This document shows positions 1 through 64,000 of a DNA stretch of 64,000 nucleotides, one piece after another. The stretch covers positions 2,232,001 through 2,296,000 of the forward strand of contig NZ_CP072203.1 of the NCBI RefSeq assembly GCF_017654315.1, given 5' to 3'. This DNA is from Gordonia polyisoprenivorans (lineage in GTDB: Bacteria > Actinomycetota > Actinomycetes > Mycobacteriales > Mycobacteriaceae). Position numbers and translations under genes: made by a program. The notes under the pieces are model-generated. The model was not told the origin of the DNA. It ran no database searches and saw only the letters and a list, made by a program, of their open reading frames with translations. Every line of letters starts with the position of its first letter. Within the stretch, counting starts at the first letter, position 1.

Positions 1-681
<681 letters not shown>

Positions 682-694
682 TTAGCTAGGGTCC

Positions 695-1381
695 ATGGCC
701 GATGCCGATGGGCGTTTCAACTCCGAGCGCGACGGGCGTCGGCGGGCGAAGCGATCCACCAGGGATCCGCGTTCGGCCGAACGCGCCCGCCGTGCCCCTC
801 GTCGCTCCGCGTCGTCGTCGCGTCGTACCCCGGTCTCGGTGATCGAGACCGGGGAACAGGAGATCCATCGCGACGACGTCGACTCGGTCGACGAGATCGA
901 CGCCGACGCAATCCCCTCCGACGACGCGTCCCGACGGGCGTCGTCGCGGGGGAGTCGTGCGCCACGTCGGCGCCCCACCATCGCCGACTCGGTCGTGGCG
1001 CGCGTGCGCGGACTCGACGCCAAACGTGCGGTGATCATGGCGCTGGTCGTCGGTGTGGTCGCCATCGCTCTGGCGCCGTCGCTGCGCAACTACTATCAGG
1101 GCCGCTCGGAGTACAACCAGGTCGTCGCCTCCAACGAGCAGCTGCGCCAACAGGTGACCTACTACCAGAAGAAGGTCAACGAGCAGGGCGATCCGGCTTA
1201 CAAGGAGGCCCAGGCGCGGGAGCGATTGGGCATGGTCCGGCCGGGTGAGACCGGATTGGTCATGATGTATCCGGGCGACGCCGGCAAGCAGGCCGCCGAA
1301 CAGGCCGCGCAGAAGCATGCGGCCAACCCGTGGTACAGCAACCTCTGGGAAACGGTGGCCACGCCACCCGACGGCCGGTGA
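695..1381 (+). CDS. ftsB: Septum formation initiator, FtsB/DivIC family
   Basis: Bitopic divisome protein expected to act with FtsL and FtsQ at the septum. 228 residues: a very basic, Arg/Ser-rich cytoplasmic N-terminus (about 1-105), one hydrophobic membrane segment (about 108-128, IMALVVGVVAIALAPSL), then an extracytoplasmic coiled coil rich in Gln/Glu/Asn (about 130-165) and the family's ERLGMVRPGET motif. The long basic N-terminal extension is typical of actinobacterial FtsB. It lies between enolase and DUF501, the conserved actinobacterial order. ATG start chosen 13 bp after eno. Confidence 0.9.
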   Translation: MADADGRFNSERDGRRRAKRSTRDPRSAERARRAPRRSASSSRRTPVSVIETGEQEIHRDDVDSVDEIDADAIPSDDASRRASSRGSRAPRRRPTIADSVVARVRGLDAKRAVIMALVVGVVAIALAPSLRNYYQGRSEYNQVVASNEQLRQQVTYYQKKVNEQGDPAYKEAQARERLGMVRPGETGLVMMYPGDAGKQAAEQAAQKHAANPWYSNLWETVATPPDGR

Positions 1382-1427
1382 CCGGCGTTTTCTCTCCGTC
1401 GCCCCGCGGCGGCTACTGTGACCACTC

Positions 1428-1952
1428 GTGAGCATCTCCTCCGACGATCTGGTGGTTGTCACCGCCCAACTCGGCCGCGAGCCACGCGGGGTGATCGAGG
1501 TCAGTTACCGCACCCCCGACGGTGTTCCGGCCGTCATCAAGACCCGGCCACGGTTACCCGACGGCACACCGTTCCCCACGCTGTACTACCTGACCGATCC
1601 ACGCTTGACGTCGGAGGCGAGTCGACAGGAATCGGCCGGTGTCATGAAAGACATGACCGCGCGGCTGGCGACCGACGAACAGCTGGCCGCCGCCTATCGC
1701 GCCGCACACGAGTCCTATCTGGCCGAGCGCGATGAGATCGATTCTCTCGGAACGGATTTCACCGGCGGCGGGATGCCCGACCGGGTCAAGTGTCTGCATG
1801 TGTTGATCGCGCATTCGTTGGCCAAGGGGCCGGGGGTGAATCCGCTCGGTGACGAGTCGGTGGCTCTGGCCGCGCAGGCCGGATTGCGTGGAACCGCCAT
1901 TCCGGCCGACTGGCCGTCGGCGCCCGTCGATGAGAACGGAGATGTCGGATGA
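1428..1952 (+). CDS. DUF501 family protein
   Basis: Conserved actinobacterial protein of 174 residues and unknown biochemical role, always found next to ftsB and ppx. Family features are the N-terminal VTAQLGREPRG motif, TPFPTLYYLTDP around residues 45-56, and the RVKCLHVLIAHSLAKGPGVNPLGDE stretch near residue 120, which contains Cys and His that could bind a ligand or metal (inference). The GTG start follows ftsB by 46 bp. Its TGA overlaps the ATG of the next gene (ATGA), so it is probably translationally coupled to the phosphatase. Confidence 0.85.
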   Translation: MSISSDDLVVVTAQLGREPRGVIEVSYRTPDGVPAVIKTRPRLPDGTPFPTLYYLTDPRLTSEASRQESAGVMKDMTARLATDEQLAAAYRAAHESYLAERDEIDSLGTDFTGGGMPDRVKCLHVLIAHSLAKGPGVNPLGDESVALAAQAGLRGTAIPADWPSAPVDENGDVG

Positions 1953-2896
1953 GTGTGGTCGCCGCCGTCGACTGCGGTACGAACTCGATTCGCCTGCTGG
2001 TCGCGAAGCCCGGTGACACGACACCGCTGACCGACATCCACCGGGAGATGCGGGTGGTTCGTCTCGGTCAGGGCGTGGACGCGACGGGGCAGTTCGCCGA
2101 CGAGGCCATCGAGCGCACCCGTGTGGCTCTTGCCGACTACGTCGAGGTGATGGTCGGAGCCGGCGTGGAGAAGGTGCGGATGGTCGCGACGTCGGCCACC
2201 CGCGACGCCGCCAACCGGGACCGGTTCTTCGCGATGACCGCGGAGTTACTCGGGTCCGTGGTGCCCGGGGCGGTCGCCGAGGTCATCACCGGCGACGAAG
2301 AAGCGCAACTGTCATTCCGCGGGGCCGTGGGAGAACTGCCCGCCGATCAGGGGCCGTTCGTGGTGACCGACCTCGGTGGCGGCTCGACGGAGGTTGTCGT
2401 CGGGGATGCCGACGGTGTCACCGCGGGCTTCTCCGCCGACGTCGGCTGCGTGCGCGTCACCGAACGCGCACTGCCCTCCGACCCGCCCACCGCCGAGGAG
2501 ATCGCCGCCGCGCAGGGGTTCATCGCGGAGCGGCTCGCCGAGGCGTTCGCTGTCGTCGACGTCTCGTCCGCGCGCACCTGGGTGGGGGTGGCGGGAACCC
2601 TGACGACGCTGTCGGCACTGCATCTCGGTCTCGCCGAATACGATTCCGACGCCATTCACCTGTCCCGGGTGGGGCGTGACGATCTCGACGCGGTGTGCCG
2701 AGGACTGGTTGGCATGACGCGTGCCGAGCGAGCCGCGCTCGGCCCCATGCACCCGGGTCGCGTCGACGTCATCGGCGGCGGATCACTGGTGACGATGGAA
2801 TTGGCCCGGCAGTTGGCGCAGCGCGCCGGGATCACCGAACTCGTCGTCAGCGAGCACGACATCCTCGACGGCATCGCGCTGGGTTTGCTCGACTAG
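1949..2896 (+). CDS. ppx: Ppx/GppA-family exopolyphosphatase
   Basis: Predicted exopolyphosphatase or pppGpp phosphohydrolase of the ASKHA fold, 315 residues (the short form without a C-terminal HD domain). Visible motifs: phosphate-1 loop AAVDCGTNSIRLLVA at residues 4-18, VATSATRDAANR near 77, the catalytic Glu region ITGDEEAQLSFRG near 115, and the phosphate-2 loop VTDLGGGSTEVVVG near 138-151. Overlaps DUF501 by 4 bp. In M. tuberculosis the syntenic gene is one of two short Ppx proteins. It faces the DUF4395 gene; between them lies only a 21-bp repeat array, with no ordinary hairpin terminator. Confidence 0.9.
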   Translation: MSVVAAVDCGTNSIRLLVAKPGDTTPLTDIHREMRVVRLGQGVDATGQFADEAIERTRVALADYVEVMVGAGVEKVRMVATSATRDAANRDRFFAMTAELLGSVVPGAVAEVITGDEEAQLSFRGAVGELPADQGPFVVTDLGGGSTEVVVGDADGVTAGFSADVGCVRVTERALPSDPPTAEEIAAAQGFIAERLAEAFAVVDVSSARTWVGVAGTLTTLSALHLGLAEYDSDAIHLSRVGRDDLDAVCRGLVGMTRAERAALGPMHPGRVDVIGGGSLVTMELARQLAQRAGITELVVSEHDILDGIALGLLD

Positions 2897-2905
2897 CCCG
2901 GCGCC

Positions 2906-3010
2906 TCGCCGACAGCGCTCGTCAGTTCGCCGACGGCGCCTGGTATCTCGCCGACAGCGCTCGGGATTCTGCCGACAGCGCCCGCTATGTCGCCGACGGC
3001 GCCTGGGTCA
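2906..3010. repeat. Five tandem 21-bp intergenic repeats
   Basis: Five consecutive 21-bp units (2906-2926, 2927-2947, 2948-2968, 2969-2989, 2990-3010) share the core GCCGACRGCGCYYG. They fill the gap between the convergent ppx and DUF4395 genes and end two bases before the DUF4395 stop codon. The same unit occurs in inverse orientation at 3620-3692 and once at 21406-21426. Read in one frame the array would give heptapeptides like FADGAWY, but no gene model supports translation. Confidence 0.85.
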
Positions 3011-3012
3011 GA

Positions 3013-3522
3013 TCAGCGGGAGGTGTTCGCCAGATCCGGGTTGCGCAAAGAGATGTTGTTGCAGGCCTCGCAGACGGTGTCGGGGATGATCCCGTTGCGC
3101 TGCAAGAAGCCGAAGACCACGCAGCCCAGGCAGAAACCGAGCGCGAATTCCAGTGTGGCAGCGACGATCAGGACGCCGACGACGATTTGGGCCGCGAGTC
3201 CGTAGCCGAGGAGGCTCAGCACGAGCGCGGTGGTGCTGAAGGCCAGTCCGATGCCCTGGGCGAACCGCTTCGGGGGTCCGGGGACGAGCTTGGTCTTGCG
3301 CCAGATCTTGGGGGCGATGACCCGCACCGAGAGTTGGCCGAACGGCGACAGCTTGGGGCCGGATGCGACGCGCAGCGCGAATCCGATCGCCAGCACCGCG
3401 TAGAGCGCCCAGTGATTGACGACGACTGCCACGATTGCGAGAGCCACCACCAGACCCGCGGTGGATCGCGCCGCGTAATCATTCACCGGGTTGGGGAAGG
3501 TGAACACCGAACGCACCGACAC
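3013..3522 (-). CDS. DUF4395 integral membrane protein
   Basis: Protein of 169 residues matching the DUF4395 family: N-terminal FPNPVNDYAARSTAG, several hydrophobic segments, the GPPKRFAQGIG motif, and two C-terminal Cys pairs, CLGC within the last membrane segment and CEAC near the end. The Cys pairs suggest redox or metal function (inference). DUF4395 proteins often sit beside thioredoxin-like genes, but none is present here. An upstream ATG at 3582 is in frame, but GTG at 3522 is chosen because AGAGGAGG stands at perfect spacing before it. 21-bp repeat arrays flank both ends. Confidence 0.8.
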   Translation of the reverse strand: MSVRSVFTFPNPVNDYAARSTAGLVVALAIVAVVVNHWALYAVLAIGFALRVASGPKLSPFGQLSVRVIAPKIWRKTKLVPGPPKRFAQGIGLAFSTTALVLSLLGYGLAAQIVVGVLIVAATLEFALGFCLGCVVFGFLQRNGIIPDTVCEACNNISLRNPDLANTSR

Positions 3523-3619
3523 AAGATCCTCCTCTGACGTCCTCAACAGGACGAAGCTACGCGACGGACTGTCCGGGGTCACGGGTTGGGCTCACAGCGA
3601 ATGAAACCGGGGCGTGCGG

Positions 3620-3692
3620 GCGCTGTCGGCGAGGTGACAAGCGCTGTGGGCGTACTGGCGGGCGCTGTCGACGCACTGGCGAGCGCTGTCGG
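3620..3692. repeat. 21-bp repeat array, inverse orientation (3.5 units)
   Basis: Units at 3620-3640, 3641-3661 and 3662-3682, plus a partial unit 3683-3692, begin with GCGCTGTSGRCG, the reverse complement of the core at 2906-3010, and keep the same 21-bp period. The array stops immediately before the stop codon of the acidic protein gene at 3693. Together with the first array it brackets the DUF4395 gene. Confidence 0.8.
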
Positions 3693-4151
3693 TCACTCCT
3701 CGACGGGTGCGACCGGAGCCTCCATGGCGCCCTCGAGAGTCGCGCCATCGATGTCGTCGGCGTGACGGTCATCGGCACCGGAGTCCGGATCTGATTCGTC
3801 GAGATCCTGCGGCACCACCGGTGCCTCGAACGACCCTTCGAGGTTGATCGGTCCTCGGTCCGACGTTGCCGACTCTTCGATCGCGGGAGCGTCGACGGAG
3901 TCCTCCGCATCGAGAGCACCCTCGTCGTGGTCGTCGGCGATTTCGGCGTCGATGACGTGGTGCGCCTCGTCCGCCTTGGCCCGTTGCGCCGCCTCCCGCA
4001 TCTCGAAGCCGTCGGTGACGATCTCACCGATCTCCCGGGCCACACCGGCCACGGCGCTGGTGATGATGGTGGCGATCTGGCCGACATGGGTGGCGGTGGA
4101 CTCCACCAGTTCCTGGATCAGATCCTTGTTGCGTTCGATGCGATCGACCAC
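3693..4151 (-). CDS. Acidic hypothetical protein
   Basis: 152-residue protein that I do not recognise. The N-terminal third (VDRIERNKDLIQELVESTA, then VGQIATIITSAVAGVAREIGEIVTDGF) is likely alpha-helical and amphipathic. The remainder is low-complexity and rich in Asp, Glu and Ala, with repeated EGSFEAPV / EGAMEAPV segments. No signal peptide is seen. GTG at 4151 is preferred over an upstream in-frame ATG (4220) because GAGGAG lies 7 nt before it. The product may be a cytoplasmic, membrane-associated structural protein; function unknown. Confidence 0.65.
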   Translation of the reverse strand: MVDRIERNKDLIQELVESTATHVGQIATIITSAVAGVAREIGEIVTDGFEMREAAQRAKADEAHHVIDAEIADDHDEGALDAEDSVDAPAIEESATSDRGPINLEGSFEAPVVPQDLDESDPDSGADDRHADDIDGATLEGAMEAPVAPVEE

Positions 4152-4273
4152 GGTGGATTCTCCTCGCTGGGTCGTGCGGGATGGTGACGCGCGCGGACGG
4201 CAAAGCCGAACGGGCGGCATCGACGGTGTGATTCCGACGATACCGCCCGTCTCGGGGCGACGCGATGGCTTGC

Positions 4274-5476
4274 TCAGGCGACCTCGGCCGGCTTCTGTCG
4301 GTCGATGATGACCGTCAGATCGTCGTCATCGCGGGTCATGAAGTTCGGCAGCGACAGCTTGGCGATCTTCTTCCACGTCGACCCGAGCTGATGGCTCAGC
4401 GACCCGGTGTTGTACGGCAAACCGTAGCGCTCGCACACCTCGCGTACCTCGGCCGACATCGCCGGATACCGGCTGGCCGGGATGTCGGGGAAGAGGTGAT
4501 GCTCGATCTGATGCGACAGGTTGCCACTCATGATGTGGAACAGCTGGCTGCCGGTGATGTTGGCCGAGCCCAGCATCTGCCGCAGATACCACTGGCCGCG
4601 TGTCTCGTCGGCGCATTCCTCGGCGGTGAAAGTCTGTGCACCGGTGGGGAAGTGGCCGCAGAAGATGATGGAGTACGCCCACACGTTGCGCACCAGGTTG
4701 GCGGTCGCGTTGCCGAGCAGGGTCGGCACGAACATCGGGCCGCTGAGTGCGGGGAAGACGACGTAGTCCTTGAGGACCTGTCGACTTGCCTTGCGCCACA
4801 TGCCCTTCACGAGGCCTTTGATGTCGCTCCACTTGCGCTTGCCGGCGACGATGTTCTCCGCCTCGAGATCGTGGAGCATCACGCCCCACTCGAACAGCAG
4901 CATCAGCGCGGTGGCGTAGCCGAGGTTGCCGAGATAGTAGGGGTTCCACTTCTGATCACGTGCCATCCGCAGGATGCCGTAACCGATGTCGCGATCCTCG
5001 CCGAGGATGTTGGTGAAGGTGTGGTGCAGATAGTTGTGGCTGTGCTTCCACTGATCGGCCGGACACACGTTGTCCCACTCGAATTCGCGAGAGTTGTAGG
5101 TGTCCTCACGCATCCAGTCGTACTGGCCGTGCATGACGTTGTGGCCGATCTCCATGTTGTCGAGGATCTTCGAGACCGACAGGGCACCGACACCGGCGAC
5201 CCACGCGGGCGGGAAGAACCCGAGGAACAACAGTGCGCGCCCGGCGAATTCGAGTCCACGCTGCGTACGGATGATCGAGTACAGGTACTCGCGATCCTTG
5301 GTACCGAGATCGGCGACCACGCGGGCCTTGATCTCGTCGAGCTCGCGGCCGAGTTGTTCGACCTGTGCGTAGGAGAGCCGCACGGTGTTGGGGTCTGCAA
5401 CCTTGCGCAGCGCGAGCGGCGCGGCGGTCTCGGTCTCGGGTGTCTCGGTTTCGGGGGGAAGGATGTTGGTTGCCAT
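4274..5476 (-). CDS. Membrane fatty acid (acyl-CoA) desaturase, DesA3-like
   Basis: Di-iron membrane desaturase of about 400 residues, expected to introduce a double bond into stearoyl-CoA or a similar acyl chain. Three histidine boxes are intact: GHNVMHG near residue 110, HSHNYLHH near 145 and SHQIEHHLFP near 322. Hydrophobic segments lie between them. Directly downstream of a 2Fe-2S flavoreductase whose TGA overlaps an in-frame ATG at 5485; ATG 5476 has the better spacing to GAGG, so either start is possible. The pair matches the mycobacterial desA3 plus reductase arrangement (Rv3229c/Rv3230c), where the reductase feeds electrons to the desaturase. Confidence 0.93.
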   Translation of the reverse strand: MATNILPPETETPETETAAPLALRKVADPNTVRLSYAQVEQLGRELDEIKARVVADLGTKDREYLYSIIRTQRGLEFAGRALLFLGFFPPAWVAGVGALSVSKILDNMEIGHNVMHGQYDWMREDTYNSREFEWDNVCPADQWKHSHNYLHHTFTNILGEDRDIGYGILRMARDQKWNPYYLGNLGYATALMLLFEWGVMLHDLEAENIVAGKRKWSDIKGLVKGMWRKASRQVLKDYVVFPALSGPMFVPTLLGNATANLVRNVWAYSIIFCGHFPTGAQTFTAEECADETRGQWYLRQMLGSANITGSQLFHIMSGNLSHQIEHHLFPDIPASRYPAMSAEVREVCERYGLPYNTGSLSHQLGSTWKKIAKLSLPNFMTRDDDDLTVIIDRQKPAEVA

Positions 5477-5481
5477 GGGTG

Positions 5482-6585
5482 TCATACCTCGATTTCGACG
5501 TCGCCGACGGGTGCGTTGATGCACAGCTGGATCTGGGTGTCGGATTCGGTATCGGTCTCGCCGGTCAGCACGTTGCGGGTGCAGCCCGACTTCTTGATTG
5601 CGGTGCAGGAAAAGCAGATCCCCATCCGGCAGCCGGATTCGGGGCTCAGCCCCGCCGACTCGGCCTGGTCGAGGATCGTGCGACCGTCGTTGGTCGCCGA
5701 GGTGCCCGACGCGGTGAAGCTCAGTTCACCGTGGACGGGCTCATTGGGATCGATGGCCGCCGGCACGGCGAGGGTGAAGGCCTCGCTGTGCACACGGGCG
5801 TGCGGATGGGCGGTCTCGTAGTGGTCGAAGACCGCGTCCATCAGGGTGGGCGGCCCGCAGACGAAGACGTCCGCATCGTCGTGGTCGGCGATGCCCTCGA
5901 GGTGCTCGCCGGTGAAATGTCCGATGACGCCCTCGTCCATCCCGGCTTCGCCGCTACTGCGGGTGTAGTGCAGTCGCAGGTCCAGGTGAGGATGGACCGC
6001 GGCCAATGCGGTCAGTTCGGCGCGGTAGGCGAGGTCCGACGGTGTCCGGGCGTAGTGGACAAAGGTGACCGGCTCGTCATAGCCATTCGCAACGAGCGTA
6101 CGCAGCATTGAGAGTGCAGGTGTAATGCCGCTACCGCCGCTGATGAACACCGGCGCACGTACCCCCTCGGCAGGCAGGACGAAGTCGCCTGCAGCCTGCG
6201 AGAGGCCGTAGACGTCGCCGACCGCGGCGGTCTTGCGCAGGTATCGCGAGACCAGTCCGTCGTCGTGTGCGGTGATGGTCAGTTCGACGGTGCCCTCGGG
6301 TCCCGCGGCAGCGTTGGCGGGGGAGAAGCAACGGGTCTGGCGCACGCCCTCGACCACCACGCTGAGCTGGACGAATTGACCTGCCTCGTGTCCTTGCCAC
6401 TGGCGCGTGGGGGCCAGGGTGAGCCGGACCGTTCGGTCGGTCGGACGCTCGACGCGGATCACTCGGGCGCGTAGGTCACGCCAGGTCAGCATCGGGTCGA
6501 CCAGTTCGAGATAGCGGTCGACCGGATGCGGGGACATGGTCGCCTCGATGATCGAGGAGAACACTTCGGGAAGGCGGATGCTCAT
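5482..6585 (-). CDS. Flavodoxin-type NAD(P)H reductase with C-terminal 2Fe-2S domain
   Basis: Electron-transfer protein of 367 residues, predicted to deliver electrons from NAD(P)H to the adjacent desaturase. FAD-binding barrel with RCFSPANA (RxYS-type, near residue 85), NAD-binding domain with GGSGITP near 148 and CGPPTLMDAV near 232, then a plant-type ferredoxin domain with CRMGICFSC near 318-326 and a distal Cys in LCIN near 355. ATG 6585 is preferred, with GGAG 9 nt upstream; a longer frame to 6840 has no family support. Homologous in order and architecture to Rv3230c–Rv3229c (desA3). Confidence 0.9.
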   Translation of the reverse strand: MSIRLPEVFSSIIEATMSPHPVDRYLELVDPMLTWRDLRARVIRVERPTDRTVRLTLAPTRQWQGHEAGQFVQLSVVVEGVRQTRCFSPANAAAGPEGTVELTITAHDDGLVSRYLRKTAAVGDVYGLSQAAGDFVLPAEGVRAPVFISGGSGITPALSMLRTLVANGYDEPVTFVHYARTPSDLAYRAELTALAAVHPHLDLRLHYTRSSGEAGMDEGVIGHFTGEHLEGIADHDDADVFVCGPPTLMDAVFDHYETAHPHARVHSEAFTLAVPAAIDPNEPVHGELSFTASGTSATNDGRTILDQAESAGLSPESGCRMGICFSCTAIKKSGCTRNVLTGETDTESDTQIQLCINAPVGDVEIEV

Positions 6586-6821
6586 GGGGGCTGGCTCCGT
6601 TCGTCTCACTCCGATGAGTGAACATCTGTACTCCGAACAGTGTGGCACGATTCCGGCCCGATCCGTCAAGGGATTGACGCGGTCCGTGATCGCGTCACAG
6701 CCCGCAACCCGATGTGATTGACAACACAGTGGTCGTCGAAGCGGGCGCAGTAATGATGAGGGTGAGGTCAGGTTCAAGTGGCGGTGTAGCGTCGGACACA
6801 CCCGGAGGAAGGAACTCTGAC

Positions 6822-9800
6822 GTGAGCCAGGCGCCGACAACGCTGTTCGTGGCCAACCGAGGTGAGATCGCGCTGCGGATCCTCCGAACGGCGTCGGAGC
6901 TCAGCGTGCGCACCGTCGCTGTGTACTCCGTCGACGACGCGGACGCTCCGCATGTCAGAGCGGCCACCACGGCCGTCGCACTACCCGGTACCGGGCCCGC
7001 CGCCTACCTCGATGCTTCGGCACTGGTGTCGGCCGCCGTCTCCGCCGGTGCGACGATGGTTCATCCCGGGTACGGATTCCTCAGTGAAGATGCCGATTTC
7101 GCCGACGCGTGCCGTACCGCCGGGCTCCGATTCGTCGGCCCGGATTCGCGTGTCCTGCGCACGTTCGGCGACAAGGCCGCTGCCCGGGACGCGGCGGTAT
7201 CGGCGTCGATTCCGGTGCTCGATGCGACCACCTCCGGCATCGACGAACAGCAGGCTGCACAGTTTCTGCGGGTACATCCCGCCGGGATCATGCTCAAAGC
7301 CGTCGCCGGTGGAGGGGGACGGGGCATGCGTCCGGTCACCTTCCCGGCCGATCTCCCCGCTGCGTTTCGCGCGTGCACCGCCGAAGCTCGGATGGGCTTC
7401 GGCAACGCCGCGTTGTTCGCCGAGGAACTGCTCACGGGTGCGCGCCACATCGAGGTCCAGGTCGTTGCCGCTCCCGCCGCGGACGGCACGGTGCGGGCAC
7501 TCGCGCTCGGCGACCGGGACTGCAGCGTGCAGCGCAGACGGCAGAAACTGGTCGAGATCGCACCGGCACCGGACCTCGACGACGAGATCCGGCACGGCAT
7601 CCACCGCGCCGCGGTCGTGCTGTGCGCCGCCCAGGACTTCCGTGGCCTGGCGACCGTCGAATTCCTGCTCGCCGCCGAGAGATTCGTCTTTCTCGAGGTC
7701 AATCCCCGCATCCAGGTCGAACACACGGTGACCGAAGAGGTGACCGACGTCGAGCTGGTGGCCACCGCGCTTCACATCGCCGCCGGCGCCACCTACGAGG
7801 AACTCGATCTGCCTGCCGGTATTCTCGCCACGGCCGACGGTGTGAGCGGCACTGTGGCACAGGCGCGCGGCGTGGCGGTCCAGGCGCGGGTCAACGCCGA
7901 GCGGATCGGCGCCGACGGAACCACGACCCCTGATTCCGGTGTGCTGAAGGTCTTTTCGGCGCCGACCGGCCCCGGAATCCGCGTCGACACGCACGGCCGG
8001 CCGGGTCTGACGCTGAGTCCGCGGTTCGATTCCTTGCTGGCCAAGGTGATCGCCCACACCCGCTCCGACGACGTCGCCGTCACCGCCCGCAAACTCGACA
8101 CGGCACTACGCGACTTCACGATCGGCGGCGTCGAGACCACCATCGATCTGCTCCGGGCCGTACTGGCGGCCAAGGAATTCGGGACGGCCGCACTGACCAC
8201 TGACTTCGTCGAGCAGAGTCTGGCCGAATTGAGCGCGGCCGCAGACCGGTTCGCCGGCGAGCGTGCGAAAGCGGCGCCCGCGGGCGACATCCCCGCCCGC
8301 ACCGACATCAGCATCGGCACCGACGAGCGGGTGATCACCGCCCCGATGGCGGGCGTCGTCGTCTCCACTCCCGCCACCGATGCCACGGTGGCCGGCGGCG
8401 AGGCGCTGGTGATCCTCGAGGCGATGAAGATGGAGCACGTCGTCACCGACCCACGCCCTGTCGAGGTTCGACGCAGTCTCGTCGACCAGGGCCAATCCGT
8501 CAGCGCCGGAACGCCTTTGCTGGTGGTCACCGACGCCGACCACGGCGACGCCGACGTGAACGCGACGGCCGCGGACCCCGACCACATCCGTCCCGATCTG
8601 GCCGAGGTGATCGCTCGCCACGCCGTCACGCTCGACGAGGGGCGTCCCGATGCCGTTGCCAAGCGGCACCGGCGCTCGCGCCGCACCGCTCGGGAGAACA
8701 TCGCCGACCTCATCGATCCCGACAGCTTTACCGAGTACGGTGCGCTGGCCCTCGCGGCCCAACGCACCCGCCGCAGTGAAGCGGATCTTATCGCCAACAC
8801 CCCGGCCGACGGCCTGGTCGGCGGGGTCGCGACGATCGGCGCCGACCGCTTCGGCGCTGCCGCCGCGGAGGCCGTGGTGATCTCCTACGACTACACCGTC
8901 CTCGCGGGCACGCAGGGCATGCGTAACCATGTGAAGACCGACCGCCTGCTGGAGGTGGCCCGGCGCAAGCGGATTCCGCTCGTACTCTTCGCCGAGGGCG
9001 GTGGTGGGCGGCCCGGCGACACCGACGCCCTCGGCGCCGCTGGGCTCGAACTCGACACCTTCCGGTCGATGGCGGGCCTGCGCGGGGCGGTGCCGACGGT
9101 GGCCATCGTCTCCGGCCGCTGCTTCGCCGGCAACGCCGCACTCGCCGGCGCCTGCGACGTCCTCATCGCCACTCCCGACGCCAACATCGGAATGGGAGGA
9201 CCGGCGATGATCGAAGGCGGTGGTCTCGGGGTATTCGCTCCCGAAGAGATCGGACCGGTCGACGTGCAGACCCGCAACGGCGTCATCGACGTGCTCGCGC
9301 GCGATGAAGCCGACGCCGTGGCCACCGCACGGAACTACCTGTCCTACTTCCAGGGTGACCTCGACCGATGGGTAGCACCCGATCCGCGATCGGCGCGACA
9401 CGTCGTCCCGGAGAACCGCTTGCGCGCCTACGACATCCACTCCGCCATCGAATCGATCGCCGACGTCGGATCGGTGCTGGAGCTACGACCCGTCTTCGGC
9501 CGCGGCATCGTCACCGCGTTGATCCGGGTCGAGGGGGTGGCCTATGGGCTGCTGGCCAATTCCAGTCGACACCTCGGGGGAGCGATCGACGCCGAGGCCG
9601 CCGACAAGGCCGCCGAATTCCTGACGCTGTGCCAGGCACACGGACTGCCCCTCGTGACGCTTTGTGACACACCGGGTTTCATGGTCGGTCCGGAGTCCGA
9701 GGAGCAGGCGACGGTACGTCGATTCGGCAACTTTTTTGCCGCCGGTGCGCGATTGACCGTACCGTTCGGCACCGTGATCCTGCGCAAGGGTTACGGGCTC

Positions 9801-10091
9801 GGCGCGATGGCCATGGCCGGCGGGTCGTTCCACGCACCGGAATTCACCATCGCGTGGCCGACCGGGGAGATCGGCGGTATGGGCCTCGAAGGTGCGGTAC
9901 GCCTGGGCTTTCGCAAAGAACTCGACGCCGTCTCCGACCCCGCCGAACGGGAGTCCCTGTTCGCTGATCTCCTCGCGAAGGCCTACGAGCACGGGAAGGC
10001 GTTGCACTCGGCCACCACGTTCGAACTCGACGACGTGATCGACCCGTCGACCACCCGGCACTGGATCCGTCAGCTCGGGCGATCACGTTGA
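6822..10091 (+). CDS. Single-chain multidomain acyl-CoA carboxylase (BC–BCCP–CT)
   Basis: A 1089-residue biotin-dependent carboxylase carrying all activities on one chain. Biotin carboxylase domain: ATP-grasp GGGGRGM near residue 163 and EVNPRIQVEH near 292. Biotinyl domain: EAMKMEH, with biotinyl Lys at about 536. Carboxyltransferase N and C halves occupy about 600-1089 (TLCDTPGFMVG, MAMAGGSFHAP). The layout matches the single-chain long-chain acyl-CoA carboxylase described from Mycobacterium avium subsp. paratuberculosis; most actinobacterial carboxylases are split into alpha and beta subunits. GTG 6822 is chosen because CGGAGGAAGGA precedes it. Substrate specificity cannot be read from sequence. 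Divergent from the reductase/desaturase operon. Confidence 0.88.
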   Translation: MSQAPTTLFVANRGEIALRILRTASELSVRTVAVYSVDDADAPHVRAATTAVALPGTGPAAYLDASALVSAAVSAGATMVHPGYGFLSEDADFADACRTAGLRFVGPDSRVLRTFGDKAAARDAAVSASIPVLDATTSGIDEQQAAQFLRVHPAGIMLKAVAGGGGRGMRPVTFPADLPAAFRACTAEARMGFGNAALFAEELLTGARHIEVQVVAAPAADGTVRALALGDRDCSVQRRRQKLVEIAPAPDLDDEIRHGIHRAAVVLCAAQDFRGLATVEFLLAAERFVFLEVNPRIQVEHTVTEEVTDVELVATALHIAAGATYEELDLPAGILATADGVSGTVAQARGVAVQARVNAERIGADGTTTPDSGVLKVFSAPTGPGIRVDTHGRPGLTLSPRFDSLLAKVIAHTRSDDVAVTARKLDTALRDFTIGGVETTIDLLRAVLAAKEFGTAALTTDFVEQSLAELSAAADRFAGERAKAAPAGDIPARTDISIGTDERVITAPMAGVVVSTPATDATVAGGEALVILEAMKMEHVVTDPRPVEVRRSLVDQGQSVSAGTPLLVVTDADHGDADVNATAADPDHIRPDLAEVIARHAVTLDEGRPDAVAKRHRRSRRTARENIADLIDPDSFTEYGALALAAQRTRRSEADLIANTPADGLVGGVATIGADRFGAAAAEAVVISYDYTVLAGTQGMRNHVKTDRLLEVARRKRIPLVLFAEGGGGRPGDTDALGAAGLELDTFRSMAGLRGAVPTVAIVSGRCFAGNAALAGACDVLIATPDANIGMGGPAMIEGGGLGVFAPEEIGPVDVQTRNGVIDVLARDEADAVATARNYLSYFQGDLDRWVAPDPRSARHVVPENRLRAYDIHSAIESIADVGSVLELRPVFGRGIVTALIRVEGVAYGLLANSSRHLGGAIDAEAADKAAEFLTLCQAHGLPLVTLCDTPGFMVGPESEEQATVRRFGNFFAAGARLTVPFGTVILRKGYGLGAMAMAGGSFHAPEFTIAWPTGEIGGMGLEGAVRLGFRKELDAVSDPAERESLFADLLAKAYEHGKALHSATTFELDDVIDPSTTRHWIRQLGRSR

Positions 10092-10137
10092 GTTCAGATG
10101 ACGGGGAGACCCCAGTTACTCGCGAAAGGCGAAACGA

Positions 10138-10422
10138 ATGACAATGCTCCCGGATCTGCACGGCCGCACGGCCCTGGTCACCGGTGCCTCGCGGGGGATC
10201 GGTTCGGCTGCGGCCGCAGCACTGGCCGCGGCCGGCGCCAATGTCCGGGCCGCCGAGGAATGCATCCAACTCCATGGTGGCATCGGCATGACCTGGGAGT
10301 ATCCCGCCCACCTGTATCTCAAGCGTGCCAAGGCCGACCAGCTGGCGCTCGGCAACGGCTCTCACCACCGTGGCCAGCTGGCTGAACTCGTGGCCCTGGC
10401 CCCGTCTTCTTCCTGGCGGTAA
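10138..10422 (+). pseudogene. Chimeric remnant: SDR N-terminus fused to acyl-CoA dehydrogenase C-terminus
   Basis: 94-residue ORF with two unrelated halves. Residues 1-35 are the start of a short-chain dehydrogenase (ALVTGASRGIGSAAAAALAA, the Rossmann glycine motif). Residues 37-94 are the tail of an acyl-CoA dehydrogenase (CIQLHGGIGMTWEYPAHLY followed by KRAKADQLALG). The junction lies near 10230-10245. The simplest reading is an in-frame deletion that removed the rest of an SDR gene, anything between, and most of an acyl-CoA dehydrogenase gene. Neither half holds an active site, so a function is unlikely. It follows the carboxylase by 46 bp and precedes a FabR-like regulator, suggesting loss from a former fatty-acid operon. 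Confidence 0.8.
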
Positions 10423-10506
10423 CCGCAGGTGAGAGCGCTTCTCGTGGCTTCGGCGCGCCGTGGACCCGGCACCGCGGGCACGCTGCGATGTCCTAGACTC
10501 GCTTAG

Positions 10507-11178
10507 GTGACCCGGACCCGCCGCCCCACCTCGCGTGCCCCGCGGCCCGCGGAACCGGAGAGCCGGGCCGATCGCAAGAACCGCACCCGGCAGGCACTGC
10601 TGGAAACCACGCTGGACCTGGTGAGTGAGCGCAGCTTCGCCAGCATCAGCCTGCGGGAGGTCGCCCGCGGCGCGGGGATCGTCCCGACGGCGTTCTACCG
10701 ACACTTCGCGTCGATGGAGGATCTCGGCGTCACCCTCGTCGAGGATTCGATGCGGATCCTGCGTCGCACACTGCGCGAAGGCCGGCGCGATCTCGCCGCC
10801 CGTCAGGCGCTGCCGACCGCACAGAATTCGTTGGCGATCCTGTTGCGCCACGTGCACGAGCACGAGACCGACTACCGCTTCCTGATCCGCGAACAGCACG
10901 GCGGGGTCGCCGAGATCCGTCGCGCGATCGACACCGAACTGCGGTTGTTCTCCAAGGAACTCGCCATCGATCTGTCGCGCATCCCGGATCTCTCGCAGTG
11001 GCAGCCCCAGGATCTCGAACTTGCCGCCGAACTCATCGTCACCATCATGCTGACCGCGGTGGCCGACCTGCTCGACGGTGAACACCGCGGACGCGACGCC
11101 GAGGCCGACATCGTGCACCGCACCGAGCGGCAACTGGTGATGGTGTTCCTCGGCATGGGGCAGTGGAAGAGCGGGTAG
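10507..11178 (+). CDS. TetR-family regulator, FabR-like
   Basis: 223-residue DNA-binding protein. Its N-terminal HTH (residues about 40-80) contains SFASISLREVARGAGIVPTAFYRHF, closely resembling E. coli FabR, the repressor of unsaturated fatty acid synthesis. The C-terminal ligand domain also follows the FabR pattern (YRFLIREQHG…RRAID). Position next to a carboxylase and near a desaturase operon fits a role in fatty acid control (inference). A TAGACT -10 box (10494-10499) is followed by exactly 7 nt and the GTG, so the transcript is probably leaderless. Confidence 0.85.
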   Translation: MTRTRRPTSRAPRPAEPESRADRKNRTRQALLETTLDLVSERSFASISLREVARGAGIVPTAFYRHFASMEDLGVTLVEDSMRILRRTLREGRRDLAARQALPTAQNSLAILLRHVHEHETDYRFLIREQHGGVAEIRRAIDTELRLFSKELAIDLSRIPDLSQWQPQDLELAAELIVTIMLTAVADLLDGEHRGRDAEADIVHRTERQLVMVFLGMGQWKSG

Positions 11179-11341
11179 GCAGCGGCGAGTGACGCGCCGG
11201 TTCAGGTGGACCGCCGCGTCGAGGGTTTTCACGCACGCCGATTTCAAGGGTGGGCCGCGCCGGCTTCCCGGGTGAAGATGGCCGACGTTGTCGCGCACCG
11301 CGTCCTGGGTGCGTCGCGTTCACATGACGAGCAGGAGACCC

Positions 11342-12451
11342 GTGTCCACCGAGAAGATCGCCGACGAGATCAAGTTCGCCTACTGGGTGCCCAATGTGTC
11401 CGGTGGGCTGGTGACCAGTGACATCGAGCAGCGGACCAGCTGGGACTACGAGTACAACGTCAAACTCGCGCAGACCGCCGAGAACAACGGCTTCGAGTAC
11501 GCGCTGTCCCAGGTCCGTTACGAGGCGTCCTACGGTGCGGAGTTCCAGCACGAGTCCACCAGTTTCAGCCTCGCGCTGCTACTGGCCACCCAGCGCCTCA
11601 AGCTGATCGCCGCCATCCACCCGGGCCTGTGGCATCCGGCCGTGCTCGCGAAGTTCGGTGCGACCGCCGACATCCTGTCGAACGGACGCTTTGCGATCAA
11701 CGTCGTCAGCGGATGGTTCAAGGACGAGTTCACCCACCTCGGCGAGCCGTGGCTCGAGCACGACGAACGGTACCGCCGCAGCGCGGAATTCCTCGAGGTG
11801 ATCCGCAAGATCTGGACCGAGGACAACGTCGACTTCCGTGGCGACTTCTATCGCATCCACGACTTCACCCTCAAGCCCAAGCCGCTCAACACCCCCGAGC
11901 GTCCCAATCCCGAACTGTTCCAGGGCGGTAACTCGACCGCGGCCCGCAACAACGGTGGCCGCTTCTCCGACTGGTACTTCTCCAACGGCAAGGACTTCGA
12001 CGGCGTCACCGAGCAACTTGACGATCTGCGTGCCGTCGCACAGGCCCACGAGCGTGAGGTGCGCTTCGGGCTGAACGGCTTCATCATCGCCCGCGACACC
12101 GAAGCCGAGGCCCGCGACACCCTGCGCGAGATCGTCGAGAAAGCGAATCGTCCTGCGGTGGAGGGCTTCCGGTCGGCGGTGCAGCAGGCAGGCAACTCCA
12201 CCGGCAACAAGACCGGTATGTGGGCCGATTCCTCCTTCGAGGATCTCGTGCAGTACAACGACGGTTTCCGTACCCAGCTGATCGGCACGCCCGAGCAGGT
12301 CGCCGAGCGAATCGTGGCCTACAAGCGTCTCGGCGTCGATCTGATCCTCGGTGGATTCCTGCACTTCCAGGAAGAGATCGAGTATTTTGGCGAGCGTGTC
12401 CTCCCCCTCGTCCGAGAGCTCGAAGCCGCTCAGCGCAGCACCGTCGGCTGA
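11342..12451 (+). CDS. sfnG: FMNH2-dependent dimethyl sulfone monooxygenase
   Basis: 369-residue luciferase-like flavin monooxygenase that converts dimethyl sulfone to methanesulfinate, supplying sulfur when sulfate is scarce. SfnG hallmarks appear: KFAYWVPNVSGGLVTSDIEQ at the N-terminus, ENNGFEYALSQVRY, HPGLWHPAVLAKFGATAD, NVVSGWFKDEFTHLGEPWLE, and LFQGGNSTAARNNGG. GTG 11342 is preferred (AGGAG 4 nt upstream) over ATG 11324. The 163-bp leader carries no riboswitch that I recognise. An SfnB-type oxidoreductase follows after 1 bp, so the two are cotranscribed. A separate flavin reductase is needed but none is adjacent. Confidence 0.93.
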   Translation: MSTEKIADEIKFAYWVPNVSGGLVTSDIEQRTSWDYEYNVKLAQTAENNGFEYALSQVRYEASYGAEFQHESTSFSLALLLATQRLKLIAAIHPGLWHPAVLAKFGATADILSNGRFAINVVSGWFKDEFTHLGEPWLEHDERYRRSAEFLEVIRKIWTEDNVDFRGDFYRIHDFTLKPKPLNTPERPNPELFQGGNSTAARNNGGRFSDWYFSNGKDFDGVTEQLDDLRAVAQAHEREVRFGLNGFIIARDTEAEARDTLREIVEKANRPAVEGFRSAVQQAGNSTGNKTGMWADSSFEDLVQYNDGFRTQLIGTPEQVAERIVAYKRLGVDLILGGFLHFQEEIEYFGERVLPLVRELEAAQRSTVG

Positions 12452-12452
12452 G

Positions 12453-13721
12453 ATGAGCATCACCACTTCCGCGGTGCGGGCCGATCGTGGCGCCGCGCGG
12501 CTGGATTCGGCCGCGCGGGCCCGGGCCGCCGCGCACGCCCTCGCCGATCGATTCGCCTCCGGCGCCGCCGAACGCGACGCGCAGCGACGGCTGCCCCACG
12601 ACGAGATCGACGAGCTGTCGGCGAGCGGGCTGCTCGCCATCACCGTGCCGGCCCGATTCGGTGGGCCCGACCTGGCGCCGAGCGTGGTCGCCGATGTGAC
12701 CCGCATCCTCGCCGCCGCGGATCCCAACATCGCGCAGATTCCGCACAGTCACTTCGTCTATCTGAACCTGCTGCGGCTCGCAGCGTCGGAAGAGTTGGCA
12801 CGCAAGCACTTCGACGCCGTGCTGCGCGGCGGCCGGGTGGCCAACGCGCAATCCGAGCGCGGCGGTAAGACGATCGCCGACATCTCCACCACGCTCGTCG
12901 CCGACGGTCCAGGCCGGTTCCGTCTCGACGGCGAGAAGTTCTATGCCACCGGCTCGTTGTTCGCCGACACGCTGGCCGTGCTGGCCCGTCACGACGCCGA
13001 CGAACACCTCGACGGCGGTGAGTACGTGGCGTTCATCCCCGCCGACGCGCCCGGGGTGGAGCTCGTCGACGACTGGGATGCCCTGGGGCAGAAGACCACC
13101 GGCTCGGGAACGGTGCGGCTGCGGGGTGTCGCCGTCGATGCCGCAGACCTCGTCGCCCGTGCGCCCGCGGTCTCCCGGCCCACCGGATACGGTGCGTTCG
13201 CCCAGTTGCTGCACGTCGCGATCGACGTCGGCATCGCACGCGGCGCCCTCGACACCGCCGTCGAGTTCGCGCGCACCAGTGCCCGACCGTGGTTCGAGGC
13301 CGGTGTCGAGCGGGCCGTCGACGATCCGCTGTTGGTGCAACGATTCGGTGAGCTCGGCGTCGACCTCATCACCGCCGAGGCGACCCTCGACGCCGCCGGA
13401 CGTGCGGTCGACCGGGCCACCGGGTTCACCCCGAGCGACGCCGCCACCGCCGACGGTGATGACGCTCATCTGGGCGCGGTCGCCGACGCGTCGATCGCGG
13501 TGGCCGCGGCCAAGGTCGTCGCCGACCGCGTCGCCACCGGCATCGGATCAGCGCTGTTCGAGGTGGGCGGCACCCGCAGCGCTGCTGCCGGCACGGGCTT
13601 GGATCGCTTCTGGCGCAACGCCCGAACGCACACTCTGCACGATCCGGTGCGCTGGAAACTGCAGCACATCGGACGCAAGGTCCTGCGCGACGAGAACCCG
13701 CCCGTACACGGTGTCATCTGA
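12453..13721 (+). CDS. sfnB: SfnB/DszC-type acyl-CoA-dehydrogenase-fold oxidoreductase
   Basis: 422-residue protein of the acyl-CoA dehydrogenase superfamily in the sulfur-acquisition branch (SfnB, DszC-like flavin-dependent monooxygenases). N-terminal helical domain with LSASGLLAITVPARFGG, middle beta domain with NAQSERGGKTIADI and LDGEKFYATGSLFADTL, C-terminal helices with RNARTHTLHDPVRWKLQHIG; this end is diagnostic for the DszC-like branch and replaces the usual acyl-CoA dehydrogenase YGGT end. Starts 1 bp after the sfnG stop. Expected to act with SfnG in organosulfur use; exact substrate unknown. Confidence 0.85.
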   Translation: MSITTSAVRADRGAARLDSAARARAAAHALADRFASGAAERDAQRRLPHDEIDELSASGLLAITVPARFGGPDLAPSVVADVTRILAAADPNIAQIPHSHFVYLNLLRLAASEELARKHFDAVLRGGRVANAQSERGGKTIADISTTLVADGPGRFRLDGEKFYATGSLFADTLAVLARHDADEHLDGGEYVAFIPADAPGVELVDDWDALGQKTTGSGTVRLRGVAVDAADLVARAPAVSRPTGYGAFAQLLHVAIDVGIARGALDTAVEFARTSARPWFEAGVERAVDDPLLVQRFGELGVDLITAEATLDAAGRAVDRATGFTPSDAATADGDDAHLGAVADASIAVAAAKVVADRVATGIGSALFEVGGTRSAAAGTGLDRFWRNARTHTLHDPVRWKLQHIGRKVLRDENPPVHGVI

Positions 13722-13813
13722 GCGAATGAATCGCCGCTGAGACGATCGCGAGGTCGTTCACCCGGACCGCCGACGACGGTCGATTTGTCGGTGTGCACCG
13801 TTATGCTCACAGC

Positions 13814-15448
13814 ATGTCAACGAGTCGCGTCAACACCCAGTTCGGGCCGTATCGCCTGGACGAGTTGCTGGGTCGGGGCGGGATGGGTGAGGTCTACCGG
13901 GCCTACGACACCACCAAGGACCGCGAGGTCGCGCTCAAACTGCTCAATCCCGGCCTCGCCGACGACGCCGTCTACCAGCAACGGTTCCGGCGCGAATCCC
14001 ACGCGGCCGCGCGGCTCGGCGAACCCCACGTCATCCCGATCCACGACTGGGGAGAGATCGACGGTGTGCTGTTCATCGACATGCGACTCGTCGCGGGGGA
14101 GGATTTGCGCGCGCTGTTGCGGCGCGAGCATGCGCTCGCCCCGGCGCGGGCGGTCACCATCATCGAGCAGGTGGCCTCGGCGCTCGACGCCGCCCACGCC
14201 GACGGTCTGGTGCATCGCGACATCAAACCCGAGAACATCCTCGTCGCGCAGAACGACTTCGCCTATCTCGTGGACTTCGGTATCGCCCACGGTTCCGACG
14301 ACACCCACCTCACGCAGGCCGGCACCGCCATCGGGTCGATCGCGTACATGGCGCCCGAATTGTTCGACGCCGTCCCGGTGAGCATTGCCAGCGACATCTA
14401 CGCACTCACCTGTGTCCTTTTCGAAAGCCTCACCGGCCGCGTGCCGCATCCCGCCGACACGATCAGCTCGGCGATCAAGGCCGCGGTCATGTCCCCGCCT
14501 CCCGCACCGAGCAGTGTCAACGCAGAGGTGCCCCGGGCGATGGACGCGGTCATCAGCCGCGGCCTCGATCCCGAGCCGACGCGACGCTACGGCAGCGCCA
14601 CCGAACTCGCCTCGGCGGCCCGCGCCGCACTGACCGGCGAGGCCGGTGACGGCACGACGACGATCGTCCCGACCGCCATGCCCGGACAACCCGGCCCGAA
14701 CCTGAGCAAGGCTCCGCCAACCGTGCTCGGTGCTGCCGCGGCGAACGACGAGGCGATGCGCGCCACCCAGATCCGACCGTCGGGGCCCGTCGGGCCGATC
14801 GGTCCGGTCGGCGGTGGGAGCACACTCAATGTGTCGGGGCCCCAGAACTATTCGGGACCCCAGAACTACTCCGGACCCCAGAACTACTCCGGACCCCAGA
14901 ACTACTCCGGACCCCAGAATCTGTCGGGGCCGCAACAGTTCTCGGGCCCGCAGGTGCCCGGCGGCATGCCCCCGGGGTACCCGCCGTACGGGCAACCCGG
15001 CTATACCGAACCGCGGCGGGACCGTTCGCTGGTCGTCGCGGTCACCGCCGTGATCGTGGTGGCCGTCCTCGGTCTGCTCGGCGTCGGCGCCTACTGGTTG
15101 TTCACGCGCAATTCGGGCGACGACTCGACGGCGCAGTCACCGACGACGACCACGATCACCGCGGCCCCGCCGATCACCAACCAGCCCACGGTGACCGCCG
15201 CGCCGTCGTTCCCGCCCAATGCGGTTCCCTGTGATGCGACGTCGGCGATCGGCTCGCAGGTGACCAGCTGTGCGTTCGCTCAGGCGGTGCGCGATGCGTA
15301 CAACAATTCGGGTGCCTACGGTCAGTCACGCCCGGTGGTCGCCTACAGCCCGGTCACCGGGCAGGCCTACACGATGGCGTGTGCCCCACAGGGTTCGGCG
15401 GTGGTGTGTCAGGGTGGCAACAATGCCGTCGTCTATGTCCTGCCGTGA
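13814..15448 (+). CDS. Transmembrane Ser/Thr protein kinase
   Basis: 544-residue Hanks-type kinase. Catalytic domain about 10-270: glycine loop GRGGMGEVY, ATP-binding Lys42, HRDIKPEN with Asp136, DFG Asp154, activation segment TAIGSIAYMAPE. A proline- and glycine-rich juxtamembrane linker contains six 18-bp repeats (SGPQNY). One membrane helix is near 405-425, followed by an extracellular region of about 115 residues with a Thr/Pro stalk and a small four-Cys domain, probably the sensor. No PASTA repeats, so it is not PknB. TATGCT (13802-13807) is 6 nt before the ATG, suggesting a leaderless mRNA. Two beta-lactamase-fold genes follow on the same strand. Confidence 0.93.
   Translation: MSTSRVNTQFGPYRLDELLGRGGMGEVYRAYDTTKDREVALKLLNPGLADDAVYQQRFRRESHAAARLGEPHVIPIHDWGEIDGVLFIDMRLVAGEDLRALLRREHALAPARAVTIIEQVASALDAAHADGLVHRDIKPENILVAQNDFAYLVDFGIAHGSDDTHLTQAGTAIGSIAYMAPELFDAVPVSIASDIYALTCVLFESLTGRVPHPADTISSAIKAAVMSPPPAPSSVNAEVPRAMDAVISRGLDPEPTRRYGSATELASAARAALTGEAGDGTTTIVPTAMPGQPGPNLSKAPPTVLGAAAANDEAMRATQIRPSGPVGPIGPVGGGSTLNVSGPQNYSGPQNYSGPQNYSGPQNYSGPQNLSGPQQFSGPQVPGGMPPGYPPYGQPGYTEPRRDRSLVVAVTAVIVVAVLGLLGVGAYWLFTRNSGDDSTAQSPTTTTITAAPPITNQPTVTAAPSFPPNAVPCDATSAIGSQVTSCAFAQAVRDAYNNSGAYGQSRPVVAYSPVTGQAYTMACAPQGSAVVCQGGNNAVVYVLP
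14834..14953 (+). repeat. In-frame 18-bp minisatellite in kinase linker
   Basis: Six 18-bp units from 14834 to 14941 plus 12 bp of a seventh, each encoding S-G-P-Q followed by N-Y or a variant. Units 2 to 4 are nearly identical, so copy number probably varies between strains by slippage. It lengthens the flexible linker between the kinase domain and the membrane helix. Confidence 0.85.
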
Positions 15449-15524
15449 TGTCGCGCCCGGGCGGATCGTGGCACAGCGTGCCGCACCGACCGGTGACCGG
15501 GAAACGCAGGTGAGGGGAGTGTCG

Positions 15525-16442
15525 ATGGGGAAGCGACGTGGCCGAGCGGTGAGCGTGTGGGTCGCCGGCGTGGCGCTCGCCGTTGCCGGGGTGATGGTGA
15601 TGACTGGCTGCGCGACCACGGAGTCGCCGGCACCGCGATCGACGGTCACCGTGTACGCCTCGCCCTCCTCGTCGACCTCGGCCGCGGCGTCGGCATCGTC
15701 GACGCAGCCCAGCGCCGGCGCGAATCCCGCTCTGGCCGCCGGATTCCGACGCGTCGCCGGCGGGACGGGACTGCGGGTGGGCATCGCGGTCGCCCCGGTC
15801 GGCCCGAATGCGACGGCGAGCCTGCTGCTCGGTGACCGTGATCCGGGCGTGGCGTGGTCGACGATCAAGGTGCCGCTCGCGGTGGCCGCCGAACGCGAGA
15901 ACGGGACGTCCACGGCGGAGAGCAACGCCATCATCAACTCCGACAACCAAGCCGCCGAACAACTCTGGGCGTCGCTCGGCAGCAACACCGAGGCGTCGGC
16001 CAAGGTGACCGCTGTACTGCGCGAGGGCGGCAACCCGAACACCGTGGTGCCCTCGCAGCAGTTGCGCTCGGGCTTCACGATCTTCGGGCAGACCCGCTGG
16101 ACGCTGCCGGATGCGGCGACCTTCGCCGGGCATCTTCCGTGCATGCCGGGCACCGGTCACGTGCTCTCGCTGATGGGACAGGTCGCCGGCAACCAGCAGT
16201 GGGGTGTGGAGATCATGCAGATCCCTAAGTCCACCGCCGTCAAAGGCGGATGGGGGCCGGGCGTCGACGGAGCCTACCTGGTGCGGCAGATCGGCGTCCT
16301 CACCTACCGCGACGGTCAGCAGAGCGCGGTGGCGATGAGTGCCGTCGGCGGGTCGATGTCGTCGGGGACCGCGGCGCTCAACGCGCTCGGCAATTGGCTG
16401 AACCAGAACACCGCCGCCTTGCCGCGCGGCCGGTGCCGCTGA
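15525..16442 (+). CDS. Lipoprotein with class A beta-lactamase/PBP-type active-site motifs
   Basis: 305-residue exported protein. The signal peptide has a basic start and hydrophobic core, ending VMVMTGC, a plausible lipobox with lipidated Cys29. A Ser/Ala linker follows, then a domain carrying the serine-hydrolase triad of motifs: S112-T-I-K115 (SxxK), S139-D-N (SDN) and K240-G-G (KTG-like), with the order and spacing of class A beta-lactamases. The class A Glu166 loop is not evident, so it may be a peptidoglycan hydrolase, D,D-peptidase-like protein or inactive sensor rather than a true lactamase. Resembles mycobacterial LppW-type lipoproteins. ATG 15525 follows GAGGGGAG. Paralogue of the next gene. 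Confidence 0.78.
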   Translation: MGKRRGRAVSVWVAGVALAVAGVMVMTGCATTESPAPRSTVTVYASPSSSTSAAASASSTQPSAGANPALAAGFRRVAGGTGLRVGIAVAPVGPNATASLLLGDRDPGVAWSTIKVPLAVAAERENGTSTAESNAIINSDNQAAEQLWASLGSNTEASAKVTAVLREGGNPNTVVPSQQLRSGFTIFGQTRWTLPDAATFAGHLPCMPGTGHVLSLMGQVAGNQQWGVEIMQIPKSTAVKGGWGPGVDGAYLVRQIGVLTYRDGQQSAVAMSAVGGSMSSGTAALNALGNWLNQNTAALPRGRCR

Positions 16443-16595
16443 CCCCGACCGCTGACCCCACCACTGATCACCACGAGCTGACGCGCGTCGGCGGCTCGCC
16501 CCGATCGTCGGACGCCGCACATTTCCCGGTCACGGCCCGCACACGGTGCGGTCTCGGTTCATCGGCCGGGCAGGCGGCGCTGCCTGGTTGGCCGT

Positions 16596-16601
16596 TAGAC
16601 T
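16596..16601 (+). promoter_or_regulatory. Candidate -10 box for the second beta-lactamase-fold gene
   Basis: TAGACT sits 34 bp before the GTG at 16636, in a 193-bp intergenic gap that is otherwise without features. It agrees with the actinobacterial TANNNT -10 consensus and suggests this gene has its own promoter besides readthrough from the lipoprotein gene. Confidence 0.4.
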
Positions 16602-16635
16602 TCCTGATGTTACTGAAGTGACTCAGGAGGCGTGT

Positions 16636-17553
16636 GTGGCGTTGTGGAAGCGTTGGACGGTGGCGTGTGCGACAGCACTCGTGGTGGCAAGCGCAGGTCT
16701 CGCCGGTGCCGGCGTGGCAGGTGCGGCCCCCCTACCGTTTCCTGTCCCGGCGATGCCCGCGCTCCCGCCCCTCCCCGAACCGCTGCGCAGCTGGCTGGCC
16801 CCTCCGCAGGAGGCGCTGACCAAGTCGTTTGCGCCGTTCCAGAAGTCGCTTGCCAAGACCACCCCCGGTGCGATCGGCCTCGCTCTCGCTCCGGTCGGGT
16901 CGGATTCGGTGATCTCGTTGGGCACCTTCACCACAGGAAGAGCGTGGTCGACGCTGAAGGTGCCGGTGTCGCTGGCCGCCGAACGTCGGCTCGGCTCGGC
17001 GGTGGTCGACGACGAGACCAAGGCCATCACGGTGTCCGACAACGACGCGGCGGGGGACCTCTGGACGCAGCTCGGTCCCGGCGCGACACCGGTCGATGCG
17101 GTGACCGCGGTCCTGCGCGAGGGCCACGACCTCAACACCCATGTCAGCTCGCAGCTCGACTCGGCGACGTCCTATCCCGGCTACACCATGTGGGCGCTGG
17201 CCGATCAGGCGATCTTCGGGGCACACCTGCCCTGTATGCCCGGTACCGATCGCCTGCTGGCCCTGATGGGTGCGGTCGGGCCCAACCAGCGATGGGGCGT
17301 GGCCAACCTCGCCCGGACCAACCAGAAGGTGAGCGCCACGGCCGTGAAGGGCGGCTGGGGCCCGGGCACCGGGACGTCGTCGGCGTTCCTGGTGCGTCAA
17401 CTGGGCATCATCACCGTCCCCGGTGGTCAGGTGGCGGTGTCGATGGCCGCCGTCCCGCGCAGCGGCAAGCTCTCCGATGGCACAACGATGCTCACCAAGA
17501 TCGGTGACTGGATCGGACGCAATCTCTCCTCCGTCCCCACCGGACGGTGCTGA
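16636..17553 (+). CDS. Secreted protein with class A beta-lactamase/PBP-type motifs
   Basis: 305 residues, the same length as its upstream neighbour and clearly its paralogue. It carries an ordinary signal peptide (LVVASAGLAGAGVAGAA, cleavage near residue 31) instead of a lipobox, followed by a proline-rich segment. Motifs: S105-T-L-K108, S134-D-N136 and K238-G-G240. Both copies share HLPCMPGT and GNQQWGV/PNQRWGV segments and the final GRC. GTG 16636 is chosen, with AGGAGG 5 nt upstream. One copy is membrane-anchored and one freely secreted, which suggests division of labour at the cell wall (inference). Confidence 0.78.
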   Translation: MALWKRWTVACATALVVASAGLAGAGVAGAAPLPFPVPAMPALPPLPEPLRSWLAPPQEALTKSFAPFQKSLAKTTPGAIGLALAPVGSDSVISLGTFTTGRAWSTLKVPVSLAAERRLGSAVVDDETKAITVSDNDAAGDLWTQLGPGATPVDAVTAVLREGHDLNTHVSSQLDSATSYPGYTMWALADQAIFGAHLPCMPGTDRLLALMGAVGPNQRWGVANLARTNQKVSATAVKGGWGPGTGTSSAFLVRQLGIITVPGGQVAVSMAAVPRSGKLSDGTTMLTKIGDWIGRNLSSVPTGRC

Positions 17554-17575
17554 CCGGGCTGATCTCGCGCTGAGG

Positions 17576-19219
17576 TCAGTCCGGCATCGAATGCCTGCCG
17601 GTGCGCGGTGGCGGTTCCGGTGCGCGCCGCGGTGGCGGTTGGTGGATTGGCGACTCCCGAATCGGGGTCTGTGGTGCCGGCGTCCCTTGTGCCGATGCCT
17701 GTTGTGCCGGTGCCTGTCGTGCCGGTGCCCGTCGCGCGGGCTCCGGGTGGGGGGATTCGACTCGCGACGACGCCGGTCGTGCCGGCGCCGTTCGTGATTC
17801 GGTGACCGGTGCGTCGGGGGCTTCGGCGCTGGGGCCATCGGCGGCGACACGCGCACCCGACGGTCGGGCCAGGGCCGCAGCGATGCCTGTGGTGAGCGGT
17901 ACCGACAGCGCGATGGCGATACCGCCGACAAACGATCGCGCCAACTCGACGGCGACGGTGTCACTGGTCAGCAGCGAACCGAACGGCTGGCGGGCCACCG
18001 AGAACAACAGCAACAGCGGCAGAGCGCTACCGGCATAGGCGAACACCAGGGTGTAGACGGTGGACGCGATGTGATCGCGTCCCACCCGCATCGCCGCGCG
18101 GAAGGTGGCCAGGCGGCTCGGTTCCCCGGCCGCGGCGAGTTCGAACGCCGCCGACGCCTGCGTGATCGTCACGTCGTTGAGCACGCCGAGCGTGCCGATG
18201 ATGAACCCGGCGAGCAGTAGACCGCTGACCGAGATCCCTCCCTGGTAGACCTGCAGATTCGTCGTCTGATCGCTGGAGAGTCCGGTGAGGTTCATGGTGG
18301 TGATCGACGCCCAGCTCAGCACTGCGGCCAGCAGCAACGACATCAGCGTTCCGAGCAGGGCCGAACTGGTTCGCATGCTGATGCCGTGCGCGAGATAGAG
18401 CACCACGAACAGGATGGCGGCCGAACTGACCACCGCGACCGCCACCGGCGATTCGCCGTCGAGGATGGCGGGCAGCGTGAAGGCACCGAGCACGACGAAG
18501 GCGAAGACGAGTCCGATCAACGACCGCAGCCCGCGCCATGCGGCGACGAGGATGATCGCGCCTGCGAACAGGATCGCCCACACGATCGTCGAGGTGATCC
18601 GACCGAAGTCGAAGAACGTGTAGCGCAGTTGGCCGTCGGGGCCGGGGGTGGTGCTCATCCGGATCGCGTCGCCGATGTGCAGGGTGGGCTGGCCGGGCTG
18701 CGGGTCGTCGGGCGCGCCGAGGGTTTGCGCGGACGAGTCGGGCCCACTGCCGGATTGCGCCCGATTGGTGGGTACCTCCAGCAGCGTGTACTTCCCGGAA
18801 TCGGAGCCCGAGGTGATCGACACGACGCTCTCGATGCACGGGCCGGTGCCCGCGCCGGAGATCGGGATGTCGGCGGTGTCGGCGATCGTCCCGACCATCT
18901 GGTTCAGGCAATCACCTCGGGTCTGGCTGACGATCTTTCCGTCGACGGCGTGGATCGCGCCGCCGTCGGCGCTCCGGAACTGTGCGGGGATCGGATGCTC
19001 ACCCCCCGAGGGCCACAGCAGCACGATTCCGGCGATCATCGCCAGCCCGAACACACTCAGCGCACCGATGACGATGCGTCGTGCCATCGGCGTCAGGTCG
19101 GCGGCGATGTCGTTGAGGGAATGGGAGTGACTGTGGCCGTGCCCGTTTCGCGGTGCCCGTCGCCTTCGGGCGGCTTTGTCCGGACTGTCGGGCGTCGCGC
19201 CGCGCTCGCTGCTCACCAC
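17576..19219 (-). CDS. YibE/F family multipass membrane protein
   Basis: 547-residue integral membrane protein of the YibE/F family, of unknown transport or signalling function. A His-rich stretch near the N-terminus (GHGHSHSHSL, residues 27-36) precedes the first membrane helix; an extracytoplasmic domain with two Cys follows (DCLN and GPCIES, about 90-190), then at least six further hydrophobic segments (215-455) with GVLNDVTITQASAAFEL, typical of the family. The C-terminal ~90 residues are low-complexity (repeated APA/ESP/PPP) and presumably cytoplasmic. Two consecutive GTG codons begin the frame (19219 and 19216); TAGGGT lies 6 nt before the second, so the mRNA may be leaderless. Confidence 0.85.
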   Translation of the reverse strand: MVSSERGATPDSPDKAARRRRAPRNGHGHSHSHSLNDIAADLTPMARRIVIGALSVFGLAMIAGIVLLWPSGGEHPIPAQFRSADGGAIHAVDGKIVSQTRGDCLNQMVGTIADTADIPISGAGTGPCIESVVSITSGSDSGKYTLLEVPTNRAQSGSGPDSSAQTLGAPDDPQPGQPTLHIGDAIRMSTTPGPDGQLRYTFFDFGRITSTIVWAILFAGAIILVAAWRGLRSLIGLVFAFVVLGAFTLPAILDGESPVAVAVVSSAAILFVVLYLAHGISMRTSSALLGTLMSLLLAAVLSWASITTMNLTGLSSDQTTNLQVYQGGISVSGLLLAGFIIGTLGVLNDVTITQASAAFELAAAGEPSRLATFRAAMRVGRDHIASTVYTLVFAYAGSALPLLLLFSVARQPFGSLLTSDTVAVELARSFVGGIAIALSVPLTTGIAAALARPSGARVAADGPSAEAPDAPVTESRTAPARPASSRVESPHPEPARRAPARQAPAQQASAQGTPAPQTPIRESPIHQPPPRRAPEPPPRTGRHSMPD

Positions 19220-19289
19220 GCCACCCTATGACGCCGGCACCGCGTGATGGGTGATAGGCGTCGCCGACGACGCGCGGGCCGGGCGACGA

Positions 19290-20753
19290 CTATCGGGTCG
19301 GCACCCTCCCACGCGCGGCCGCGCGCACCGAGTCGTCAATGGTCGAGTTCGCGCCGCCGACACGGAACGACGCGCCCCGATGGTTGTCGGGGAGCAGGTC
19401 GCCACGTCCGAACAGCTTGTGACGCAACGTACCCGGCGTGTACTGGCGACGGTAGACCCCGCGGCGCTCCAACGCCGGGATGACGTGGGTGACGATGTCG
19501 GCGAAGGACCCGGGTGTGACGGCGTAGGCCACGTTGAAGCCGTCGACGTCGGTGTCGTCGACCCAGCCCTGCAGGGCCTCGGCGATCTCATCACCCGACC
19601 CGATGAGCACCGGTCCCATCCCGCCGATGCCGCCCCATGCGGCGATGTCGCGGACCGCCCACTCGTGGCCCGATTCGTCCGCCTGGGAGAAGGCGGCGAC
19701 AGCGGACTGGATGGCGTTGCTGTGCACGTTGCCGATGGGTTCGTCGAGATCGTAGGAGGACAGGTCCAGGCCCATCCATCCCGACATGAACACCAGCGAC
19801 CCCTCGTCGCTGGCGTAACGCCGATACTCGGCGGCCTTCTCGCGGGCGGCCTCCGGCGTCGAGTCGGTGATGATGGTCAACAGCGTGTAGATGCGGGCAT
19901 CGTACGGGTCGCGGCCGGCGGCGACGAGTTCCTCCCGGATCTTCGACACCACTTCGCGTAGAACGTTTTTGGTGGGTGCGGCGACGAAGATGGCCTCGGC
20001 GTTGGCCGCGGCGAACCGACGGCCGCGCACCGACGCGCCGGCCTGGTAGATCACCGGACTGCGTTGTGGGGACGGCTCGGACAGATGGATGCCGGGCACC
20101 GTGAAGTGCTCGCCGCGGTGGCCGATGTGATGGACCTTGTCGGGGTCGGCGAACACGCCCGCGGCCCGGTCGCGGCGTACCGCGTCGGATTCCCAGGAGC
20201 CCTCCCACAGTTTGTAGAGGACGGTCAGGTACTCGTCGGCGTGGTCGTAGCGGCTGTCGTGCTCGAGTTGATCGGCGGCGCCCATGTTGCGGGCCGCCGA
20301 CGGCAGGTAGCCGGTGACCACATTCCAGCCGAGCCGACCGCGCGTCAGATGGTCCAGCGTCGACAGCCTCCGGGCAAACGGGTAGGGATGCTCGAATCCC
20401 GTGCCGGTGGTGATCCCGAATCCGAGGTGTTCGGTCGCATACGCCATCGCCGACACCAACAACAGTGGGTCGTTGACGGGGATCTGCGCGCCCTGTCGGA
20501 TCGCGGCCTCGTCGGTGCCGCCGTAGACGTCATAGGTGCCGAGGACATCGGCGATGAACAACCCGTCGAATCCGCCGCTCTCCAACAGGATCGCCAGGTC
20601 GACCCAATAGTCGAGAGTGTTGTACTCCCACGAGCGGTCATCGGGGTGGCGCCACAGCCCGGGGGATTGGTGCGCAACACAATTCATGTCGAAGGCGTTG
20701 AACCGGATCGGACGCCGGTGCAGGGACGAGGCAGAGTCGGACACCCCGCCCAT
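19290..20753 (-). CDS. NtaA/SnaA/DszA-type FMN-dependent monooxygenase
   Basis: 487-residue luciferase-fold monooxygenase of the nitrilotriacetate/pristinamycin/dibenzothiophene sulfone family. Family motifs: FNAFDMNCVAHQSPGLWRHP at the N-terminus, WVDLAILLESGGFDGLFIAD, TGTGFEHPYPFARRLSTLDH, LGWNVVTGYLPSAARNMG, and PVIYQAGASVRGRRFAA. Needs reduced FMN from a separate reductase. With sfnG–sfnB 7 kb away it may belong to the organosulfur response, but the substrate cannot be inferred. Start ATG 20753 gives the family's usual N-terminus; no clear ribosome site is seen, and GTG 20744 is an alternative. Confidence 0.87.
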   Translation of the reverse strand: MGGVSDSASSLHRRPIRFNAFDMNCVAHQSPGLWRHPDDRSWEYNTLDYWVDLAILLESGGFDGLFIADVLGTYDVYGGTDEAAIRQGAQIPVNDPLLLVSAMAYATEHLGFGITTGTGFEHPYPFARRLSTLDHLTRGRLGWNVVTGYLPSAARNMGAADQLEHDSRYDHADEYLTVLYKLWEGSWESDAVRRDRAAGVFADPDKVHHIGHRGEHFTVPGIHLSEPSPQRSPVIYQAGASVRGRRFAAANAEAIFVAAPTKNVLREVVSKIREELVAAGRDPYDARIYTLLTIITDSTPEAAREKAAEYRRYASDEGSLVFMSGWMGLDLSSYDLDEPIGNVHSNAIQSAVAAFSQADESGHEWAVRDIAAWGGIGGMGPVLIGSGDEIAEALQGWVDDTDVDGFNVAYAVTPGSFADIVTHVIPALERRGVYRRQYTPGTLRHKLFGRGDLLPDNHRGASFRVGGANSTIDDSVRAAARGRVPTR

Positions 20754-20880
20754 GGTGGGCAAGGCGAGCACCGGTGACCAGGTTTGGGATCGGCGCGAGG
20801 CAAAAGTTTGCGTGAGCGTCGACAAGGGTTTCTGCCGTACATGCATGCGCGGAGTGCAATACCGGAGTAGGTGTGGAGGC

Positions 20881-21390
20881 ATGAGAGCCACCGAAGTACT
20901 CGCCGACGGATTCGGACGCGTCAAGGAGAACGTGCACGCCGTGCTCGACGGGATCGAAGAGGTACGCCTGTCCTGGCAGCCCGCGCCCGGCGCGAACACG
21001 ATCGCCTGGCTGGTGTGGCATCTCGCGCGCGTGCAGGATGCGCAGATCGCCGACGTTGCGGGCACCGATCAGATCTGGACCTCGCAGGGCTGGTATGACC
21101 GCTTTGCGTTGCCGTTCCCGCCGGCGGCGAGTGGGTATGGGCAGAGCCCCGACGACATCTTCCGCGTCGTCGGACCAGCGGAGTTGCTGCTGGGCTACTA
21201 CGACGCCAGCCATGACGCCACGCTCGAGTACCTCGCCCGCGTCGGCGATGGAGACCTCGATCGGGTCATCGACGACAACTGGGATCCGCCGGTGACCCTG
21301 GGGGTGCGGCTGGTGAGCATCCTCGACGACGACGCCCAACACGTCGGGCAAGCCTCCTATCTCCGCGGCCTGAACGTCGACCTGGGCTGA
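20881..21390 (+). CDS. DinB-like (DUF664-type) four-helix protein
   Basis: 169 residues of the DinB / mycothiol-dependent metalloenzyme superfamily. Visible features are the conserved WLVWHLARVQD segment (metal-ligand His57) and the C-terminal DDDAQHVGQASYLRG, supplying a further His about 105 residues later, as in DinB-type metal sites. Probable thiol-dependent detoxification or transfer enzyme in the cytosol (inference from the superfamily). Divergent from the NtaA-type gene, with about 127 bp between the starts. The ATG is immediately preceded by GGAGG, closer than usual. Confidence 0.75.
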   Translation: MRATEVLADGFGRVKENVHAVLDGIEEVRLSWQPAPGANTIAWLVWHLARVQDAQIADVAGTDQIWTSQGWYDRFALPFPPAASGYGQSPDDIFRVVGPAELLLGYYDASHDATLEYLARVGDGDLDRVIDDNWDPPVTLGVRLVSILDDDAQHVGQASYLRGLNVDLG

Positions 21391-21405
21391 CCTTCTGCCC
21401 TCTCA

Positions 21406-21426
21406 ACGCCGACAGCGCCCGCCAGT
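21406..21426. repeat. Single 21-bp repeat unit between convergent genes
   Basis: One full unit (GCCGACAGCGCCCGCCAGT core) identical in type to those at 2906-3010, lying in the 41-bp gap between the convergent DinB-like and response regulator genes and ending 5 bp before the regulator's stop codon. A second unit seems to begin and to be cut off by the gene. Confidence 0.7.
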
Positions 21427-21431
21427 CCGCC

Positions 21432-22046
21432 TCAGATCCAGCCGCGTTCGCGGGCGACGCGGGCGGCCTCGGCGCGGGTGGCGGTGCCGGTCTTGCCGAT
21501 CGCCGACGACAGATGGTTGCGCACGGTGCCGGCCGACAGATGGACCTGCGTGGCGATGGTCGCCACCGTCGCCCCCGACAACGCTGCGCGCAGCACCTCG
21601 GATTCGCGTTGGGTCAGCGGATTGTCGCCGCTGGTGAGGCTCTCGGTGGCCAACGTGGGATCGATGACGCGTAGACCCGCGTGCACTCGACGCACCGCGT
21701 CGGCCAGTTCGCTTGCCGGAGTGTCCTTCACGACGAAGCCGGACGCGCCGGCGTCGATGGCGCGTCGTAGGTACCCCGGGCGGCCGAAGGTGGTGACGAT
21801 CAGCGAACGCACCCCCGGCAGGTGCCGTCGCAGGGCGGCCGCGGCCTCGATGCCGTCGGTGCCGGGCATCTCGATGTCGAGCAGGCACACGTCGGCGGCG
21901 TGTTCGCGCGCGGCGTCGACGACCTCGTCGCCACGGCCGACCTGGGCGACCACCTCGAGGTCGGTCTCGAGGTCGAGTAGGGCGGCCAGCGCGCCACGTA
22001 CCAGGGCCTGATCGTCGGCGAGTAGTAGGCGGATCGGTTCACTCAT
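21432..22046 (-). CDS. NarL/FixJ-type response regulator
   Basis: 204 residues. Receiver domain 1-120 with acidic pocket D11-D12, phosphoacceptor D57 (CLLDIEMPG), Thr in VTTFG and Lys in VVKD; C-terminal LuxR-type HTH (about 140-200) with LTQRESEVLRAA and the recognition helix region HLSAGTVRNHLSSAIGKTG. Its ATG overlaps the last codons of the kinase gene by 8 bp, so they form a cognate pair. Probably regulates the adjoining ABC exporter operon in response to membrane or antibiotic stress, by analogy with DesKR-like systems. Confidence 0.93.
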   Translation of the reverse strand: MSEPIRLLLADDQALVRGALAALLDLETDLEVVAQVGRGDEVVDAAREHAADVCLLDIEMPGTDGIEAAAALRRHLPGVRSLIVTTFGRPGYLRRAIDAGASGFVVKDTPASELADAVRRVHAGLRVIDPTLATESLTSGDNPLTQRESEVLRAALSGATVATIATQVHLSAGTVRNHLSSAIGKTGTATRAEAARVARERGWI

Positions 22047-23142
22047 CGTCGACCACCGCCGTCAACGTCGTTCCGTCGGTGTCCGATTCGATTGTCAGGG
22101 TGCCGCCTGCGGACTCCACCCGTTCGATCAGTCCGCGTAATCCGTTGCCGGGAACGGCTGCACCGAGTCCGCACCCGTTGTCGTGGACCGTTAGTGTGGC
22201 GTCGTCGATCCGGACCTCGCACTGCGTGGCGTGGCTGTGCCGGACCACATTGGTGACGGCCTCCCGCAGTACCCACGCGAACAGTTCCCCGTGTGGGGTG
22301 TCCGGCCGTGGATCGGGAAGTGTCGCAGTGATATCCGCGGCACGGAAGGCGCTTTGTGCGGACGCGATCACGCTCGGCAGGTCCGGGGTGCGCAGGGCTC
22401 CGACGGTTGCCCGGACCTCGGCGAGTGCGGAGCGGGCCAGCGCATTGACCTCGGCCATCTCCTCTTTCGCGCGTTGCGGATCCAGATCGACGAGGCGACC
22501 GGCCAATTCGGTTTTGATGGTGATCACGGTCAGTGAGTGTCCGAGGATGTCGTGGACGTCGCGGGCCACCCGCTCCCGTTCGGCGACCACCGCCAACTCG
22601 GAATTGAGCTCACGCTGGCGCTCCTCGGCGCGTTCGCGCTCGCCCTCACGCACGGCGATCGTGCGAAAACCGAGCATCGTGAACCCGACCGCGACCAGGA
22701 CGATGACGACGCTGACGTCGATCTCCCACCCGGCGATCGTCGGCACCGCCACCGACGCGACGATCACCGCTGCCACGGTGATTGCCGCCCACAGGGTGGG
22801 GAAGCTGAAGGCGGCGACGACCATCAGGAAAGGCCCTGAGCCGAAGGTGTTCTCGCCGATGATGGGCAGTAGCCCGGCGGCCAGGACAAGCAAAACCACG
22901 AAGACCCACACACCACGCGGTTCGACCTCGGAGCGACCGGTGAGCAGGTACACCGAGGCCAGGAGGTAGATCACGGCGAAGAGCCCGAGGAGAACGAAGC
23001 CCACGGTCTTGGTGGTGTGGCTGTGATCGGAGGTGGCGACCGCCCCGATCGGGTACGCCAGGAACAGCATCCAGATAGCAGTGAACACCCAGCGCAGGTT
23101 GCGCCAGGGTGCCCACCGGTCGGTCGTGCGGTTGCTCATCAT
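22039..23142 (-). CDS. Sensor histidine kinase, HisKA_3 type
   Basis: 367 residues: about six hydrophobic segments in residues 15-165 form a membrane sensor without a large external loop; the dimerisation/phosphoacceptor segment ERERVARDVHDILGHSL (His near 199) and a compact HATPase domain (EAVTNVVRHSHA N-box, DNGCGLG, GNGLRGL) follow. Overlaps the response regulator. Two ATGs (23142, 23139) directly follow GGAG; the second has slightly better spacing. It lies in an operon with the ABC exporter genes upstream, a common arrangement for sensing of envelope-active compounds. Confidence 0.92.
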   Translation of the reverse strand: MMSNRTTDRWAPWRNLRWVFTAIWMLFLAYPIGAVATSDHSHTTKTVGFVLLGLFAVIYLLASVYLLTGRSEVEPRGVWVFVVLLVLAAGLLPIIGENTFGSGPFLMVVAAFSFPTLWAAITVAAVIVASVAVPTIAGWEIDVSVVIVLVAVGFTMLGFRTIAVREGERERAEERQRELNSELAVVAERERVARDVHDILGHSLTVITIKTELAGRLVDLDPQRAKEEMAEVNALARSALAEVRATVGALRTPDLPSVIASAQSAFRAADITATLPDPRPDTPHGELFAWVLREAVTNVVRHSHATQCEVRIDDATLTVHDNGCGLGAAVPGNGLRGLIERVESAGGTLTIESDTDGTTLTAVVDDE

Positions 23143-23170
23143 CTCCGGATTCTGCTGGTCGGCGGTCCGA

Positions 23171-23986
23171 TCACTGCCGTGTCGTACTGCGACTGTAGAA
23201 GAGGGAGGCGGTCGAGGCGAAGATCACCGCCCAGATGATGACGTTGGCGACGGTCACCCAGAGCGAGATGTGGGTGCCGTACACGGTGACACCGTGATCG
23301 AGCGGATAACGAGCGAGCGTGACGACTCCGAACATCGGGGTGAACTGGGCGATGGTGAGCATGACACCCTTGAGGGGGACGAACACGTTGCCGGCGAAGG
23401 CCAACAGCGCCAACACGCCGCCCATCACCTGCATTGCCCCGTCGGATTTCATGATGCTGCCCACGGCCAGACCGAAGGCGGCGAACACCGAAGCGCCGAT
23501 CCATCCGAGCAGCAGGCAGGCGATCCACACCCCGACCGGGGCGTGGGCGCCGGTGGCGATCCCGGCGACGGTGAGCACCAGGATCGGCAGCGCCCCCATC
23601 GCCAACGCGACGCACACCTTGGTGGCCACGTATCCGGTGGGTTGGAGCGGCGTCATCATCAGGGTGCGCGTCCAACCGGCCTGCTGTTCGAGTGCCACCG
23701 ACGCAGCATTAGAGGCGGCCGCGAGGACAGCGCCGTAGACGGCCATGCCGATCAGGACGTAGAACGCGACATTGCCTGAACCGACTGTGTCAGAGGTCTT
23801 CTGGGTGGCACCGAATACGAGATACAGCAGACCTGGCATGGCGACGGTGAAGATCAGGGCACGCCGATTGCGCAGGACGCGGCGGATGTCGGTGCGCATG
23901 TACAGGGGAGCGGGAAGGAATCCGCGGAGCGCGGTGTCGTGTGACGCCGATCGAGGGGCGGCGGCTGAGGCCGAGGCGGTGGTCAT
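23171..23986 (-). CDS. ABC-2 type transporter permease
   Basis: 271 residues with six hydrophobic segments typical of ABC-2 exporter permeases: one near 45-60, then five between 80 and 262. The conserved NNAASVALEQQAGWTRTLMMTPLQP-like cytoplasmic segment is seen near 95-118. Works with the ATPase encoded upstream (24018-24920). Probably exports a lipid, drug or peptide; substrate unknown. The two-component system genes follow 29 bp downstream. Confidence 0.9.
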   Translation of the reverse strand: MTTASASAAAPRSASHDTALRGFLPAPLYMRTDIRRVLRNRRALIFTVAMPGLLYLVFGATQKTSDTVGSGNVAFYVLIGMAVYGAVLAAASNAASVALEQQAGWTRTLMMTPLQPTGYVATKVCVALAMGALPILVLTVAGIATGAHAPVGVWIACLLLGWIGASVFAAFGLAVGSIMKSDGAMQVMGGVLALLAFAGNVFVPLKGVMLTIAQFTPMFGVVTLARYPLDHGVTVYGTHISLWVTVANVIIWAVIFASTASLFYSRSTTRQ

Positions 23987-24017
23987 GGCGCGAGCTTTCT
24001 GTCGAAGGGTGGTGGAG

Positions 24018-24920
24018 TCAGGCAGCGGAGGTGAGTGCGAGGAAGGCGTCTTCGAGGTTGTGCGTGGCGATTTCGACCTCGCGGGCGTTCGTGCCCGTCA
24101 GCAGGGCACGGGCAAGTGCATCGGAATCCTTGGCGGACAGGTAGATCCGCCCACCGCGGCGTTCGACGACCTCGAGGTCGGGGATGGCGCGGGCAACGGC
24201 GGCGAGTTCGGATTCGTCCACGATCGCCGAGACGACACGCCGGCTGGCCATCGCGCGGATCTCCGAGGTGGAGCCGTCGGCGACGATCCGACCGTGCGCG
24301 ATCATGATGATGCGGTCGGCGAAGTCGTCGGCCTCGTCGAGGTAGTGGGTGGCGAACACGACGGTGCGTCCGTGTCGGGCATCGGATCGCATGGCGGACC
24401 AGAAGTTTCGGCGCGATTCCACATCCATGCCCGCGGTCGGTTCGTCGAGGACGATGAGGTCGGGGTCGGGCAGGGTCGCCAGCGCGAACTTGAGTCGTTG
24501 CTGTTCACCGCCGGAACAGCGGGACACCTTGCGTCCGGCCAGATGCGCGATGTCGGCACGGGCCATCGCCGACTCGGCGTCGGCGCTACGGCCGTGCAAC
24601 GAGGCGATGATGCGGACGGTCTCTTCGACGGTGAAATCGGGCAGCAGACCACCGTTCTGGAGTACCGCGGCGATACGTCCGCCGCGAGCCGCAGACCGCG
24701 CGCCCTGCCCGTACACCTCGACCGAGCCCGAATCCGGTTGGGTCAGACCGAGGATCATGTCGATCGTCGTGGTCTTACCCGCGCCGTTGGGGCCGAGGAA
24801 GGCGACGACCTCTCCGGGTGCAACGGTCAGACCGAGGCCGTCGACGGCGGTGACCCGACCGCCGTCCCCGCCCCGGAACGTCTTGCGAAGATCTCTCGTG
24901 CGGATTGCTGGTGTGTTCAT
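24018..24920 (-). CDS. ABC transporter ATP-binding protein (DrrA-like)
   Basis: 300 residues. Walker A GPNGAGKTTT near residue 42, Q-loop region, an ABC signature reading CSGGEQQRLKFA (a C replaces the usual L of LSGGQ), Walker B LIVLDEPTAGMD, and H-loop ATHYLDEAD. C-terminal extension as in drug/antibiotic exporter ATPases. ATG 24920 is preferred over 24929 because GAGATGC precedes it. First gene of an ATPase–permease–kinase–regulator operon; 31 bp separate it from the permease. Confidence 0.92.
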   Translation of the reverse strand: MNTPAIRTRDLRKTFRGGDGGRVTAVDGLGLTVAPGEVVAFLGPNGAGKTTTIDMILGLTQPDSGSVEVYGQGARSAARGGRIAAVLQNGGLLPDFTVEETVRIIASLHGRSADAESAMARADIAHLAGRKVSRCSGGEQQRLKFALATLPDPDLIVLDEPTAGMDVESRRNFWSAMRSDARHGRTVVFATHYLDEADDFADRIIMIAHGRIVADGSTSEIRAMASRRVVSAIVDESELAAVARAIPDLEVVERRGGRIYLSAKDSDALARALLTGTNAREVEIATHNLEDAFLALTSAA

Positions 24921-25088
24921 GCATCTCACGATGCCGTCGATGCGCCGCCCGTCCCCAGAGCAGATGTCATCGATCGTCCATGACGTTTGTCATGTGTCGT
25001 GTCGCCGCACCCCTTCGACATCCGCTTCGTTGTCGTCGGTTGTTGCTACGTGGGGGATTCGTTGCGTCGTTGCCTTGCGGCGTCTCCA

Positions 25089-25170
25089 GGCTCCTCGCCT
25101 GGCGGCTCGTCGTACCTCGACGATCGGGTGAAGCGCCTCGTTTGTCGGGAATCGTCCCCCGTCCGATGGT
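25089..25170. repeat. 82-bp direct repeat, copy A
   Basis: Matches 25445-25526 at 79 of 82 positions, beginning GGCTCCTCGCCTGGCGG and ending CCGATGGT. Weaker similarity extends about 20 bp further upstream in both copies. Copy A runs into the GGTCGT hexamer array; copy B ends beside the secreted-protein gene. Confidence 0.85.
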
Positions 25171-25178
25171 CGAGGACG

Positions 25179-25211
<33 letters not shown>

Positions 25212-25223
25212 GCCCCTATCCGA

Positions 25224-25273
25224 TGGTCGAGGAGCGCCGAGTGAGCGCAGCGAGCACGTCGCGTCTCGAGACC
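25224..25273. repeat. Imperfect palindromic intergenic element
   Basis: A 50-bp segment bounded by TGGTC at 25224 and GACCA at 25269-25273, with inner GAGTGAGCGC / GCAGCGAGC symmetry. It looks like the short palindromic REP-like elements scattered between genes in many high-GC actinobacteria; the family assignment is from memory and unverified. Lies between the two copies of the 82-bp repeat. Confidence 0.55.
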
Positions 25274-25444
25274 AACTGTGCGGCAAGGCTGGTATGCGCC
25301 GGTTACGAATATGGTTTCCACCGGAGCGGGTGGGCGACCCGGAAATTCGGGCTTTTTGGGCCGTTTTTGTGGAAGTTGTATTCGTAGTCGGCGGTTGTCG
25401 CCAGACCGGCCGGTTAGGTACGGCGTTGTCTCGCCGCGTCTCGG

Positions 25445-25526
25445 GGCTCCTCGCCTGGCGGCTCGTCGTACCTCGACGATCGGGTGAAGCGCCTCGTTTG
25501 TCGGGGATCGCCCCCCATCCGATGGT
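25445..25526. repeat. 82-bp direct repeat, copy B
   Basis: Second copy of the repeat at 25089-25170, with three substitutions near its 3' end. Ends 17 bp before the stop codon of the secreted protein gene, so it could act as that gene's 3' region. Confidence 0.85.
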
Positions 25527-25542
25527 GGGCAGACTAATCCGA

Positions 25543-25962
25543 CTAACGCCAGCAACCCTGCAGTGTCTGGAAGTCGCCGGCGAAGGCCATTCCCGTTCCG
25601 GTGCAGGTGGGTCCGTGCACACCATCGACGGTCACCGATGCGCCGGGTCCGGCGATGCCGATCGCCAGTCCGGGTCGTACGCCGGTCATGGTGACGGAGG
25701 CGTTGGGGCCGATGGCGATCGCCGCGGGCCCGGCGTAGTTGGTGGCGGTAGAACTGGCGTGGCCGCCGTCGGCGGTGATCGCCAGGCTCAGACCGGTGTT
25801 CGACGCACTGGCCGAACAGCTCTCGCTGGAGGCGGTCTGGCCCGGCAGGGCCGGACAGACCCTCGGCGCGGCTGCGGCGTGCGGTGCGGCGGTGAAGGCA
25901 ATCGCGCCGGCTCCCGCGGTGGCGATGGCGAATCCGAGTGCGAGGCGGGCTGGTGAACGCAT
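25543..25962 (-). CDS. Small secreted Ala/Gly-rich protein
   Basis: 139 residues with a classic signal peptide (MRSPARLALGFAIATAGAG onward, cleavage near AAAAP, residue ~32). The mature part has four Cys (VCPALPG, ESCSAS, TCTGTG, LQGCWR), probably two disulfides, and repeated segments of the type IAIGPNASVTMTGVRPG / IGIAGPGASVTVDGVHG that suggest a short beta-solenoid. I do not recognise a characterised family; similar small secreted proteins occur in Gordonia and Rhodococcus. AGGAG lies 6 nt before the ATG. Confidence 0.75.
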   Translation of the reverse strand: MRSPARLALGFAIATAGAGAIAFTAAPHAAAAPRVCPALPGQTASSESCSASASNTGLSLAITADGGHASSTATNYAGPAAIAIGPNASVTMTGVRPGLAIGIAGPGASVTVDGVHGPTCTGTGMAFAGDFQTLQGCWR

Positions 25963-26059
25963 GGTGTTGCTCCTCGATGTCAGTGATGGGCGGACATCAG
26001 GGGTTCGGTGTGCTGCGCGTCACGGATTGCCCGCGATATCCACGCGATGGTGTGGTGCG

Positions 26060-28009
26060 TCAGCCGACGTGAATCACGGGCCTGCGTGCGACATCGGGCT
26101 CGGCCCGGCGCACCACCTCGCGGGTCACCGCCGCCACCTCACCCTGCCCGATGAACAAGAAGCGCAGGATGTTGACGATCGGATTGTCCTCGCTCCATTC
26201 GAAATAGACGTTGGGTACGAGGTCGGTCCAGTCGCGGATGGCAAACAGGGTGGACGCGATCGTGTTCGGTACCGCCGCCGAGCTCACCCACAGGATGCGG
26301 AATCCGCCCTCGTGATAGCGCCCGTGGATTTCCAGGTCGGTGACGAAGTCCGACGAATCGGTGACATTGACTTCCAGGAACACGATCTGATCGGCGTCGG
26401 GAATGTGGCTCTCGGCGCGTTGCTGCAGTTCCTTCTCGCGATATTCGACCAGGGAGCGATCGTCGGGGTCGTGGGTGACGATGTGGATCTCGCCGGCCAG
26501 TGCGGCACCGTCGATGATCTGCTGAGCAGTCTCGTCGAACGTGATCTCCCCGCTGCGCAGCTCGAACGAGCGACTGACCCGGGATGCGAACGACAGGATG
26601 AGGATCGCGGCGATGAAGAACGCGGCGACCTGCACACCCTCGGGGCGTTCGATGATGTTGGTGACGGTGGTGTAGCAGAACACCAGGGCGATACCGCCGA
26701 AACAGATGGTGGCCACGCGTCGGCGATGTTTGCGTACCGAGAGCATCACCGCGATGGCGGCCGAGGTCATCAACACCAGCACACCGGTTGCGTACGCCGA
26801 ACCCTGTTTGTCGACCGAGGCGTCGAAGTAGATCGTGACACCGGCGGCGATCAGGATGAACACGACCACCAGCGGGCGGTTGGCGCGCGCCCAGTCCGGT
26901 GCCATGCCGTACCGCGGGAGGTAGCGCGGAACGAGGTTGAGCAGTCCTGCCATCGCCGACGCCCCGGCGAACCACAGGATGAGAATCGTACTGATGTCGT
27001 AGACCGTGCCGAAGGCGTTGCCGAGGTCGGCGTGGGCGAGGAAGGCCAGGGCACGTCCGTTCGCCTGGCCGCCGACGTCGAACGCCTTCTCCGGGATAAG
27101 GATCGTGCACACCAGGCTGCTGGTGATCAGCAGGATGCTCATGGTGACCGCGGCGGTGGTCAGCAGTCGGCGGGTACCGGCGATACGAACGGTCGGGCGA
27201 TTCGGTGGATCATCCGGCGAGCCGTCGATCTGGGGCATCACCGCCACACCGGTCTCGAATCCGGACAAACCGAGTGCGAGTTTCGGGAACACCAGGAGCG
27301 CAATCGCGATCATCATCCATGGACTGCCGTGTTCGGCGGTCATGGCGTGGCTCCAGTCGACAACGACGTGGGGCGAGGTCGCGATGCGCCACAAACCGTC
27401 GGCGATGACCACGACGTTGAGTGCGAGATAGATTGCGACGAGCCCGACGGCGACCGCGATGGCCTCGGTGAAGCCGCGCAAGAAGATCGCGGCGAGGAAG
27501 GCGAGGAACACCAGGGTGATGGCGACGTTGTGCCCGGTGAAAATGTCCGGGACGAACGGATTCTCGATGAAGTGCGCGGTGGCGTCGGCCGCCGAGAGTG
27601 TCATGGTGATCAAGAAGTCGGTGGCCGCGAATCCGAGCAGTACGAGGACGAATACCTTTCCGCCCCACCACGGTAGGAGTCGCTCGAGCATCGCGATCGA
27701 CCCGGAGCCGTGCGGTGAACGTGCGGCGATGTATCGATACACCGGCAGCGCGCCGAACAGCGTCAGGGCCACCAGCACGATCGTGGCCAATGGTGCGATG
27801 GTGCCGGCGGCCAGTGCTGCGATGCCTGGTTGGTACCCCAGCGACGAGAAGTAGTCGACGCCCGTGAGGCACATCACCTTCCACCACGAGTGGGTTTTTG
27901 TCTCGGTGTTCGTGCGCCGGTACGGCCCCATCAAGCCCGCGGGTTCGGGAGAGATGTCGGACAGGAACCACCGTCTCAGCGTTCCGTGCGGCATCGTCGT
28001 CTTCGGCAT
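26060..28009 (-). CDS. APC-superfamily amino acid/cation permease with cytoplasmic C-domain
   Basis: 649-residue transporter with about 12 hydrophobic segments (residues ~45-500) and a cytoplasmic C-terminal domain of ~140 residues (starting [17 protein letters not shown]) of the kind found in actinobacterial APC permeases. Motifs: [20 protein letters not shown] (first helix), [14 protein letters not shown], and [19 protein letters not shown]. Substrate unknown; amino acid or potassium are candidates. ATG 28009 is preceded by TACGCT at 6 nt, suggesting leaderless transcription; an upstream frame to 28189 overlaps regulatory DNA and is not favoured. Divergent from the MspA porin genes. Confidence 0.82.
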
Positions 28010-28101
28010 CGGATCAGCGTAGTACCGACGGCCGTCGGAGTTGTTGTCAATGTGGGTGTTCACTCCGACAGGCCGCTTGGCGGAGATTGTCCAAATTGTC
28101 A

Positions 28102-28126
28102 GAATTCGTTGCGACGCAACGAATTC
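28102..28126. promoter_or_regulatory. 25-bp perfect dyad in a divergent promoter region
   Basis: Two perfect 11-bp arms, GAATTCGTTGC and GCAACGAATTC, separated by GAC. Located between the divergent APC permease (start 28009) and first MspA porin (start 28269). The symmetry and AT-rich core are those of a dimeric regulator's operator. A short direct repeat of ATTGTC (28086-28091 and 28095-28100) lies just before it. Confidence 0.7.
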
Positions 28127-28268
28127 AAGCATTCTGGCGCTTTGCCTGAGTGGGGTCAGATCGACGTCCCGGAGGCTTGCTGCGTTCACCTTTTGTTCGC
28201 CGAGATATCAGTACGCTTCGCCCGACGTTGCCGAAGGCGGCGACCGAAGGACACTCCGAGAGGAATTC

Positions 28269-28955
28269 ATGAGCACGATCGAGTCACCGGTGCGCGCACG
28301 CCGGGGGGCCTTGACGGCGATCGCCGCGGGCGCCATCGCGGCCGGTATCACCGCGGGCGCGGCGGCACCCGCCCACGCCGACACCTTCGTTCCGCTGCCG
28401 AACGGCAGCGTGTCGGCGCACGACCTCACGCTGACGCGCACCAACGAGTCGGCACAGGTGTCACCGTCGATGGCCGCCAACGGTGCCGGACGCAACGTGT
28501 GGGTCAGCGCCAACATCACGTTGAAGGCCCCCAAGCTGCAGCCCACCGGATCGTTCCCGGCCAACGGTCCCGCGGGTGAGGCGACGATGCCGGGCACCAA
28601 CGGCACCTCCAACGACGGCTCGGCCGCGACCCTGTCGGCCGGGTATATCGTCGGCTGCCAGGTCAACATCGGCAGCCTGACCGCCGGTATCACCGGCAGC
28701 ATCACCTCGGCCGGCGTGCCCGGTGCGTCGGGGTCGCTGAGCGTTCCGCTGACCCCTGGTCAGGTGACCTTCGTGCAGATCGACAGCTACGACATCGCCA
28801 AGGCCGGCACCTACTACTTCAACTACCAGCGGTTCGCCATGCAGATCCAGAACTGCGCGGGCTATGCGCAGGCGCGGTCGTTCGTCACCGTCGAGACCGG
28901 CGGAAACGACCACAACAAGATCAACCTCTATGGCAAGCCGTTCTCGATCGGCTGA
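28269..28955 (+). CDS. MspA-family outer-membrane porin
   Basis: 228-residue porin expected to form octameric channels in the mycolic-acid outer membrane for uptake of small hydrophilic solutes. Signal peptide 1-38 (ends APAHAD). Family features: LPNGSVSAHDLTLTRTNES, RNVWVSANITL, AGYIVGCQVNI, and the C-terminal NCAGYAQARSFVTVET followed by INLYGKPFSIG. Two conserved Cys (VGCQ, QNCAG). Compared with MspA it has a Gly/Asn-rich insertion near residue 105-120 (GPAGEATMPGTNGTSNDGS), which could alter the channel mouth. GAGAGGAATTC precedes the ATG. A paralogue follows 40 bp downstream. Confidence 0.93.
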   Translation: MSTIESPVRARRGALTAIAAGAIAAGITAGAAAPAHADTFVPLPNGSVSAHDLTLTRTNESAQVSPSMAANGAGRNVWVSANITLKAPKLQPTGSFPANGPAGEATMPGTNGTSNDGSAATLSAGYIVGCQVNIGSLTAGITGSITSAGVPGASGSLSVPLTPGQVTFVQIDSYDIAKAGTYYFNYQRFAMQIQNCAGYAQARSFVTVETGGNDHNKINLYGKPFSIG

Positions 28956-28995
28956 CCGGCCCCACTCGACACCGACGAACTACACAAGGAACACA

Positions 28996-29661
28996 ATGAC
29001 AATCCGTTTCACGCGTCTCTCGGTTCTTGCCGGTGTGCCCGCCGCCGCGGCGATCGCCGTCCTGGCCACCGCGGGTGCCGCGGCCGCCGATGTCCACGTC
29101 TCCCTCCCGTCTCAGACCCAGACGCTGACCACCGGTGACGGCGTCGGGGTCACCCTGACTCGATCGGGCGAGACCGCCACCATCAGCCCGTCGCTGGGCA
29201 GCACCCCGCTGCACCGCAACGCCTGGGTGTCGGCGACCTACAACGTCACCACCAGCAAGCCGGTCAGCAAGATCAAGTTCCAGGCCGGTTACACCGTCGG
29301 CTGCCAGGTGAACCTCAACGGCTTCACCAACTCGAACACCCCGTCGGGGTCGGTGTCTACCGCGGGCGTTGCCTCGGGAACAGTCAACGAGGGTGGCTCG
29401 ATCTCGATCGGCCCCGGCCAGGCTGTCAACTACTACGTCTACGACTACGAGCGCGCCGATCCGTTCGGCAACGACCAGCACAAGTCGTGGGTGCCGATCG
29501 TCAAGACCACCCATGGCGAGGTCAGCTACACCAACGAGACCATGCAGGTCAACGGGTGTGCCGGCTATGCGCAGGCGCGGTCGTTCGCCAATGTGTACAT
29601 CATGGGCGACCACGGGGAGCAGATCGTCAGCTTCTACGGACAGCCGTTCAGTCTCGGGTAA
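28996..29661 (+). CDS. MspA-family outer-membrane porin, second copy
   Basis: 221-residue paralogue of the preceding porin. Signal peptide ends near residue 31 (GAAAAD). Conserved parts: LTTGDGVGVTLTRSGET, RNAWVSATYNVTTS, AGYTVGCQVNLNG, NGCAGYAQARSFANVY and SFYGQPFSLG; same Cys pair. It has longer loops rich in Asp and Lys (DYERADPFGNDQHKSWVPIV) than copy 1, so the constriction charge may differ. AAGGAACACA precedes the ATG. Probably cotranscribed with copy 1; a strong hairpin ends the unit at 29693-29731. Confidence 0.93.
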   Translation: MTIRFTRLSVLAGVPAAAAIAVLATAGAAAADVHVSLPSQTQTLTTGDGVGVTLTRSGETATISPSLGSTPLHRNAWVSATYNVTTSKPVSKIKFQAGYTVGCQVNLNGFTNSNTPSGSVSTAGVASGTVNEGGSISIGPGQAVNYYVYDYERADPFGNDQHKSWVPIVKTTHGEVSYTNETMQVNGCAGYAQARSFANVYIMGDHGEQIVSFYGQPFSLG

Positions 29662-29692
29662 CCCTCTCACAGCCGGGACTGGCTGAGGTGAC

Positions 29693-29731
29693 GACGTGCG
29701 ACGCATCCCTGCAGGGGTCGCGTCGCACGTC
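29693..29731. terminator. Strong hairpin after porin genes
   Basis: Perfect 12-bp arms, GACGTGCGACGC and GCGTCGCACGTC, around a loop that itself contains CCCTGCAGGG. No T-tract follows, as is usual for actinobacterial intrinsic terminators. It lies 32 bp after the second porin stop and before the CDF gene. Confidence 0.8.
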
Positions 29732-29796
29732 CATCTGTGCGCCCACGAGCGTGTGGTGGGCGCAGTGGCGGGCTCGCCGCGTGAGACGATCGAGCA

Positions 29797-30774
29797 ATGA
29801 CTTCCGAGCCGACGACGCACGAGCCGACGGTGAACGAGCCGACGGGGCCGGCCAATGAGTCGATGGTCACCGTGATCATCGCCTTCGCCATGAACATCCT
29901 TGTGGCCGTGGCGAAGACCGTTGCAGCGGTGATCACCGGGTCGGCGTCGATGGTCGCCGAGTCGGCGCACTCGTGGGCCGATGCGGGCAACGAGGTGTTC
30001 TTGCTGATCGCCGAACGGCGTGGTGGCCTGGGGCGTGATCGGGCACATCCGTTCGGCCATGGCCGGGAAACCTACATCTGGTCGATGTTCGCCGCCTTCG
30101 GCTTGTTCGCCGTCGGCGCTGCGGTGTCGGTGATGCATGGCATCACCTCGCTCTCGCATCCCGAGCCCGACGCCGACTACGTCGTCGGCTACCTCGTGTT
30201 GGCGATCTCGGCGGTTCTGGAGGCGACGTCGTTCATCCAATCGATCCGGCAGGCCCGTGCGGGCGGGCGACGAATCTCGATGCACCCGTTACGTTTTGTC
30301 AGTCGTACCTCCAACACCACGCTCCGCGCGGTGTTCGCCGAGGATGCCGCGGCTTTGGTGGGCCTGGCGATCGCGGCCACCGGGATGGCGCTGCACGAGA
30401 TCACCGGGTCGGCGGTGTACGACGCGGTCGGTTCAATCCTGGTGGGCCTGTTGCTGGGCGTCATCGCGATCTTCCTGATCAAACGTAACGGCGAATTCCT
30501 GTTGGGGCAGAGTGCCTTGCCCGCCACCCGGCAGGCGATGTTGCGTCGGCTCCTCGACCACCCGGACATCGACCGCGTCACCTATCTGCACATCGAATAT
30601 GTTGGGCCGGTCCAGTATTACCTCGTCGCCGCCATCGACATCCGCGGCGATCTGCGAGAGCACGACGTCGCGGTTCTGTTGCGCCGCATCGAGGCCGAGA
30701 TCGAGGAGCAGGACGCGATCGTGGAGGCGGTACTCACGCTGTCCACCGCCGACGAGCCGTCGTTGTTGGAATGA
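29797..30774 (+). CDS. Cation diffusion facilitator (CDF) metal transporter
   Basis: 325-residue metal efflux protein, probably for Zn, Co or related divalent ions in exchange for protons. Six membrane segments. Metal-site signatures: AESAHSWADAGNE in helix 2 (H and D), the DRAHPFGHGRE loop after it, and AEDAAALVG in helix 5 (acidic pair). C-terminal cytoplasmic domain (~215-325) of the CDF dimerisation fold. Separated from the porins by a strong terminator, so separately expressed. Confidence 0.9.
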   Translation: MTSEPTTHEPTVNEPTGPANESMVTVIIAFAMNILVAVAKTVAAVITGSASMVAESAHSWADAGNEVFLLIAERRGGLGRDRAHPFGHGRETYIWSMFAAFGLFAVGAAVSVMHGITSLSHPEPDADYVVGYLVLAISAVLEATSFIQSIRQARAGGRRISMHPLRFVSRTSNTTLRAVFAEDAAALVGLAIAATGMALHEITGSAVYDAVGSILVGLLLGVIAIFLIKRNGEFLLGQSALPATRQAMLRRLLDHPDIDRVTYLHIEYVGPVQYYLVAAIDIRGDLREHDVAVLLRRIEAEIEEQDAIVEAVLTLSTADEPSLLE

Positions 30775-30781
30775 AGGCGGG

Positions 30782-30800
30782 CCGGACTGACGACGTCCGG
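30782..30800. terminator. Short hairpin between convergent genes
   Basis: CCGGAC, a 7-nt loop, then GTCCGG, located 8 bp after the CDF stop and facing the pirin gene end. A modest hairpin that could serve both directions. Confidence 0.45.
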
Positions 30801-30846
30801 AGTGAAGGTGGTTGGGAGACCATAAGGACGACGGCATGATGAGTGT

Positions 30847-31587
30847 TCAGAATCCGGCGTGCATCTCCCAGTAGAGGATCTCGGCGTCGCCGGCCGCGGT
30901 GACCGAGACGTCGCCGGCATCGGTCAGGCGTGCGGCATCACCGTCGGTGAGACGAGTGTCGTCGAATGCGACCGATCCACGCACGACATACAGGTGACCG
31001 AATCGGGCGCCCGGCAGCACCACCGAGGTGCCCGCGGTCATTCGCGCAGCATGCAGTGCGGCAAACGGATTCGGCAAAGACAGTGCGCCGCTGTGACGAT
31101 CGCGGTCGAGTCCCGACACGATCGGCACGAGTTCGCCGGTCGACAGTGCGGAGGTGACGTCGGTTTCGGCGTATTCCGGTTCGCGACCGGCATATTCGGT
31201 CGCCACCCACATCTGCACGACGCGCAATCGGGTGCGCTCGGTGCGGGTGGCGGCATTGCGTTCGGAGTGGGTGATGCCGGTGCCCGCGGTCATCCGCTGC
31301 ACGACGCCGGGCGTGAGGATTCCGGAGTTGCCGCGCGAATCCCGATGATGCAGTGCGCCGTCGACGACCCAGGTGATGATCTCGACGTCGGTGTGCTCGT
31401 GGGTGTCGAAGCCCTCGGCGGCGTCCACGGTGTCGTCGTTGTTGACCAGCAGGACGCCGTGCGCGTTGCCGACGAGGTCGAAATTGCCGGTGGCGGGAAA
31501 GGATTGGAGCGAGGTGAGCCATTCGTTGTCCCACCGGTGGCGGGCGTCGGAACGGATCACCTGAATCGTGTGCTCGGTGGTCGTCAT
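30847..31587 (-). CDS. Pirin family protein (cupin)
   Basis: 246-residue bicupin protein of the pirin/YhhW group, some members of which have quercetin 2,3-dioxygenase activity. N-terminal cupin metal site residues appear in GFDTHEHTDVEIITWVVDGALHHRDS (His-x-His and later His) and in AGTGITHSERN. The C-terminal cupin is more degenerate. Its ATG overlaps the MarR stop codon (ATGA), so it is the last gene of a coupled pirin–marR–pirin operon. Likely role in redox or electrophile response (inference). Confidence 0.88.
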   Translation of the reverse strand: MTTTEHTIQVIRSDARHRWDNEWLTSLQSFPATGNFDLVGNAHGVLLVNNDDTVDAAEGFDTHEHTDVEIITWVVDGALHHRDSRGNSGILTPGVVQRMTAGTGITHSERNAATRTERTRLRVVQMWVATEYAGREPEYAETDVTSALSTGELVPIVSGLDRDRHSGALSLPNPFAALHAARMTAGTSVVLPGARFGHLYVVRGSVAFDDTRLTDGDAARLTDAGDVSVTAAGDAEILYWEMHAGF

Positions 31588-32078
31588 CGAGGGGTCTCGC
31601 CTTCCAGGTCGTCGAGATGGGTGGCCAGCGTGCGCATCAGATCGCCCAGTGCCGCACCGTCCTGCGCGGTCAGTGCCGCGGAGTAGAGGCGCCGCACGGC
31701 CGTGCCGTGATCATGAGCCGCGGCTGTGAACGCCGCACGCCCGTCGTCGGTGAGCACCGCATAGCTCCCACGCCGATCCTCGGGGACCGCAGCGCGTGAC
31801 AGCCAACCCCGCCGCACCATCACATCGATCTGATACGAGAGCCGCGAGGTCGAGAAGACCATCCGGTGCGACAGCTCACGCATCCGGGCTCGACCATCGG
31901 GGCATTCGTGCAGGATCAACAGAATGTGATAGTCCGACAACGACATTCCGCAGTGTCGGCGCAGATCGTCGTCGAGCAGGGTTTGCAGGCGAGCGCTGGT
32001 CTCGATAAACGGACGCCACGCGTCCGTCACGGGATCAGCACTCGCCCGCCCGCCTGCGGTGCCAGGGGCTCGGCTCAT
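31584..32078 (-). CDS. MarR-family transcriptional regulator
   Basis: 164 residues. Winged helix-turn-helix with MSLSDYHILLILHE, RMRELSHRMVFSTSRLSYQIDVMVRRGWLSR (recognition helix and wing start) and EDRRGSYAVLTDDGR (wing). Both ends overlap neighbours by ATGA junctions: its start lies in the stop of the upstream pirin gene, its stop in the start of the downstream one. Almost certainly autoregulates the operon through the TTGCTCA dyad at 33071-33088. Confidence 0.92.
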   Translation of the reverse strand: MSRAPGTAGGRASADPVTDAWRPFIETSARLQTLLDDDLRRHCGMSLSDYHILLILHECPDGRARMRELSHRMVFSTSRLSYQIDVMVRRGWLSRAAVPEDRRGSYAVLTDDGRAAFTAAAHDHGTAVRRLYSAALTAQDGAALGDLMRTLATHLDDLEGETPR

Positions 32079-33049
32079 CGGGTACCGGTGTGCGGCATCA
32101 GCGCATTCGGCGGAACGACGCCGAGACGTCCGGCCTGGAAATCCTCCATGGCCTCGATCAACTGTTCGCGGGTGTTCATCACGAACGGACCATACTGGGC
32201 GACGGGCTCGCGGAGCGGTTGACCGCCGAGAAACAGCACCTCCAGTGCCGGCCGGTTGCTGTCCTGCCCGGCGTCGGCACTGACGGTGATGCGGTCGCCG
32301 GCGCCGAAGACCGCGAGTTGTCCCTGCTCGATGGGCCGGGCGTCGGGGCCGACGGTTCCCCGACCGGACAACACGTAGGCCAGTGCGTTGAAGTCGGTGC
32401 GCCACGGCACCGACACCGACGCGCCCGGTTCGATCGTGGTGTGCGCGACAGTGATCGGGGTGTGGGTGGACCCCGGACCGGCATGTCCGTCGATCTCGCC
32501 GGCGATGATGCGCACCAGCGCACCGCCGTCGGGGGAGGCGACCAGGGCGACGTTGCCGCCCTCGAGATTCTGGTAGCGCGGCGTGAGGAACTTGTCCTTG
32601 GCGGGCAGGTTCACCCACAGCTGGATGCCGTGGAACAGACCGCCCGATTCCACCAGTTCGGCGGGCGGGGTCTCGATGTGCAGGATGCCCGATCCGGCGG
32701 TCATCCACTGGGTGGCGCCGTTCTCGATGAGACCTCCGCCGCCGGTCGAATCCTGGTGCTGGAAGCGGCCGTCGATCATGTAGGTGACGGTCTCGAATCC
32801 GCGGTGCGGATGCCAGTCGGTGCCCTTCGGTTCACCCGGCTGATAGTCGACCTCGCCCATCTGATCCATGTGGATGAACGGGTCGAGCGCCGATGTGGGC
32901 ACGCCGGCGAAGGCACGCACCACGGGGAAACCCTCGCCCTCATAGCCGCGCGGGCCGCGGGTGATGGTGCGGACCGGGCGTTCGGTGGCCTCGAGCGGTG
33001 CCGGCGTCAGCCGGGGCAGGGTGGTGGTGTCGGCGGTGACGGCGGGCAT
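32075..33049 (-). CDS. Pirin family protein, first gene of operon
   Basis: 324-residue pirin-type bicupin. Metal-site residues lie in GTDWHPHRGFETVTYMIDGRFQHQDS near 85-110 and in GSGILHIETP near 135, matching the three-His-one-Glu arrangement of pirins. C-terminal cupin contains GRGTVGPDA and a pirin C-terminal NTREQLIEAMEDFQAGRLG. ATG 33049 has AGGAGG at ideal spacing; the upstream in-frame ATG at 33088 falls inside the operator dyad and is not used. Leads the operon with MarR and a second pirin. Confidence 0.9.
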   Translation of the reverse strand: MPAVTADTTTLPRLTPAPLEATERPVRTITRGPRGYEGEGFPVVRAFAGVPTSALDPFIHMDQMGEVDYQPGEPKGTDWHPHRGFETVTYMIDGRFQHQDSTGGGGLIENGATQWMTAGSGILHIETPPAELVESGGLFHGIQLWVNLPAKDKFLTPRYQNLEGGNVALVASPDGGALVRIIAGEIDGHAGPGSTHTPITVAHTTIEPGASVSVPWRTDFNALAYVLSGRGTVGPDARPIEQGQLAVFGAGDRITVSADAGQDSNRPALEVLFLGGQPLREPVAQYGPFVMNTREQLIEAMEDFQAGRLGVVPPNALMPHTGTR

Positions 33050-33070
33050 GGGGTCCTCCTCGGATCGAGA

Positions 33071-33088
33071 TTGCTCAAATCTGAGCAA
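33071..33088. promoter_or_regulatory. Perfect MarR-type operator dyad
   Basis: TTGCTCAAATCTGAGCAA: 7-bp arms TTGCTCA/TGAGCAA with a 4-bp spacer, 22 bp upstream of the first pirin start. Size and position fit autorepression by the MarR protein encoded second in the operon. Confidence 0.7.
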
Positions 33089-33233
33089 CTGAACGACTCA
33101 ACCAGGGAGGTGCTCGAGGTATTCCGTCCCCACACACGAGCCTGTCTGGAGGTGAACGCCCACTCACTCGGGCGTATCCCGGTGAGTCTGTCGTCGCCGC
33201 GACAACCCCTCGGCCGCTGAAGTCTGGGCTACA

Positions 33234-34106
33234 TCAGCGCCGGTGTGCGCCGGCTCCCCAGCGATCGGGATTGGGGAACTGCAGAACGGATTGTTGGAGG
33301 GCTGCCCCGAAATCGGCTGCCGACCAGCCGGCGTCCTGAGTCCACGTCGCCGTCGCCGCAGGGTGCAACCACACCGACAAGTCGGTGCCGTCGAGGGACA
33401 GGCACTGACCGTGGACATGTGCCGAGTCGTCGCCGGCGAGGTAGACGGCCAGCGGAGCGATGGACTCGGCCGGCGAAAAGGCCAGTGCATGTTCCACTGT
33501 CGTGTCGCCGTCGAACACAGCCGTCATGTCGGTGGCGGCGATCGGTGCCAGGGCAGTGACGGTGATGCCGTGGCGGGCGAGTTCGAGGTCCATGACCCTC
33601 GTCAGTCCGACGATGCCGGCCCTGGCTGCGGCATAGTTGGCTTGTCCGAACATGCCGAACAGCCCGGATCCCGACGTGATGTTCAGGATTCGTCCGCCAC
33701 CCGCTCCGCGGATGGCCCGAGCGGCTGCGGCACCGCACGAGAAGGTTCCGCGGAGGTGGACGGCGAGCACCTCGTCGAACTCTGCCACCGACATCCGGGT
33801 GAAGGATCGGTCGCGGGTGATACCGGCATTGTTGATGAGCATGTCGATGCGGCCGAAGGAGCGCACGCAGTGATCGATCAGGTCACGACAGAACGAGTCG
33901 TCGGCCACCGAACCGGCCAGTCCCACCGCGACTCCTCCGCGCGCGGTGATCTCGTCCACCGCGGCATCGGTGGATTCTCGGCCGGTGCCGTTGACGACCA
34001 CACCGGCGTCGGCGAGGGCCTGCGCGAACGCACGGCCGAGTCCGCGCGTCGATCCGGGGATCACCATCGCGCGATCACGCAGTGGGGTCGGCGACTCGGT
34101 ACTCAT
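33234..34106 (-). CDS. Short-chain dehydrogenase/reductase with atypical active site
   Basis: 290-residue SDR resembling the dehydrogenase domain of 17-beta-HSD type 4 / 3-hydroxyacyl-CoA dehydrogenases. Cofactor loop PGSTRGLGRAF near 17-27, NNAG near 90, catalytic Ser in NITSGSG, and Tyr in NYAAARAG. The usual YxxxK is YxxxR here: the catalytic Lys is replaced by Arg, and the glycine loop is PGSTRGLG rather than TGxxxGxG. It may be weakly active or altered. Last gene of the long minus-strand acyl-CoA operon that begins at 39514. Confidence 0.85.
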   Translation of the reverse strand: MSTESPTPLRDRAMVIPGSTRGLGRAFAQALADAGVVVNGTGRESTDAAVDEITARGGVAVGLAGSVADDSFCRDLIDHCVRSFGRIDMLINNAGITRDRSFTRMSVAEFDEVLAVHLRGTFSCGAAAARAIRGAGGGRILNITSGSGLFGMFGQANYAAARAGIVGLTRVMDLELARHGITVTALAPIAATDMTAVFDGDTTVEHALAFSPAESIAPLAVYLAGDDSAHVHGQCLSLDGTDLSVWLHPAATATWTQDAGWSAADFGAALQQSVLQFPNPDRWGAGAHRR

Positions 34107-34137
34107 GGACGACGGGTGCTCACGAACGACGCGGGGC

Positions 34138-34647
34138 TCATCGACGGCGCGTGAGCGACATCAGGTAGGCGCCGCCGAGAAGTCCGCCACGTTCGGGTAG
34201 CGCACCGAGCTGACGGAGCATGTCGGAGATGTCGTACGCCGAGCGGTAGTGCGACAGGCGGTGGTCGGTGAACTCCAGGAAGATGTCGCAGCCGTGCGCA
34301 TCATAGGTGGCCTTGGGATGGAGTTTCGCCGGTCCGTGGCCGAACTGACGGAACAGCACGATGCCGCGTTGCGCGTCGGAGGAGGAGAATCGCTCGATCT
34401 CCTCGAAGGCCACATCGGGCATGGCTTGCCAGATCTTCTCGGTGTACTCGGCGACGCCGTCGATGCCGTGGATCACCTCGGGCCAGAAAACCCGGTCGTC
34501 CCAGGTGATGTCGGGATGCAACAGAGCCAGCACCTCGTCGGTGGAGTGCGAGTTCCAAGCGGCCAGCCAGCGGGTGGAGAAGTCGTCGAGGAAGCTGCGC
34601 GAGGCAGCAGCTCCGGTTGTGCTCATGTCTGACATCGATGATCTCAC
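34138..34647 (-). CDS. SnoaL-like / NTF2-fold protein
   Basis: 169 residues with a cone-shaped NTF2 fold predicted from WLAAWNSHSTDEVLALLHPDITWDD and the following FWPEVIHGIDGVAEYTEKIWQAMPDV, typical of SnoaL-like polyketide cyclases, limonene epoxide hydrolases and ketosteroid isomerase relatives. A small-molecule isomerase or hydratase step in the pathway is plausible (inference). The GTG at 34647 overlaps the preceding TGA; ATGs at 34635 and 34626 are alternative starts. Lies between a crotonase and an SDR in the same operon. Confidence 0.78.
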   Translation of the reverse strand: MRSSMSDMSTTGAAASRSFLDDFSTRWLAAWNSHSTDEVLALLHPDITWDDRVFWPEVIHGIDGVAEYTEKIWQAMPDVAFEEIERFSSSDAQRGIVLFRQFGHGPAKLHPKATYDAHGCDIFLEFTDHRLSHYRSAYDISDMLRQLGALPERGGLLGGAYLMSLTRRR

Positions 34648-35408
34648 TTGGTGATTCGCTTGTAGGCGGCGCCGATACGCTCGATGACATCGGCGTGCCA
34701 GATCACCTCACGGTAGGCGAGCGTCTCGTAGGTGAGTGCACTGATGGGGTCCATCGCGGTGGAGCGTCGTGCCATCTCCTTGTTGTTGACTGCGGATGCG
34801 GTGGTGGTCTCGGCGATCGAGCGTGCCAGCCTCGTGGCCTCCGCGACGACGGTTCCGGTGGGTACCAGCCGGTCGAGGAGCCCGATCCGGGACGCCTCGG
34901 CCGCGTCGATCCGATCGCCGGAGAACGTCAGCAGCTTGGCCTGGCTGAGACCGACGATCTTCCAGAGGGGCGAAAAGTACGGTGTCAGGCCCATTTTGAT
35001 CTGGGGGAATCCCATGATCACGTTCTCCGCGCCGATCCGGATGTCGCAGAACACCGCGATATCGCACCCGCCGCCGAGAGCCGGGCCGCCCACCGCGGCG
35101 ATGGTCGGCTTCACATAATCCAGGAGCGTTCCGTACGCGCGCAGGCACGCAGCAGAATAGGCGTCGCGGCGCTCCTGATTGGTGAACATCGACTGCAGTT
35201 TGAGATCGAGTCCGGCGCAGAAGATCTCCTCACCACCGGTCAGTACGACGCAGGCGACGTCGTCGTCGGCCGCCCAGTCGTCGAGGCAGTCACTCAGGTC
35301 GGCGAACAGTTCCAGGCTCAAGGCATTGCGACGTTCGTAGCGGCTGAACGTGATGGTGCCGACCCCGTTGTCGATCGAGGTGGTGATTTCGGTGTATGTG
35401 CGTGTCAT
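34644..35408 (-). CDS. Enoyl-CoA hydratase/isomerase family protein
   Basis: 254-residue crotonase-fold protein. Oxyanion-hole segments EEIFCAGLDLKLQ and PALGGGCDIAVFCDIRIG are intact. In the segment where hydratases carry the first catalytic Glu the sequence reads FPQIKMGLTP (Gln instead of Glu), so it may be an isomerase, hydrolase or specialised hydratase rather than a standard beta-oxidation enzyme. ATG 35408 preferred (AGAGGA 6 nt upstream). Cotranscribed with the acyl-CoA synthetase upstream. Confidence 0.88.
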   Translation of the reverse strand: MTRTYTEITTSIDNGVGTITFSRYERRNALSLELFADLSDCLDDWAADDDVACVVLTGGEEIFCAGLDLKLQSMFTNQERRDAYSAACLRAYGTLLDYVKPTIAAVGGPALGGGCDIAVFCDIRIGAENVIMGFPQIKMGLTPYFSPLWKIVGLSQAKLLTFSGDRIDAAEASRIGLLDRLVPTGTVVAEATRLARSIAETTTASAVNNKEMARRSTAMDPISALTYETLAYREVIWHADVIERIGAAYKRITK

Positions 35409-35434
35409 GGACATTCCTCTGGTGTGTGTCGGTG

Positions 35435-37015
35435 TCAGGGGGTGGTGGAAATCGATACGTCTGATGCGGTGTGCGCACGGGCGTAGGTCTCTTGGAGCCG
35501 CTTCTTCTGCAGCTTGCCGGTGGGTGTCCGTGGTAGCGAGTCGACGAAGTCGACGGACTTGGGTGCCTTGTAGTGCGCAACTCGTTCTCGCGCATGGGCG
35601 ATCAGTTCGTCGGCGGTCGCGTCGTCGGCGCTCACCCCGGGCTCGAGAATCACCACGGCCTTGACCTGCTGACCCATCTCCGGGTCGGGGACCCCGATGA
35701 CCGCGACGTCGAAGACCTTCGGGTGCAAGGTGAGCACGTCCTCCACCTCCTGGGGGTAGATGTTGACGCCACCCGAGATGATCATGAATGTCTTGCGGTC
35801 GGTGAGGAACAGAGAGCCGTCGTCGTCGAGGTAGCCGACATCCCCGACGGTGGTCCACGTGGGATGATCGGGATGCTGTGCCTGCGCGGTCTTCTCGGGA
35901 TCTCGGTGGTATTCGAAGGGCAGCACATCGCGCTCGAAATAAATGGTTCCGGTTGCGCCGGAGGGTATCTCGTGCCCGTCGTCGTCACAGATGTGGACGA
36001 TACCCATGACGGCTCGGCCCACGGAACCGGGCTTGGCGAGCCATTGCTCCGAGGTGATGAACGTCAGGCCGTTCGCCTCGGTGGCGCTGTAGTACTCGAA
36101 GAGAATCGGCCCCAGCCAGTCGATCATCGCCCGTTTGACATCCACCGGGCACGGAGCCGCGGCGTGAACGAGGACGCGCAGCGACGACACGTCGTGGCGT
36201 GCACGCTGCTCGTCGGTGAGCTTGAGCAGCCGGACGAACATGGTGGGCACCATCTGCGTCGCGGTGATCCGGTATTTCTCGATATAGCCCAACGTCTCCT
36301 CGGCCTCGAACCGGGAGGCGATCACGACGGTGGCCCCGACTGCCAGCAGCCCGGCCGTCCAGCCCAGCGGTGCCGCGTGGTAAATCGGCGCGGTCGACAG
36401 GTAGACGTCGTCACTGCCGAGACCGAAGAATCGGTCGAGAAGCAGGTACAGGGGTTCGCCCGGCTCGTCGACCTGACGGTTGGGTAGTGGAGGTTTGATG
36501 CCCTTGGGGAAGCCCGTGGTACCGGACGAGTAGAGCATCATCGCCCCGCATGGCTGATCGGTGAGCGGTTCGCCGGCCGCGGCGAGAGCCTGTTCATACG
36601 ATCCGAAACCGTCGACACCGCCACCGAACGCGAGTTGCAGTGCAGGCGTATCGATCTGCATGTTTACCTGCAGCGCGAGGTCGGAGAGGTCGGCGGACAC
36701 GATCAGGGCGCGGGCGCCGCTGTCGGTGACGATGTAGGCAACCTCGTCGGCGGTGAGATGCCGGTTGACCGCCGTGATGTAGAGACCGGCCCGCCGGGTG
36801 CCCCAGTAGACCTCCAACGCCTCGGGGGTGTTGGTCGTCAGAAGCGCGACGGTGTCACCGGCTCGCAGACCGGCATCCACGAGTACCCGGGCGAGGGCCG
36901 CGGAGTTCCGATCGAGCTCACCATAGGTGAGTACGCGGCCGGTGTCGGCGATCACGATGGCCGGTTTGTCCGGCTGGGTGCGGGCGGTGTCGCCGGGATA
37001 GTTGGACTGGCTCAT
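35435..37015 (-). CDS. Acyl-CoA synthetase (AMP-forming)
   Basis: 526-residue ANL-family ligase activating a carboxylate to its CoA thioester via an acyl-adenylate. P-loop LYSSGTTGFPKG near 165, A5 YYSATEANG, A7 TVGDVGYLDDDG, hinge DRKTFMIISGGVNIYPQEVE and C-terminal catalytic Lys in PRTPTGKLQKKRL. Similar in pattern to mycobacterial FadD enzymes of the steroid or short/medium acyl group; substrate not readable. Start ATG 37015 (GAAGGA upstream) overlaps the thioesterase end. Second of two ligases in the operon. Confidence 0.92.
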   Translation of the reverse strand: MSQSNYPGDTARTQPDKPAIVIADTGRVLTYGELDRNSAALARVLVDAGLRAGDTVALLTTNTPEALEVYWGTRRAGLYITAVNRHLTADEVAYIVTDSGARALIVSADLSDLALQVNMQIDTPALQLAFGGGVDGFGSYEQALAAAGEPLTDQPCGAMMLYSSGTTGFPKGIKPPLPNRQVDEPGEPLYLLLDRFFGLGSDDVYLSTAPIYHAAPLGWTAGLLAVGATVVIASRFEAEETLGYIEKYRITATQMVPTMFVRLLKLTDEQRARHDVSSLRVLVHAAAPCPVDVKRAMIDWLGPILFEYYSATEANGLTFITSEQWLAKPGSVGRAVMGIVHICDDDGHEIPSGATGTIYFERDVLPFEYHRDPEKTAQAQHPDHPTWTTVGDVGYLDDDGSLFLTDRKTFMIISGGVNIYPQEVEDVLTLHPKVFDVAVIGVPDPEMGQQVKAVVILEPGVSADDATADELIAHARERVAHYKAPKSVDFVDSLPRTPTGKLQKKRLQETYARAHTASDVSISTTP

Positions 37016-37017
37016 GA

Positions 37018-37899
37018 TCATTCCTTCTCGGGTGATGGCCGGTTCGGGCGGCTGAGGGTGGCCGTGGCGCGGGTGCCGACCCCATGGGTACCGGCGAGCT
37101 CCGCCTCGACGGTGCCGAACGCCCGGCCGAGCCGTCGCTCGCGTACTCCGATCTGCAGCACCGAGTTGTCCGCGACGAGTGGCTTCAGGAACTCGACGCC
37201 GACGTTGACGATGCCGACCGGCTCGCCCAACCGCGCGGTCGTCACGCGTGCGATGGCCTCGCACAGGGCAGCGGCCTGCACGCCGCCATGGGTCACCCCG
37301 GACGGATTGGCGATGGCATCTCCGGTGGGCAGTGTGCCGGTGCCGGAGCGGTGATCGATCTCGAGGTGCAGCAGGTCGGACAGGCTCGCCGACGGGGCAG
37401 ATGTCGACCGCGCCACGTAGGGGTGGGGAAGAGGAACATCAACGGCGACAAAGGCACCCATGCCGGTGGCGACCAATGCGCCGTCGGCGGTGCGGAACTC
37501 GGCGGTACTCATCGAGAGCGCATCGGAGGTGAACGATCGGCGGCCGATGCCGCGTATCGACGTCGCAGACCACAGCGTCGGAGCGTGCACATTGAGGTCC
37601 ATCCGTAGGGTGACGGCGCTGGTGATCGAGCAACCCCCGAGCGCGGCCCGGGCGAGTAACAGGTCGAGCGCGACCGTCAGCCAGCCAGGATTCGCATCCG
37701 CTTGTGGCTTGTGCGTGTCCGCCGCAACATGGTTGTCCGTCGAACCGACGAGTCGAACGCCGAACAGTTCGTCGGGAATACCCGTCGGCCCTGTCAGACC
37801 GGTGAAAGAGTCGGCACAGTCCCGGTAGTCGTCGACGAATCGTAGGGTGTCGAGGTCGGACTCGAGGCGGTTCGTGGAACCCGGCATCTGATCAGTCAC
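37018..37899 (-). CDS. Double-hotdog acyl-CoA thioesterase-like protein
   Basis: 293 residues with two hotdog halves. The C-terminal half contains DAIANPSGVTHGGVQAAALCEAIARV, the PaaI-type active-site motif (HGG), followed by NVGVEFLKPLVADNSVLQIGV. The N-terminal half (PGWLTVALDLLLARAALGGCSIT) looks like a diverged copy without the HGG. Probably trims or proofreads acyl-CoA intermediates of the flanking ligases. Overlaps the upstream ligase by 8 bp. Confidence 0.82.
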   Translation of the reverse strand: MTDQMPGSTNRLESDLDTLRFVDDYRDCADSFTGLTGPTGIPDELFGVRLVGSTDNHVAADTHKPQADANPGWLTVALDLLLARAALGGCSITSAVTLRMDLNVHAPTLWSATSIRGIGRRSFTSDALSMSTAEFRTADGALVATGMGAFVAVDVPLPHPYVARSTSAPSASLSDLLHLEIDHRSGTGTLPTGDAIANPSGVTHGGVQAAALCEAIARVTTARLGEPVGIVNVGVEFLKPLVADNSVLQIGVRERRLGRAFGTVEAELAGTHGVGTRATATLSRPNRPSPEKE

Positions 37900-39514
37900 T
37901 CAGCCGCGCGCCGTATTCGGTGGCGAGGTCGGGAATGGTCGGGAGCCGGAACTTCTGGATCTTTCCCGACGCGGTGGTCGTGATCGACTCCACGACATGC
38001 CATTCGACCGGAAACTTGACGCGCGCGAGTGTGAGGCCGTCGAGGTGGCGCAGGTACTTGTCCGCGCCGGTCCACGCGACCCCGTCCGCGAGGCTGATCC
38101 AGGTGCCCACGGCTTCGCCGAAGCGTTCGTCGGGCACCGCGGTCACCGCCGCCTGAGCGATGTCGGGATGCGACAACAGGGCGGCCTCGATGTCCTGCGT
38201 GGAGAACTTCTCACCGCCACGATTGACGATGTCCTTGGACCGCCCGGTCATCCGGACCCAACCGTCGGCGACGAGCCCGACATCCCCGGGGTAGAACCAG
38301 CCATCGCCGTCGATCTGCGCCGCGGTGACGACGGGATCGGTGTAGCCGTCGAACAATTGGGGTCCGCGGATGCGGAATTCACCGATCTCGCCGTCGGCCA
38401 GTGGCTGCCGCTGGTCGTCGACCGCCTCGATCTCGATCCCGTCGAGCAGGCATCCGTCCCACTCGGCACGCTGGTCGACCGATTGCGATCGGTCTGCGGC
38501 GGTACAGATTCCGGCGGTTTCGGTCATCCCGTAGCAGCGCGTCGCCCGGATGCCCACGGTCTGCGCGTCGCGTACCAGACCGGGCGAGATGGTCGCTCCG
38601 GCGCACATGTAGTCGTCGAGACGGTGCCGCGTGCCGGCTCCCTTGCGGTACCGGTCGACCAGTTCCTGCAGAAAGACCGTCGCGCCCATCATGAGCGTGA
38701 CGCCCTCACGTTCGATGATCTCGACGGCTGTATCGGCATCCCAGCCCGGCATGATCACCGAACGCGCACCCAAGAACGCGGGAAAGATCACCCCCGCGAC
38801 GAAACCGCCGAGGTGTGACAACGGGGTTGCGGCGGCGAGCACCGTCGTCTCGTCGAGTTCCATCACCGAGGCGAAGTTGCGGAGGTGGGCGATCAGCGCC
38901 CGCGACGACAGCAGGGCGCCCTTGGGCGCCGACGTCGTGCCGGACGTGTAGAGGATGAGCGCCGGCTCCTCGGCTGCCAGCGGAGCGGGGAGCTCGGCCG
39001 TCGGCGCTGACCCGATCGCGGGAACCCGGGTCCAGCCGTCAGCGTTGCCGCCCACCAAGAACTTCATGCGCGGTCGGTGTCCGAGTTTGTCGAGCGCCGT
39101 GTCGATCTCGCGCCACGGCGACCTCGTTGCCAATGCGTGGGCCACAGCGATCACCGTCGGACGGGCGTCGGCGATGATCTGGGCCGTCTCGTGTTCGCGA
39201 TAGATCGGCACCACCGGAACGTTGACCGCGCCGATCCGGAAGGCCGCCACCTGGAGCACCAGGGCTTCCAGGCAATTCGGTAACTGGACCAGTACCCGGT
39301 CGCCCCGGCGCACACCGCCCGCCACCATCGCCGAGCCCACCGCTTCGGTCCACGCCGAGAATTCACCGTAGGACAGGCGGCTGTCGTTGAACGAGAACAA
39401 CTCCCGGTCCGGGAAGCGGGCGGCCTGGCGAGCGATCAGGTCGCCGATCCGCTCGTCGGTCCACAGTCCCAGCTCGGCGTAGTGCTGGGCGCGGTTGGCG
39501 GAACTCTTGAGCAT
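37892..39514 (-). CDS. Acyl-CoA synthetase, first gene of catabolic operon
   Basis: 540-residue AMP-forming ligase of the cyclohexanecarboxylate/long-chain type. P-loop LILYTSGTTSAPKG near 195, A5 RCYGMTETAG, A7 WFYPGDVGLVADG, hinge GRSKDIVNRGGEKFSTQDIE, and C-terminal Lys in TASGKIQKFRLP. CCGGAG lies before the ATG. Transcribed from the promoter at 39551-39566, which carries the shared GGACA-N3-TGTA element, and followed without real gaps by a thioesterase, a second ligase, a crotonase, a SnoaL-like protein and an SDR. Confidence 0.92.
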   Translation of the reverse strand: MLKSSANRAQHYAELGLWTDERIGDLIARQAARFPDRELFSFNDSRLSYGEFSAWTEAVGSAMVAGGVRRGDRVLVQLPNCLEALVLQVAAFRIGAVNVPVVPIYREHETAQIIADARPTVIAVAHALATRSPWREIDTALDKLGHRPRMKFLVGGNADGWTRVPAIGSAPTAELPAPLAAEEPALILYTSGTTSAPKGALLSSRALIAHLRNFASVMELDETTVLAAATPLSHLGGFVAGVIFPAFLGARSVIMPGWDADTAVEIIEREGVTLMMGATVFLQELVDRYRKGAGTRHRLDDYMCAGATISPGLVRDAQTVGIRATRCYGMTETAGICTAADRSQSVDQRAEWDGCLLDGIEIEAVDDQRQPLADGEIGEFRIRGPQLFDGYTDPVVTAAQIDGDGWFYPGDVGLVADGWVRMTGRSKDIVNRGGEKFSTQDIEAALLSHPDIAQAAVTAVPDERFGEAVGTWISLADGVAWTGADKYLRHLDGLTLARVKFPVEWHVVESITTTASGKIQKFRLPTIPDLATEYGARLSD

Positions 39515-39528
39515 GGGGACTCCGGAAC

Positions 39529-39548
39529 GTCAGTGTGTCGTGTCTGAC
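39529..39548. promoter_or_regulatory. Inverted repeat GTCAG-N10-CTGAC
   Basis: Five-bp arms around TGTGTCGTGT, overlapping the predicted transcription start of the ligase operon. The TCGTGTCTG core at 39538-39546 is identical to nine bases of the dyad at 59463-59482. Confidence 0.4.
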
Positions 39549-39550
39549 AA

Positions 39551-39566
39551 ACCCTACAGCATGTCC
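39551..39566 (-). promoter_or_regulatory. Shared element GGACATGCTGTAGGGT, ligase operon promoter
   Basis: Read on the minus strand. TAGGGT is the putative -10; the predicted start is near 39543, leaving a short leader with GGAG before ATG 39514. Member of the GRACA-N3-TGTANNGT set. Confidence 0.6.
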
Positions 39567-39587
39567 GGAAATTATGGAAATAAAAAC

Positions 39588-39603
39588 GAACGCTGTGTAC
39601 GAT
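39588..39603 (+). promoter_or_regulatory. Shared element GAACGCTGTGTACGAT, crotonase promoter
   Basis: TACGAT is the putative -10 for the divergent crotonase gene at 39681. Differs from the consensus in GAACG for GAACA. Lies 21 bp from the oppositely oriented element at 39551-39566, so the two divergent promoters could be controlled together. Confidence 0.5.
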
Positions 39604-39680
39604 TTGTGTGTCGCTTGAACCGACCCGCGATCGACGCCGTGTTGATCACGTAATCCACTGGGAAATAAGGACTATCACTG

Positions 39681-40472
39681 ATGTCGAGATATGAGTACCT
39701 GTTGACCTCGATCGAGGACGGCGTCGGCATCATGACGCTGAACCATCCCGAGAAGCGCAACGCGTTGGGATGGGAACTACATCACGAGATCATCGCGGCG
39801 CTCGAGGAATGGGCCTACGACGACGAGGTGGCGGCGGTTCTGATCATCGGTACCGAGGAGTACTTCTGCGCGGGCTGGGCGCTCGATGTCCTGCAGGACA
39901 CGAAGGACTCCGATCGCACCAGGTTCACGGATCTGGCGTTGCGTTTGATGGTGGCGATCTATGACTATCGAAAGCCCACGATCGCCGCCGCCGCCGGGGT
40001 CTGCCCGGGCTACGGCATGGATGTTGCCAACATGTGCGACATCACCATCGCTTCGGCAAATGCCTCATTTGGTTCCACCCAGGTCAAGTACGCGATGAAC
40101 GGCTTTTACCACGGCATGCTGGGCAAGATGAACACGCAGCGGGCCCGTCGTATGTTGTTCACCGGCGACCCGATCTCGGCGGAGGAGGCGGTGCGGGTCG
40201 GACTCGTCGACGAGGTGGTCGAGGTGGGCACGCTCCGGGAAAGCGCTCTCGCGCTGGCGAAACAGATCGCCGAGAACGGTGCGGAACTGACCTCGGTGTT
40301 GAAAGAGGTCGCCTTGCGAGCACAGAACATGGATCACGTCGGTGCGACCGCCTACGAATTGCGGGTCACCCATGATCTGGTGCAGCGCGGCCTGTTCGCC
40401 AAGCGGATCGCGACCGGGCTCGAGCGGCTGAAGTCGGGTCGGAGCAGGGCGACCGAGCGGACCGCGCTGTGA
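39681..40472 (+). CDS. Enoyl-CoA hydratase/isomerase family protein
   Basis: 263-residue crotonase-fold protein. N-terminal TLNHPEKRNALGWELHHEI, oxyanion-hole segments EEYFCAGWALDVLQ and AGVCPGYGMDVANMCDI. Unusual: the first catalytic Glu position reads FGSTQVKYAMNGFYHGML, so both classical hydratase Glu residues appear absent, and the Gly-Gly pair of the second oxyanion segment is GYG. May act as another type of crotonase (hydrolase, isomerase, C-C lyase). Single gene, divergent from the ligase operon and ended by a strong hairpin. Confidence 0.87.
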   Translation: MSRYEYLLTSIEDGVGIMTLNHPEKRNALGWELHHEIIAALEEWAYDDEVAAVLIIGTEEYFCAGWALDVLQDTKDSDRTRFTDLALRLMVAIYDYRKPTIAAAAGVCPGYGMDVANMCDITIASANASFGSTQVKYAMNGFYHGMLGKMNTQRARRMLFTGDPISAEEAVRVGLVDEVVEVGTLRESALALAKQIAENGAELTSVLKEVALRAQNMDHVGATAYELRVTHDLVQRGLFAKRIATGLERLKSGRSRATERTAL

Positions 40473-40496
40473 TCCCCGTATGAGACGACGATCCCC

Positions 40497-40539
40497 GACA
40501 CTGCTGCGCCCCGGTGAGTACCCGGGGCGCAGCAGTGTC
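40497..40539. terminator. Strong bidirectional hairpin terminator
   Basis: Perfect 18-bp arms, GACACTGCTGCGCCCCGG and CCGGGGCGCAGCAGTGTC, with a 7-nt loop. Lies between the convergent crotonase (+) and acyl-CoA dehydrogenase (-) genes and can serve both. No T-run. Confidence 0.9.
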
Positions 40540-40555
40540 AGGGGGAGCGGTTGTC

Positions 40556-41728
40556 TCACAGGCCGATCGAGCGACCGATGATCTCCTTCATGATCTCGGT
40601 GGTGCCGCCGTAGATCGTCTGGATGCGGGCATCGACAAACGCACGACTGACCGGATACTCCTTCATGTATCCGTACCCGCCGTGCAGTTGTAGGCACCGA
40701 TCGGCGACGCGCATCTGCAGTTCGGTGGTCCACCACTTGGCCTTTGCCGCCTGCACCGGCGAAAGCTCCTTGCGGACATGCAGTTGTACACAGTGATCGA
40801 CGAACACCCGGGCGATGTCGACCTCGGTCTCGAGTTCGGCGAGGAGGAAACGGCTGTTCTGGAAGGACCCGATCGATTGGCCGAAGGCCTTGCGATCCTT
40901 GACATAGTCGATGGTCCGGGTGAGTGTCCCCTCGGCCGCGGCAACCGCGGTCACCGCCAGCGACAGCCGCTCCTGGGGAAGGTTGCGCATGAGTTGGTAG
41001 AAGCCCTCGCCCTCGTCGCCGAGCCGATTGGTGATCGGGACCCGGACGTCGGTGAAGGCCAGTTCGCTGGTGTCCTGCCCGTGCAGGCCGAGCTTGTCGA
41101 GGTTGCGGCCTTTCTCGAAGCCGGGTGTGCCATCTTCCACCACAACCAATGTCAGGCCTTTGTGTGTGTCATCGGAAGTACGCGCGGCGACAACGACGAG
41201 ATCGCAGTTCTGCCCGTTCGAGATGAATGTCTTGGAGCCGTTGATCACATAATGGTCTCCGTCGCGCACCGCTCGGGTCCGGATGCCCGACAGGTCGCTG
41301 CCCGTGCCCGGTTCGGTCATCGCGATGGCGCCGATGAGTGATCCGTCGGTGAGACCGGGAAGCCACCGTTGCTTCTGCTCGTCAGTGGTCAGATCGAGCA
41401 GGTACGGTCCCACGACGTCGTTCTGCAAGGCCAGGCCGAGCCCCGCCGAGCCGAAGCCGGACCTGGCGAACTCCTCGTCGACGACCGCATTGAAGCGGAA
41501 ATCGTCGATACCGGCCCCGCCGAACCGTTCGGGGGTGGGGAACAACAGCAGACCGGCCGCACCGGCCTCCTCGAAGAACCGGCGATCGACGCGCTTGTCG
41601 GCCTCCCACCGGTCGAAATCCGGCTCCACGACTCGACCGATGAATGCCGAAACCGTGTTTCGGAAGTCATCGTGGTCGGCGTCGAAGATTCGGTGGTCTG
41701 ACGAGTGTGGGCGGGTGTGGGTGGTCAT
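40556..41728 (-). CDS. Acyl-CoA dehydrogenase
   Basis: 390-residue flavoprotein oxidising acyl-CoA to enoyl-CoA. FAD/substrate segments IGAIAMTEPGTGSDLSG and YVINGSKTFISNGQNCDLVVV, C-terminal LQLHGGYGYMKEYPVSRAF and IYGGTTEIMKEIIGRSIGL. The MCAD-type Glu before GTT is Gly, and a Glu is present in LPQERLSLAV, the position of the base in long-chain and isovaleryl enzymes. ATG 41728 is chosen; the frame reaches further upstream through operator DNA. Divergent from a TetR regulator, with two operator-like dyads between. Confidence 0.92.
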   Translation of the reverse strand: MTTHTRPHSSDHRIFDADHDDFRNTVSAFIGRVVEPDFDRWEADKRVDRRFFEEAGAAGLLLFPTPERFGGAGIDDFRFNAVVDEEFARSGFGSAGLGLALQNDVVGPYLLDLTTDEQKQRWLPGLTDGSLIGAIAMTEPGTGSDLSGIRTRAVRDGDHYVINGSKTFISNGQNCDLVVVAARTSDDTHKGLTLVVVEDGTPGFEKGRNLDKLGLHGQDTSELAFTDVRVPITNRLGDEGEGFYQLMRNLPQERLSLAVTAVAAAEGTLTRTIDYVKDRKAFGQSIGSFQNSRFLLAELETEVDIARVFVDHCVQLHVRKELSPVQAAKAKWWTTELQMRVADRCLQLHGGYGYMKEYPVSRAFVDARIQTIYGGTTEIMKEIIGRSIGL

Positions 41729-41752
41729 GAGTTGCCTTCTGCTCCCAAAAAT

Positions 41753-41767
41753 CGAACAACATGTTCG
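41753..41767. promoter_or_regulatory. Operator dyad 1: CGAACA-ACA-TGTTCG
   Basis: Perfect 6-bp arms with 3-bp spacer, between the divergent acyl-CoA dehydrogenase and TetR genes. Its centre lies 29 bp from the second dyad. Confidence 0.7.
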
Positions 41768-41779
41768 CCTGATACCGAA

Positions 41780-41796
41780 ACCGTACACCATGTTCG
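41780..41796 (-). promoter_or_regulatory. Operator dyad 2 / shared element GAACATGGTGTACGGT
   Basis: On the minus strand GAACA, TGG, TGTACGGT, where TACGGT is the putative -10 of the acyl-CoA dehydrogenase gene. On the plus strand it is the near-palindrome CGTACA-CCA-TGTTCG, one mismatch from dyad 1. Confidence 0.65.
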
Positions 41797-41854
41797 AATT
41801 GACCCGGCTCCCTCTGGCTCACAACGTCGCCCGATCAGCGGCTAGGGTTGACCA

Positions 41855-42487
41855 ATGGCAGCACGAACACGCGAGCCGGCGCGCACCCCGGGACGCGAAC
41901 GTCAGCGGGAGACCACGATCCGCCGTGCCACCGAAGCGGCCGAGACGCTACTTGCCGACGGTGTGCCGTTCGCCGAGATCAGTGTCGAACAAGTCATCTC
42001 ACGAGCCGGGATTGCGCGCTCGACGTTCTACACACACTTCGACGATCTCGGCCACCTGCTGCGCGAACTCGGCGACGGTGTGGTCACCGAGCTGATCGTC
42101 GCCGCACGCAAATGGATGGATCTCGACGCCGACATCACCCACGATAAGCTGCGCGACGCGCTAGACGGCGTGGTCAAGGTCTACCGACACCGGCAAAAGC
42201 TCCTGGGGGCTCTGGCCGAGGCCTCCACCTCCGATCCGGCGGTGCGTGACGAGTTCCACCGGCTCCTGTCCGCCGGTCACGTCGAGCTGGCCAAACACAT
42301 CACCAGGGGGCAGGACGCGGGTACCGTTCGCCGCGACATCGATGCGGAGCCGACCGCCGGGTGGATCGTGTGGATGGTCGAACGAGGTCTGTATCAACAG
42401 ATTCGGGTCGCGAAACCACGAATGGTCACACGTCATGTCGACGCGCTGACCGAGATCATCTGGCGGGCGTTGTACGAGATCGGATGA
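41855..42487 (+). CDS. TetR-family regulator
   Basis: 210 residues: N-terminal HTH with RRATEAAETLLADGVPFAEISVEQVISRAGIARSTFYTHFDD (residues 24-65) and an all-helical ligand domain. Divergent from an acyl-CoA dehydrogenase, with two GAACA…TGTTC dyads between, so it probably represses both. TAGGGT (41843-41848) is 6 nt before the ATG, suggesting a leaderless mRNA. A prime candidate for the regulator of the shared promoter element found across 39-60 kb; its ligand would be an acyl-CoA or pathway intermediate (inference). Confidence 0.9.
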   Translation: MAARTREPARTPGRERQRETTIRRATEAAETLLADGVPFAEISVEQVISRAGIARSTFYTHFDDLGHLLRELGDGVVTELIVAARKWMDLDADITHDKLRDALDGVVKVYRHRQKLLGALAEASTSDPAVRDEFHRLLSAGHVELAKHITRGQDAGTVRRDIDAEPTAGWIVWMVERGLYQQIRVAKPRMVTRHVDALTEIIWRALYEIG

Positions 42488-42562
42488 TGTCGGATGTCTG
42501 TGTGCACCGGGACGGACCAACGCCGGATGGTTGCGATCCCCCTACCCCACGTGCGCCAGAGG

Positions 42563-44401
42563 TCACGGCCGTGCCGACTGCTCGTAGATTCTCTCGATCA
42601 GTCCCTCGTACTTGCTTGCGACACCGCGTCGCTTGAGCTTCATCGTCGGGGTGAGTTCCTCGGAGTCGGGCAACCACTCGGCGTCGAGGAGACGGTAGGC
42701 CTTGATCTGTTCGACACGCGAGAGTCGCGCGTTCGCCTGCTCCACGGCCTCGGCGATGAGCTGCTTGAGCTCCGGATCGTCGACCAGGTCCGACAATGCG
42801 GCATCGGCACGGCCACGTTGGGTGGCGAAGGTCCGCGCCGAATCGGGGTCGAGCACCAGAAGCGCCACGTTGTAGGGGCGGCGGTCACCGATGACACAGG
42901 CCTGCCCGATCAGCGGGGACGCACTCTTCAGGGTCCCCTCGATGTTGGCCGGCGACATGTTCTTTCCCGCCGCGTTGATGATGAGTTCCTTCTTGCGGTC
43001 GACGATGCTCACCCATCCGTCGTCATCGATGACGGCGATGTCGCCGGTGTGCAGCCAGCCGTGCGCGTCGATGGCCTCGGCGGTCTTCTCGGGAGTCTTG
43101 CGGTAGCCCTTCATGACATGGGGTCCGCGGAGCAACAGTTCGCCGTCGTCGGCGAGTTTCGCCTCGGTTCCCGGCTGCGCGATACCGACTTTCCCGATCC
43201 GGATGTCGGTGGGCAGGTTGGTGAAGCCCAGAGCGCCGGTCTCCGACATGCCGAAGCCCTCTTGGAGCGGAAGACCGAGTGCGAGAAAGAATTCGTGCAC
43301 CGCGGGCGCAATCGGCGCCGCACCGGTCATGAGGAGCGCGACGCGATCGAAACCCAGCTGGGTCCGCAACGGTGCGAGGATCTCGGCATCGGCCTCGGCA
43401 ACCCGGTCGGCGAGATCACCCGGCACCTCCTCGTGTCGCTGCTCGATCCGAACCTTCTCGATGGCGGCGTCCACCGCGGCGAGGGTGGTCGCCCGTGAAC
43501 CATCCGGCAGGGCATCGAATTTCGCGAGGAGCGAGGCGCGCAGCTTCTCCCAGATCCGGGGGACGCCGAGAAACCACGACGGATGGGTCTCGGCGACCGC
43601 GGCGAACACCGACGACGCGTTCGCGACTGTCGTGATCGGCCATCCGGTAGCCGTTGCCAGGTAGTGCGAGAACACCCGGTCTGCTGCGTGTGCGGTCGGC
43701 AGGTAGGAGATCGCTGCACCCTCGACGGCGAAGGGGAAACGCAGATTACAGGTGTGCATGACGAACATGAGATTGGCGTGCGTGAGCTCCACGCCCTTGG
43801 GGTCGCCGGTCGTCCCCGAGGTGTAGATGAGCGTGGCGACATCGTCGGACCGGACTGCGCCCCACGTTGATTCGAAATCGAATCCGTCCGGCCGGCGGCT
43901 CCGGAGCTCGTCAAGGGTGCTCACCCGGGCCGCGCCCACCGCATCGTTGCCGTCGACGGAATCGACGACGACCACATGCGCCAGTCGCGGAGCCGCCGCC
44001 GCTCCGATCGCCGAGAGGAAGCGGGATTCGGTCACCAGCACCGTGTTCTCGGCGTTGCCGAACAGATAACTGATCTGCTCGGGCGCCGAGGTCAGGTAGA
44101 TCGAGAACGGCGTCGCACCCAGATGCAGGGTCGCCATGTCGATGATGTGGAACTCCGGACAGTTGGGCAGCATGATCGCCACGGTGTCGCCCCGCCCGAC
44201 GCCGAGATCGGCCAACCCGGCGGCCACCTCTGCCACGATCCTCGCGTAGTCGTTCCACGACAACGACTTCTCGGTGCCGAAGTCATACAGTGCGAGCCGG
44301 TCGCCGCGGTCGGCGACGGTGGCCTGGAATGCCGCCGGGATCGTGGCGGCGGCAACTCCGGGTGCGGCCTGTGGAGTACGGGTGTCGGTGCTCTGGGACA
44401 T
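42563..44401 (-). CDS. Long-chain acyl-CoA synthetase (FadD15-like)
   Basis: 612-residue AMP-forming ligase of the long-chain type. P-loop LIYTSGTTGDPKG near 195, VFSHYLATATGWPITTV, A5 EGFGMSETGALGFTN, A7 WLHTGDIAVIDDDGWV, hinge DRKKELIINAAGKNMSPANIE, and C-terminal ELTPTMKLKRRGV with the Lys typical of this FACS subgroup. ATG 44401 follows GAGG. Located 92 bp downstream of the Baeyer-Villiger monooxygenase gene on the same strand, so probably cotranscribed; it could activate acids released after ester cleavage. Confidence 0.92.
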   Translation of the reverse strand: MSQSTDTRTPQAAPGVAAATIPAAFQATVADRGDRLALYDFGTEKSLSWNDYARIVAEVAAGLADLGVGRGDTVAIMLPNCPEFHIIDMATLHLGATPFSIYLTSAPEQISYLFGNAENTVLVTESRFLSAIGAAAAPRLAHVVVVDSVDGNDAVGAARVSTLDELRSRRPDGFDFESTWGAVRSDDVATLIYTSGTTGDPKGVELTHANLMFVMHTCNLRFPFAVEGAAISYLPTAHAADRVFSHYLATATGWPITTVANASSVFAAVAETHPSWFLGVPRIWEKLRASLLAKFDALPDGSRATTLAAVDAAIEKVRIEQRHEEVPGDLADRVAEADAEILAPLRTQLGFDRVALLMTGAAPIAPAVHEFFLALGLPLQEGFGMSETGALGFTNLPTDIRIGKVGIAQPGTEAKLADDGELLLRGPHVMKGYRKTPEKTAEAIDAHGWLHTGDIAVIDDDGWVSIVDRKKELIINAAGKNMSPANIEGTLKSASPLIGQACVIGDRRPYNVALLVLDPDSARTFATQRGRADAALSDLVDDPELKQLIAEAVEQANARLSRVEQIKAYRLLDAEWLPDSEELTPTMKLKRRGVASKYEGLIERIYEQSARP

Positions 44402-44493
44402 GGGGACGTGACCTCGCTGCTCGTGGTGGCGATGGATCTTCGGTGGGATCGAGATGTGGGGGTGGGGTGGGGCATGCCCTACCGGGACATTCC

Positions 44494-46524
44494 CTATTGG
44501 GGCGAGGTGACCGTTGTCGATTCGGTGGCATGCTCTGCCGCCGATCCGTTGCGGGGGGTGACGATGAAATCCGATGGCTCCGGTTCGTGGACGCGATCCC
44601 AGTAGTCGACGTAGCGCCACGGGCTGTTCGTCACGATCCGCCCGCGGGCATTGCGGTAATAGGTGGTGGTACCGCCGAAGTCCCACACCGTGTGCGCGAG
44701 TGCGTCGTCGAGCTCCTCGTTGTAGGAGTCGTGGGATTCCTGGCGCACCTCGATGGTGGCGAGGTCGTCATCGATCATCGAGCTGATCAACGCGGTGACG
44801 TGTTGTACCTGCATCTCGGTGCCCGCGATCACTGTGCCGCCGTGCCCGGTGTTGGTGTTCGGGCCGTACAGGCAGAAGAAGTTGGGGAACCCGGGAACCG
44901 AGATGCCCAGAAAGGCGCGGCCGTCGCCCTCGCCCCACACCTCTCGGAGTGTGTGCCCGCCTCGGCCTCGCACGGTGAGTGACGCGAGGACGTCGACCGC
45001 CTTGAAACCTGTTGCCAGCACCAGGATGTCGGCCTCGTGATCGGTGCCGTCGACCGTTCGGACGCCGGTCTCGGTGATCTTCTCGATGCCGTCGGTGACG
45101 AGTACGACGTCGTCGCGGGTCAGTGATCGGAACCAGCCGGCATCGATCAGCAGGCGTTTTCCGTACGGCGGATAGTCGGGCACGCTGCGGGCCAGCACGT
45201 CCGGGTGCTCGGCGAGCTCGTGCTCGATGTAGGCGGTGAGTTGCGCGCGAAGCCGGTCGTTTCCCTTGTTGATGGCCCGACCGAGATGCGGGAACTCGGG
45301 ATCCACCTGCAGTAGACCCCACACCTTGTCACCCATGCGCCAGAACAGCCGGGCGCGATACCAGGCCAGGTAGTAGGGCACGTGCTCATTGAGGAAGTGC
45401 ACGGCGGCCGACACATCGGCACCCTTGAGAGGATGTGGAATCGCCCACTGCGCGGTCCGTTGGAAGACGCGGACCTCCTGCGCCACCTCCGCGCTTGCGG
45501 GCACGAATTGCATGGCGCTTGCGCCGGTTCCGATGACGGCGACCCGTTTGCCCGCGAGATCGATCGAGCGATCCCAACGGGCGGTGTGCAGGGTCGGACC
45601 GCCGAAATCGGAGAGTCCGGGTAGATCGGGGATGCTCGGCTGGTTGAGGAGCCCGACGGCGCTGATGACGACGTCGGCGACGAGTGTCTCCGTCGCCTCA
45701 TCGACGTCGGCCGGTCCGATGCTGACCTCCCACTTCGAGGTGGCCTCGTCGAACTGCGCCTCGTGGACGAGCGTGCTCAGCCGAGTGTTGGCCAGGACGC
45801 CGTGACGCTGCGCCAGGGTGCGCCAGTAGTCGGCGAGCTCGCTTTGCGGTGCGAAGTAACTCGACCAGTCCGGCTTGGGATCGAACGACAGGGCATAGAG
45901 GTAGCTCGGGGTGTCGACCCCGCACCCCGGATAGAAGTTCTCGTGCCACGTGCCGCCGACGTCGGGGTTCTTGTCGACGACGGTGTAGGCGATACCGGCC
46001 TGCGCCAGACGCACTGCCATCGCCAACCCCGAGATGCCGGCGCCGATGATCAGGACCCGGAAGCCCGACCGAGGCGTCGACTGCGGTTCGCTGTGACGGG
46101 CATAGATTCCCATCTCCTCACCGAGCAGACGACCGTAATCCGCGGGGATCGAATCGTGCAGCATCACCGACAGGGCGGCCGAAAGTCGCTCGGGTTCCGG
46201 CAGATCGGCCGGCGGTTGCAACGTTCCGTCCCGCCAGGCGATGAGCACCTCGGCCGCTTCCGTGCGTATCCGCGCTGCGCACTCGTCGTCGAACCCGCCC
46301 GAATCGTGATCGCCGAGGTCCCTCGGGGCGGTGGGGAGATACGGCTCCGAGATCCAGCGGTCGTCGTCGGTGAGCAGGGCGAGCGAGCCGAGCAGGATCG
46401 GCAGATTCGCCTCGGCGAGGGCATCGGTCAGTTCCGCGTCGGTGAAATCGGGCGTCGGGGTGAACGCGCCCGACGGCTGATGTCCGGAGCGGAGTTTCTT
46501 CGATTGGGGTCTGGACTGCACCAT
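44494..46524 (-). CDS. Baeyer-Villiger monooxygenase (HAPMO-like, long N-terminus)
   Basis: 676-residue flavoprotein inserting oxygen next to a ketone to make an ester or lactone. After an N-terminal extension of ~155 residues (LTDALAEANLPILLGSLALL, as in 4-hydroxyacetophenone monooxygenase) come FAD motif IGAGISGLAMAVRLAQAG, type I fingerprint FGGPTLHTARWD (FxGxxxHxxxWD) near 306, NADPH motif VIGTGASAMQF near 323, and a second segment ILVLATGFKAVDVL. ATG 46524 lies exactly 7 nt after TATGGT and the upstream ATG overlaps the promoter element, so the mRNA is probably leaderless. Divergent from an alpha/beta hydrolase gene that could open the ester product. Confidence 0.9.
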   Translation of the reverse strand: MVQSRPQSKKLRSGHQPSGAFTPTPDFTDAELTDALAEANLPILLGSLALLTDDDRWISEPYLPTAPRDLGDHDSGGFDDECAARIRTEAAEVLIAWRDGTLQPPADLPEPERLSAALSVMLHDSIPADYGRLLGEEMGIYARHSEPQSTPRSGFRVLIIGAGISGLAMAVRLAQAGIAYTVVDKNPDVGGTWHENFYPGCGVDTPSYLYALSFDPKPDWSSYFAPQSELADYWRTLAQRHGVLANTRLSTLVHEAQFDEATSKWEVSIGPADVDEATETLVADVVISAVGLLNQPSIPDLPGLSDFGGPTLHTARWDRSIDLAGKRVAVIGTGASAMQFVPASAEVAQEVRVFQRTAQWAIPHPLKGADVSAAVHFLNEHVPYYLAWYRARLFWRMGDKVWGLLQVDPEFPHLGRAINKGNDRLRAQLTAYIEHELAEHPDVLARSVPDYPPYGKRLLIDAGWFRSLTRDDVVLVTDGIEKITETGVRTVDGTDHEADILVLATGFKAVDVLASLTVRGRGGHTLREVWGEGDGRAFLGISVPGFPNFFCLYGPNTNTGHGGTVIAGTEMQVQHVTALISSMIDDDLATIEVRQESHDSYNEELDDALAHTVWDFGGTTTYYRNARGRIVTNSPWRYVDYWDRVHEPEPSDFIVTPRNGSAAEHATESTTVTSPQ

Positions 46525-46531
46525 ACGTGCG

Positions 46532-46547
46532 ACCATACAATCTGTTC
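46532..46547 (-). promoter_or_regulatory. Shared element GAACAGATTGTATGGT, monooxygenase promoter
   Basis: Minus strand. TATGGT is the -10, followed by 7 nt and ATG 46524. The wider context (CGTCTGAACA, then ATTGTATG) matches the aldehyde dehydrogenase promoter at 59598-59620 in 21 of 23 positions. Confidence 0.7.
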
Positions 46548-46615
46548 AGACGTGGTGTCAATCACAGTCCACTCCGAATGTGGAGGACGGATGCCGCCGG
46601 TGAAGAGGAGAACCC

Positions 46616-47551
46616 ATGGGGCAGACCCGCCCGACAACCATGCTTTCCCGACGACGGACCGCGGTGCGCGAGCGTCGGCTCGTCGTCGGTTCGCATCGCA
46701 CGAGGGTGTTGGAGTCCGACGGCGACGGACCGCTGTTGCTGTTGTTGCACGGCTTCGCCGACAGTGCCGACACCTGGCGAGATCTGTTGGAAGTATTGGG
46801 CTCTCGCGGAATCCGTGCGGCCGCGGTGGACCTTCCGGGATTCGGTCGGGCCTCGGGGATCTCCCGGGACGGACGTCTGCTGGAGATCTACGACGACTTC
46901 GTCGCCGCGGTGCTCGCCGCTCTGCGCGGTCCCGACGACCCACCGGCGATCGTCGTCGGCAACTCGATGGGCGCCACCGTCGCGGTGCGCGCGGCCACGG
47001 CGCGCGACGACGTCGCCGCCGCGGTGGCGCTCGCGCCCGCCGGGCTCGGGTTCCGGCCCGCGCTGCACCACGCCAGTGACGCGATCGACCATCTGCTGCC
47101 GATGCTTCGGGTCGCCTATCGGGTTCCCTATCCCGCGGTGGCCGTCCAGGGGGCGATCGCCGTCTACTACCGTGTCCGCCTTGCGCACGGCGCGCGCAAT
47201 GCGTGGCGCTTCGGCTCACACTTCCGCGGCATGGGGGAGTTCCGTCGCGTCGGCGTACTGGGCCGGCGACTCATGGCCGAGATACAGCAGGGAGTGTGGT
47301 CCGTCGACGATTTCCGGCGGCCGATCACGCTCGTCTGGGGGTCGGCCGACCCGGTGTGCGACGTCCGTGGCGCGGACGCCTTCATCGAGGCCGTCCCCGG
47401 TACCCGGCTGGTGATGATTCCCGGTGCCGGCCACCTACCCCAGATCGACGCGCCGGAACGCGTCGCCGACATTCTCGCCGAGGTCGCAGCAGCGTCCGAC
47501 CTCGCCGCTCCTGGCTCGCAACCGATGGATCGAAAGGGCAACCGACGGTGA
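46616..47551 (+). CDS. Alpha/beta-fold hydrolase
   Basis: 311-residue serine hydrolase. Oxyanion segment LLLLHGFADSADTW near 41-54, nucleophile elbow VVGNSMGATVAV (GNSMG; Ser near 119), acidic residue in VWGSADPVCD and His in IPGAGHLPQID. AGGAG lies 5 nt before the ATG. Divergent from the Baeyer-Villiger monooxygenase, sharing its operator region, so it may hydrolyse the ester or lactone product. Its stop overlaps the start of the following fusion gene (GTGA). Confidence 0.88.
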   Translation: MGQTRPTTMLSRRRTAVRERRLVVGSHRTRVLESDGDGPLLLLLHGFADSADTWRDLLEVLGSRGIRAAAVDLPGFGRASGISRDGRLLEIYDDFVAAVLAALRGPDDPPAIVVGNSMGATVAVRAATARDDVAAAVALAPAGLGFRPALHHASDAIDHLLPMLRVAYRVPYPAVAVQGAIAVYYRVRLAHGARNAWRFGSHFRGMGEFRRVGVLGRRLMAEIQQGVWSVDDFRRPITLVWGSADPVCDVRGADAFIEAVPGTRLVMIPGAGHLPQIDAPERVADILAEVAAASDLAAPGSQPMDRKGNRR

Positions 47552-50520
47552 CGAACAACGATGTGACGAACAACAACACGGCGAAGAACGACACGGCGAG
47601 CACCGACGCGGCGGACTCCCCGACGGACGACGGTCTGGGCAGCCGCATCTCGCAGGCCGTCCACACGGTCGCCAACGTGGTGGAATACCTGCGTTTCGGC
47701 GGCCTCGACACCGGCGAGGAGCCCTCGCCCTACGACGTCATGCTGCGCACGCCGCTGGTGACGTTGCGTCGCTGTTTCACCGCCGAGACCCGCAAGTCGC
47801 CCGACCGTGATCCGGTGCTGCTCGTTCCGCCGCTGATGCTCAGTGCCGATGTATGGGATGTGTCACCGTCCACCAGTGCCGTTGCGCACCTGCATAATTC
47901 CGGTATGGACCCGTGGGTCGTCGACTTCGGCGACCCGGCAGCGGAGCCTAACGGATTGCAGCGCAACGTCACCGACCACGTCCTCGCGGTGTCCGACGCC
48001 ATCGATGCCGTACGTCGAACCACCGGACGCGACGTGCACATCGGCGGCTACTCCCAGGGAGGACTCTTCTGCTACCAGGCAGCGGCGTTGCGCCGCACCG
48101 AATCGATCGCGAGTATCTTCGCGCTCGGCAGTCCGATGGAGCCGCTTTCGCTACCGGGACTCGACCTCCCGGAGGAGGTCTTCTCGGCGATCAGCACACT
48201 CGGCATCGGGGTGCTCTCGCGCACCGGCCTGCCCGGCTGGGCATCGGCGAATCTGTTCAGCTGGACCTCTCCGATCGCCACGGCCAAGCAACGCCTGCAG
48301 TACCTGATGGCACTCGGCGACCGCGACGCGTTGCTCCCACGAGAGCGTCAACGTCGCTTCCTCTCGAACGAGGGCTGGATCGCCTTCCCGGGGCCTGCCA
48401 TCGCCGAGGTCATGGAGTCGATGACCAACGACCGGTTCGTGCGGGGCGGCCTGGTCTTCGACGGCCGCGCGGTCACCATGGCCGACATCACCTGCCCGGT
48501 CCTGATCTTCACTGGCCAGTACGATGCCTTCGCGCCGCCGCGCGCGGTCCGCGACGTCGTCAAGGGTTTGCCACACACCGAGGTCTGGGAATGCACCATG
48601 CCCACCGGGCACTTCGGCCTCGGAGTGGGATCCCGGGCCAATCGGGAGACCTGGCCGACCGTCGCACGGTGGGTGGGATGGATCGGTGGCCGCAACGAGC
48701 GGCCGGAGAACCTGGCGGACGCGCGGGAAGTGGGCCTCGACGAACGCGAACCCGAGGGCGGCGGCACGGTACGGCAGCTACTGAACGCGGGCACCGAGGG
48801 CATGCTCGCGGCGCCCGGCCTGGCACGAGATGTGCTGGGACGCGCCACCGGGACGCTCGCCGAGGTCACCACCGAAGCGGTCAATCAGGTGCCCAGATTG
48901 TTGCGGTTGGAACGGGTCCGCGGATCGACGACGGTGTCCTACGGTGCGCTGCTCGCCGAGGCGTACGAGCGCGACCCCACCGCGGTCTGCCTGCTCTACC
49001 GCGGCCGTGCCCACACCCGCGCCGACGTCGCACGCGAGGTCGACGACCTGGTCCTGCGGCTGTTGTGGGTCGGCGTCCGTCGGGGCGAGTACGTCGGGGT
49101 GCTCGTTGATTCGGGGGCCGTGCTGCTCTGGACCGCAGCAGCTCTGAGTCGCATCGGTGCGGTGGCCGTGCTCCTGCGACCGGGCAGCGACATCGCCGCC
49201 GAACTGCGCATCGGGCGCGCGCGCCGCGTGCTCGTCGACGCGAGTCATCTCGACGAGGTGCGCAAGGCCGGCGTACGGACACACGTGATCGGTGGTTCCG
49301 GCAGCTCAGAGAAGTCCGGCACCGCCGAGAAGCCCAGCACCGCCGAGAAGCCCAGCACCGCCGAGAAGTCGAGTACAGCAGAGGATCTCGACAGCATCGA
49401 CACCTCCGCCGTGCGGACCCCGGACTGGTATCGGCCGAACCCGGGACGTGGTCGGGACCTGGGCTTCGTGCTCTTCGGTGACGGGCCCGACGGAATCCGG
49501 TCGATCCCGGTGACCAACCGGCGCTGGGCGCTGTCGGCGTATGGTGCCGCCTCGGCGGCCGCCCTCACCGAGTCCGACACGGTGTATTCGGCGAATGCGC
49601 TGTACCACCCATCGGGACTGCTGTTGGCCACGGCGGCGCCGGTCGCTGTGGGCGCGCGGGTGGCGCTGACCGATTCCTTTGACCCGCAGACCTTCTGGTC
49701 GGATGTGCGCCATTACGGTGCAACGGTCGTTCCGTACACGTGGAGCATGCTCCGGCTGTTGCTCGATCAACCGCCCGGTCCGGACGAGGCCTATCACCCG
49801 GTGCGGCTGTTCATCGGTTCCGGTATACCGACGACGGTCTGGCGCGACGCTCTCGAGCGATTCGCGCCCGCACAGATCCTCGAGATGTTCGTCCCGGTGC
49901 GCACCGACGCGATTCTGGCGAACATCTCCGGGCGCAAGATCGGCTCCATCGGTCGGCCACTGCCCGGCACCGCCCGGGTCGAGCTGGCAGCCATCGACCC
50001 CGATACCGGTGAATTGCGCTGTGATGGTGAGGGATACGTGCGCAAGGCCAAGCGAGGTGACCGAGGCAGGTTGCTCGTCGAGGTGGATCGCGGGCATCCG
50101 CACGCCGACGACGTGCCCATGCGCGGAGTCTTCGATGCCCATGACGCCTGGGTCGACACCGGTGAGGATTTCACCGTCGACGCCGAGGGTGACTTCTGGC
50201 CCGCGGGACGATCGTCGGACACGATCACCACCCCGGCCGGACCGTTGCGGCCCCGCGAGGTGGAGGACGCGCTGGCACGAGTGCCCGGCGTCGCAGCGGT
50301 CGCGGTGATCACGGAGCGGCGAAAAGTGCTGGCCGCCATCGCCACCAAGGCCGGCGAGGTCTTCGATTCAGGGAGAGCGCGGCTGGTGCTCGAGGGGGTC
50401 TCGGATGCTGCGGGGCGCGTCGAGATCGTCGAGGTCGAGGCGATACCACTGACCCGGTGGTATCGACCGGATGTGCCTGCACTCAGACGCCTCGTCACGC
50501 GCGCTGAACAGACTGTATAG
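47548..50520 (+). CDS. Fusion: PhaC-like alpha/beta hydrolase plus degenerate acyl-adenylating domain
   Basis: 990-residue protein. Residues ~30-400 resemble PHA synthase/lipase hydrolases: HIGGYSQGG (Ser nucleophile near 174 instead of the PhaC Cys), FTGQYDAFAPP (Asp), TMPTGHFG (His). Residues ~450-990 follow the acyl-CoA synthetase fold, but the core motifs are eroded: the P-loop reads FGDGPDGIRSIPVTN instead of TSGTTGxPK, the A5 YxxTE is VPVRTD, and the end LTRWYRPDVP has no catalytic Lys. The domains match the M. tuberculosis Rv1683 type (annotated acyl-CoA synthase plus lipase). An 18-bp repeat lies at 49309-49380. The adenylation half may only bind acyl ligand. GTG start overlaps the previous stop. 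Confidence 0.82.
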   Translation: MTNNDVTNNNTAKNDTASTDAADSPTDDGLGSRISQAVHTVANVVEYLRFGGLDTGEEPSPYDVMLRTPLVTLRRCFTAETRKSPDRDPVLLVPPLMLSADVWDVSPSTSAVAHLHNSGMDPWVVDFGDPAAEPNGLQRNVTDHVLAVSDAIDAVRRTTGRDVHIGGYSQGGLFCYQAAALRRTESIASIFALGSPMEPLSLPGLDLPEEVFSAISTLGIGVLSRTGLPGWASANLFSWTSPIATAKQRLQYLMALGDRDALLPRERQRRFLSNEGWIAFPGPAIAEVMESMTNDRFVRGGLVFDGRAVTMADITCPVLIFTGQYDAFAPPRAVRDVVKGLPHTEVWECTMPTGHFGLGVGSRANRETWPTVARWVGWIGGRNERPENLADAREVGLDEREPEGGGTVRQLLNAGTEGMLAAPGLARDVLGRATGTLAEVTTEAVNQVPRLLRLERVRGSTTVSYGALLAEAYERDPTAVCLLYRGRAHTRADVAREVDDLVLRLLWVGVRRGEYVGVLVDSGAVLLWTAAALSRIGAVAVLLRPGSDIAAELRIGRARRVLVDASHLDEVRKAGVRTHVIGGSGSSEKSGTAEKPSTAEKPSTAEKSSTAEDLDSIDTSAVRTPDWYRPNPGRGRDLGFVLFGDGPDGIRSIPVTNRRWALSAYGAASAAALTESDTVYSANALYHPSGLLLATAAPVAVGARVALTDSFDPQTFWSDVRHYGATVVPYTWSMLRLLLDQPPGPDEAYHPVRLFIGSGIPTTVWRDALERFAPAQILEMFVPVRTDAILANISGRKIGSIGRPLPGTARVELAAIDPDTGELRCDGEGYVRKAKRGDRGRLLVEVDRGHPHADDVPMRGVFDAHDAWVDTGEDFTVDAEGDFWPAGRSSDTITTPAGPLRPREVEDALARVPGVAAVAVITERRKVLAAIATKAGEVFDSGRARLVLEGVSDAAGRVEIVEVEAIPLTRWYRPDVPALRRLVTRAEQTV
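49309..49380 (+). repeat. In-frame 18-bp repeats (EKPSTA) in fusion protein
   Basis: Four 18-bp units encoding E-K-x-x-T-A, forming a charged, probably flexible loop in the adenylating-fold half. Units 2 and 3 are identical, so slippage variation is expected. Confidence 0.85.
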
Positions 50521-50521
50521 A
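50506..50521 (+). promoter_or_regulatory. Shared element GAACAGACTGTATAGA, promoter of acyl-CoA dehydrogenase pair
   Basis: Overlaps the stop codon of the fusion gene. The -10 is less exact than the others (TATAGA, or TAGGAT a few bases later). ATG 50526 would lie at or before the transcription start, so ATG 50541 is preferred. Confidence 0.55.
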
Positions 50522-50540
50522 TAGGATGTATGTTTCACTC

Positions 50541-51710
50541 ATGACGAACGACACACGATCCCCGGTACGCCGGGTCTACGAGACAGAGCACGAGGATTTC
50601 CGCGCCAGCTTCCGCCGATTCCTGGACACGCGGGTGGTACCCGACTATGCGAAATGGGAAGCCGAAGGGCTGTTTCCCCGAGAAGTGTTCGCCGAGGCCG
50701 GATCTCACGGATTCCTGGGAATGGCTATCGATGAGGAATACGGCGGAGGAGGAGTCGACGACTTCCGGTTCAACGCGGTGATGGCCGAGGAGGTCGCCGA
50801 CGCCGGGGTGATGTCGTTCGGTATCAACCTGCACAACGACATCTGCGTTCCGTATTTCCTGCGGTACTGCACCCCAGAACAGCGGGCGCGTTGGCTGCCC
50901 GGTCTGGCCTCCGGTGAACTGATCGCTGCCATCGCGATGACCGAGCCGGGTACCGGCTCGGATCTCGCAGGCATCACCGCGGTCGCGGTGCGCGAGGGTG
51001 ATCATTACGTTCTCAACGGCTCGAAGACATTCATCTCCAACGGGATCAACGCCGATGTGGTCATCGTGGCAGCCCGCACCGAGACCGGCGACCGGCACAA
51101 CGGACTGTCGTTGATGGTCGTCGAGCGTGGGATGGCCGGATTCGAGCGAGGCCGCAATCTCGACAAGATCGGGATGCACGCCCAGGACACCGCGGAATTG
51201 TCGTTCACAAATGTCCGGGTCCCGGTGGACAACGTGCTCGGGGAGCCGGGCAGCGGGTTCCGGCAGCTGGTGTCGAATCTGCCTCAGGAGCGGATGACGA
51301 TCGCGGTGGCGAGCACCGCCGCCGCCAACCGGGCGGTGGAATTGGCCCGCGATCACATCATGACGCGCACCGCGTTCGGTAAGCCGTTGGCCGCCAACCA
51401 GAATTCGCGGTTCACCCTGGCCGATGCCCATGTGCAGGTCCAGGTCGTTCGTGCGTTCGTCGACGAATGCCTACGGGATCACGCCACCGGTGAGCTCGGC
51501 GCGGATCGGGCCGCCATGGCGAAACTCGCGGCGACCGAGGTGCAGGGACGCGTCGTCGATGCATGCCTGCAGATGTTCGGCGGATACGGCTACATGGCCG
51601 AGTACCCGATCGCACGTGCCTATGTCGATGCGCGGGTCCAGCGCATCTACGGCGGGACGAGCGAGATCATGAAGGAGATCGTGGGCAAGTCGATGGGACT
51701 GACCGCATGA
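50541..51710 (+). CDS. Acyl-CoA dehydrogenase
   Basis: 389-residue flavoprotein. IAAIAMTEPGTGSDLAG and YVLNGSKTFISNGINADVVIV in the beta domain; LPQERMTIAV carries the likely catalytic Glu; RTAFGKPLAANQNSRFTLAD; C-terminal CLQMFGGYGYMAEYPIARAY and IYGGTSEIMKEIVGKSMGL. Closely similar to the enzyme at 40556. First gene of a pair with the next dehydrogenase, coupled by ATGA overlap; such pairs can form heteromeric enzymes in steroid side-chain catabolism (known for alpha2beta2 FadE complexes), though both here keep the active-site Glu. Confidence 0.92.
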   Translation: MTNDTRSPVRRVYETEHEDFRASFRRFLDTRVVPDYAKWEAEGLFPREVFAEAGSHGFLGMAIDEEYGGGGVDDFRFNAVMAEEVADAGVMSFGINLHNDICVPYFLRYCTPEQRARWLPGLASGELIAAIAMTEPGTGSDLAGITAVAVREGDHYVLNGSKTFISNGINADVVIVAARTETGDRHNGLSLMVVERGMAGFERGRNLDKIGMHAQDTAELSFTNVRVPVDNVLGEPGSGFRQLVSNLPQERMTIAVASTAAANRAVELARDHIMTRTAFGKPLAANQNSRFTLADAHVQVQVVRAFVDECLRDHATGELGADRAAMAKLAATEVQGRVVDACLQMFGGYGYMAEYPIARAYVDARVQRIYGGTSEIMKEIVGKSMGLTA

Positions 51711-52846
51711 AGCGCACCATATTCGAGCCCGAACACGACCAGTTCCGCGACAGTGTGCGGGCATTCCTGACCAAAGAGGCGGTGCCACACACCGAGAAGT
51801 GGGAGGCCCAGGGGCTCGTCGACCGCGAATTCTGGTCGCTGGCCGCCGCCCAGGGATTCGTCGGCTTCTCCGCGCCGGAGGAATTCGGGGGAGCCGGGCA
51901 GCGCGACTTCCGGTTCAACGCGATCCTCGATGAAGAGGTCGTCCGCACCGGAACAGTCGGCGATGGCTTCTCGCTGACCAACGACATCGTCCTGCCCTAC
52001 TTCCTCGACATCGCCTCCGCCGAACAGCAGGCGCGGTGGTTGCCCGGCATCGTCAACGGCGACACCGCGATCGCTGTGTCGATGTCGGAACCCGGTACCG
52101 GATCGGATCTGCGTGCCATCACCTCGACAGCGGTGCGTGAGCCGGGTGGTTGGCGCCTGAGCGGGTCCAAGACCTTTGTGACACGAGGGATTCAGGCCGA
52201 CCTCGTCATCGTGGCCGCGCGTATCGGTGAATCCGACGGTGGGGGATTCGGGTTGTTCGTCGTACCCGACGGCGCAACGGGTTTCACCCGCGGACGCAAA
52301 CTCGACAAGATCGGACGACGGGCGCAGGACACCGCCGAACTGTTCTTCGCCGATGTACGCATCCCCGACACCGACGTCCTCGGTGAGCCGGGGAAGGGTC
52401 TGCACTACCTGATGGGCAATCTCGCTCAAGAGCGGTTGTCGATGGCGGTGGTGGCGGTGGCCAGCGCCGAGTACGCCGTCCGGCTGGCCGTCGACTATGC
52501 CGGCGAGCGCAAGGCCTTCGGACAGTCCATCGGCAGCTTCCAGGCCAATCGTTTTCGGCTGGCCGAGCTGCACACGCGAGTTGCCATGGCCCGCACACAT
52601 GTCGACCGGTGTATCGAGGCGCAGAACACCGGGGAGTTGACCGCGGCGGAGGCGGCAGGGGCGAAGTTCCTCACCACCGAACTCGAATTCGAGGCACTCG
52701 ACACATGTCTGCAGATGCACGGCGGATACGGATACATGGAGGAGTACGAGGTTGCCCGCCGCTGGCGGGATGCGCGCGTCCAGCGGATCTACGGCGGCAC
52801 CAACGAGATCATGCGAGAGATCGTCGGGCGTTCACTCGGATTGTGA
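51707..52846 (+). CDS. Acyl-CoA dehydrogenase
   Basis: 379-residue flavoprotein. IAVSMSEPGTGSDLRAI, WRLSGSKTFVTRGIQADLVIV, NLAQERLSMAV with the probable catalytic Glu, RKAFGQSIGSFQANRFRLAEL, and C-terminal CLQMHGGYGYMEEYEVARRW and IYGGTNEIMREIVGRSLGL. ATG overlaps the stop of the preceding dehydrogenase, so the two are translationally coupled. A strong hairpin follows 16 bp after the stop. Confidence 0.92.
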   Translation: MKRTIFEPEHDQFRDSVRAFLTKEAVPHTEKWEAQGLVDREFWSLAAAQGFVGFSAPEEFGGAGQRDFRFNAILDEEVVRTGTVGDGFSLTNDIVLPYFLDIASAEQQARWLPGIVNGDTAIAVSMSEPGTGSDLRAITSTAVREPGGWRLSGSKTFVTRGIQADLVIVAARIGESDGGGFGLFVVPDGATGFTRGRKLDKIGRRAQDTAELFFADVRIPDTDVLGEPGKGLHYLMGNLAQERLSMAVVAVASAEYAVRLAVDYAGERKAFGQSIGSFQANRFRLAELHTRVAMARTHVDRCIEAQNTGELTAAEAAGAKFLTTELEFEALDTCLQMHGGYGYMEEYEVARRWRDARVQRIYGGTNEIMREIVGRSLGL

Positions 52847-52862
52847 ACCCGCAGACACGAGT

Positions 52863-52896
52863 CCGTGGGCCCGACCGAGAACGGTCGGGCCCACGG
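52863..52896. terminator. Strong hairpin terminator
   Basis: Perfect 15-bp arms, CCGTGGGCCCGACCG and CGGTCGGGCCCACGG, with loop AGAA. Lies between the acyl-CoA dehydrogenase pair (+) and the racemase pseudogene (-); no T-run. Confidence 0.9.
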
Positions 52897-52913
52897 CCTA
52901 CGTGTGGGTACGG

Positions 52914-54065
52914 TCAGTTCGCAGAAGCCACGACGCCCGACTGGCACAGCCGGCCGATCTCGGAATCGCTGAAACCGACTTCGGCCAGGACATCGTCGGA
53001 ATCCGCCCCGGGAGAACGGCAACTGCGCGGCTGCGTCGGCGCAACACCGTCGAAGCGTGGTGCGGGGGCGGGTTGCACGACGCCGTCGTTCGCGACGAAT
53101 GTCCCACGCTCGACGTGATGTGGATGAACCGCCGTCTCGGACAACGCGAGAACCGGTGTTTAACAGGTGTTTCGGCCCGCGAACAGGCGGTCCAACTCGT
53201 CCCGGCTGTGCTCGGCGATCGATCGGTGAGTACCTTGCGATACTCGTCGAAGCGCTCGGGATCACGATGACCGGTGCGCATCGACTCGGGAAGGTCGAGG
53301 ACGTCGCACAGTTCGATCCAGAACTGGTCCTCGATGGCCCCGATACTGACCCACTTCCCGTCGCGTGTCGGGTACACGTCGGAGAAGAACGAGCCGGTGT
53401 CGAGCAGGTTGGTTCCACGCTCTTCGGTGTAGTCGCCCTCGGCGCGATAGGAATGGAACATCGACATCAGCGCGGAGGCGCCGTCGATCATGGCGGCGTC
53501 GACGACGCGCCCTCCGCCGCCGGCCCGGGCGGACACGATACCGGCAAGCATGCCGAGCGCGAGAAACGTTCCGCCACCACCGAAATCGCCCACGAGATTC
53601 AACGGGGCGACCGGCGCCTGGCCGGCCTGCCGATGGCGTGTAGCGCGCCGGTCAGGGCGATGTAGTTGATGTCGTGACCCGGCGCCGACGCCAGCGGCCC
53701 GGTCTGCCCCCAACCGGTCATCCGCCCGTACACCAGATCGCTGTTGACGGCGAGGCAGTCCTGTGGACCCACCCCGAGGCGCTCGGCGGCGCCGGGACGA
53801 AACGTCTCGAACAGTCCGTCCGCCCCGACGCACAACCGGCGAACCACCTCGGCGCCCTCGGTCTCTTCAGATCGACGGCGACGTGGCGTCGACTGCGAAA
53901 CAGGATGTCGTGGCCCGCCACCGCCCACGGATTACCGCCGGGACGGTCGACGGTGATGACCTCGGCACCCATGTCGGCGAGCAACATCCCCGCGAACGGG
54001 CCCGGACCGATACACGCGAGCTCGATCACCCGCACACCGTCGAGCGGTGCCGCAGCAGCGGTCAC
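52914..54065 (-). pseudogene. Decayed alpha-methylacyl-CoA racemase (class III CoA-transferase family)
   Basis: Remains of a gene of about 380 codons. The start is intact and typical: LDGVRVIELACIGPGPFAGMLLADMGAEVI. The frame then breaks near 53860 (expected DLKRPEGAEV), near 53626-53632 (expected [24 protein letters not shown]) and near 53218-53224, and a TAA stop interrupts the last frame at 53160-53162 (NTC, stop, TPVLALSETAVHPHHVERGTF). Each frameshift fits a single-base deletion. The enzyme would epimerise 2-methyl-branched acyl-CoAs, needed for isoprenoid or steroid side chains. Four lesions argue for true decay rather than one sequencing error. Follows the MpaB-type gene with an ATGA overlap. 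Confidence 0.85.
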
Positions 54066-55387
54066 GCGTGCGACACGGTCGGCATACCGCCCTTGTTGGC
54101 GACGATGTCGGCGTGCACCTCGTCGGGGTTGGCCACGGCCATCTCCTTGTTGGAGCCGTCGGGGAGTTCGATCGCGTCGTTGAACTGACGCAGCATCGTG
54201 AACGCGGCGCGCTCGTCGTCATGCGGAAGGAGTCGACCGACGCGGCTGGCCAGGGCGACCGCGGGACGGATGGTCGGCAGGATGTGGCGCCACGGCGTCT
54301 TCTCCGCTTCGAGACCTTCCATGACGTCGGCCGGAATCCACGAATGCAGAAGTCCGTAAGCGAGTTTCAGGCGGCGCTCGTTGGTCATGAACTTGGCGAC
54401 CGGGCCGGGCAACACCTCGACGTCCCCGGGCGGGTTCTCCACGCTGTACTCGACGATCGAGTGCACGACGTCGCGGCAGAGCTCGTCCGGCGGCAGTTCG
54501 ATCAGGGTGTGCAACTCGGTCTTGCGTCGCGCGTCCTCGTAGCCGGTGTGCAAGATCTCCTCGGGGACACCGATGACGTATCCCACGTAGCGGCTCAGTG
54601 CGAAGATGTCCTCGAGTTCACGGTCGCTGTAGCGGATTCCGGAGCTCTGAACCGCATCGATGAACTTGACACCGAACTGTCCGGCCTGGGTGACCATGCC
54701 GTCGAGGTTGTTGATCGGGATGCCCCAGTTGGCCCAGTCCCACGCGTCGGAACTGCCGAGGCTGTGGCGGACCGCAGCATGGATCATCCGAACCTTGGCG
54801 GTCAGCCGAAAGCCGTCTTCGTAGCGATGCATGCCCCCGGGCGTGTAGGCGGCCACCACATATCGGAAACTCTCGATGAGACGGGTACCGACCTGATCCA
54901 TCTTCCGCAGACGTCCGCTGAACAGAACCGGCCGGGTGGCGCTGTACATGGAGAACCCACCGGCGATCGCGCCCCACGCCAGCACGGGCGGCACGATGGG
55001 GCCGGCACGCCAGAAGGCCACCGCCCCGCGATAGAGCTGGTCGAAATCGACCCACTCCGGTACCCGATCGAGCTGCTCGAAGATGGCCACCAGGCCCGGA
55101 GTGGGGTCGTCGATGGAATCGATGCCGTGCTCGAGGGCACGGTCGAAGGTGCGCCAGCTGGTGGTGTTGCTCTTGTCCTTGAAGTCGAGCATCGCCTGGT
55201 AGGCGTAGTCGTCGGCGAGGAGCGCGTGATCGGTCAATGTCTCGACCATCTCGCGTCCGTACATTGCGATCGCCTTGTCCTTGTTGGCGATTCGCCCCAG
55301 GTCGATACCCTTCGGCAGACCCGGCGGTACATCGAGGTCTCCTCGAAAGGTCATCTCCCGAGTGGTCTTCGGCTCAGTGGTGGTCAT
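54062..55387 (-). CDS. MpaB/DUF2236-family oxygenase (latex-clearing-protein-like)
   Basis: 441-residue protein of the heme-dependent MpaB/Lcp oxygenase superfamily. The conserved core GFRLTAKVRMIHAAVRHSL (near residue 195-213) carries the Arg, Lys and His positions associated with heme binding in Lcp; NNLDGMVTQAGQFGVKFIDAVQ and the nearby YVGYVIGVPEEIL also fit. No Tat or Sec signal is visible, so unlike rubber-cleaving Lcp it is probably intracellular. Substrate unknown; an oxygen-dependent attack on an isoprenoid or sterol-like compound is conceivable. GTG/ATG choices near 55387 agree with the family. Divergent from a nitroreductase operon. Confidence 0.8.
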   Translation of the reverse strand: MTTTEPKTTREMTFRGDLDVPPGLPKGIDLGRIANKDKAIAMYGREMVETLTDHALLADDYAYQAMLDFKDKSNTTSWRTFDRALEHGIDSIDDPTPGLVAIFEQLDRVPEWVDFDQLYRGAVAFWRAGPIVPPVLAWGAIAGGFSMYSATRPVLFSGRLRKMDQVGTRLIESFRYVVAAYTPGGMHRYEDGFRLTAKVRMIHAAVRHSLGSSDAWDWANWGIPINNLDGMVTQAGQFGVKFIDAVQSSGIRYSDRELEDIFALSRYVGYVIGVPEEILHTGYEDARRKTELHTLIELPPDELCRDVVHSIVEYSVENPPGDVEVLPGPVAKFMTNERRLKLAYGLLHSWIPADVMEGLEAEKTPWRHILPTIRPAVALASRVGRLLPHDDERAAFTMLRQFNDAIELPDGSNKEMAVANPDEVHADIVANKGGMPTVSHA

Positions 55388-55461
55388 GTCGCCTCCTGTG
55401 GATCGCGGTGTGTTGGGCGGTTCCCCTGTGATGGCCGTTACAACTCAGGGTAGACCGTGGT

Positions 55462-55474
55462 GAACACTATGTCT
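55462..55474. promoter_or_regulatory. Variant of shared operator: GAACA-CTA-TGTCT
   Basis: Lies in the 195-bp divergent region between the MpaB-type gene and the nitroreductase gene. Half-sites GAACA and TGTCT with the same 3-bp spacer as the other sites, but no clean -10 overlap on either strand. A TACA-N5-TGTA dyad follows at 55474-55486. Confidence 0.4.
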
Positions 55475-55582
55475 ACACTCACTGTATGGCCGCATGTATG
55501 AAGAGTGTGGCCGCCCGCACCGTTTCCCGCGTGCGGTGGGGAGATCTCGGACGACGAGGTCCGACAGAAGAAAGGTGCCGTC

Positions 55583-56344
55583 ATGACCGCCGACCCCGTG
55601 GGCGTCGCCGCCGCGTCCGACATATCCGCCGATGAGGTGGCCACCGACGCGCTCGGCAGGTTGTTGTCGACCCGGTGGAGCTGTCGCGCCTTTCTGCCGC
55701 AACCGATTCCGCGCGAAGAGCTCGACCGGGTCCTCGACATCGCCCGCCGCACACCGTCGTGGTGCAATACCCAGCCCTGGCACATCGACATCACCACCGG
55801 GTCGGCCACCGACGCTCTGCGCGATGCGTTGCACGACGCCATCTCGCAAGGCTCGCAGGAGAATCCGGACATCGAGTTCCCGACCGCGTATGAGGGGGTC
55901 TACCGGGATCGGCGGCGGACCAGTGGATGGCAGCTCTATGAGAGCCTGGGAATCGCCAAGGGTGATCGCGCAGCATCGGCACGACAAACCCTGCGCAACT
56001 TCGACTTCTTCGACGCACCCCATGTCGCGGTCGTGACGACCGAGCGGGCGCTGGGAACGTACGGGGCCGTCGACTGTGGTCTCTTCGTCAACAATTTCCT
56101 GCTCGCGGCGCACAGTCGCGGCATCGGCACGATTCCGCAGGCGGCGCTGGCGACCCAGGCGCCGGTGCTGCGCGACTACTTCGGTTACCCGGATAATCGT
56201 CTGGTGCTACTGGGTATCTCGTTGGGATACCCCGACCTCGACGATCCGGTGAACGTCTATCGCACCGAACGGCAGGAGGTCGGCGACATCGCGACATTCC
56301 ACGACGGTCCCGGTGCGGTCGGCCCGACGGGGGCGCGGTCATGA
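55583..56344 (+). CDS. Nitroreductase-family FMN oxidoreductase
   Basis: 253-residue FMN protein. STRWSCRAFLPQPIPREELDRVLDIARRTPSWCNTQPWH is the typical nitroreductase N-terminus with FMN-contacting Arg, Ser and Asn; C-terminal GIGTIPQAALATQAP and LVLLGISLGYPD complete the fold. Could reduce enones, nitro compounds or supply an oxygenase. ATG 55583 follows GAAAGG. Its stop overlaps the start of the next alpha/beta hydrolase (ATGA), and a double-TetR regulator follows, forming a three-gene unit. Confidence 0.9.
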   Translation: MTADPVGVAAASDISADEVATDALGRLLSTRWSCRAFLPQPIPREELDRVLDIARRTPSWCNTQPWHIDITTGSATDALRDALHDAISQGSQENPDIEFPTAYEGVYRDRRRTSGWQLYESLGIAKGDRAASARQTLRNFDFFDAPHVAVVTTERALGTYGAVDCGLFVNNFLLAAHSRGIGTIPQAALATQAPVLRDYFGYPDNRLVLLGISLGYPDLDDPVNVYRTERQEVGDIATFHDGPGAVGPTGARS

Positions 56345-57207
56345 GCGGGCGGCTCGTGGAAACCCGCGACGGCACGCGGATCAACGTCCGCGAGGTGGGG
56401 CAGGGGCCGACGGTCCTGTTCATCCACGGGTGGAGTCTCAGCGGAGAGGTGTGGGATCGACAACTCGGCGCTGTGGCCGCCGCCGGCTATCGGGCGCTGG
56501 CAATGGACCAACGCGGACACGGCGATTCCGATGCGCCACAGCAGGGATATGAGATCGAGGGCCTCGTCGCCGATGCCGTCGACGTGCTCGGCGCACTCGG
56601 TGTCGACCATGCGGTCGTGGTCGGTTGGTCGCTGGGCGGGATGGTCGGGCTGCGTCTGGCCCACGACCACCCCGACCTCGTCGACGCGCTGGTGATGGTG
56701 GCATCCAATGGGGTGTCGGCCTCGCGTACCGACGCCTTCGCCTTCGGCGTGCCCGCCGACAAGCCACTCGCCGCGATCCTCGGCGCCGAGCATGCCGATC
56801 GAATTGCGTTGCGGCGCAGCGCGGTGGGCGACCCGTTCAAGGGCGACCCCGATCCGCAGACGCTCGACTGGCTCCATCGCGTGTCGCTGCAGACGCCGAC
56901 CTGGGCCGCGCAGGCGGCGATGCGGACGCTGATGTGCACCGATCAGACCCATGTCCTCGACGAGCTCTCGGTACCGGTGACCCAGATCGTCGGCGCCGCG
57001 GATCCGGCGTTGTCCATGCGCGGCGCGCGATGGGTGCGTGATCGCCTCGCCTCGACGCTGGTGGAACTCGATTGTGGGCACTATCCGATGCTCGAATGCC
57101 CCGACGAGTTCGACGCCGCGCTTCTCGGCGGAATCGGTAAGCGTCGGGAAGTGCCCAAGGCGGAAGAATACGGCGCAGAAGCGTCAATACTACGTGTCCG
57201 GACATAA
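56341..57207 (+). CDS. Alpha/beta-fold hydrolase
   Basis: 288-residue serine hydrolase. Oxyanion segment LFIHGWSLSGEVWDRQ near 27-42, MDQRGHGDSDAP, nucleophile elbow VVVGWSLGGMVGL (Ser near 97), acidic residue in IVGAADPALS, and His in DCGHYPMLECP. Resembles non-heme peroxidase/esterase-type hydrolases; substrate unknown. Translationally coupled to the nitroreductase. The promoter element of the following regulator lies just before and across this gene's stop codon. Confidence 0.88.
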   Translation: MSGRLVETRDGTRINVREVGQGPTVLFIHGWSLSGEVWDRQLGAVAAAGYRALAMDQRGHGDSDAPQQGYEIEGLVADAVDVLGALGVDHAVVVGWSLGGMVGLRLAHDHPDLVDALVMVASNGVSASRTDAFAFGVPADKPLAAILGAEHADRIALRRSAVGDPFKGDPDPQTLDWLHRVSLQTPTWAAQAAMRTLMCTDQTHVLDELSVPVTQIVGAADPALSMRGARWVRDRLASTLVELDCGHYPMLECPDEFDAALLGGIGKRREVPKAEEYGAEASILRVRT

Positions 57208-57215
57208 TGTAAAGT
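57200..57215 (+). promoter_or_regulatory. Shared element GGACATAATGTAAAGT, double-TetR promoter
   Basis: TAAAGT is the -10, followed by exactly 7 nt and ATG 57223. Overlaps the end of the hydrolase gene. Indicates that the double-TetR regulator may be autoregulated through the same element as the catabolic genes. Confidence 0.65.
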
Positions 57216-57222
57216 CATGGTC

Positions 57223-58515
57223 ATGACCCAGGGCTCTTTCGTGCGGCGCCGACCTCGCGAGTTCGACGGCACCTCGTCCGCCGAACTGGCCGTGTTCGCC
57301 GCGACGGAAGAGCTGCTGCGCGACACGTCGCTCCAGAAACTCACTGTGGCGCAGATCTTGCGTGCCGCCGGACTGTCCCGGGCGAATTTCTACCACTATT
57401 TCGCCAACAAGTATGACGTCCTCGTGGCATTGCTCGGGCGGGTCTTCGACGATTCGTACGGCCAGGACGCGCCGTGGTCCACGACTCCCGGTAAGGCCCG
57501 CGCGCAACGGATGGGCACCAGCCTGGAGAGCACGCTCGAGATGTGGTCGGCGCACGGCGCGGTCATCTGCTCGGTGATCGAGCACATGCACAGCGAGCCG
57601 GCGGTGGCCGCGGCGTGGCAGCGCATGTACGGGCGTTTTGTCGACGCGATCACCGAACAGGTTGTCTACGAGCGGAATTCGGGTCAGGCCCCGGCGGGCT
57701 CGCCGCCGGACATGATCGCCACCATGCTCGTCGGTGCGGCCGAGCGCGTGTTCTACGTCAGCTCGCGGGGGCTCGATCCGCGGCTGGCCACGGTCGACGA
57801 CGTCGTGGAACCGTTGCGTGCGGTCAACGAGGCGGCGATCTTCGGTGGACGTCATGACGCGGAATCGGACAAGAGTTCTTCTGCAGCAACCGATCTCGAA
57901 CGATCACCGATGCCGGAGATCACCGCACCCGTCGTCGAGGGAGAAACCGCGACGGCGATTCTGCAGGCGATGCGCGAGCTGCTCGTCGAAGAAAGCCTGG
58001 CCGATGTCAGCGTGGCCAAGATCCTGGAGAAGTCCGGTATCTCGCGCGCATCGTTCTACTTCTACTTCCGCAGCAAGGAGGACGCCTTCGTGGTGTTGTT
58101 CCGCGAGGCGGCGGCCGACATCGTGGCGGGCCTACGCGGGCTGGCCGACATCGATCGCGACGAGCCGGAGAGGCTGTTGGCCCAGGTCGGTGAGTGGCTC
58201 GATCTGGAGGGTTTCGCCGGTCCGGTGATCCGCAACGCGGTCCACGCGTGGCCGCGACTGCCGGAACTGCGCGCGGAGTACCTCGCGGCGATGAACGCCA
58301 TGGAAACGACCCTGGAGTCGATCATCGACTCCGATCGTGCTGCCGGACTCGCGCCTGCGGGGCCGCCCGTGCCGGCGTATGCGGCGGTCATCTTGTGGAC
58401 GATCGAACGAGCCGTGGCCGGTGCCCTGGCCGGCGAGGAGCACCTCGCCGATCTGGATGCGGTCACCGAGATGGTCGGTCGATTCCTGTACGCAGCCGTC
58501 TACGGACGCCGCTGA
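57223..58515 (+). CDS. Tandem double-TetR transcriptional regulator
   Basis: 430 residues made of two complete TetR-type units. The first HTH (about 25-65) contains LTVAQILRAAGLSRANFYHYFANKYDVL; the second (about 245-290) contains VSVAKILEKSGISRASFYFYFRSKEDAF. Each is followed by an all-helical ligand-binding-like domain. The joining segment (residues ~205-235) is polar and probably flexible. A monomer could act as a pseudo-dimer on DNA. ATG 57223 is chosen over 57217 because it stands 7 nt after TAAAGT (leaderless). Located after the nitroreductase–hydrolase pair and near the shared promoter elements; second candidate for the regulon's controller. Confidence 0.9.
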   Translation: MTQGSFVRRRPREFDGTSSAELAVFAATEELLRDTSLQKLTVAQILRAAGLSRANFYHYFANKYDVLVALLGRVFDDSYGQDAPWSTTPGKARAQRMGTSLESTLEMWSAHGAVICSVIEHMHSEPAVAAAWQRMYGRFVDAITEQVVYERNSGQAPAGSPPDMIATMLVGAAERVFYVSSRGLDPRLATVDDVVEPLRAVNEAAIFGGRHDAESDKSSSAATDLERSPMPEITAPVVEGETATAILQAMRELLVEESLADVSVAKILEKSGISRASFYFYFRSKEDAFVVLFREAAADIVAGLRGLADIDRDEPERLLAQVGEWLDLEGFAGPVIRNAVHAWPRLPELRAEYLAAMNAMETTLESIIDSDRAAGLAPAGPPVPAYAAVILWTIERAVAGALAGEEHLADLDAVTEMVGRFLYAAVYGRR

Positions 58516-58519
58516 CACC

Positions 58520-58541
58520 ACCCGCCCCCACACGTGCGGGT
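58520..58541. terminator. Weak hairpin between convergent genes
   Basis: ACCCGC and GCGGGT arms with a 10-nt loop, in the 42-bp gap between the double-TetR and crotonase genes. Confidence 0.4.
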
Positions 58542-58557
58542 CTGCGCCGAATTCTGT

Positions 58558-59373
58558 TCAGCGACCGGTGAAGTGCGGTGTACGCCGATTCATGAAGGCA
58601 TCCACGCCGGTGCGGAAGTCCGTGGAGTCGACCAGCTCGGTCTGCCCGGCGATCTCGGTTTCGAAGGCCTCGTCGAGATGGGGGAGCAGCGCGGCGTTGA
58701 GGCTGCGTTTGGTGGCGGCGTAGGAGCGGGTGGGCCCGGCGGCGAAATGCTCGGCGACCTCATCGACCCGAGCGGCAAGCGCGTCGTCGGCGACCACGGC
58801 GTCGATCATCCCCCACGACAGCGCGGTGTCGGCGTCCACCGGCTCGGCCAACATGGCCATCCGGGTGGCACGGCCGAATCCGACACGCGCACCGAGCAAC
58901 GCCGAGGCGCCCGCGTCGAGGGTCAGACCCACCCGGGAGAAGGCCAGGACAAAGCTCGCCGACCGGACCGCCACCACGTGATCACAGGCAAGAGCGAGCG
59001 CACACCCCACCCCCGCGGCGGTGCCGTTGACCGCGGCGATCACCGGCTTGGGCATGGTGCGGATCGCACGGATCGTCGGGTTGTAGCGCATCCGCAGCTC
59101 CTCCTCGGTACGCGGAGCCAGCCGGGTCTGCGGACCGAGGTCGTCGAGCGTCAGATCGGCTCCCGAGGAGAAGGCGCGGCCCGCCCCGGTGAGGACCACG
59201 CAGCGCACGGAATCATCGGCCGTGAGCTCGTCGAGTGTGTTCCGGAGTTCGGACTGCAGCGAGGTGTCAAAGGCGTTGAGAGCCTGCGGTCGCGCAAGCG
59301 TCACGCGCGTCGCCGATCGTCTTCGATGGACCTCGATTACCTGCGAACTGCGGATCTTCTCCCAATCGGTCAC
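58558..59373 (-). CDS. Enoyl-CoA hydratase/isomerase family protein
   Basis: 271-residue crotonase-fold protein, closest in pattern to PaaG-like isomerases/hydratases. ARPQALNAFDTSLQSEL, oxyanion segments GRAFSSGADLTLDD and NGTAAGVGCALALACD, and FVLAFSRVGLTLDAGASALL where the catalytic acid of isomerases (Asp) could lie. GTG 59373 is preferred over upstream starts; TACTGT (59380-59385 on the minus strand) stands 6 nt before it, so the mRNA may be leaderless. Divergent from the aldehyde dehydrogenase gene across a 323-bp regulatory region. Confidence 0.88.
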   Translation of the reverse strand: MTDWEKIRSSQVIEVHRRRSATRVTLARPQALNAFDTSLQSELRNTLDELTADDSVRCVVLTGAGRAFSSGADLTLDDLGPQTRLAPRTEEELRMRYNPTIRAIRTMPKPVIAAVNGTAAGVGCALALACDHVVAVRSASFVLAFSRVGLTLDAGASALLGARVGFGRATRMAMLAEPVDADTALSWGMIDAVVADDALAARVDEVAEHFAAGPTRSYAATKRSLNAALLPHLDEAFETEIAGQTELVDSTDFRTGVDAFMNRRTPHFTGR

Positions 59374-59462
59374 CTGTGCACAGTAGCGAGGACTTGCTGT
59401 CCAGACAAGGTGTTCACAAGCGGCGGACCTGCAGCAGAGTGAAAACTTAGCTGATGACACTT

Positions 59463-59482
59463 GACACGAAACGTCTCGTGTC
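59463..59482. promoter_or_regulatory. Operator-like dyad GACACGA-N6-TCGTGTC
   Basis: Perfect 7-bp arms with spacer AACGTC. A longer-range inverted half-site follows at 59501-59510. A nine-base core (TCGTGTCTG) recurs at 39538-39546 upstream of the ligase operon. Confidence 0.6.
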
Positions 59483-59602
59483 TGTTAACGTCATGTCGTT
59501 CGTTTCGTGTTCCACATCACAATGCCACAGCCCCGCTCGTGGTGGGAGACGGCAGTGTCGGGTGCACGACAGCACCATTGCCAAGTGATTGACGTCACGT
59601 CT

Positions 59603-59618
59603 GAACACATTGTATGCT
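59603..59618 (+). promoter_or_regulatory. Shared element GAACACATTGTATGCT, aldehyde dehydrogenase promoter
   Basis: TATGCT is the -10; predicted start near 59626. Nearly identical, over 23 bp, to the monooxygenase promoter element at 46532-46547 and its flank. Confidence 0.7.
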
Positions 59619-59696
59619 CGCGCTGTCCAAACAAAGCACGACCCGGTGTGGCCGTCCGTTGAAGCCCACCGCTCGATCCGTCTGGGGTGAGATCAG

Positions 59697-61088
59697 ATGA
59701 GCGTTACCGAGTTGCGGGGGACGACCCGTCCCGCCGATGTGGCCGACGAGGTGGACCGCGCGCGGTCGGCCTTCGACACCGGCCGCACCCGCTCGTATTC
59801 GTGGCGGGTGGCGCAACTCGAGGGTTTGCTGCGCTTCATCGACGAATGCGAGGACGACATCGCCGACGCGATCAGCGCCGACCTCGGCCGCGGGGCCATG
59901 GCCTCGTTCATGGCCGACATCGGCCCGGTGCGCCACGAGATCCGGCACACCCTCACGAAATTGGCGACCTGGATGAAGCCGTCGCGGGTCCGCGTGAGTG
60001 CTGCGACCGCCCCCGGGAACGCTCGCATCGTCGCCGAACCCAAGGGCGTCGTACTCATCCTCGGCACGTGGAATTTCCCGCTGCTGTTGACGATTCAGCC
60101 ACTGGTCAGTGCCCTGGCGGCCGGCAATGCTGCCGTGGTCAAGCCCTCCGACGTCGCCGGTGCCACCGCGCGGATGATCGCCGAGAAGTTGCCGAAGTAC
60201 GTCGACCCGGACGCGGTGCGCGTCGTGCTGGGTGACGGCAAGATCAACCGCGCGCTGCTTGAATTGCGGTTCGACCACACCTTTTTCACCGGGTCCACCA
60301 CTGTGGGCAAGGCGGTGATGGAGGCCAGTGCACGCCATCTCACCCCGGTGACCCTCGAGCTCGGTGGCAAGAGCCCGGTCATCGTGACCGCAGATGCCGA
60401 CATCGAGGTCGCCGCGCGACGTATCGCCTGGGCGAAGTCGATCAACGCGGGCCAGACCTGCATCGCCCCCGACTACGTACTCGTCGAGGACTCTGTTCGG
60501 CCCGCGCTCGTCGAACGACTCCTCGCCGAGTTGCCCGCCCAGGCCGCCAACGATTCGACGCACATCGTGAACCGCCGTCAATTCGATCGGCTCTCGGAGG
60601 TGCTGGGCTCGCACGGCGGCGAGCAGTACGGCGGCGACACCGACATCGATCGGCTGACGATCACGCCGGCGCTGATCACCGATCCCGACCCGACCTCGGA
60701 GCTGATGACCGAGGAGATCTTCGGCCCCATCCTGCCACTGATCTCGGTGCCCAGCGTCGCCGACGCGGTCGAGTTCATCAATGCGCGGCCGAAACCCTTG
60801 GCGCTCTACCTCTTCACCAATTCTCGACGCACCGAGGACCTCGTCGTCGGTAAGACCTCGTCCGGCGCGGTCGGCATCAATCACCTGCTCTACCAGCTCC
60901 TTGTTCCCGAATTGCCGTTCGGTGGCGTCGGAGAATCGGGGCTCGGTCGATACCACGGAAAGTTCGGTTTCGACACGTTCAGCCATCACAAAGCGGTGCT
61001 GCGCAAGCCGGCTCGACCGGATCCGTCATTCGCCTATCCGCCCTACAGCCCGGGGATGAGGCGAATCCTGCGGCGCGTCATGGGTTAG
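59697..61088 (+). CDS. Aldehyde dehydrogenase (class 3-like)
   Basis: 463-residue NAD(P)-dependent enzyme oxidising aldehydes to acids. LGTWNFPLLLTIQPLVSALAAGN in the cofactor domain, FFTGSTTVGKAVMEAS, catalytic Glu in TLELGGKSPVIV, catalytic Cys in INAGQTCIAPDYVLV, and GAVGINHLLYQLLVPELPFGG. Short form without the N-terminal extension of class 1/2, like fatty aldehyde dehydrogenases. Carries the shared promoter element; the yrbE/mce import operon starts 92 bp after its stop, so readthrough into transport genes is possible. Confidence 0.93.
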   Translation: MSVTELRGTTRPADVADEVDRARSAFDTGRTRSYSWRVAQLEGLLRFIDECEDDIADAISADLGRGAMASFMADIGPVRHEIRHTLTKLATWMKPSRVRVSAATAPGNARIVAEPKGVVLILGTWNFPLLLTIQPLVSALAAGNAAVVKPSDVAGATARMIAEKLPKYVDPDAVRVVLGDGKINRALLELRFDHTFFTGSTTVGKAVMEASARHLTPVTLELGGKSPVIVTADADIEVAARRIAWAKSINAGQTCIAPDYVLVEDSVRPALVERLLAELPAQAANDSTHIVNRRQFDRLSEVLGSHGGEQYGGDTDIDRLTITPALITDPDPTSELMTEEIFGPILPLISVPSVADAVEFINARPKPLALYLFTNSRRTEDLVVGKTSSGAVGINHLLYQLLVPELPFGGVGESGLGRYHGKFGFDTFSHHKAVLRKPARPDPSFAYPPYSPGMRRILRRVMG

Positions 61089-61180
61089 CCCACATCACCC
61101 CGCCGTCGGCGGGTAGCCCGGTGCCCCGTGCGGTCATGTCCCGATCGCACGCGGTGAATCCTGAAGTGAAAGAGGTGGAG

Positions 61181-62041
61181 ATGAGCGTCAGCGCGCTCGA
61201 CAGACGCCGGCCCGCAGTGGCCGTCGGCGCGGGAGTCCGGAAGGTCATCGATTCGATCGTGGACCGCATGGTCCGCAGCATCAACACGATCGGCCGTTCG
61301 GCCCGGCTCGCAATGGAGGTCGTCCGGTTCTCCGTCACCGACACCCTCACCTTGCGACTCGCGCTGGGCGAGGTCATCGAACAGATGTGGAAACTGTTCA
61401 AGGTCACCGCATTACCGGCCCTGCTCATGGCCGTGCCCATCGGGGCCGAGGTGTCGGTCCAGGTCGGTGGGGTCATGGACCAGGTGGGCGCGAACTCCCT
61501 GGCCGGCGCCGCCAGCGGCCTCGGCGTCGTCAGCCAGGGCGCACCCATGGCGGCGGGGCTGCTGATGAGCGGTGCCGCGGCGTCGGCCATCGCCTCCGAC
61601 CTCGGGGCGCGGTCGATCCGCGAAGAGATCGAGGCGATGCGTGTCATGGGCGTCAATCCCGTTCAGCGACTGATCGTCCCGCGATTCATCGCCATGGTGG
61701 CCATCTCGCCGGCGTTGTGCATCATCATCATCGCCTCGGGCGTCGCGGCCGGCCTGGCCATCTCGGCGAACGTCAACGACGTGGTGCCGGCCAGCTTCTG
61801 GCAGTCGTTCGGTGCTTTCGCCACCCCGGTCGACCTCATCTTCTCGGTGGTCAAGGCGCTGCTGTTCGCGGTGATCGTGGTGATCATCGCCAGTCTGCGC
61901 GGCCTGGAAGCCAAAGGCGGGCCCAAAGGTGTCGCCAACGCGGTCAACGCCTCGGTCGTCCTCAGCGTGTTCTGCATCTTCATGACCAATCTCGTCGTGA
62001 GTCAGCTGCAGACCATGTTCTTCCCGGCACAGTTGGCGTGA
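61181..62041 (+). CDS. YrbEA-type permease of an Mce transporter
   Basis: 286-residue MlaE/YrbE-family membrane subunit that, with YrbEB, Mce proteins and a distant MceG-like ATPase, imports lipids or sterols across the mycobacterial envelope. An extended polar N-terminus (~50 residues) precedes hydrophobic segments; the family motif ASAIASDLGARSIREEIEAMRVMGVNPVQRLIVPR lies near 140-175. ATG 61181 is favoured, with AGAGG upstream. First gene of the mce operon; which mce type (mce1-4 or other) cannot be told from this fragment. Confidence 0.9.
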   Translation: MSVSALDRRRPAVAVGAGVRKVIDSIVDRMVRSINTIGRSARLAMEVVRFSVTDTLTLRLALGEVIEQMWKLFKVTALPALLMAVPIGAEVSVQVGGVMDQVGANSLAGAASGLGVVSQGAPMAAGLLMSGAAASAIASDLGARSIREEIEAMRVMGVNPVQRLIVPRFIAMVAISPALCIIIIASGVAAGLAISANVNDVVPASFWQSFGAFATPVDLIFSVVKALLFAVIVVIIASLRGLEAKGGPKGVANAVNASVVLSVFCIFMTNLVVSQLQTMFFPAQLA

Positions 62042-62045
62042 TCCG

Positions 62046-62912
62046 ATGACCGCCAACAGAATCGCAACGCGAGACAACTTCGCCGTGCGTGCATCCCGCG
62101 CCTGTGTCGACAAGATCCTGGGAGCCATCGCCCAGTTCGGTCAGATCGTGGTCTTCGTAGGAAAGACCTTCGCGCTACTACCGACCACGATCCGCCACTA
62201 CCGCAAGCAGACCTTCAAGACGATGAACGACATGGCCTGGGGCAGTGGGTCGATCATCGTCGACGGTGGCGTCGTCAGCCTCATGTTCTTCCTCGGAATC
62301 GCCGTCGGCGCAGTGGTGGCGATCGAGGCCTTCATGGCGTTCGACCTCCTGGGTTTCGGGGCGCTGACCGGAATCATCGGTTCCTTCGGCAACATTCGCG
62401 TGGTGGCCCCGATCATCACCGGAATCGGCTTCGCCGCCCAGGCCGGATGCCGGATGACCGCCGAGATCGGCGCGATGCGGATCTCTGAGGAGATCGACGC
62501 GACCGAGGTGATGGGGCTGCGGGCCATCCCGTTCGTGGTGGGCACCCGTCTGATCGGCGGAATGCTCGTCGTCCTGCCGAGCTACCTGATGGCAGTGGTG
62601 GTCAGTTTCATCACCGGCGGCATCATCATCAAGACCTTCCACAGTCAGCCGTCGGGCACCTACGACCACTACTTCGCGCAATTCGTGACGTTGCCGGATC
62701 TCCTGGCATCCATCGCCAAAGCGCTCATCTTCTGCGCGGTGGTCACGCTGATCCATTGCTACTACGGCTATTTCGCGAGCGGTGGACCGGCCGGCGTGGG
62801 CGCGGCCTCCGGCCGGGCCATCCGCGCCAGCCTGGTCGCGATCGTTGTCCTGAACTTCTGTATGACAGTGGTGATCTGGGGACTCAACCCCGCATTGCCT
62901 TTTAGGGGTTGA
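62046..62912 (+). CDS. YrbEB-type permease of an Mce transporter
   Basis: 288-residue second MlaE-family permease. Family motif CRMTAEIGAMRISEEIDATEVMGLRAIPFVVGTRL near 135-170, multiple hydrophobic segments and the conserved GPAGVGAASGRAIRAS close to the C-terminus. Starts 4 bp after YrbEA and ends 1 bp before the mce gene, so the three are one transcript. Confidence 0.92.
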   Translation: MTANRIATRDNFAVRASRACVDKILGAIAQFGQIVVFVGKTFALLPTTIRHYRKQTFKTMNDMAWGSGSIIVDGGVVSLMFFLGIAVGAVVAIEAFMAFDLLGFGALTGIIGSFGNIRVVAPIITGIGFAAQAGCRMTAEIGAMRISEEIDATEVMGLRAIPFVVGTRLIGGMLVVLPSYLMAVVVSFITGGIIIKTFHSQPSGTYDHYFAQFVTLPDLLASIAKALIFCAVVTLIHCYYGYFASGGPAGVGAASGRAIRASLVAIVVLNFCMTVVIWGLNPALPFRG

Positions 62913-62913
62913 C

Positions 62914-63993
62914 GTGGCCGGATTCACCAGTCAAGACTTCCTGCGCGGTGGCACCCGTGGTCAGATGCGTACCCTCGTGATCGCTGGGCTCAGCTCGCTT
63001 GCCGTGGTCATCGTGTTGATCGCGGCGGTGGCCATCGTCTACCCGAAAGCCAAGGCGCCCAGCGGCACCACCATCCATTTCGTCGTGCCCGCCCTGGGCC
63101 CCGGCATCAAGTCGGGTTCCAAGGTCCTGCTGCGCGGAGCCGAGGTGGGTGAGGTCACCGACATCGTGGCGCCCAGCGCCGATTCGGTCGACCTCGCGGT
63201 GGTGCTCGACAACGAGGCGGCACAGACCCTGACCGATTCGCTCGGTGTCGACTTCCGTCCCGAGAACTACTTCGGGGTCACCGCGGTCAACCTGGTCGCC
63301 CAACGCGGCGGAAAGGCACTCACCGATGGTGAGACCCTCGACCGCACCACCGCACCGGATTTCACGATGTCGACGATGCTCGAGCGGGGATCGATCGTGG
63401 TGGACGGCTCACTGACCCGTGACATGATCGACAGCCTCGACAAGGTGATGCGCTATGCCAACGGACTGGCACCGCTGATCCAGACGGGCGTCATCGTGGC
63501 CAACAACGTGGCGCGCACCCAACAGCAGTTGCCGGCGACCCTGATCAATCGCGTGAACAATGTTCTCGACGTCTTCCCGGGATTCACCGAGCAGACGATG
63601 ATCGGGCTGTACGCGATCACCGAAAGCCCGTACAACAAGCTGCCCGACGGTTCTCGCGGGGTCAACGAGGGCTTCCACACCCTGACCGACGATTCGCTGA
63701 CCGTCGCCGCCAATGACCTGTTCGGAAAGGCGGGCGCGCTGTTGGCCTCGCACGGCACCGAACTGACCCCGCTGGTGACCATCATCAAATACCTCACCGA
63801 TCCGCTGCCCGCGGCAATCGGCGGCGGTGCCACGGTGGCCAAGGCACGAGCAGCGCTGGCGGGCCTGGAATCGTCGTTCACCGGCACCGACCGGCAGAAG
63901 ACGCTGCAGTTGCGCATCGTCCTGGACAGTATGCCGGCAATGGCGGGTCCGCTCGCCCGAATGACCGCCGCGACACAGGGAGGGACCCGATAA
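62914..63993 (+). CDS. Mce family protein (first of operon, MceA position)
   Basis: 359 residues: one N-terminal membrane anchor (VIAGLSSLAVVIVLIAAVAIVY, about 22-43), then the MlaD/Mce beta domain (VVPALGPGIKSGSKVLLRGAEVGEVTDI, about 55-125) and a mostly helical remainder (130-359) expected to form the tunnel with sister Mce proteins. No lipobox. GTG start 1 bp after YrbEB. The tail is shorter than some MceA proteins. Its stop overlaps the ATG of the next gene. Confidence 0.9.
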   Translation: MAGFTSQDFLRGGTRGQMRTLVIAGLSSLAVVIVLIAAVAIVYPKAKAPSGTTIHFVVPALGPGIKSGSKVLLRGAEVGEVTDIVAPSADSVDLAVVLDNEAAQTLTDSLGVDFRPENYFGVTAVNLVAQRGGKALTDGETLDRTTAPDFTMSTMLERGSIVVDGSLTRDMIDSLDKVMRYANGLAPLIQTGVIVANNVARTQQQLPATLINRVNNVLDVFPGFTEQTMIGLYAITESPYNKLPDGSRGVNEGFHTLTDDSLTVAANDLFGKAGALLASHGTELTPLVTIIKYLTDPLPAAIGGGATVAKARAALAGLESSFTGTDRQKTLQLRIVLDSMPAMAGPLARMTAATQGGTR

Positions 63994-64000
63994 TGTCACC
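63993..64000 (+). CDS. Start of next mce operon gene (truncated by window)
   Basis: ATG at 63993-63995 overlaps the TAA of the preceding mce gene and is preceded by AGGGAGGGA. Only the first codons are inside the window; by operon order it should encode the second Mce protein (MceB position). Confidence 0.5.

What the first reader, a model, noticed from the sequence alone, without database searches (positions are those of the whole stretch)
39551..59618. One 16-nt operator/promoter element shared by at least seven catabolic promoters
Aligned in transcription direction: GGACATGCTGTAGGGT (39566 to 39551), GAACGCTGTGTACGAT (39588), GAACATGGTGTACGGT (41795 to 41780), GAACAGATTGTATGGT (46547 to 46532), GAACAGACTGTATAGA (50506), GGACATAATGTAAAGT (57200), GAACACATTGTATGCT (59603). 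The consensus is GRACA-N3-TGTANNGT, and TANNNT serves as -10 in all but one. A variant site is at 55462 and a perfect dyad CGAACA-ACA-TGTTCG at 41753. The served genes are a ligase operon, a crotonase, three acyl-CoA dehydrogenases, a Baeyer-Villiger monooxygenase, an aldehyde dehydrogenase and a TetR regulator. This looks like an undescribed regulon in which a repressor covers the -10 box. It differs from the KstR and KstR2 sites I know.
Basis: partly seen in the sequence, partly recalled or inferred. Interest (0 to 1): 0.82.

Follow-up and report, generated by a model that had tools for sequence, protein, structure and literature searches.

The report
Two look-alike catabolic repressor operator codes
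A stretch of Gordonia DNA carries two similar but distinct families of short sites at the promoters of predicted lipid-breakdown genes, each likely the off-switch of a different TetR-type repressor, one of them a two-in-one (tandem) protein predicted to fold like the tuberculosis regulator Mce3R.

The parts
39551..39566 (-). Class A site, promoter of ligase 37892-39514; -10 TAGGGT
   Evidence: A 18.5 vs B 10.6; counterpart in paralogous copy and in G025
39588..39603 (+). Class A site, promoter of crotonase 39681-40472; -10 TACGAT
   Evidence: A 16.4 vs B 9.2; counterparts and in G719
41753..41767 (.). Class A perfect dyad CGAACA-ACA-TGTTCG between the acyl-CoA dehydrogenase and TetR 41855
   Evidence: A 20.4 vs B 3.3
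41780..41795 (-). Class A site; -10 TACGGT of acyl-CoA dehydrogenase (likely start 41728)
   Evidence: (only 0-mismatch hit of the A consensus in the genome)
41855..42487 (+). EthR-like TetR, likely regulator of class A
   Evidence: 73% paralog at 5.979 Mb, 73% in G025, 61-62% in G719
33234..42487 (.). Module A; homology to other copies starts at 33256 / 33361
46531..46550 (-). Class B operator TCTGAACAGATTGTATGGTC; -10 TATGGT; serves FMO/AMP-ligase unit (likely leaderless ATG 46524) and probably the divergent hydrolase 46616
46551..46565 (-). CRP/GlxR-like block GTGATTGACACCACG containing the -35 TTGACA
   Evidence: (0.95 identity among 15 loci against 0.28 in the flank)
50506..50521 (+). Class B-leaning site before the acyl-CoA dehydrogenase pair 50526-52846
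   Evidence: B 14.6 vs A 12.2
55462..55477 (+). Class B-like site GAACACTATGTCTACA shared by the overlapping divergent promoters of mpab 54062-55387 (-) and nitroreductase 55505-56344 (+)
   Evidence: conserved in 16 of 17 loci with mpab, the 17th with GGACA for GAACA; (B 14.1 vs A 8.3)
57195..57215 (+). Site TGTCCGGACATAATGTAAAGT in the tandem TetR's own promoter; -10 TAAAGT, likely leaderless ATG 57223
   Evidence: class undecided (A 15.4, B 15.7)
57223..58515 (+). Tandem TetR (two HTH domains), likely regulator of class B
59399..59418 (-).
   Evidence: 3 mismatches to the B consensus; 16 of 17 loci have a site at this place
59584..59599 (+). CRP/GlxR-like block AGTGATTGACGTCACG over the -35
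59600..59619 (+). Class B operator TCTGAACACATTGTATGCTC; -10 TATGCT; aldehyde dehydrogenase and yrbE-mce operon
42563..64000 (.). Module B: AMP ligase, FMO-type monooxygenase, hydrolases, hydrolase-AMP-binding fusion, two acyl-CoA dehydrogenases, MPAB/Lcp-like protein, nitroreductase, tandem TetR, crotonase, aldehyde dehydrogenase, yrbE-mce (runs past the window end)

Best explanation
The sites are two related but distinct operator families in two adjacent gene modules: those at 39551, 39588, 41753 and 41780 are likely bound by the EthR-like TetR at 41855, and those at 46532, 50506, 55462, 57200, 59399 and 59603 are likely bound by the tandem TetR at 57223, each predicted to repress by covering the stretch between the -35 and -10 boxes of a housekeeping-type promoter. 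Shown by calls: the sites, their class split, their conservation at orthologous promoters, the split of the modules, and the match between tandem TetR and class B sites across Gordonia. Inferred: which protein binds which site, repression, and release by a pathway intermediate. The tandem TetR is modelled as a single-chain pseudo-dimer like Mce3R, so it would present two unlike helix-turn-helix units; this fits an operator with unlike halves (TGTTCA and TGTATG). A CRP/GlxR-like palindrome over the -35 of the monooxygenase and aldehyde-dehydrogenase/mce promoters suggests a second, nutritional input (untested).
Against: No binding or expression data. Tandem TetR and class B sites travel together on one locus, so their co-occurrence does not by itself prove binding. 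The matrix trained on FMO and aldehyde-dehydrogenase sites scores low at the tandem TetR's own promoter (-8.1 to 8.2 in 21 loci) and at the nitroreductase promoter (-1.0 to 18.1 in 18 loci), so those rest on the core pattern and conservation alone. 57200 scores equally for both classes and 50506 leans to B by only 2.4. In some genomes (G030, G022, G021) I see no separate site before the first acyl-CoA dehydrogenase gene, only the divergent FMO site. TetR 41855 occurs in only 2 of 59 Gordonia genomes at E<=1e-45 (3 of 59 at E<=1e-25), too few for a co-occurrence test, and the short A pattern occurs in 54 of 59 genomes. The aldehyde-dehydrogenase site is absent in both Mycolicibacterium loci. 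The B matrix was trained on FMO and aldehyde-dehydrogenase sites of the other genomes, so only G000, G034 and the other promoters are independent of it. The shared GAACA-N3-TGTA core means cross-binding is possible.
Confidence: 0.73

Rival explanations
1. One regulon: a single TetR (41855 or 57223) controls all promoters, and the A/B differences are drift within one operator.
For: Common core GRACA-N3-TGTA; 57200 is intermediate; the modules are adjacent here.
Against: Of the 15 Gordonia genomes with the exact class B pattern, 13 lack TetR 41855 at E<=1e-25. Class A sites recur in G719 and at a second own-genome locus beside their own TetR copy. Matrices from other loci separate 8 of the 9 window sites, one of them weakly.
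Confidence: 0.12
2. The tandem TetR does bind class B, but the two regulators cross-regulate in this strain, so that module A is wired into the module B regulon.
For: 57200 (the tandem TetR's own promoter) and 39551 share TCCGGACAT-N2-TGTA.
Against: The second own copy of module A at 5.976 Mb has the same TCCGGACAT form, so it need not reflect wiring to the neighbour. Window A sites score 3.3-12.2 for class B where 46531 and 59600 score 30-31.
Confidence: 0.2
3. The conserved blocks are only sigma-type promoters with strong -35/-10 boxes, not operators.
For: TTGAC and TATGNT are part of the blocks.
Against: The first 8 operator bases lie in the spacer, which is not normally conserved in such promoters (general knowledge), yet are 0.92-0.96 identical when the flank is 0.28-0.29 (rows were picked by an operator regex, which inflates the operator figure). 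Palindromic forms CCATACA-N3-TGTATGG occur at further positions, such as a second site upstream of the aldehyde-dehydrogenase promoter.
Confidence: 0.06
4. Class B is read by another regulator encoded elsewhere, and the tandem TetR reads only its own promoter.
For: The TetR promoter form (TGTCYNNACA) differs from the FMO and aldehyde-dehydrogenase form and scores low for it. In Tsukamurella the tandem TetR stands without the cluster within 10 kb and has a promoter site only before itself; a second, 12-of-16 match lies inside a reading frame.
Against: 0 of 43 Gordonia genomes without the tandem TetR have the pattern; operator halves are TetR-like.
Confidence: 0.1

Closest known systems
Mce3R (Rv1963c) regulon of Mycobacterium tuberculosis (PMC11667970: abstract and passages seen; PMC5854369: passages seen)
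   Same: Tandem double-TetR protein, near and likely controlling an mce operon plus lipid-metabolism genes and itself; the predicted fold matches Mce3R over both halves. Mce3R is reported to be autoregulated and to bind an asymmetric operator (PMC11667970).
   Different: No Mce3R among the 46 PDB sequences matched at E<=0.01; about 15% identity in the structural alignment. Operator is a quasi-palindrome with N3 spacer inside the promoter, not two 25-bp non-palindromic sites 53 bp apart. The paper calls Mce3R orthologs exclusive to a subset of pathogenic mycobacteria; this one is in Gordonia and relatives.
EthR (Rv3855)
   Same: Nearest solved relative of TetR 41855 and of the N-terminal half of the tandem TetR; a flavin monooxygenase gene is among the likely targets, as ethA is for EthR (recalled).
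   Different: Tandem in 57223; compact N3 operator. PMC4482099 (passages) calls the EthR and Mce3R motifs larger, more complex and in multiple copies.
KstR and KstR2 steroid regulons
   Same: TetR control of mce, acyl-CoA dehydrogenase and ligase genes in mycolic-acid bacteria (recalled).
   Different: No match to the recalled KstR or KstR2 consensus anywhere in the window.
LcpR and the rubber-degradation (lcp) regulon
   Same: An MPAB/Lcp-family gene in the cluster in a close relative of G. polyisoprenivorans.
   Different: Lcp similarity is weak (E 2e-8, residues 97-311 only) and the protein shows no secretion signal by eye. LcpR operator not compared.

Membership tests
Mce3R-type tandem TetR | Two TetR HTH domains in one chain | tested here: met
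   TetR-model matches at 28-78 and 247-324 of the 432-aa ORF; 27 invariant columns among 50 homologs fall in both halves
Mce3R-type tandem TetR | Full-length fold as one pseudo-dimer | tested here: met
Mce3R-type tandem TetR | Sequence homology to Mce3R | tested here: not met
   Mce3R not among the 46 PDB sequences at E<=0.01; in the profile search it was not among the 60 shown of 116
Mce3R-type tandem TetR | Controls an mce operon and itself | tested here: inconclusive
   Sites at its own promoter and before aldehyde dehydrogenase/yrbE-mce, or yrbE itself in 3 genomes; no binding data
Mce3R-type tandem TetR | Two 25-bp non-palindromic operators 53 bp apart | tested here: not met
   Quasi-palindromic 20-mer at FMO and aldehyde dehydrogenase, some promoters with a second half-site about 13 bp away (spacing by eye)
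EthR-like TetR (41855) | EthR C-terminal domain | tested here: met
   PF21313 E 6e-9, 36.6 bits vs cutoff 27; EthR best PDB match
KstR/KstR2 regulon | Recalled KstR or KstR2 operator consensus | tested here: not met
   0 matches in the window
LexA (SOS box) | GAAC-N4-GTTC (recalled) | tested here: not met
   0 matches in the window; the dyad at 41753 has N5
TetR repressor operators | Direct binding and repression | not testable with these tools
   Needs gel shift, footprint and mutants

The most novel reading that the evidence does not exclude
A single-chain double-TetR repressor, EthR-like by sequence but built like Mce3R, reads an operator with two unlike halves that is fused to a CRP-type site within one promoter block. 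It governs an mce-linked catabolic regulon across Gordonia, Williamsia and Mycolicibacterium. Beside it sits an acquired module whose dimeric TetR reads a code differing mainly in one base per half-site (TGTTCG against TGTTCA): a natural pair for watching two repressor codes stay insulated, or merge.
Probability: 0.35. Interest if true: 0.7.

Novelty: new variant of a known kind. Interest (0 to 1): 0.58.

Why it matters
Mce3R is, by its authors' account, the first solved double-TetR repressor, and they call its orthologs exclusive to a subset of pathogenic mycobacteria. A second lineage with many conserved operators in tractable environmental bacteria would make testable how a one-chain repressor reads an asymmetric site and what ligand releases it. 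The operator set also defines the regulon of an unassigned mce-linked catabolic cluster, so its substrate can be sought by induction. The two neighbouring, nearly equal codes give a ready test of repressor specificity.

Tried and rejected
One-regulon reading: rejected as main explanation. LexA, KstR, KstR2: no consensus match (consensus letters recalled). Rubber-degradation reading of the cluster: the MPAB protein is only a weak relative of Lcp and the tandem TetR is in 16 of 59 Gordonia genomes; not pursued. Plasmid search with the aldehyde-dehydrogenase promoter: no match. The short A pattern CGAACAN3TGTWCG is not specific (54 of 59 genomes). TetR 41855 in 397 genomes of the order: 1 of 397 (the own genome), and in 401 of the family: 3 of 401; at most 7 candidates per genome were scored. 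A paper search for double or tandem TetR listed only unrelated papers among its first 12 of 898.
Full report
OBSERVATION. GRACANNNTGTANNNT has 5 exact matches in the window against 0.03 in shuffles and 9 in the 6.03 Mb genome, the reversed control giving 5. So the excess comes from this locus plus one other: 5 of 9 hits are here and 2 of 9 lie at 5.976-5.979 Mb. The latter is a second copy of the ligase / crotonase / acyl-CoA dehydrogenase / TetR group, with the same pairing of sites. The other 2 lie inside reading frames and look like chance.

TWO MODULES. It matches the window at 96.8% from 42570 to 64000. The fetched 40 kb of G034 show no ortholog of the left part, and its whole genome has no TetR 41855 at E<=1e-25; the other module A genes were not searched genome-wide there. 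The TetR 41855 gene ends at 42487, so the junction lies within about 80 bases. The left part (module A) has homologs at another place in the own genome and on another contig in G025 (G. asplenii). The tandem TetR of module B occurs in 16 of 59 Gordonia genomes at E<=1e-60. The cluster around it was read in the ten other genomes, in further genomes, in two Williamsia loci and, rearranged, in two Mycolicibacterium loci. It was not seen within 10 kb in Tsukamurella, and G019 lacks the acyl-CoA dehydrogenase pair in the fetched stretch.

CLASS B SITES. The exact pattern GAACANNNTGTATGNTC is found in 15 of 59 Gordonia genomes, 29 places in all, with 1 hit of the reversed control. All 15 are among the 16 with the tandem TetR, and none of the other 43 has it (Fisher p 4e-13, which ignores relatedness and linkage). 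The 16th, G066 (G. hydrophobica), has one-mismatch versions at both promoters. A matrix built from 32 FMO and aldehyde-dehydrogenase sites, without G000 and G034, scores above 28 upstream of FMO in 18 of 18 loci examined; G019 and G068 gave no usable upstream there. For aldehyde dehydrogenase it scores above 25 in 18 of 20, the two misses being Mycolicibacterium. Most of these are training sites. Independent of training are the own genome and G034, and the sites before yrbE in G026, G032 and G080 (scores 32.7-38.1; 3 of 19 yrbE upstreams; both Mycolicibacterium score 18.5). Of 101 control upstreams, 16 scored above 10, all of them the crotonase gene that shares the aldehyde-dehydrogenase intergenic region; 0 of the other 85 did.

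MOVING OPERATORS. In G026, G032 and G080 other genes separate yrbE-mce from aldehyde dehydrogenase, and a full copy of the promoter block stands before yrbE. In G021 the hydrolase and hydrolase-ligase pair lies at 0.82 Mb, the cluster at 4.51 Mb of a 5.15-Mb contig, and the pair has its own site.

OTHER PROMOTERS. Here the sites are of the same core but score low with the FMO/aldehyde-dehydrogenase matrix: -8.1 to 8.2 at the tandem TetR (21 loci), -1.0 to 18.1 at nitroreductase (18 loci). They are nonetheless conserved. GAACA-N3-TGTCT at mpab/nitroreductase is in 16 of 17 loci with mpab, and the 17th (G082) has GGACACTATGTCTA. The tandem TetR's promoter carries TGTCYNNACA in 11 of 11 Gordonia loci, 8 of them TGTCCGGACA (counted by eye). 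The first acyl-CoA dehydrogenase gene has its own site here and in several genomes, but in G030, G022 and G021 I see only the divergent FMO site. In the window every transcription unit of module B thus has an operator-like site in or next to its promoter.

SHARP FOOTPRINT. Among 15 loci at FMO and 17 at aldehyde dehydrogenase, the 60 bases upstream are 0.28-0.29 identical. The GTGATTGACRYCACG block is 0.95-0.97 identical and the operator 0.90-0.91. Rows were chosen by an operator regex and by the presence of TTGAC, which inflates those figures. The GTGA and YCAC letters outside TTGAC form a CRP/GlxR-like palindrome; that name is recalled and the function is untested.

CLASS A SITES. Four in the window, four at the second own copy, four in G025 and two in G719. 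The consensus CGAACANNNTGTACGRTTT with up to 3 mismatches gives 65 own-genome hits against 16 for the reversed control, so three mismatches are mostly noise. At up to 2 mismatches there are 7 hits, 6 of them in the two module A copies. Matrices built from other loci separate the classes. Window A sites score 16.4-25.4 (A) against 3.3-12.2 (B). 46531 and 59600 score 30-31 (B) against about 18 (A). 50506 and 55462 lean to B by 2.4 and 5.8. 57200 is undecided. Of the 15 genomes with the exact B pattern, 13 lack TetR 41855.

MECHANISM. Predicted: without inducer the repressors sit between -35 and -10 or over the -10 and block RNA polymerase. The FMO and tandem-TetR genes look leaderless (ATG 7 bases after TANNNT, seen in sequence). 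A pathway intermediate, perhaps an acyl-CoA, would release them. The gene set (ligases, paired acyl-CoA dehydrogenases, crotonase, monooxygenase, aldehyde dehydrogenase, mce transporter) suggests import and beta-oxidation of a bulky lipid; the substrate is unknown.

LITERATURE. Searches listed no paper that I recognised as describing this operator or regulon; only the top rows of each were shown, and the library lacks most subscription journals. Other papers in those lists were seen as listings only; PMC4482099 and PMC5854369 were seen as passages.

LIMITS. No binding or expression data; linkage of TetR and sites; sparse class A sampling; low matrix scores at three class B promoters; cross-regulation not excluded.

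Noticed in passing
own genome 5.958-5.995 Mb (L010, L097, L098): A second copy of module A (73-89% protein identity for ligase, crotonase, dehydrogenase and TetR) with the same four-site layout.
   Followed up: yes
window 46551-46565 (-), 59584-59599 (+) and 55427-55442: CRP/GlxR-like palindromes over the -35 of two class B promoters and beside the mpab/nitroreductase promoters (TGTGATGGCCGTTACA).
   Followed up: partly
L169 6519-7787 and L105 (G073, G030): A second, 44% identical tandem TetR near an extra mpab gene, with a site TCCGAACA-N3-TGTATGGTC nearby: a third flavour of the operator.
   Followed up: partly
window 55462-55485, 57190-57215, 59399-59418; mce promoters of G026, G032, G080: A further half-site about 13 bp from the first operator centre at several class B promoters (about 12 at FMO), as if operators came in overlapping pairs; measured by eye.
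   Followed up: partly
window 47203-50520: Alpha/beta hydrolase fused to an AMP-binding domain in one long reading frame.
   Followed up: no
window 54062-55387: MPAB/Lcp-family protein, weak sequence match to rubber oxygenase (E 2e-8).
   Followed up: partly
L117 (Tsukamurella sp. 8F): Tandem TetR (53%) without the catabolic cluster within 10 kb, yet with a site at its own promoter.
   Followed up: partly
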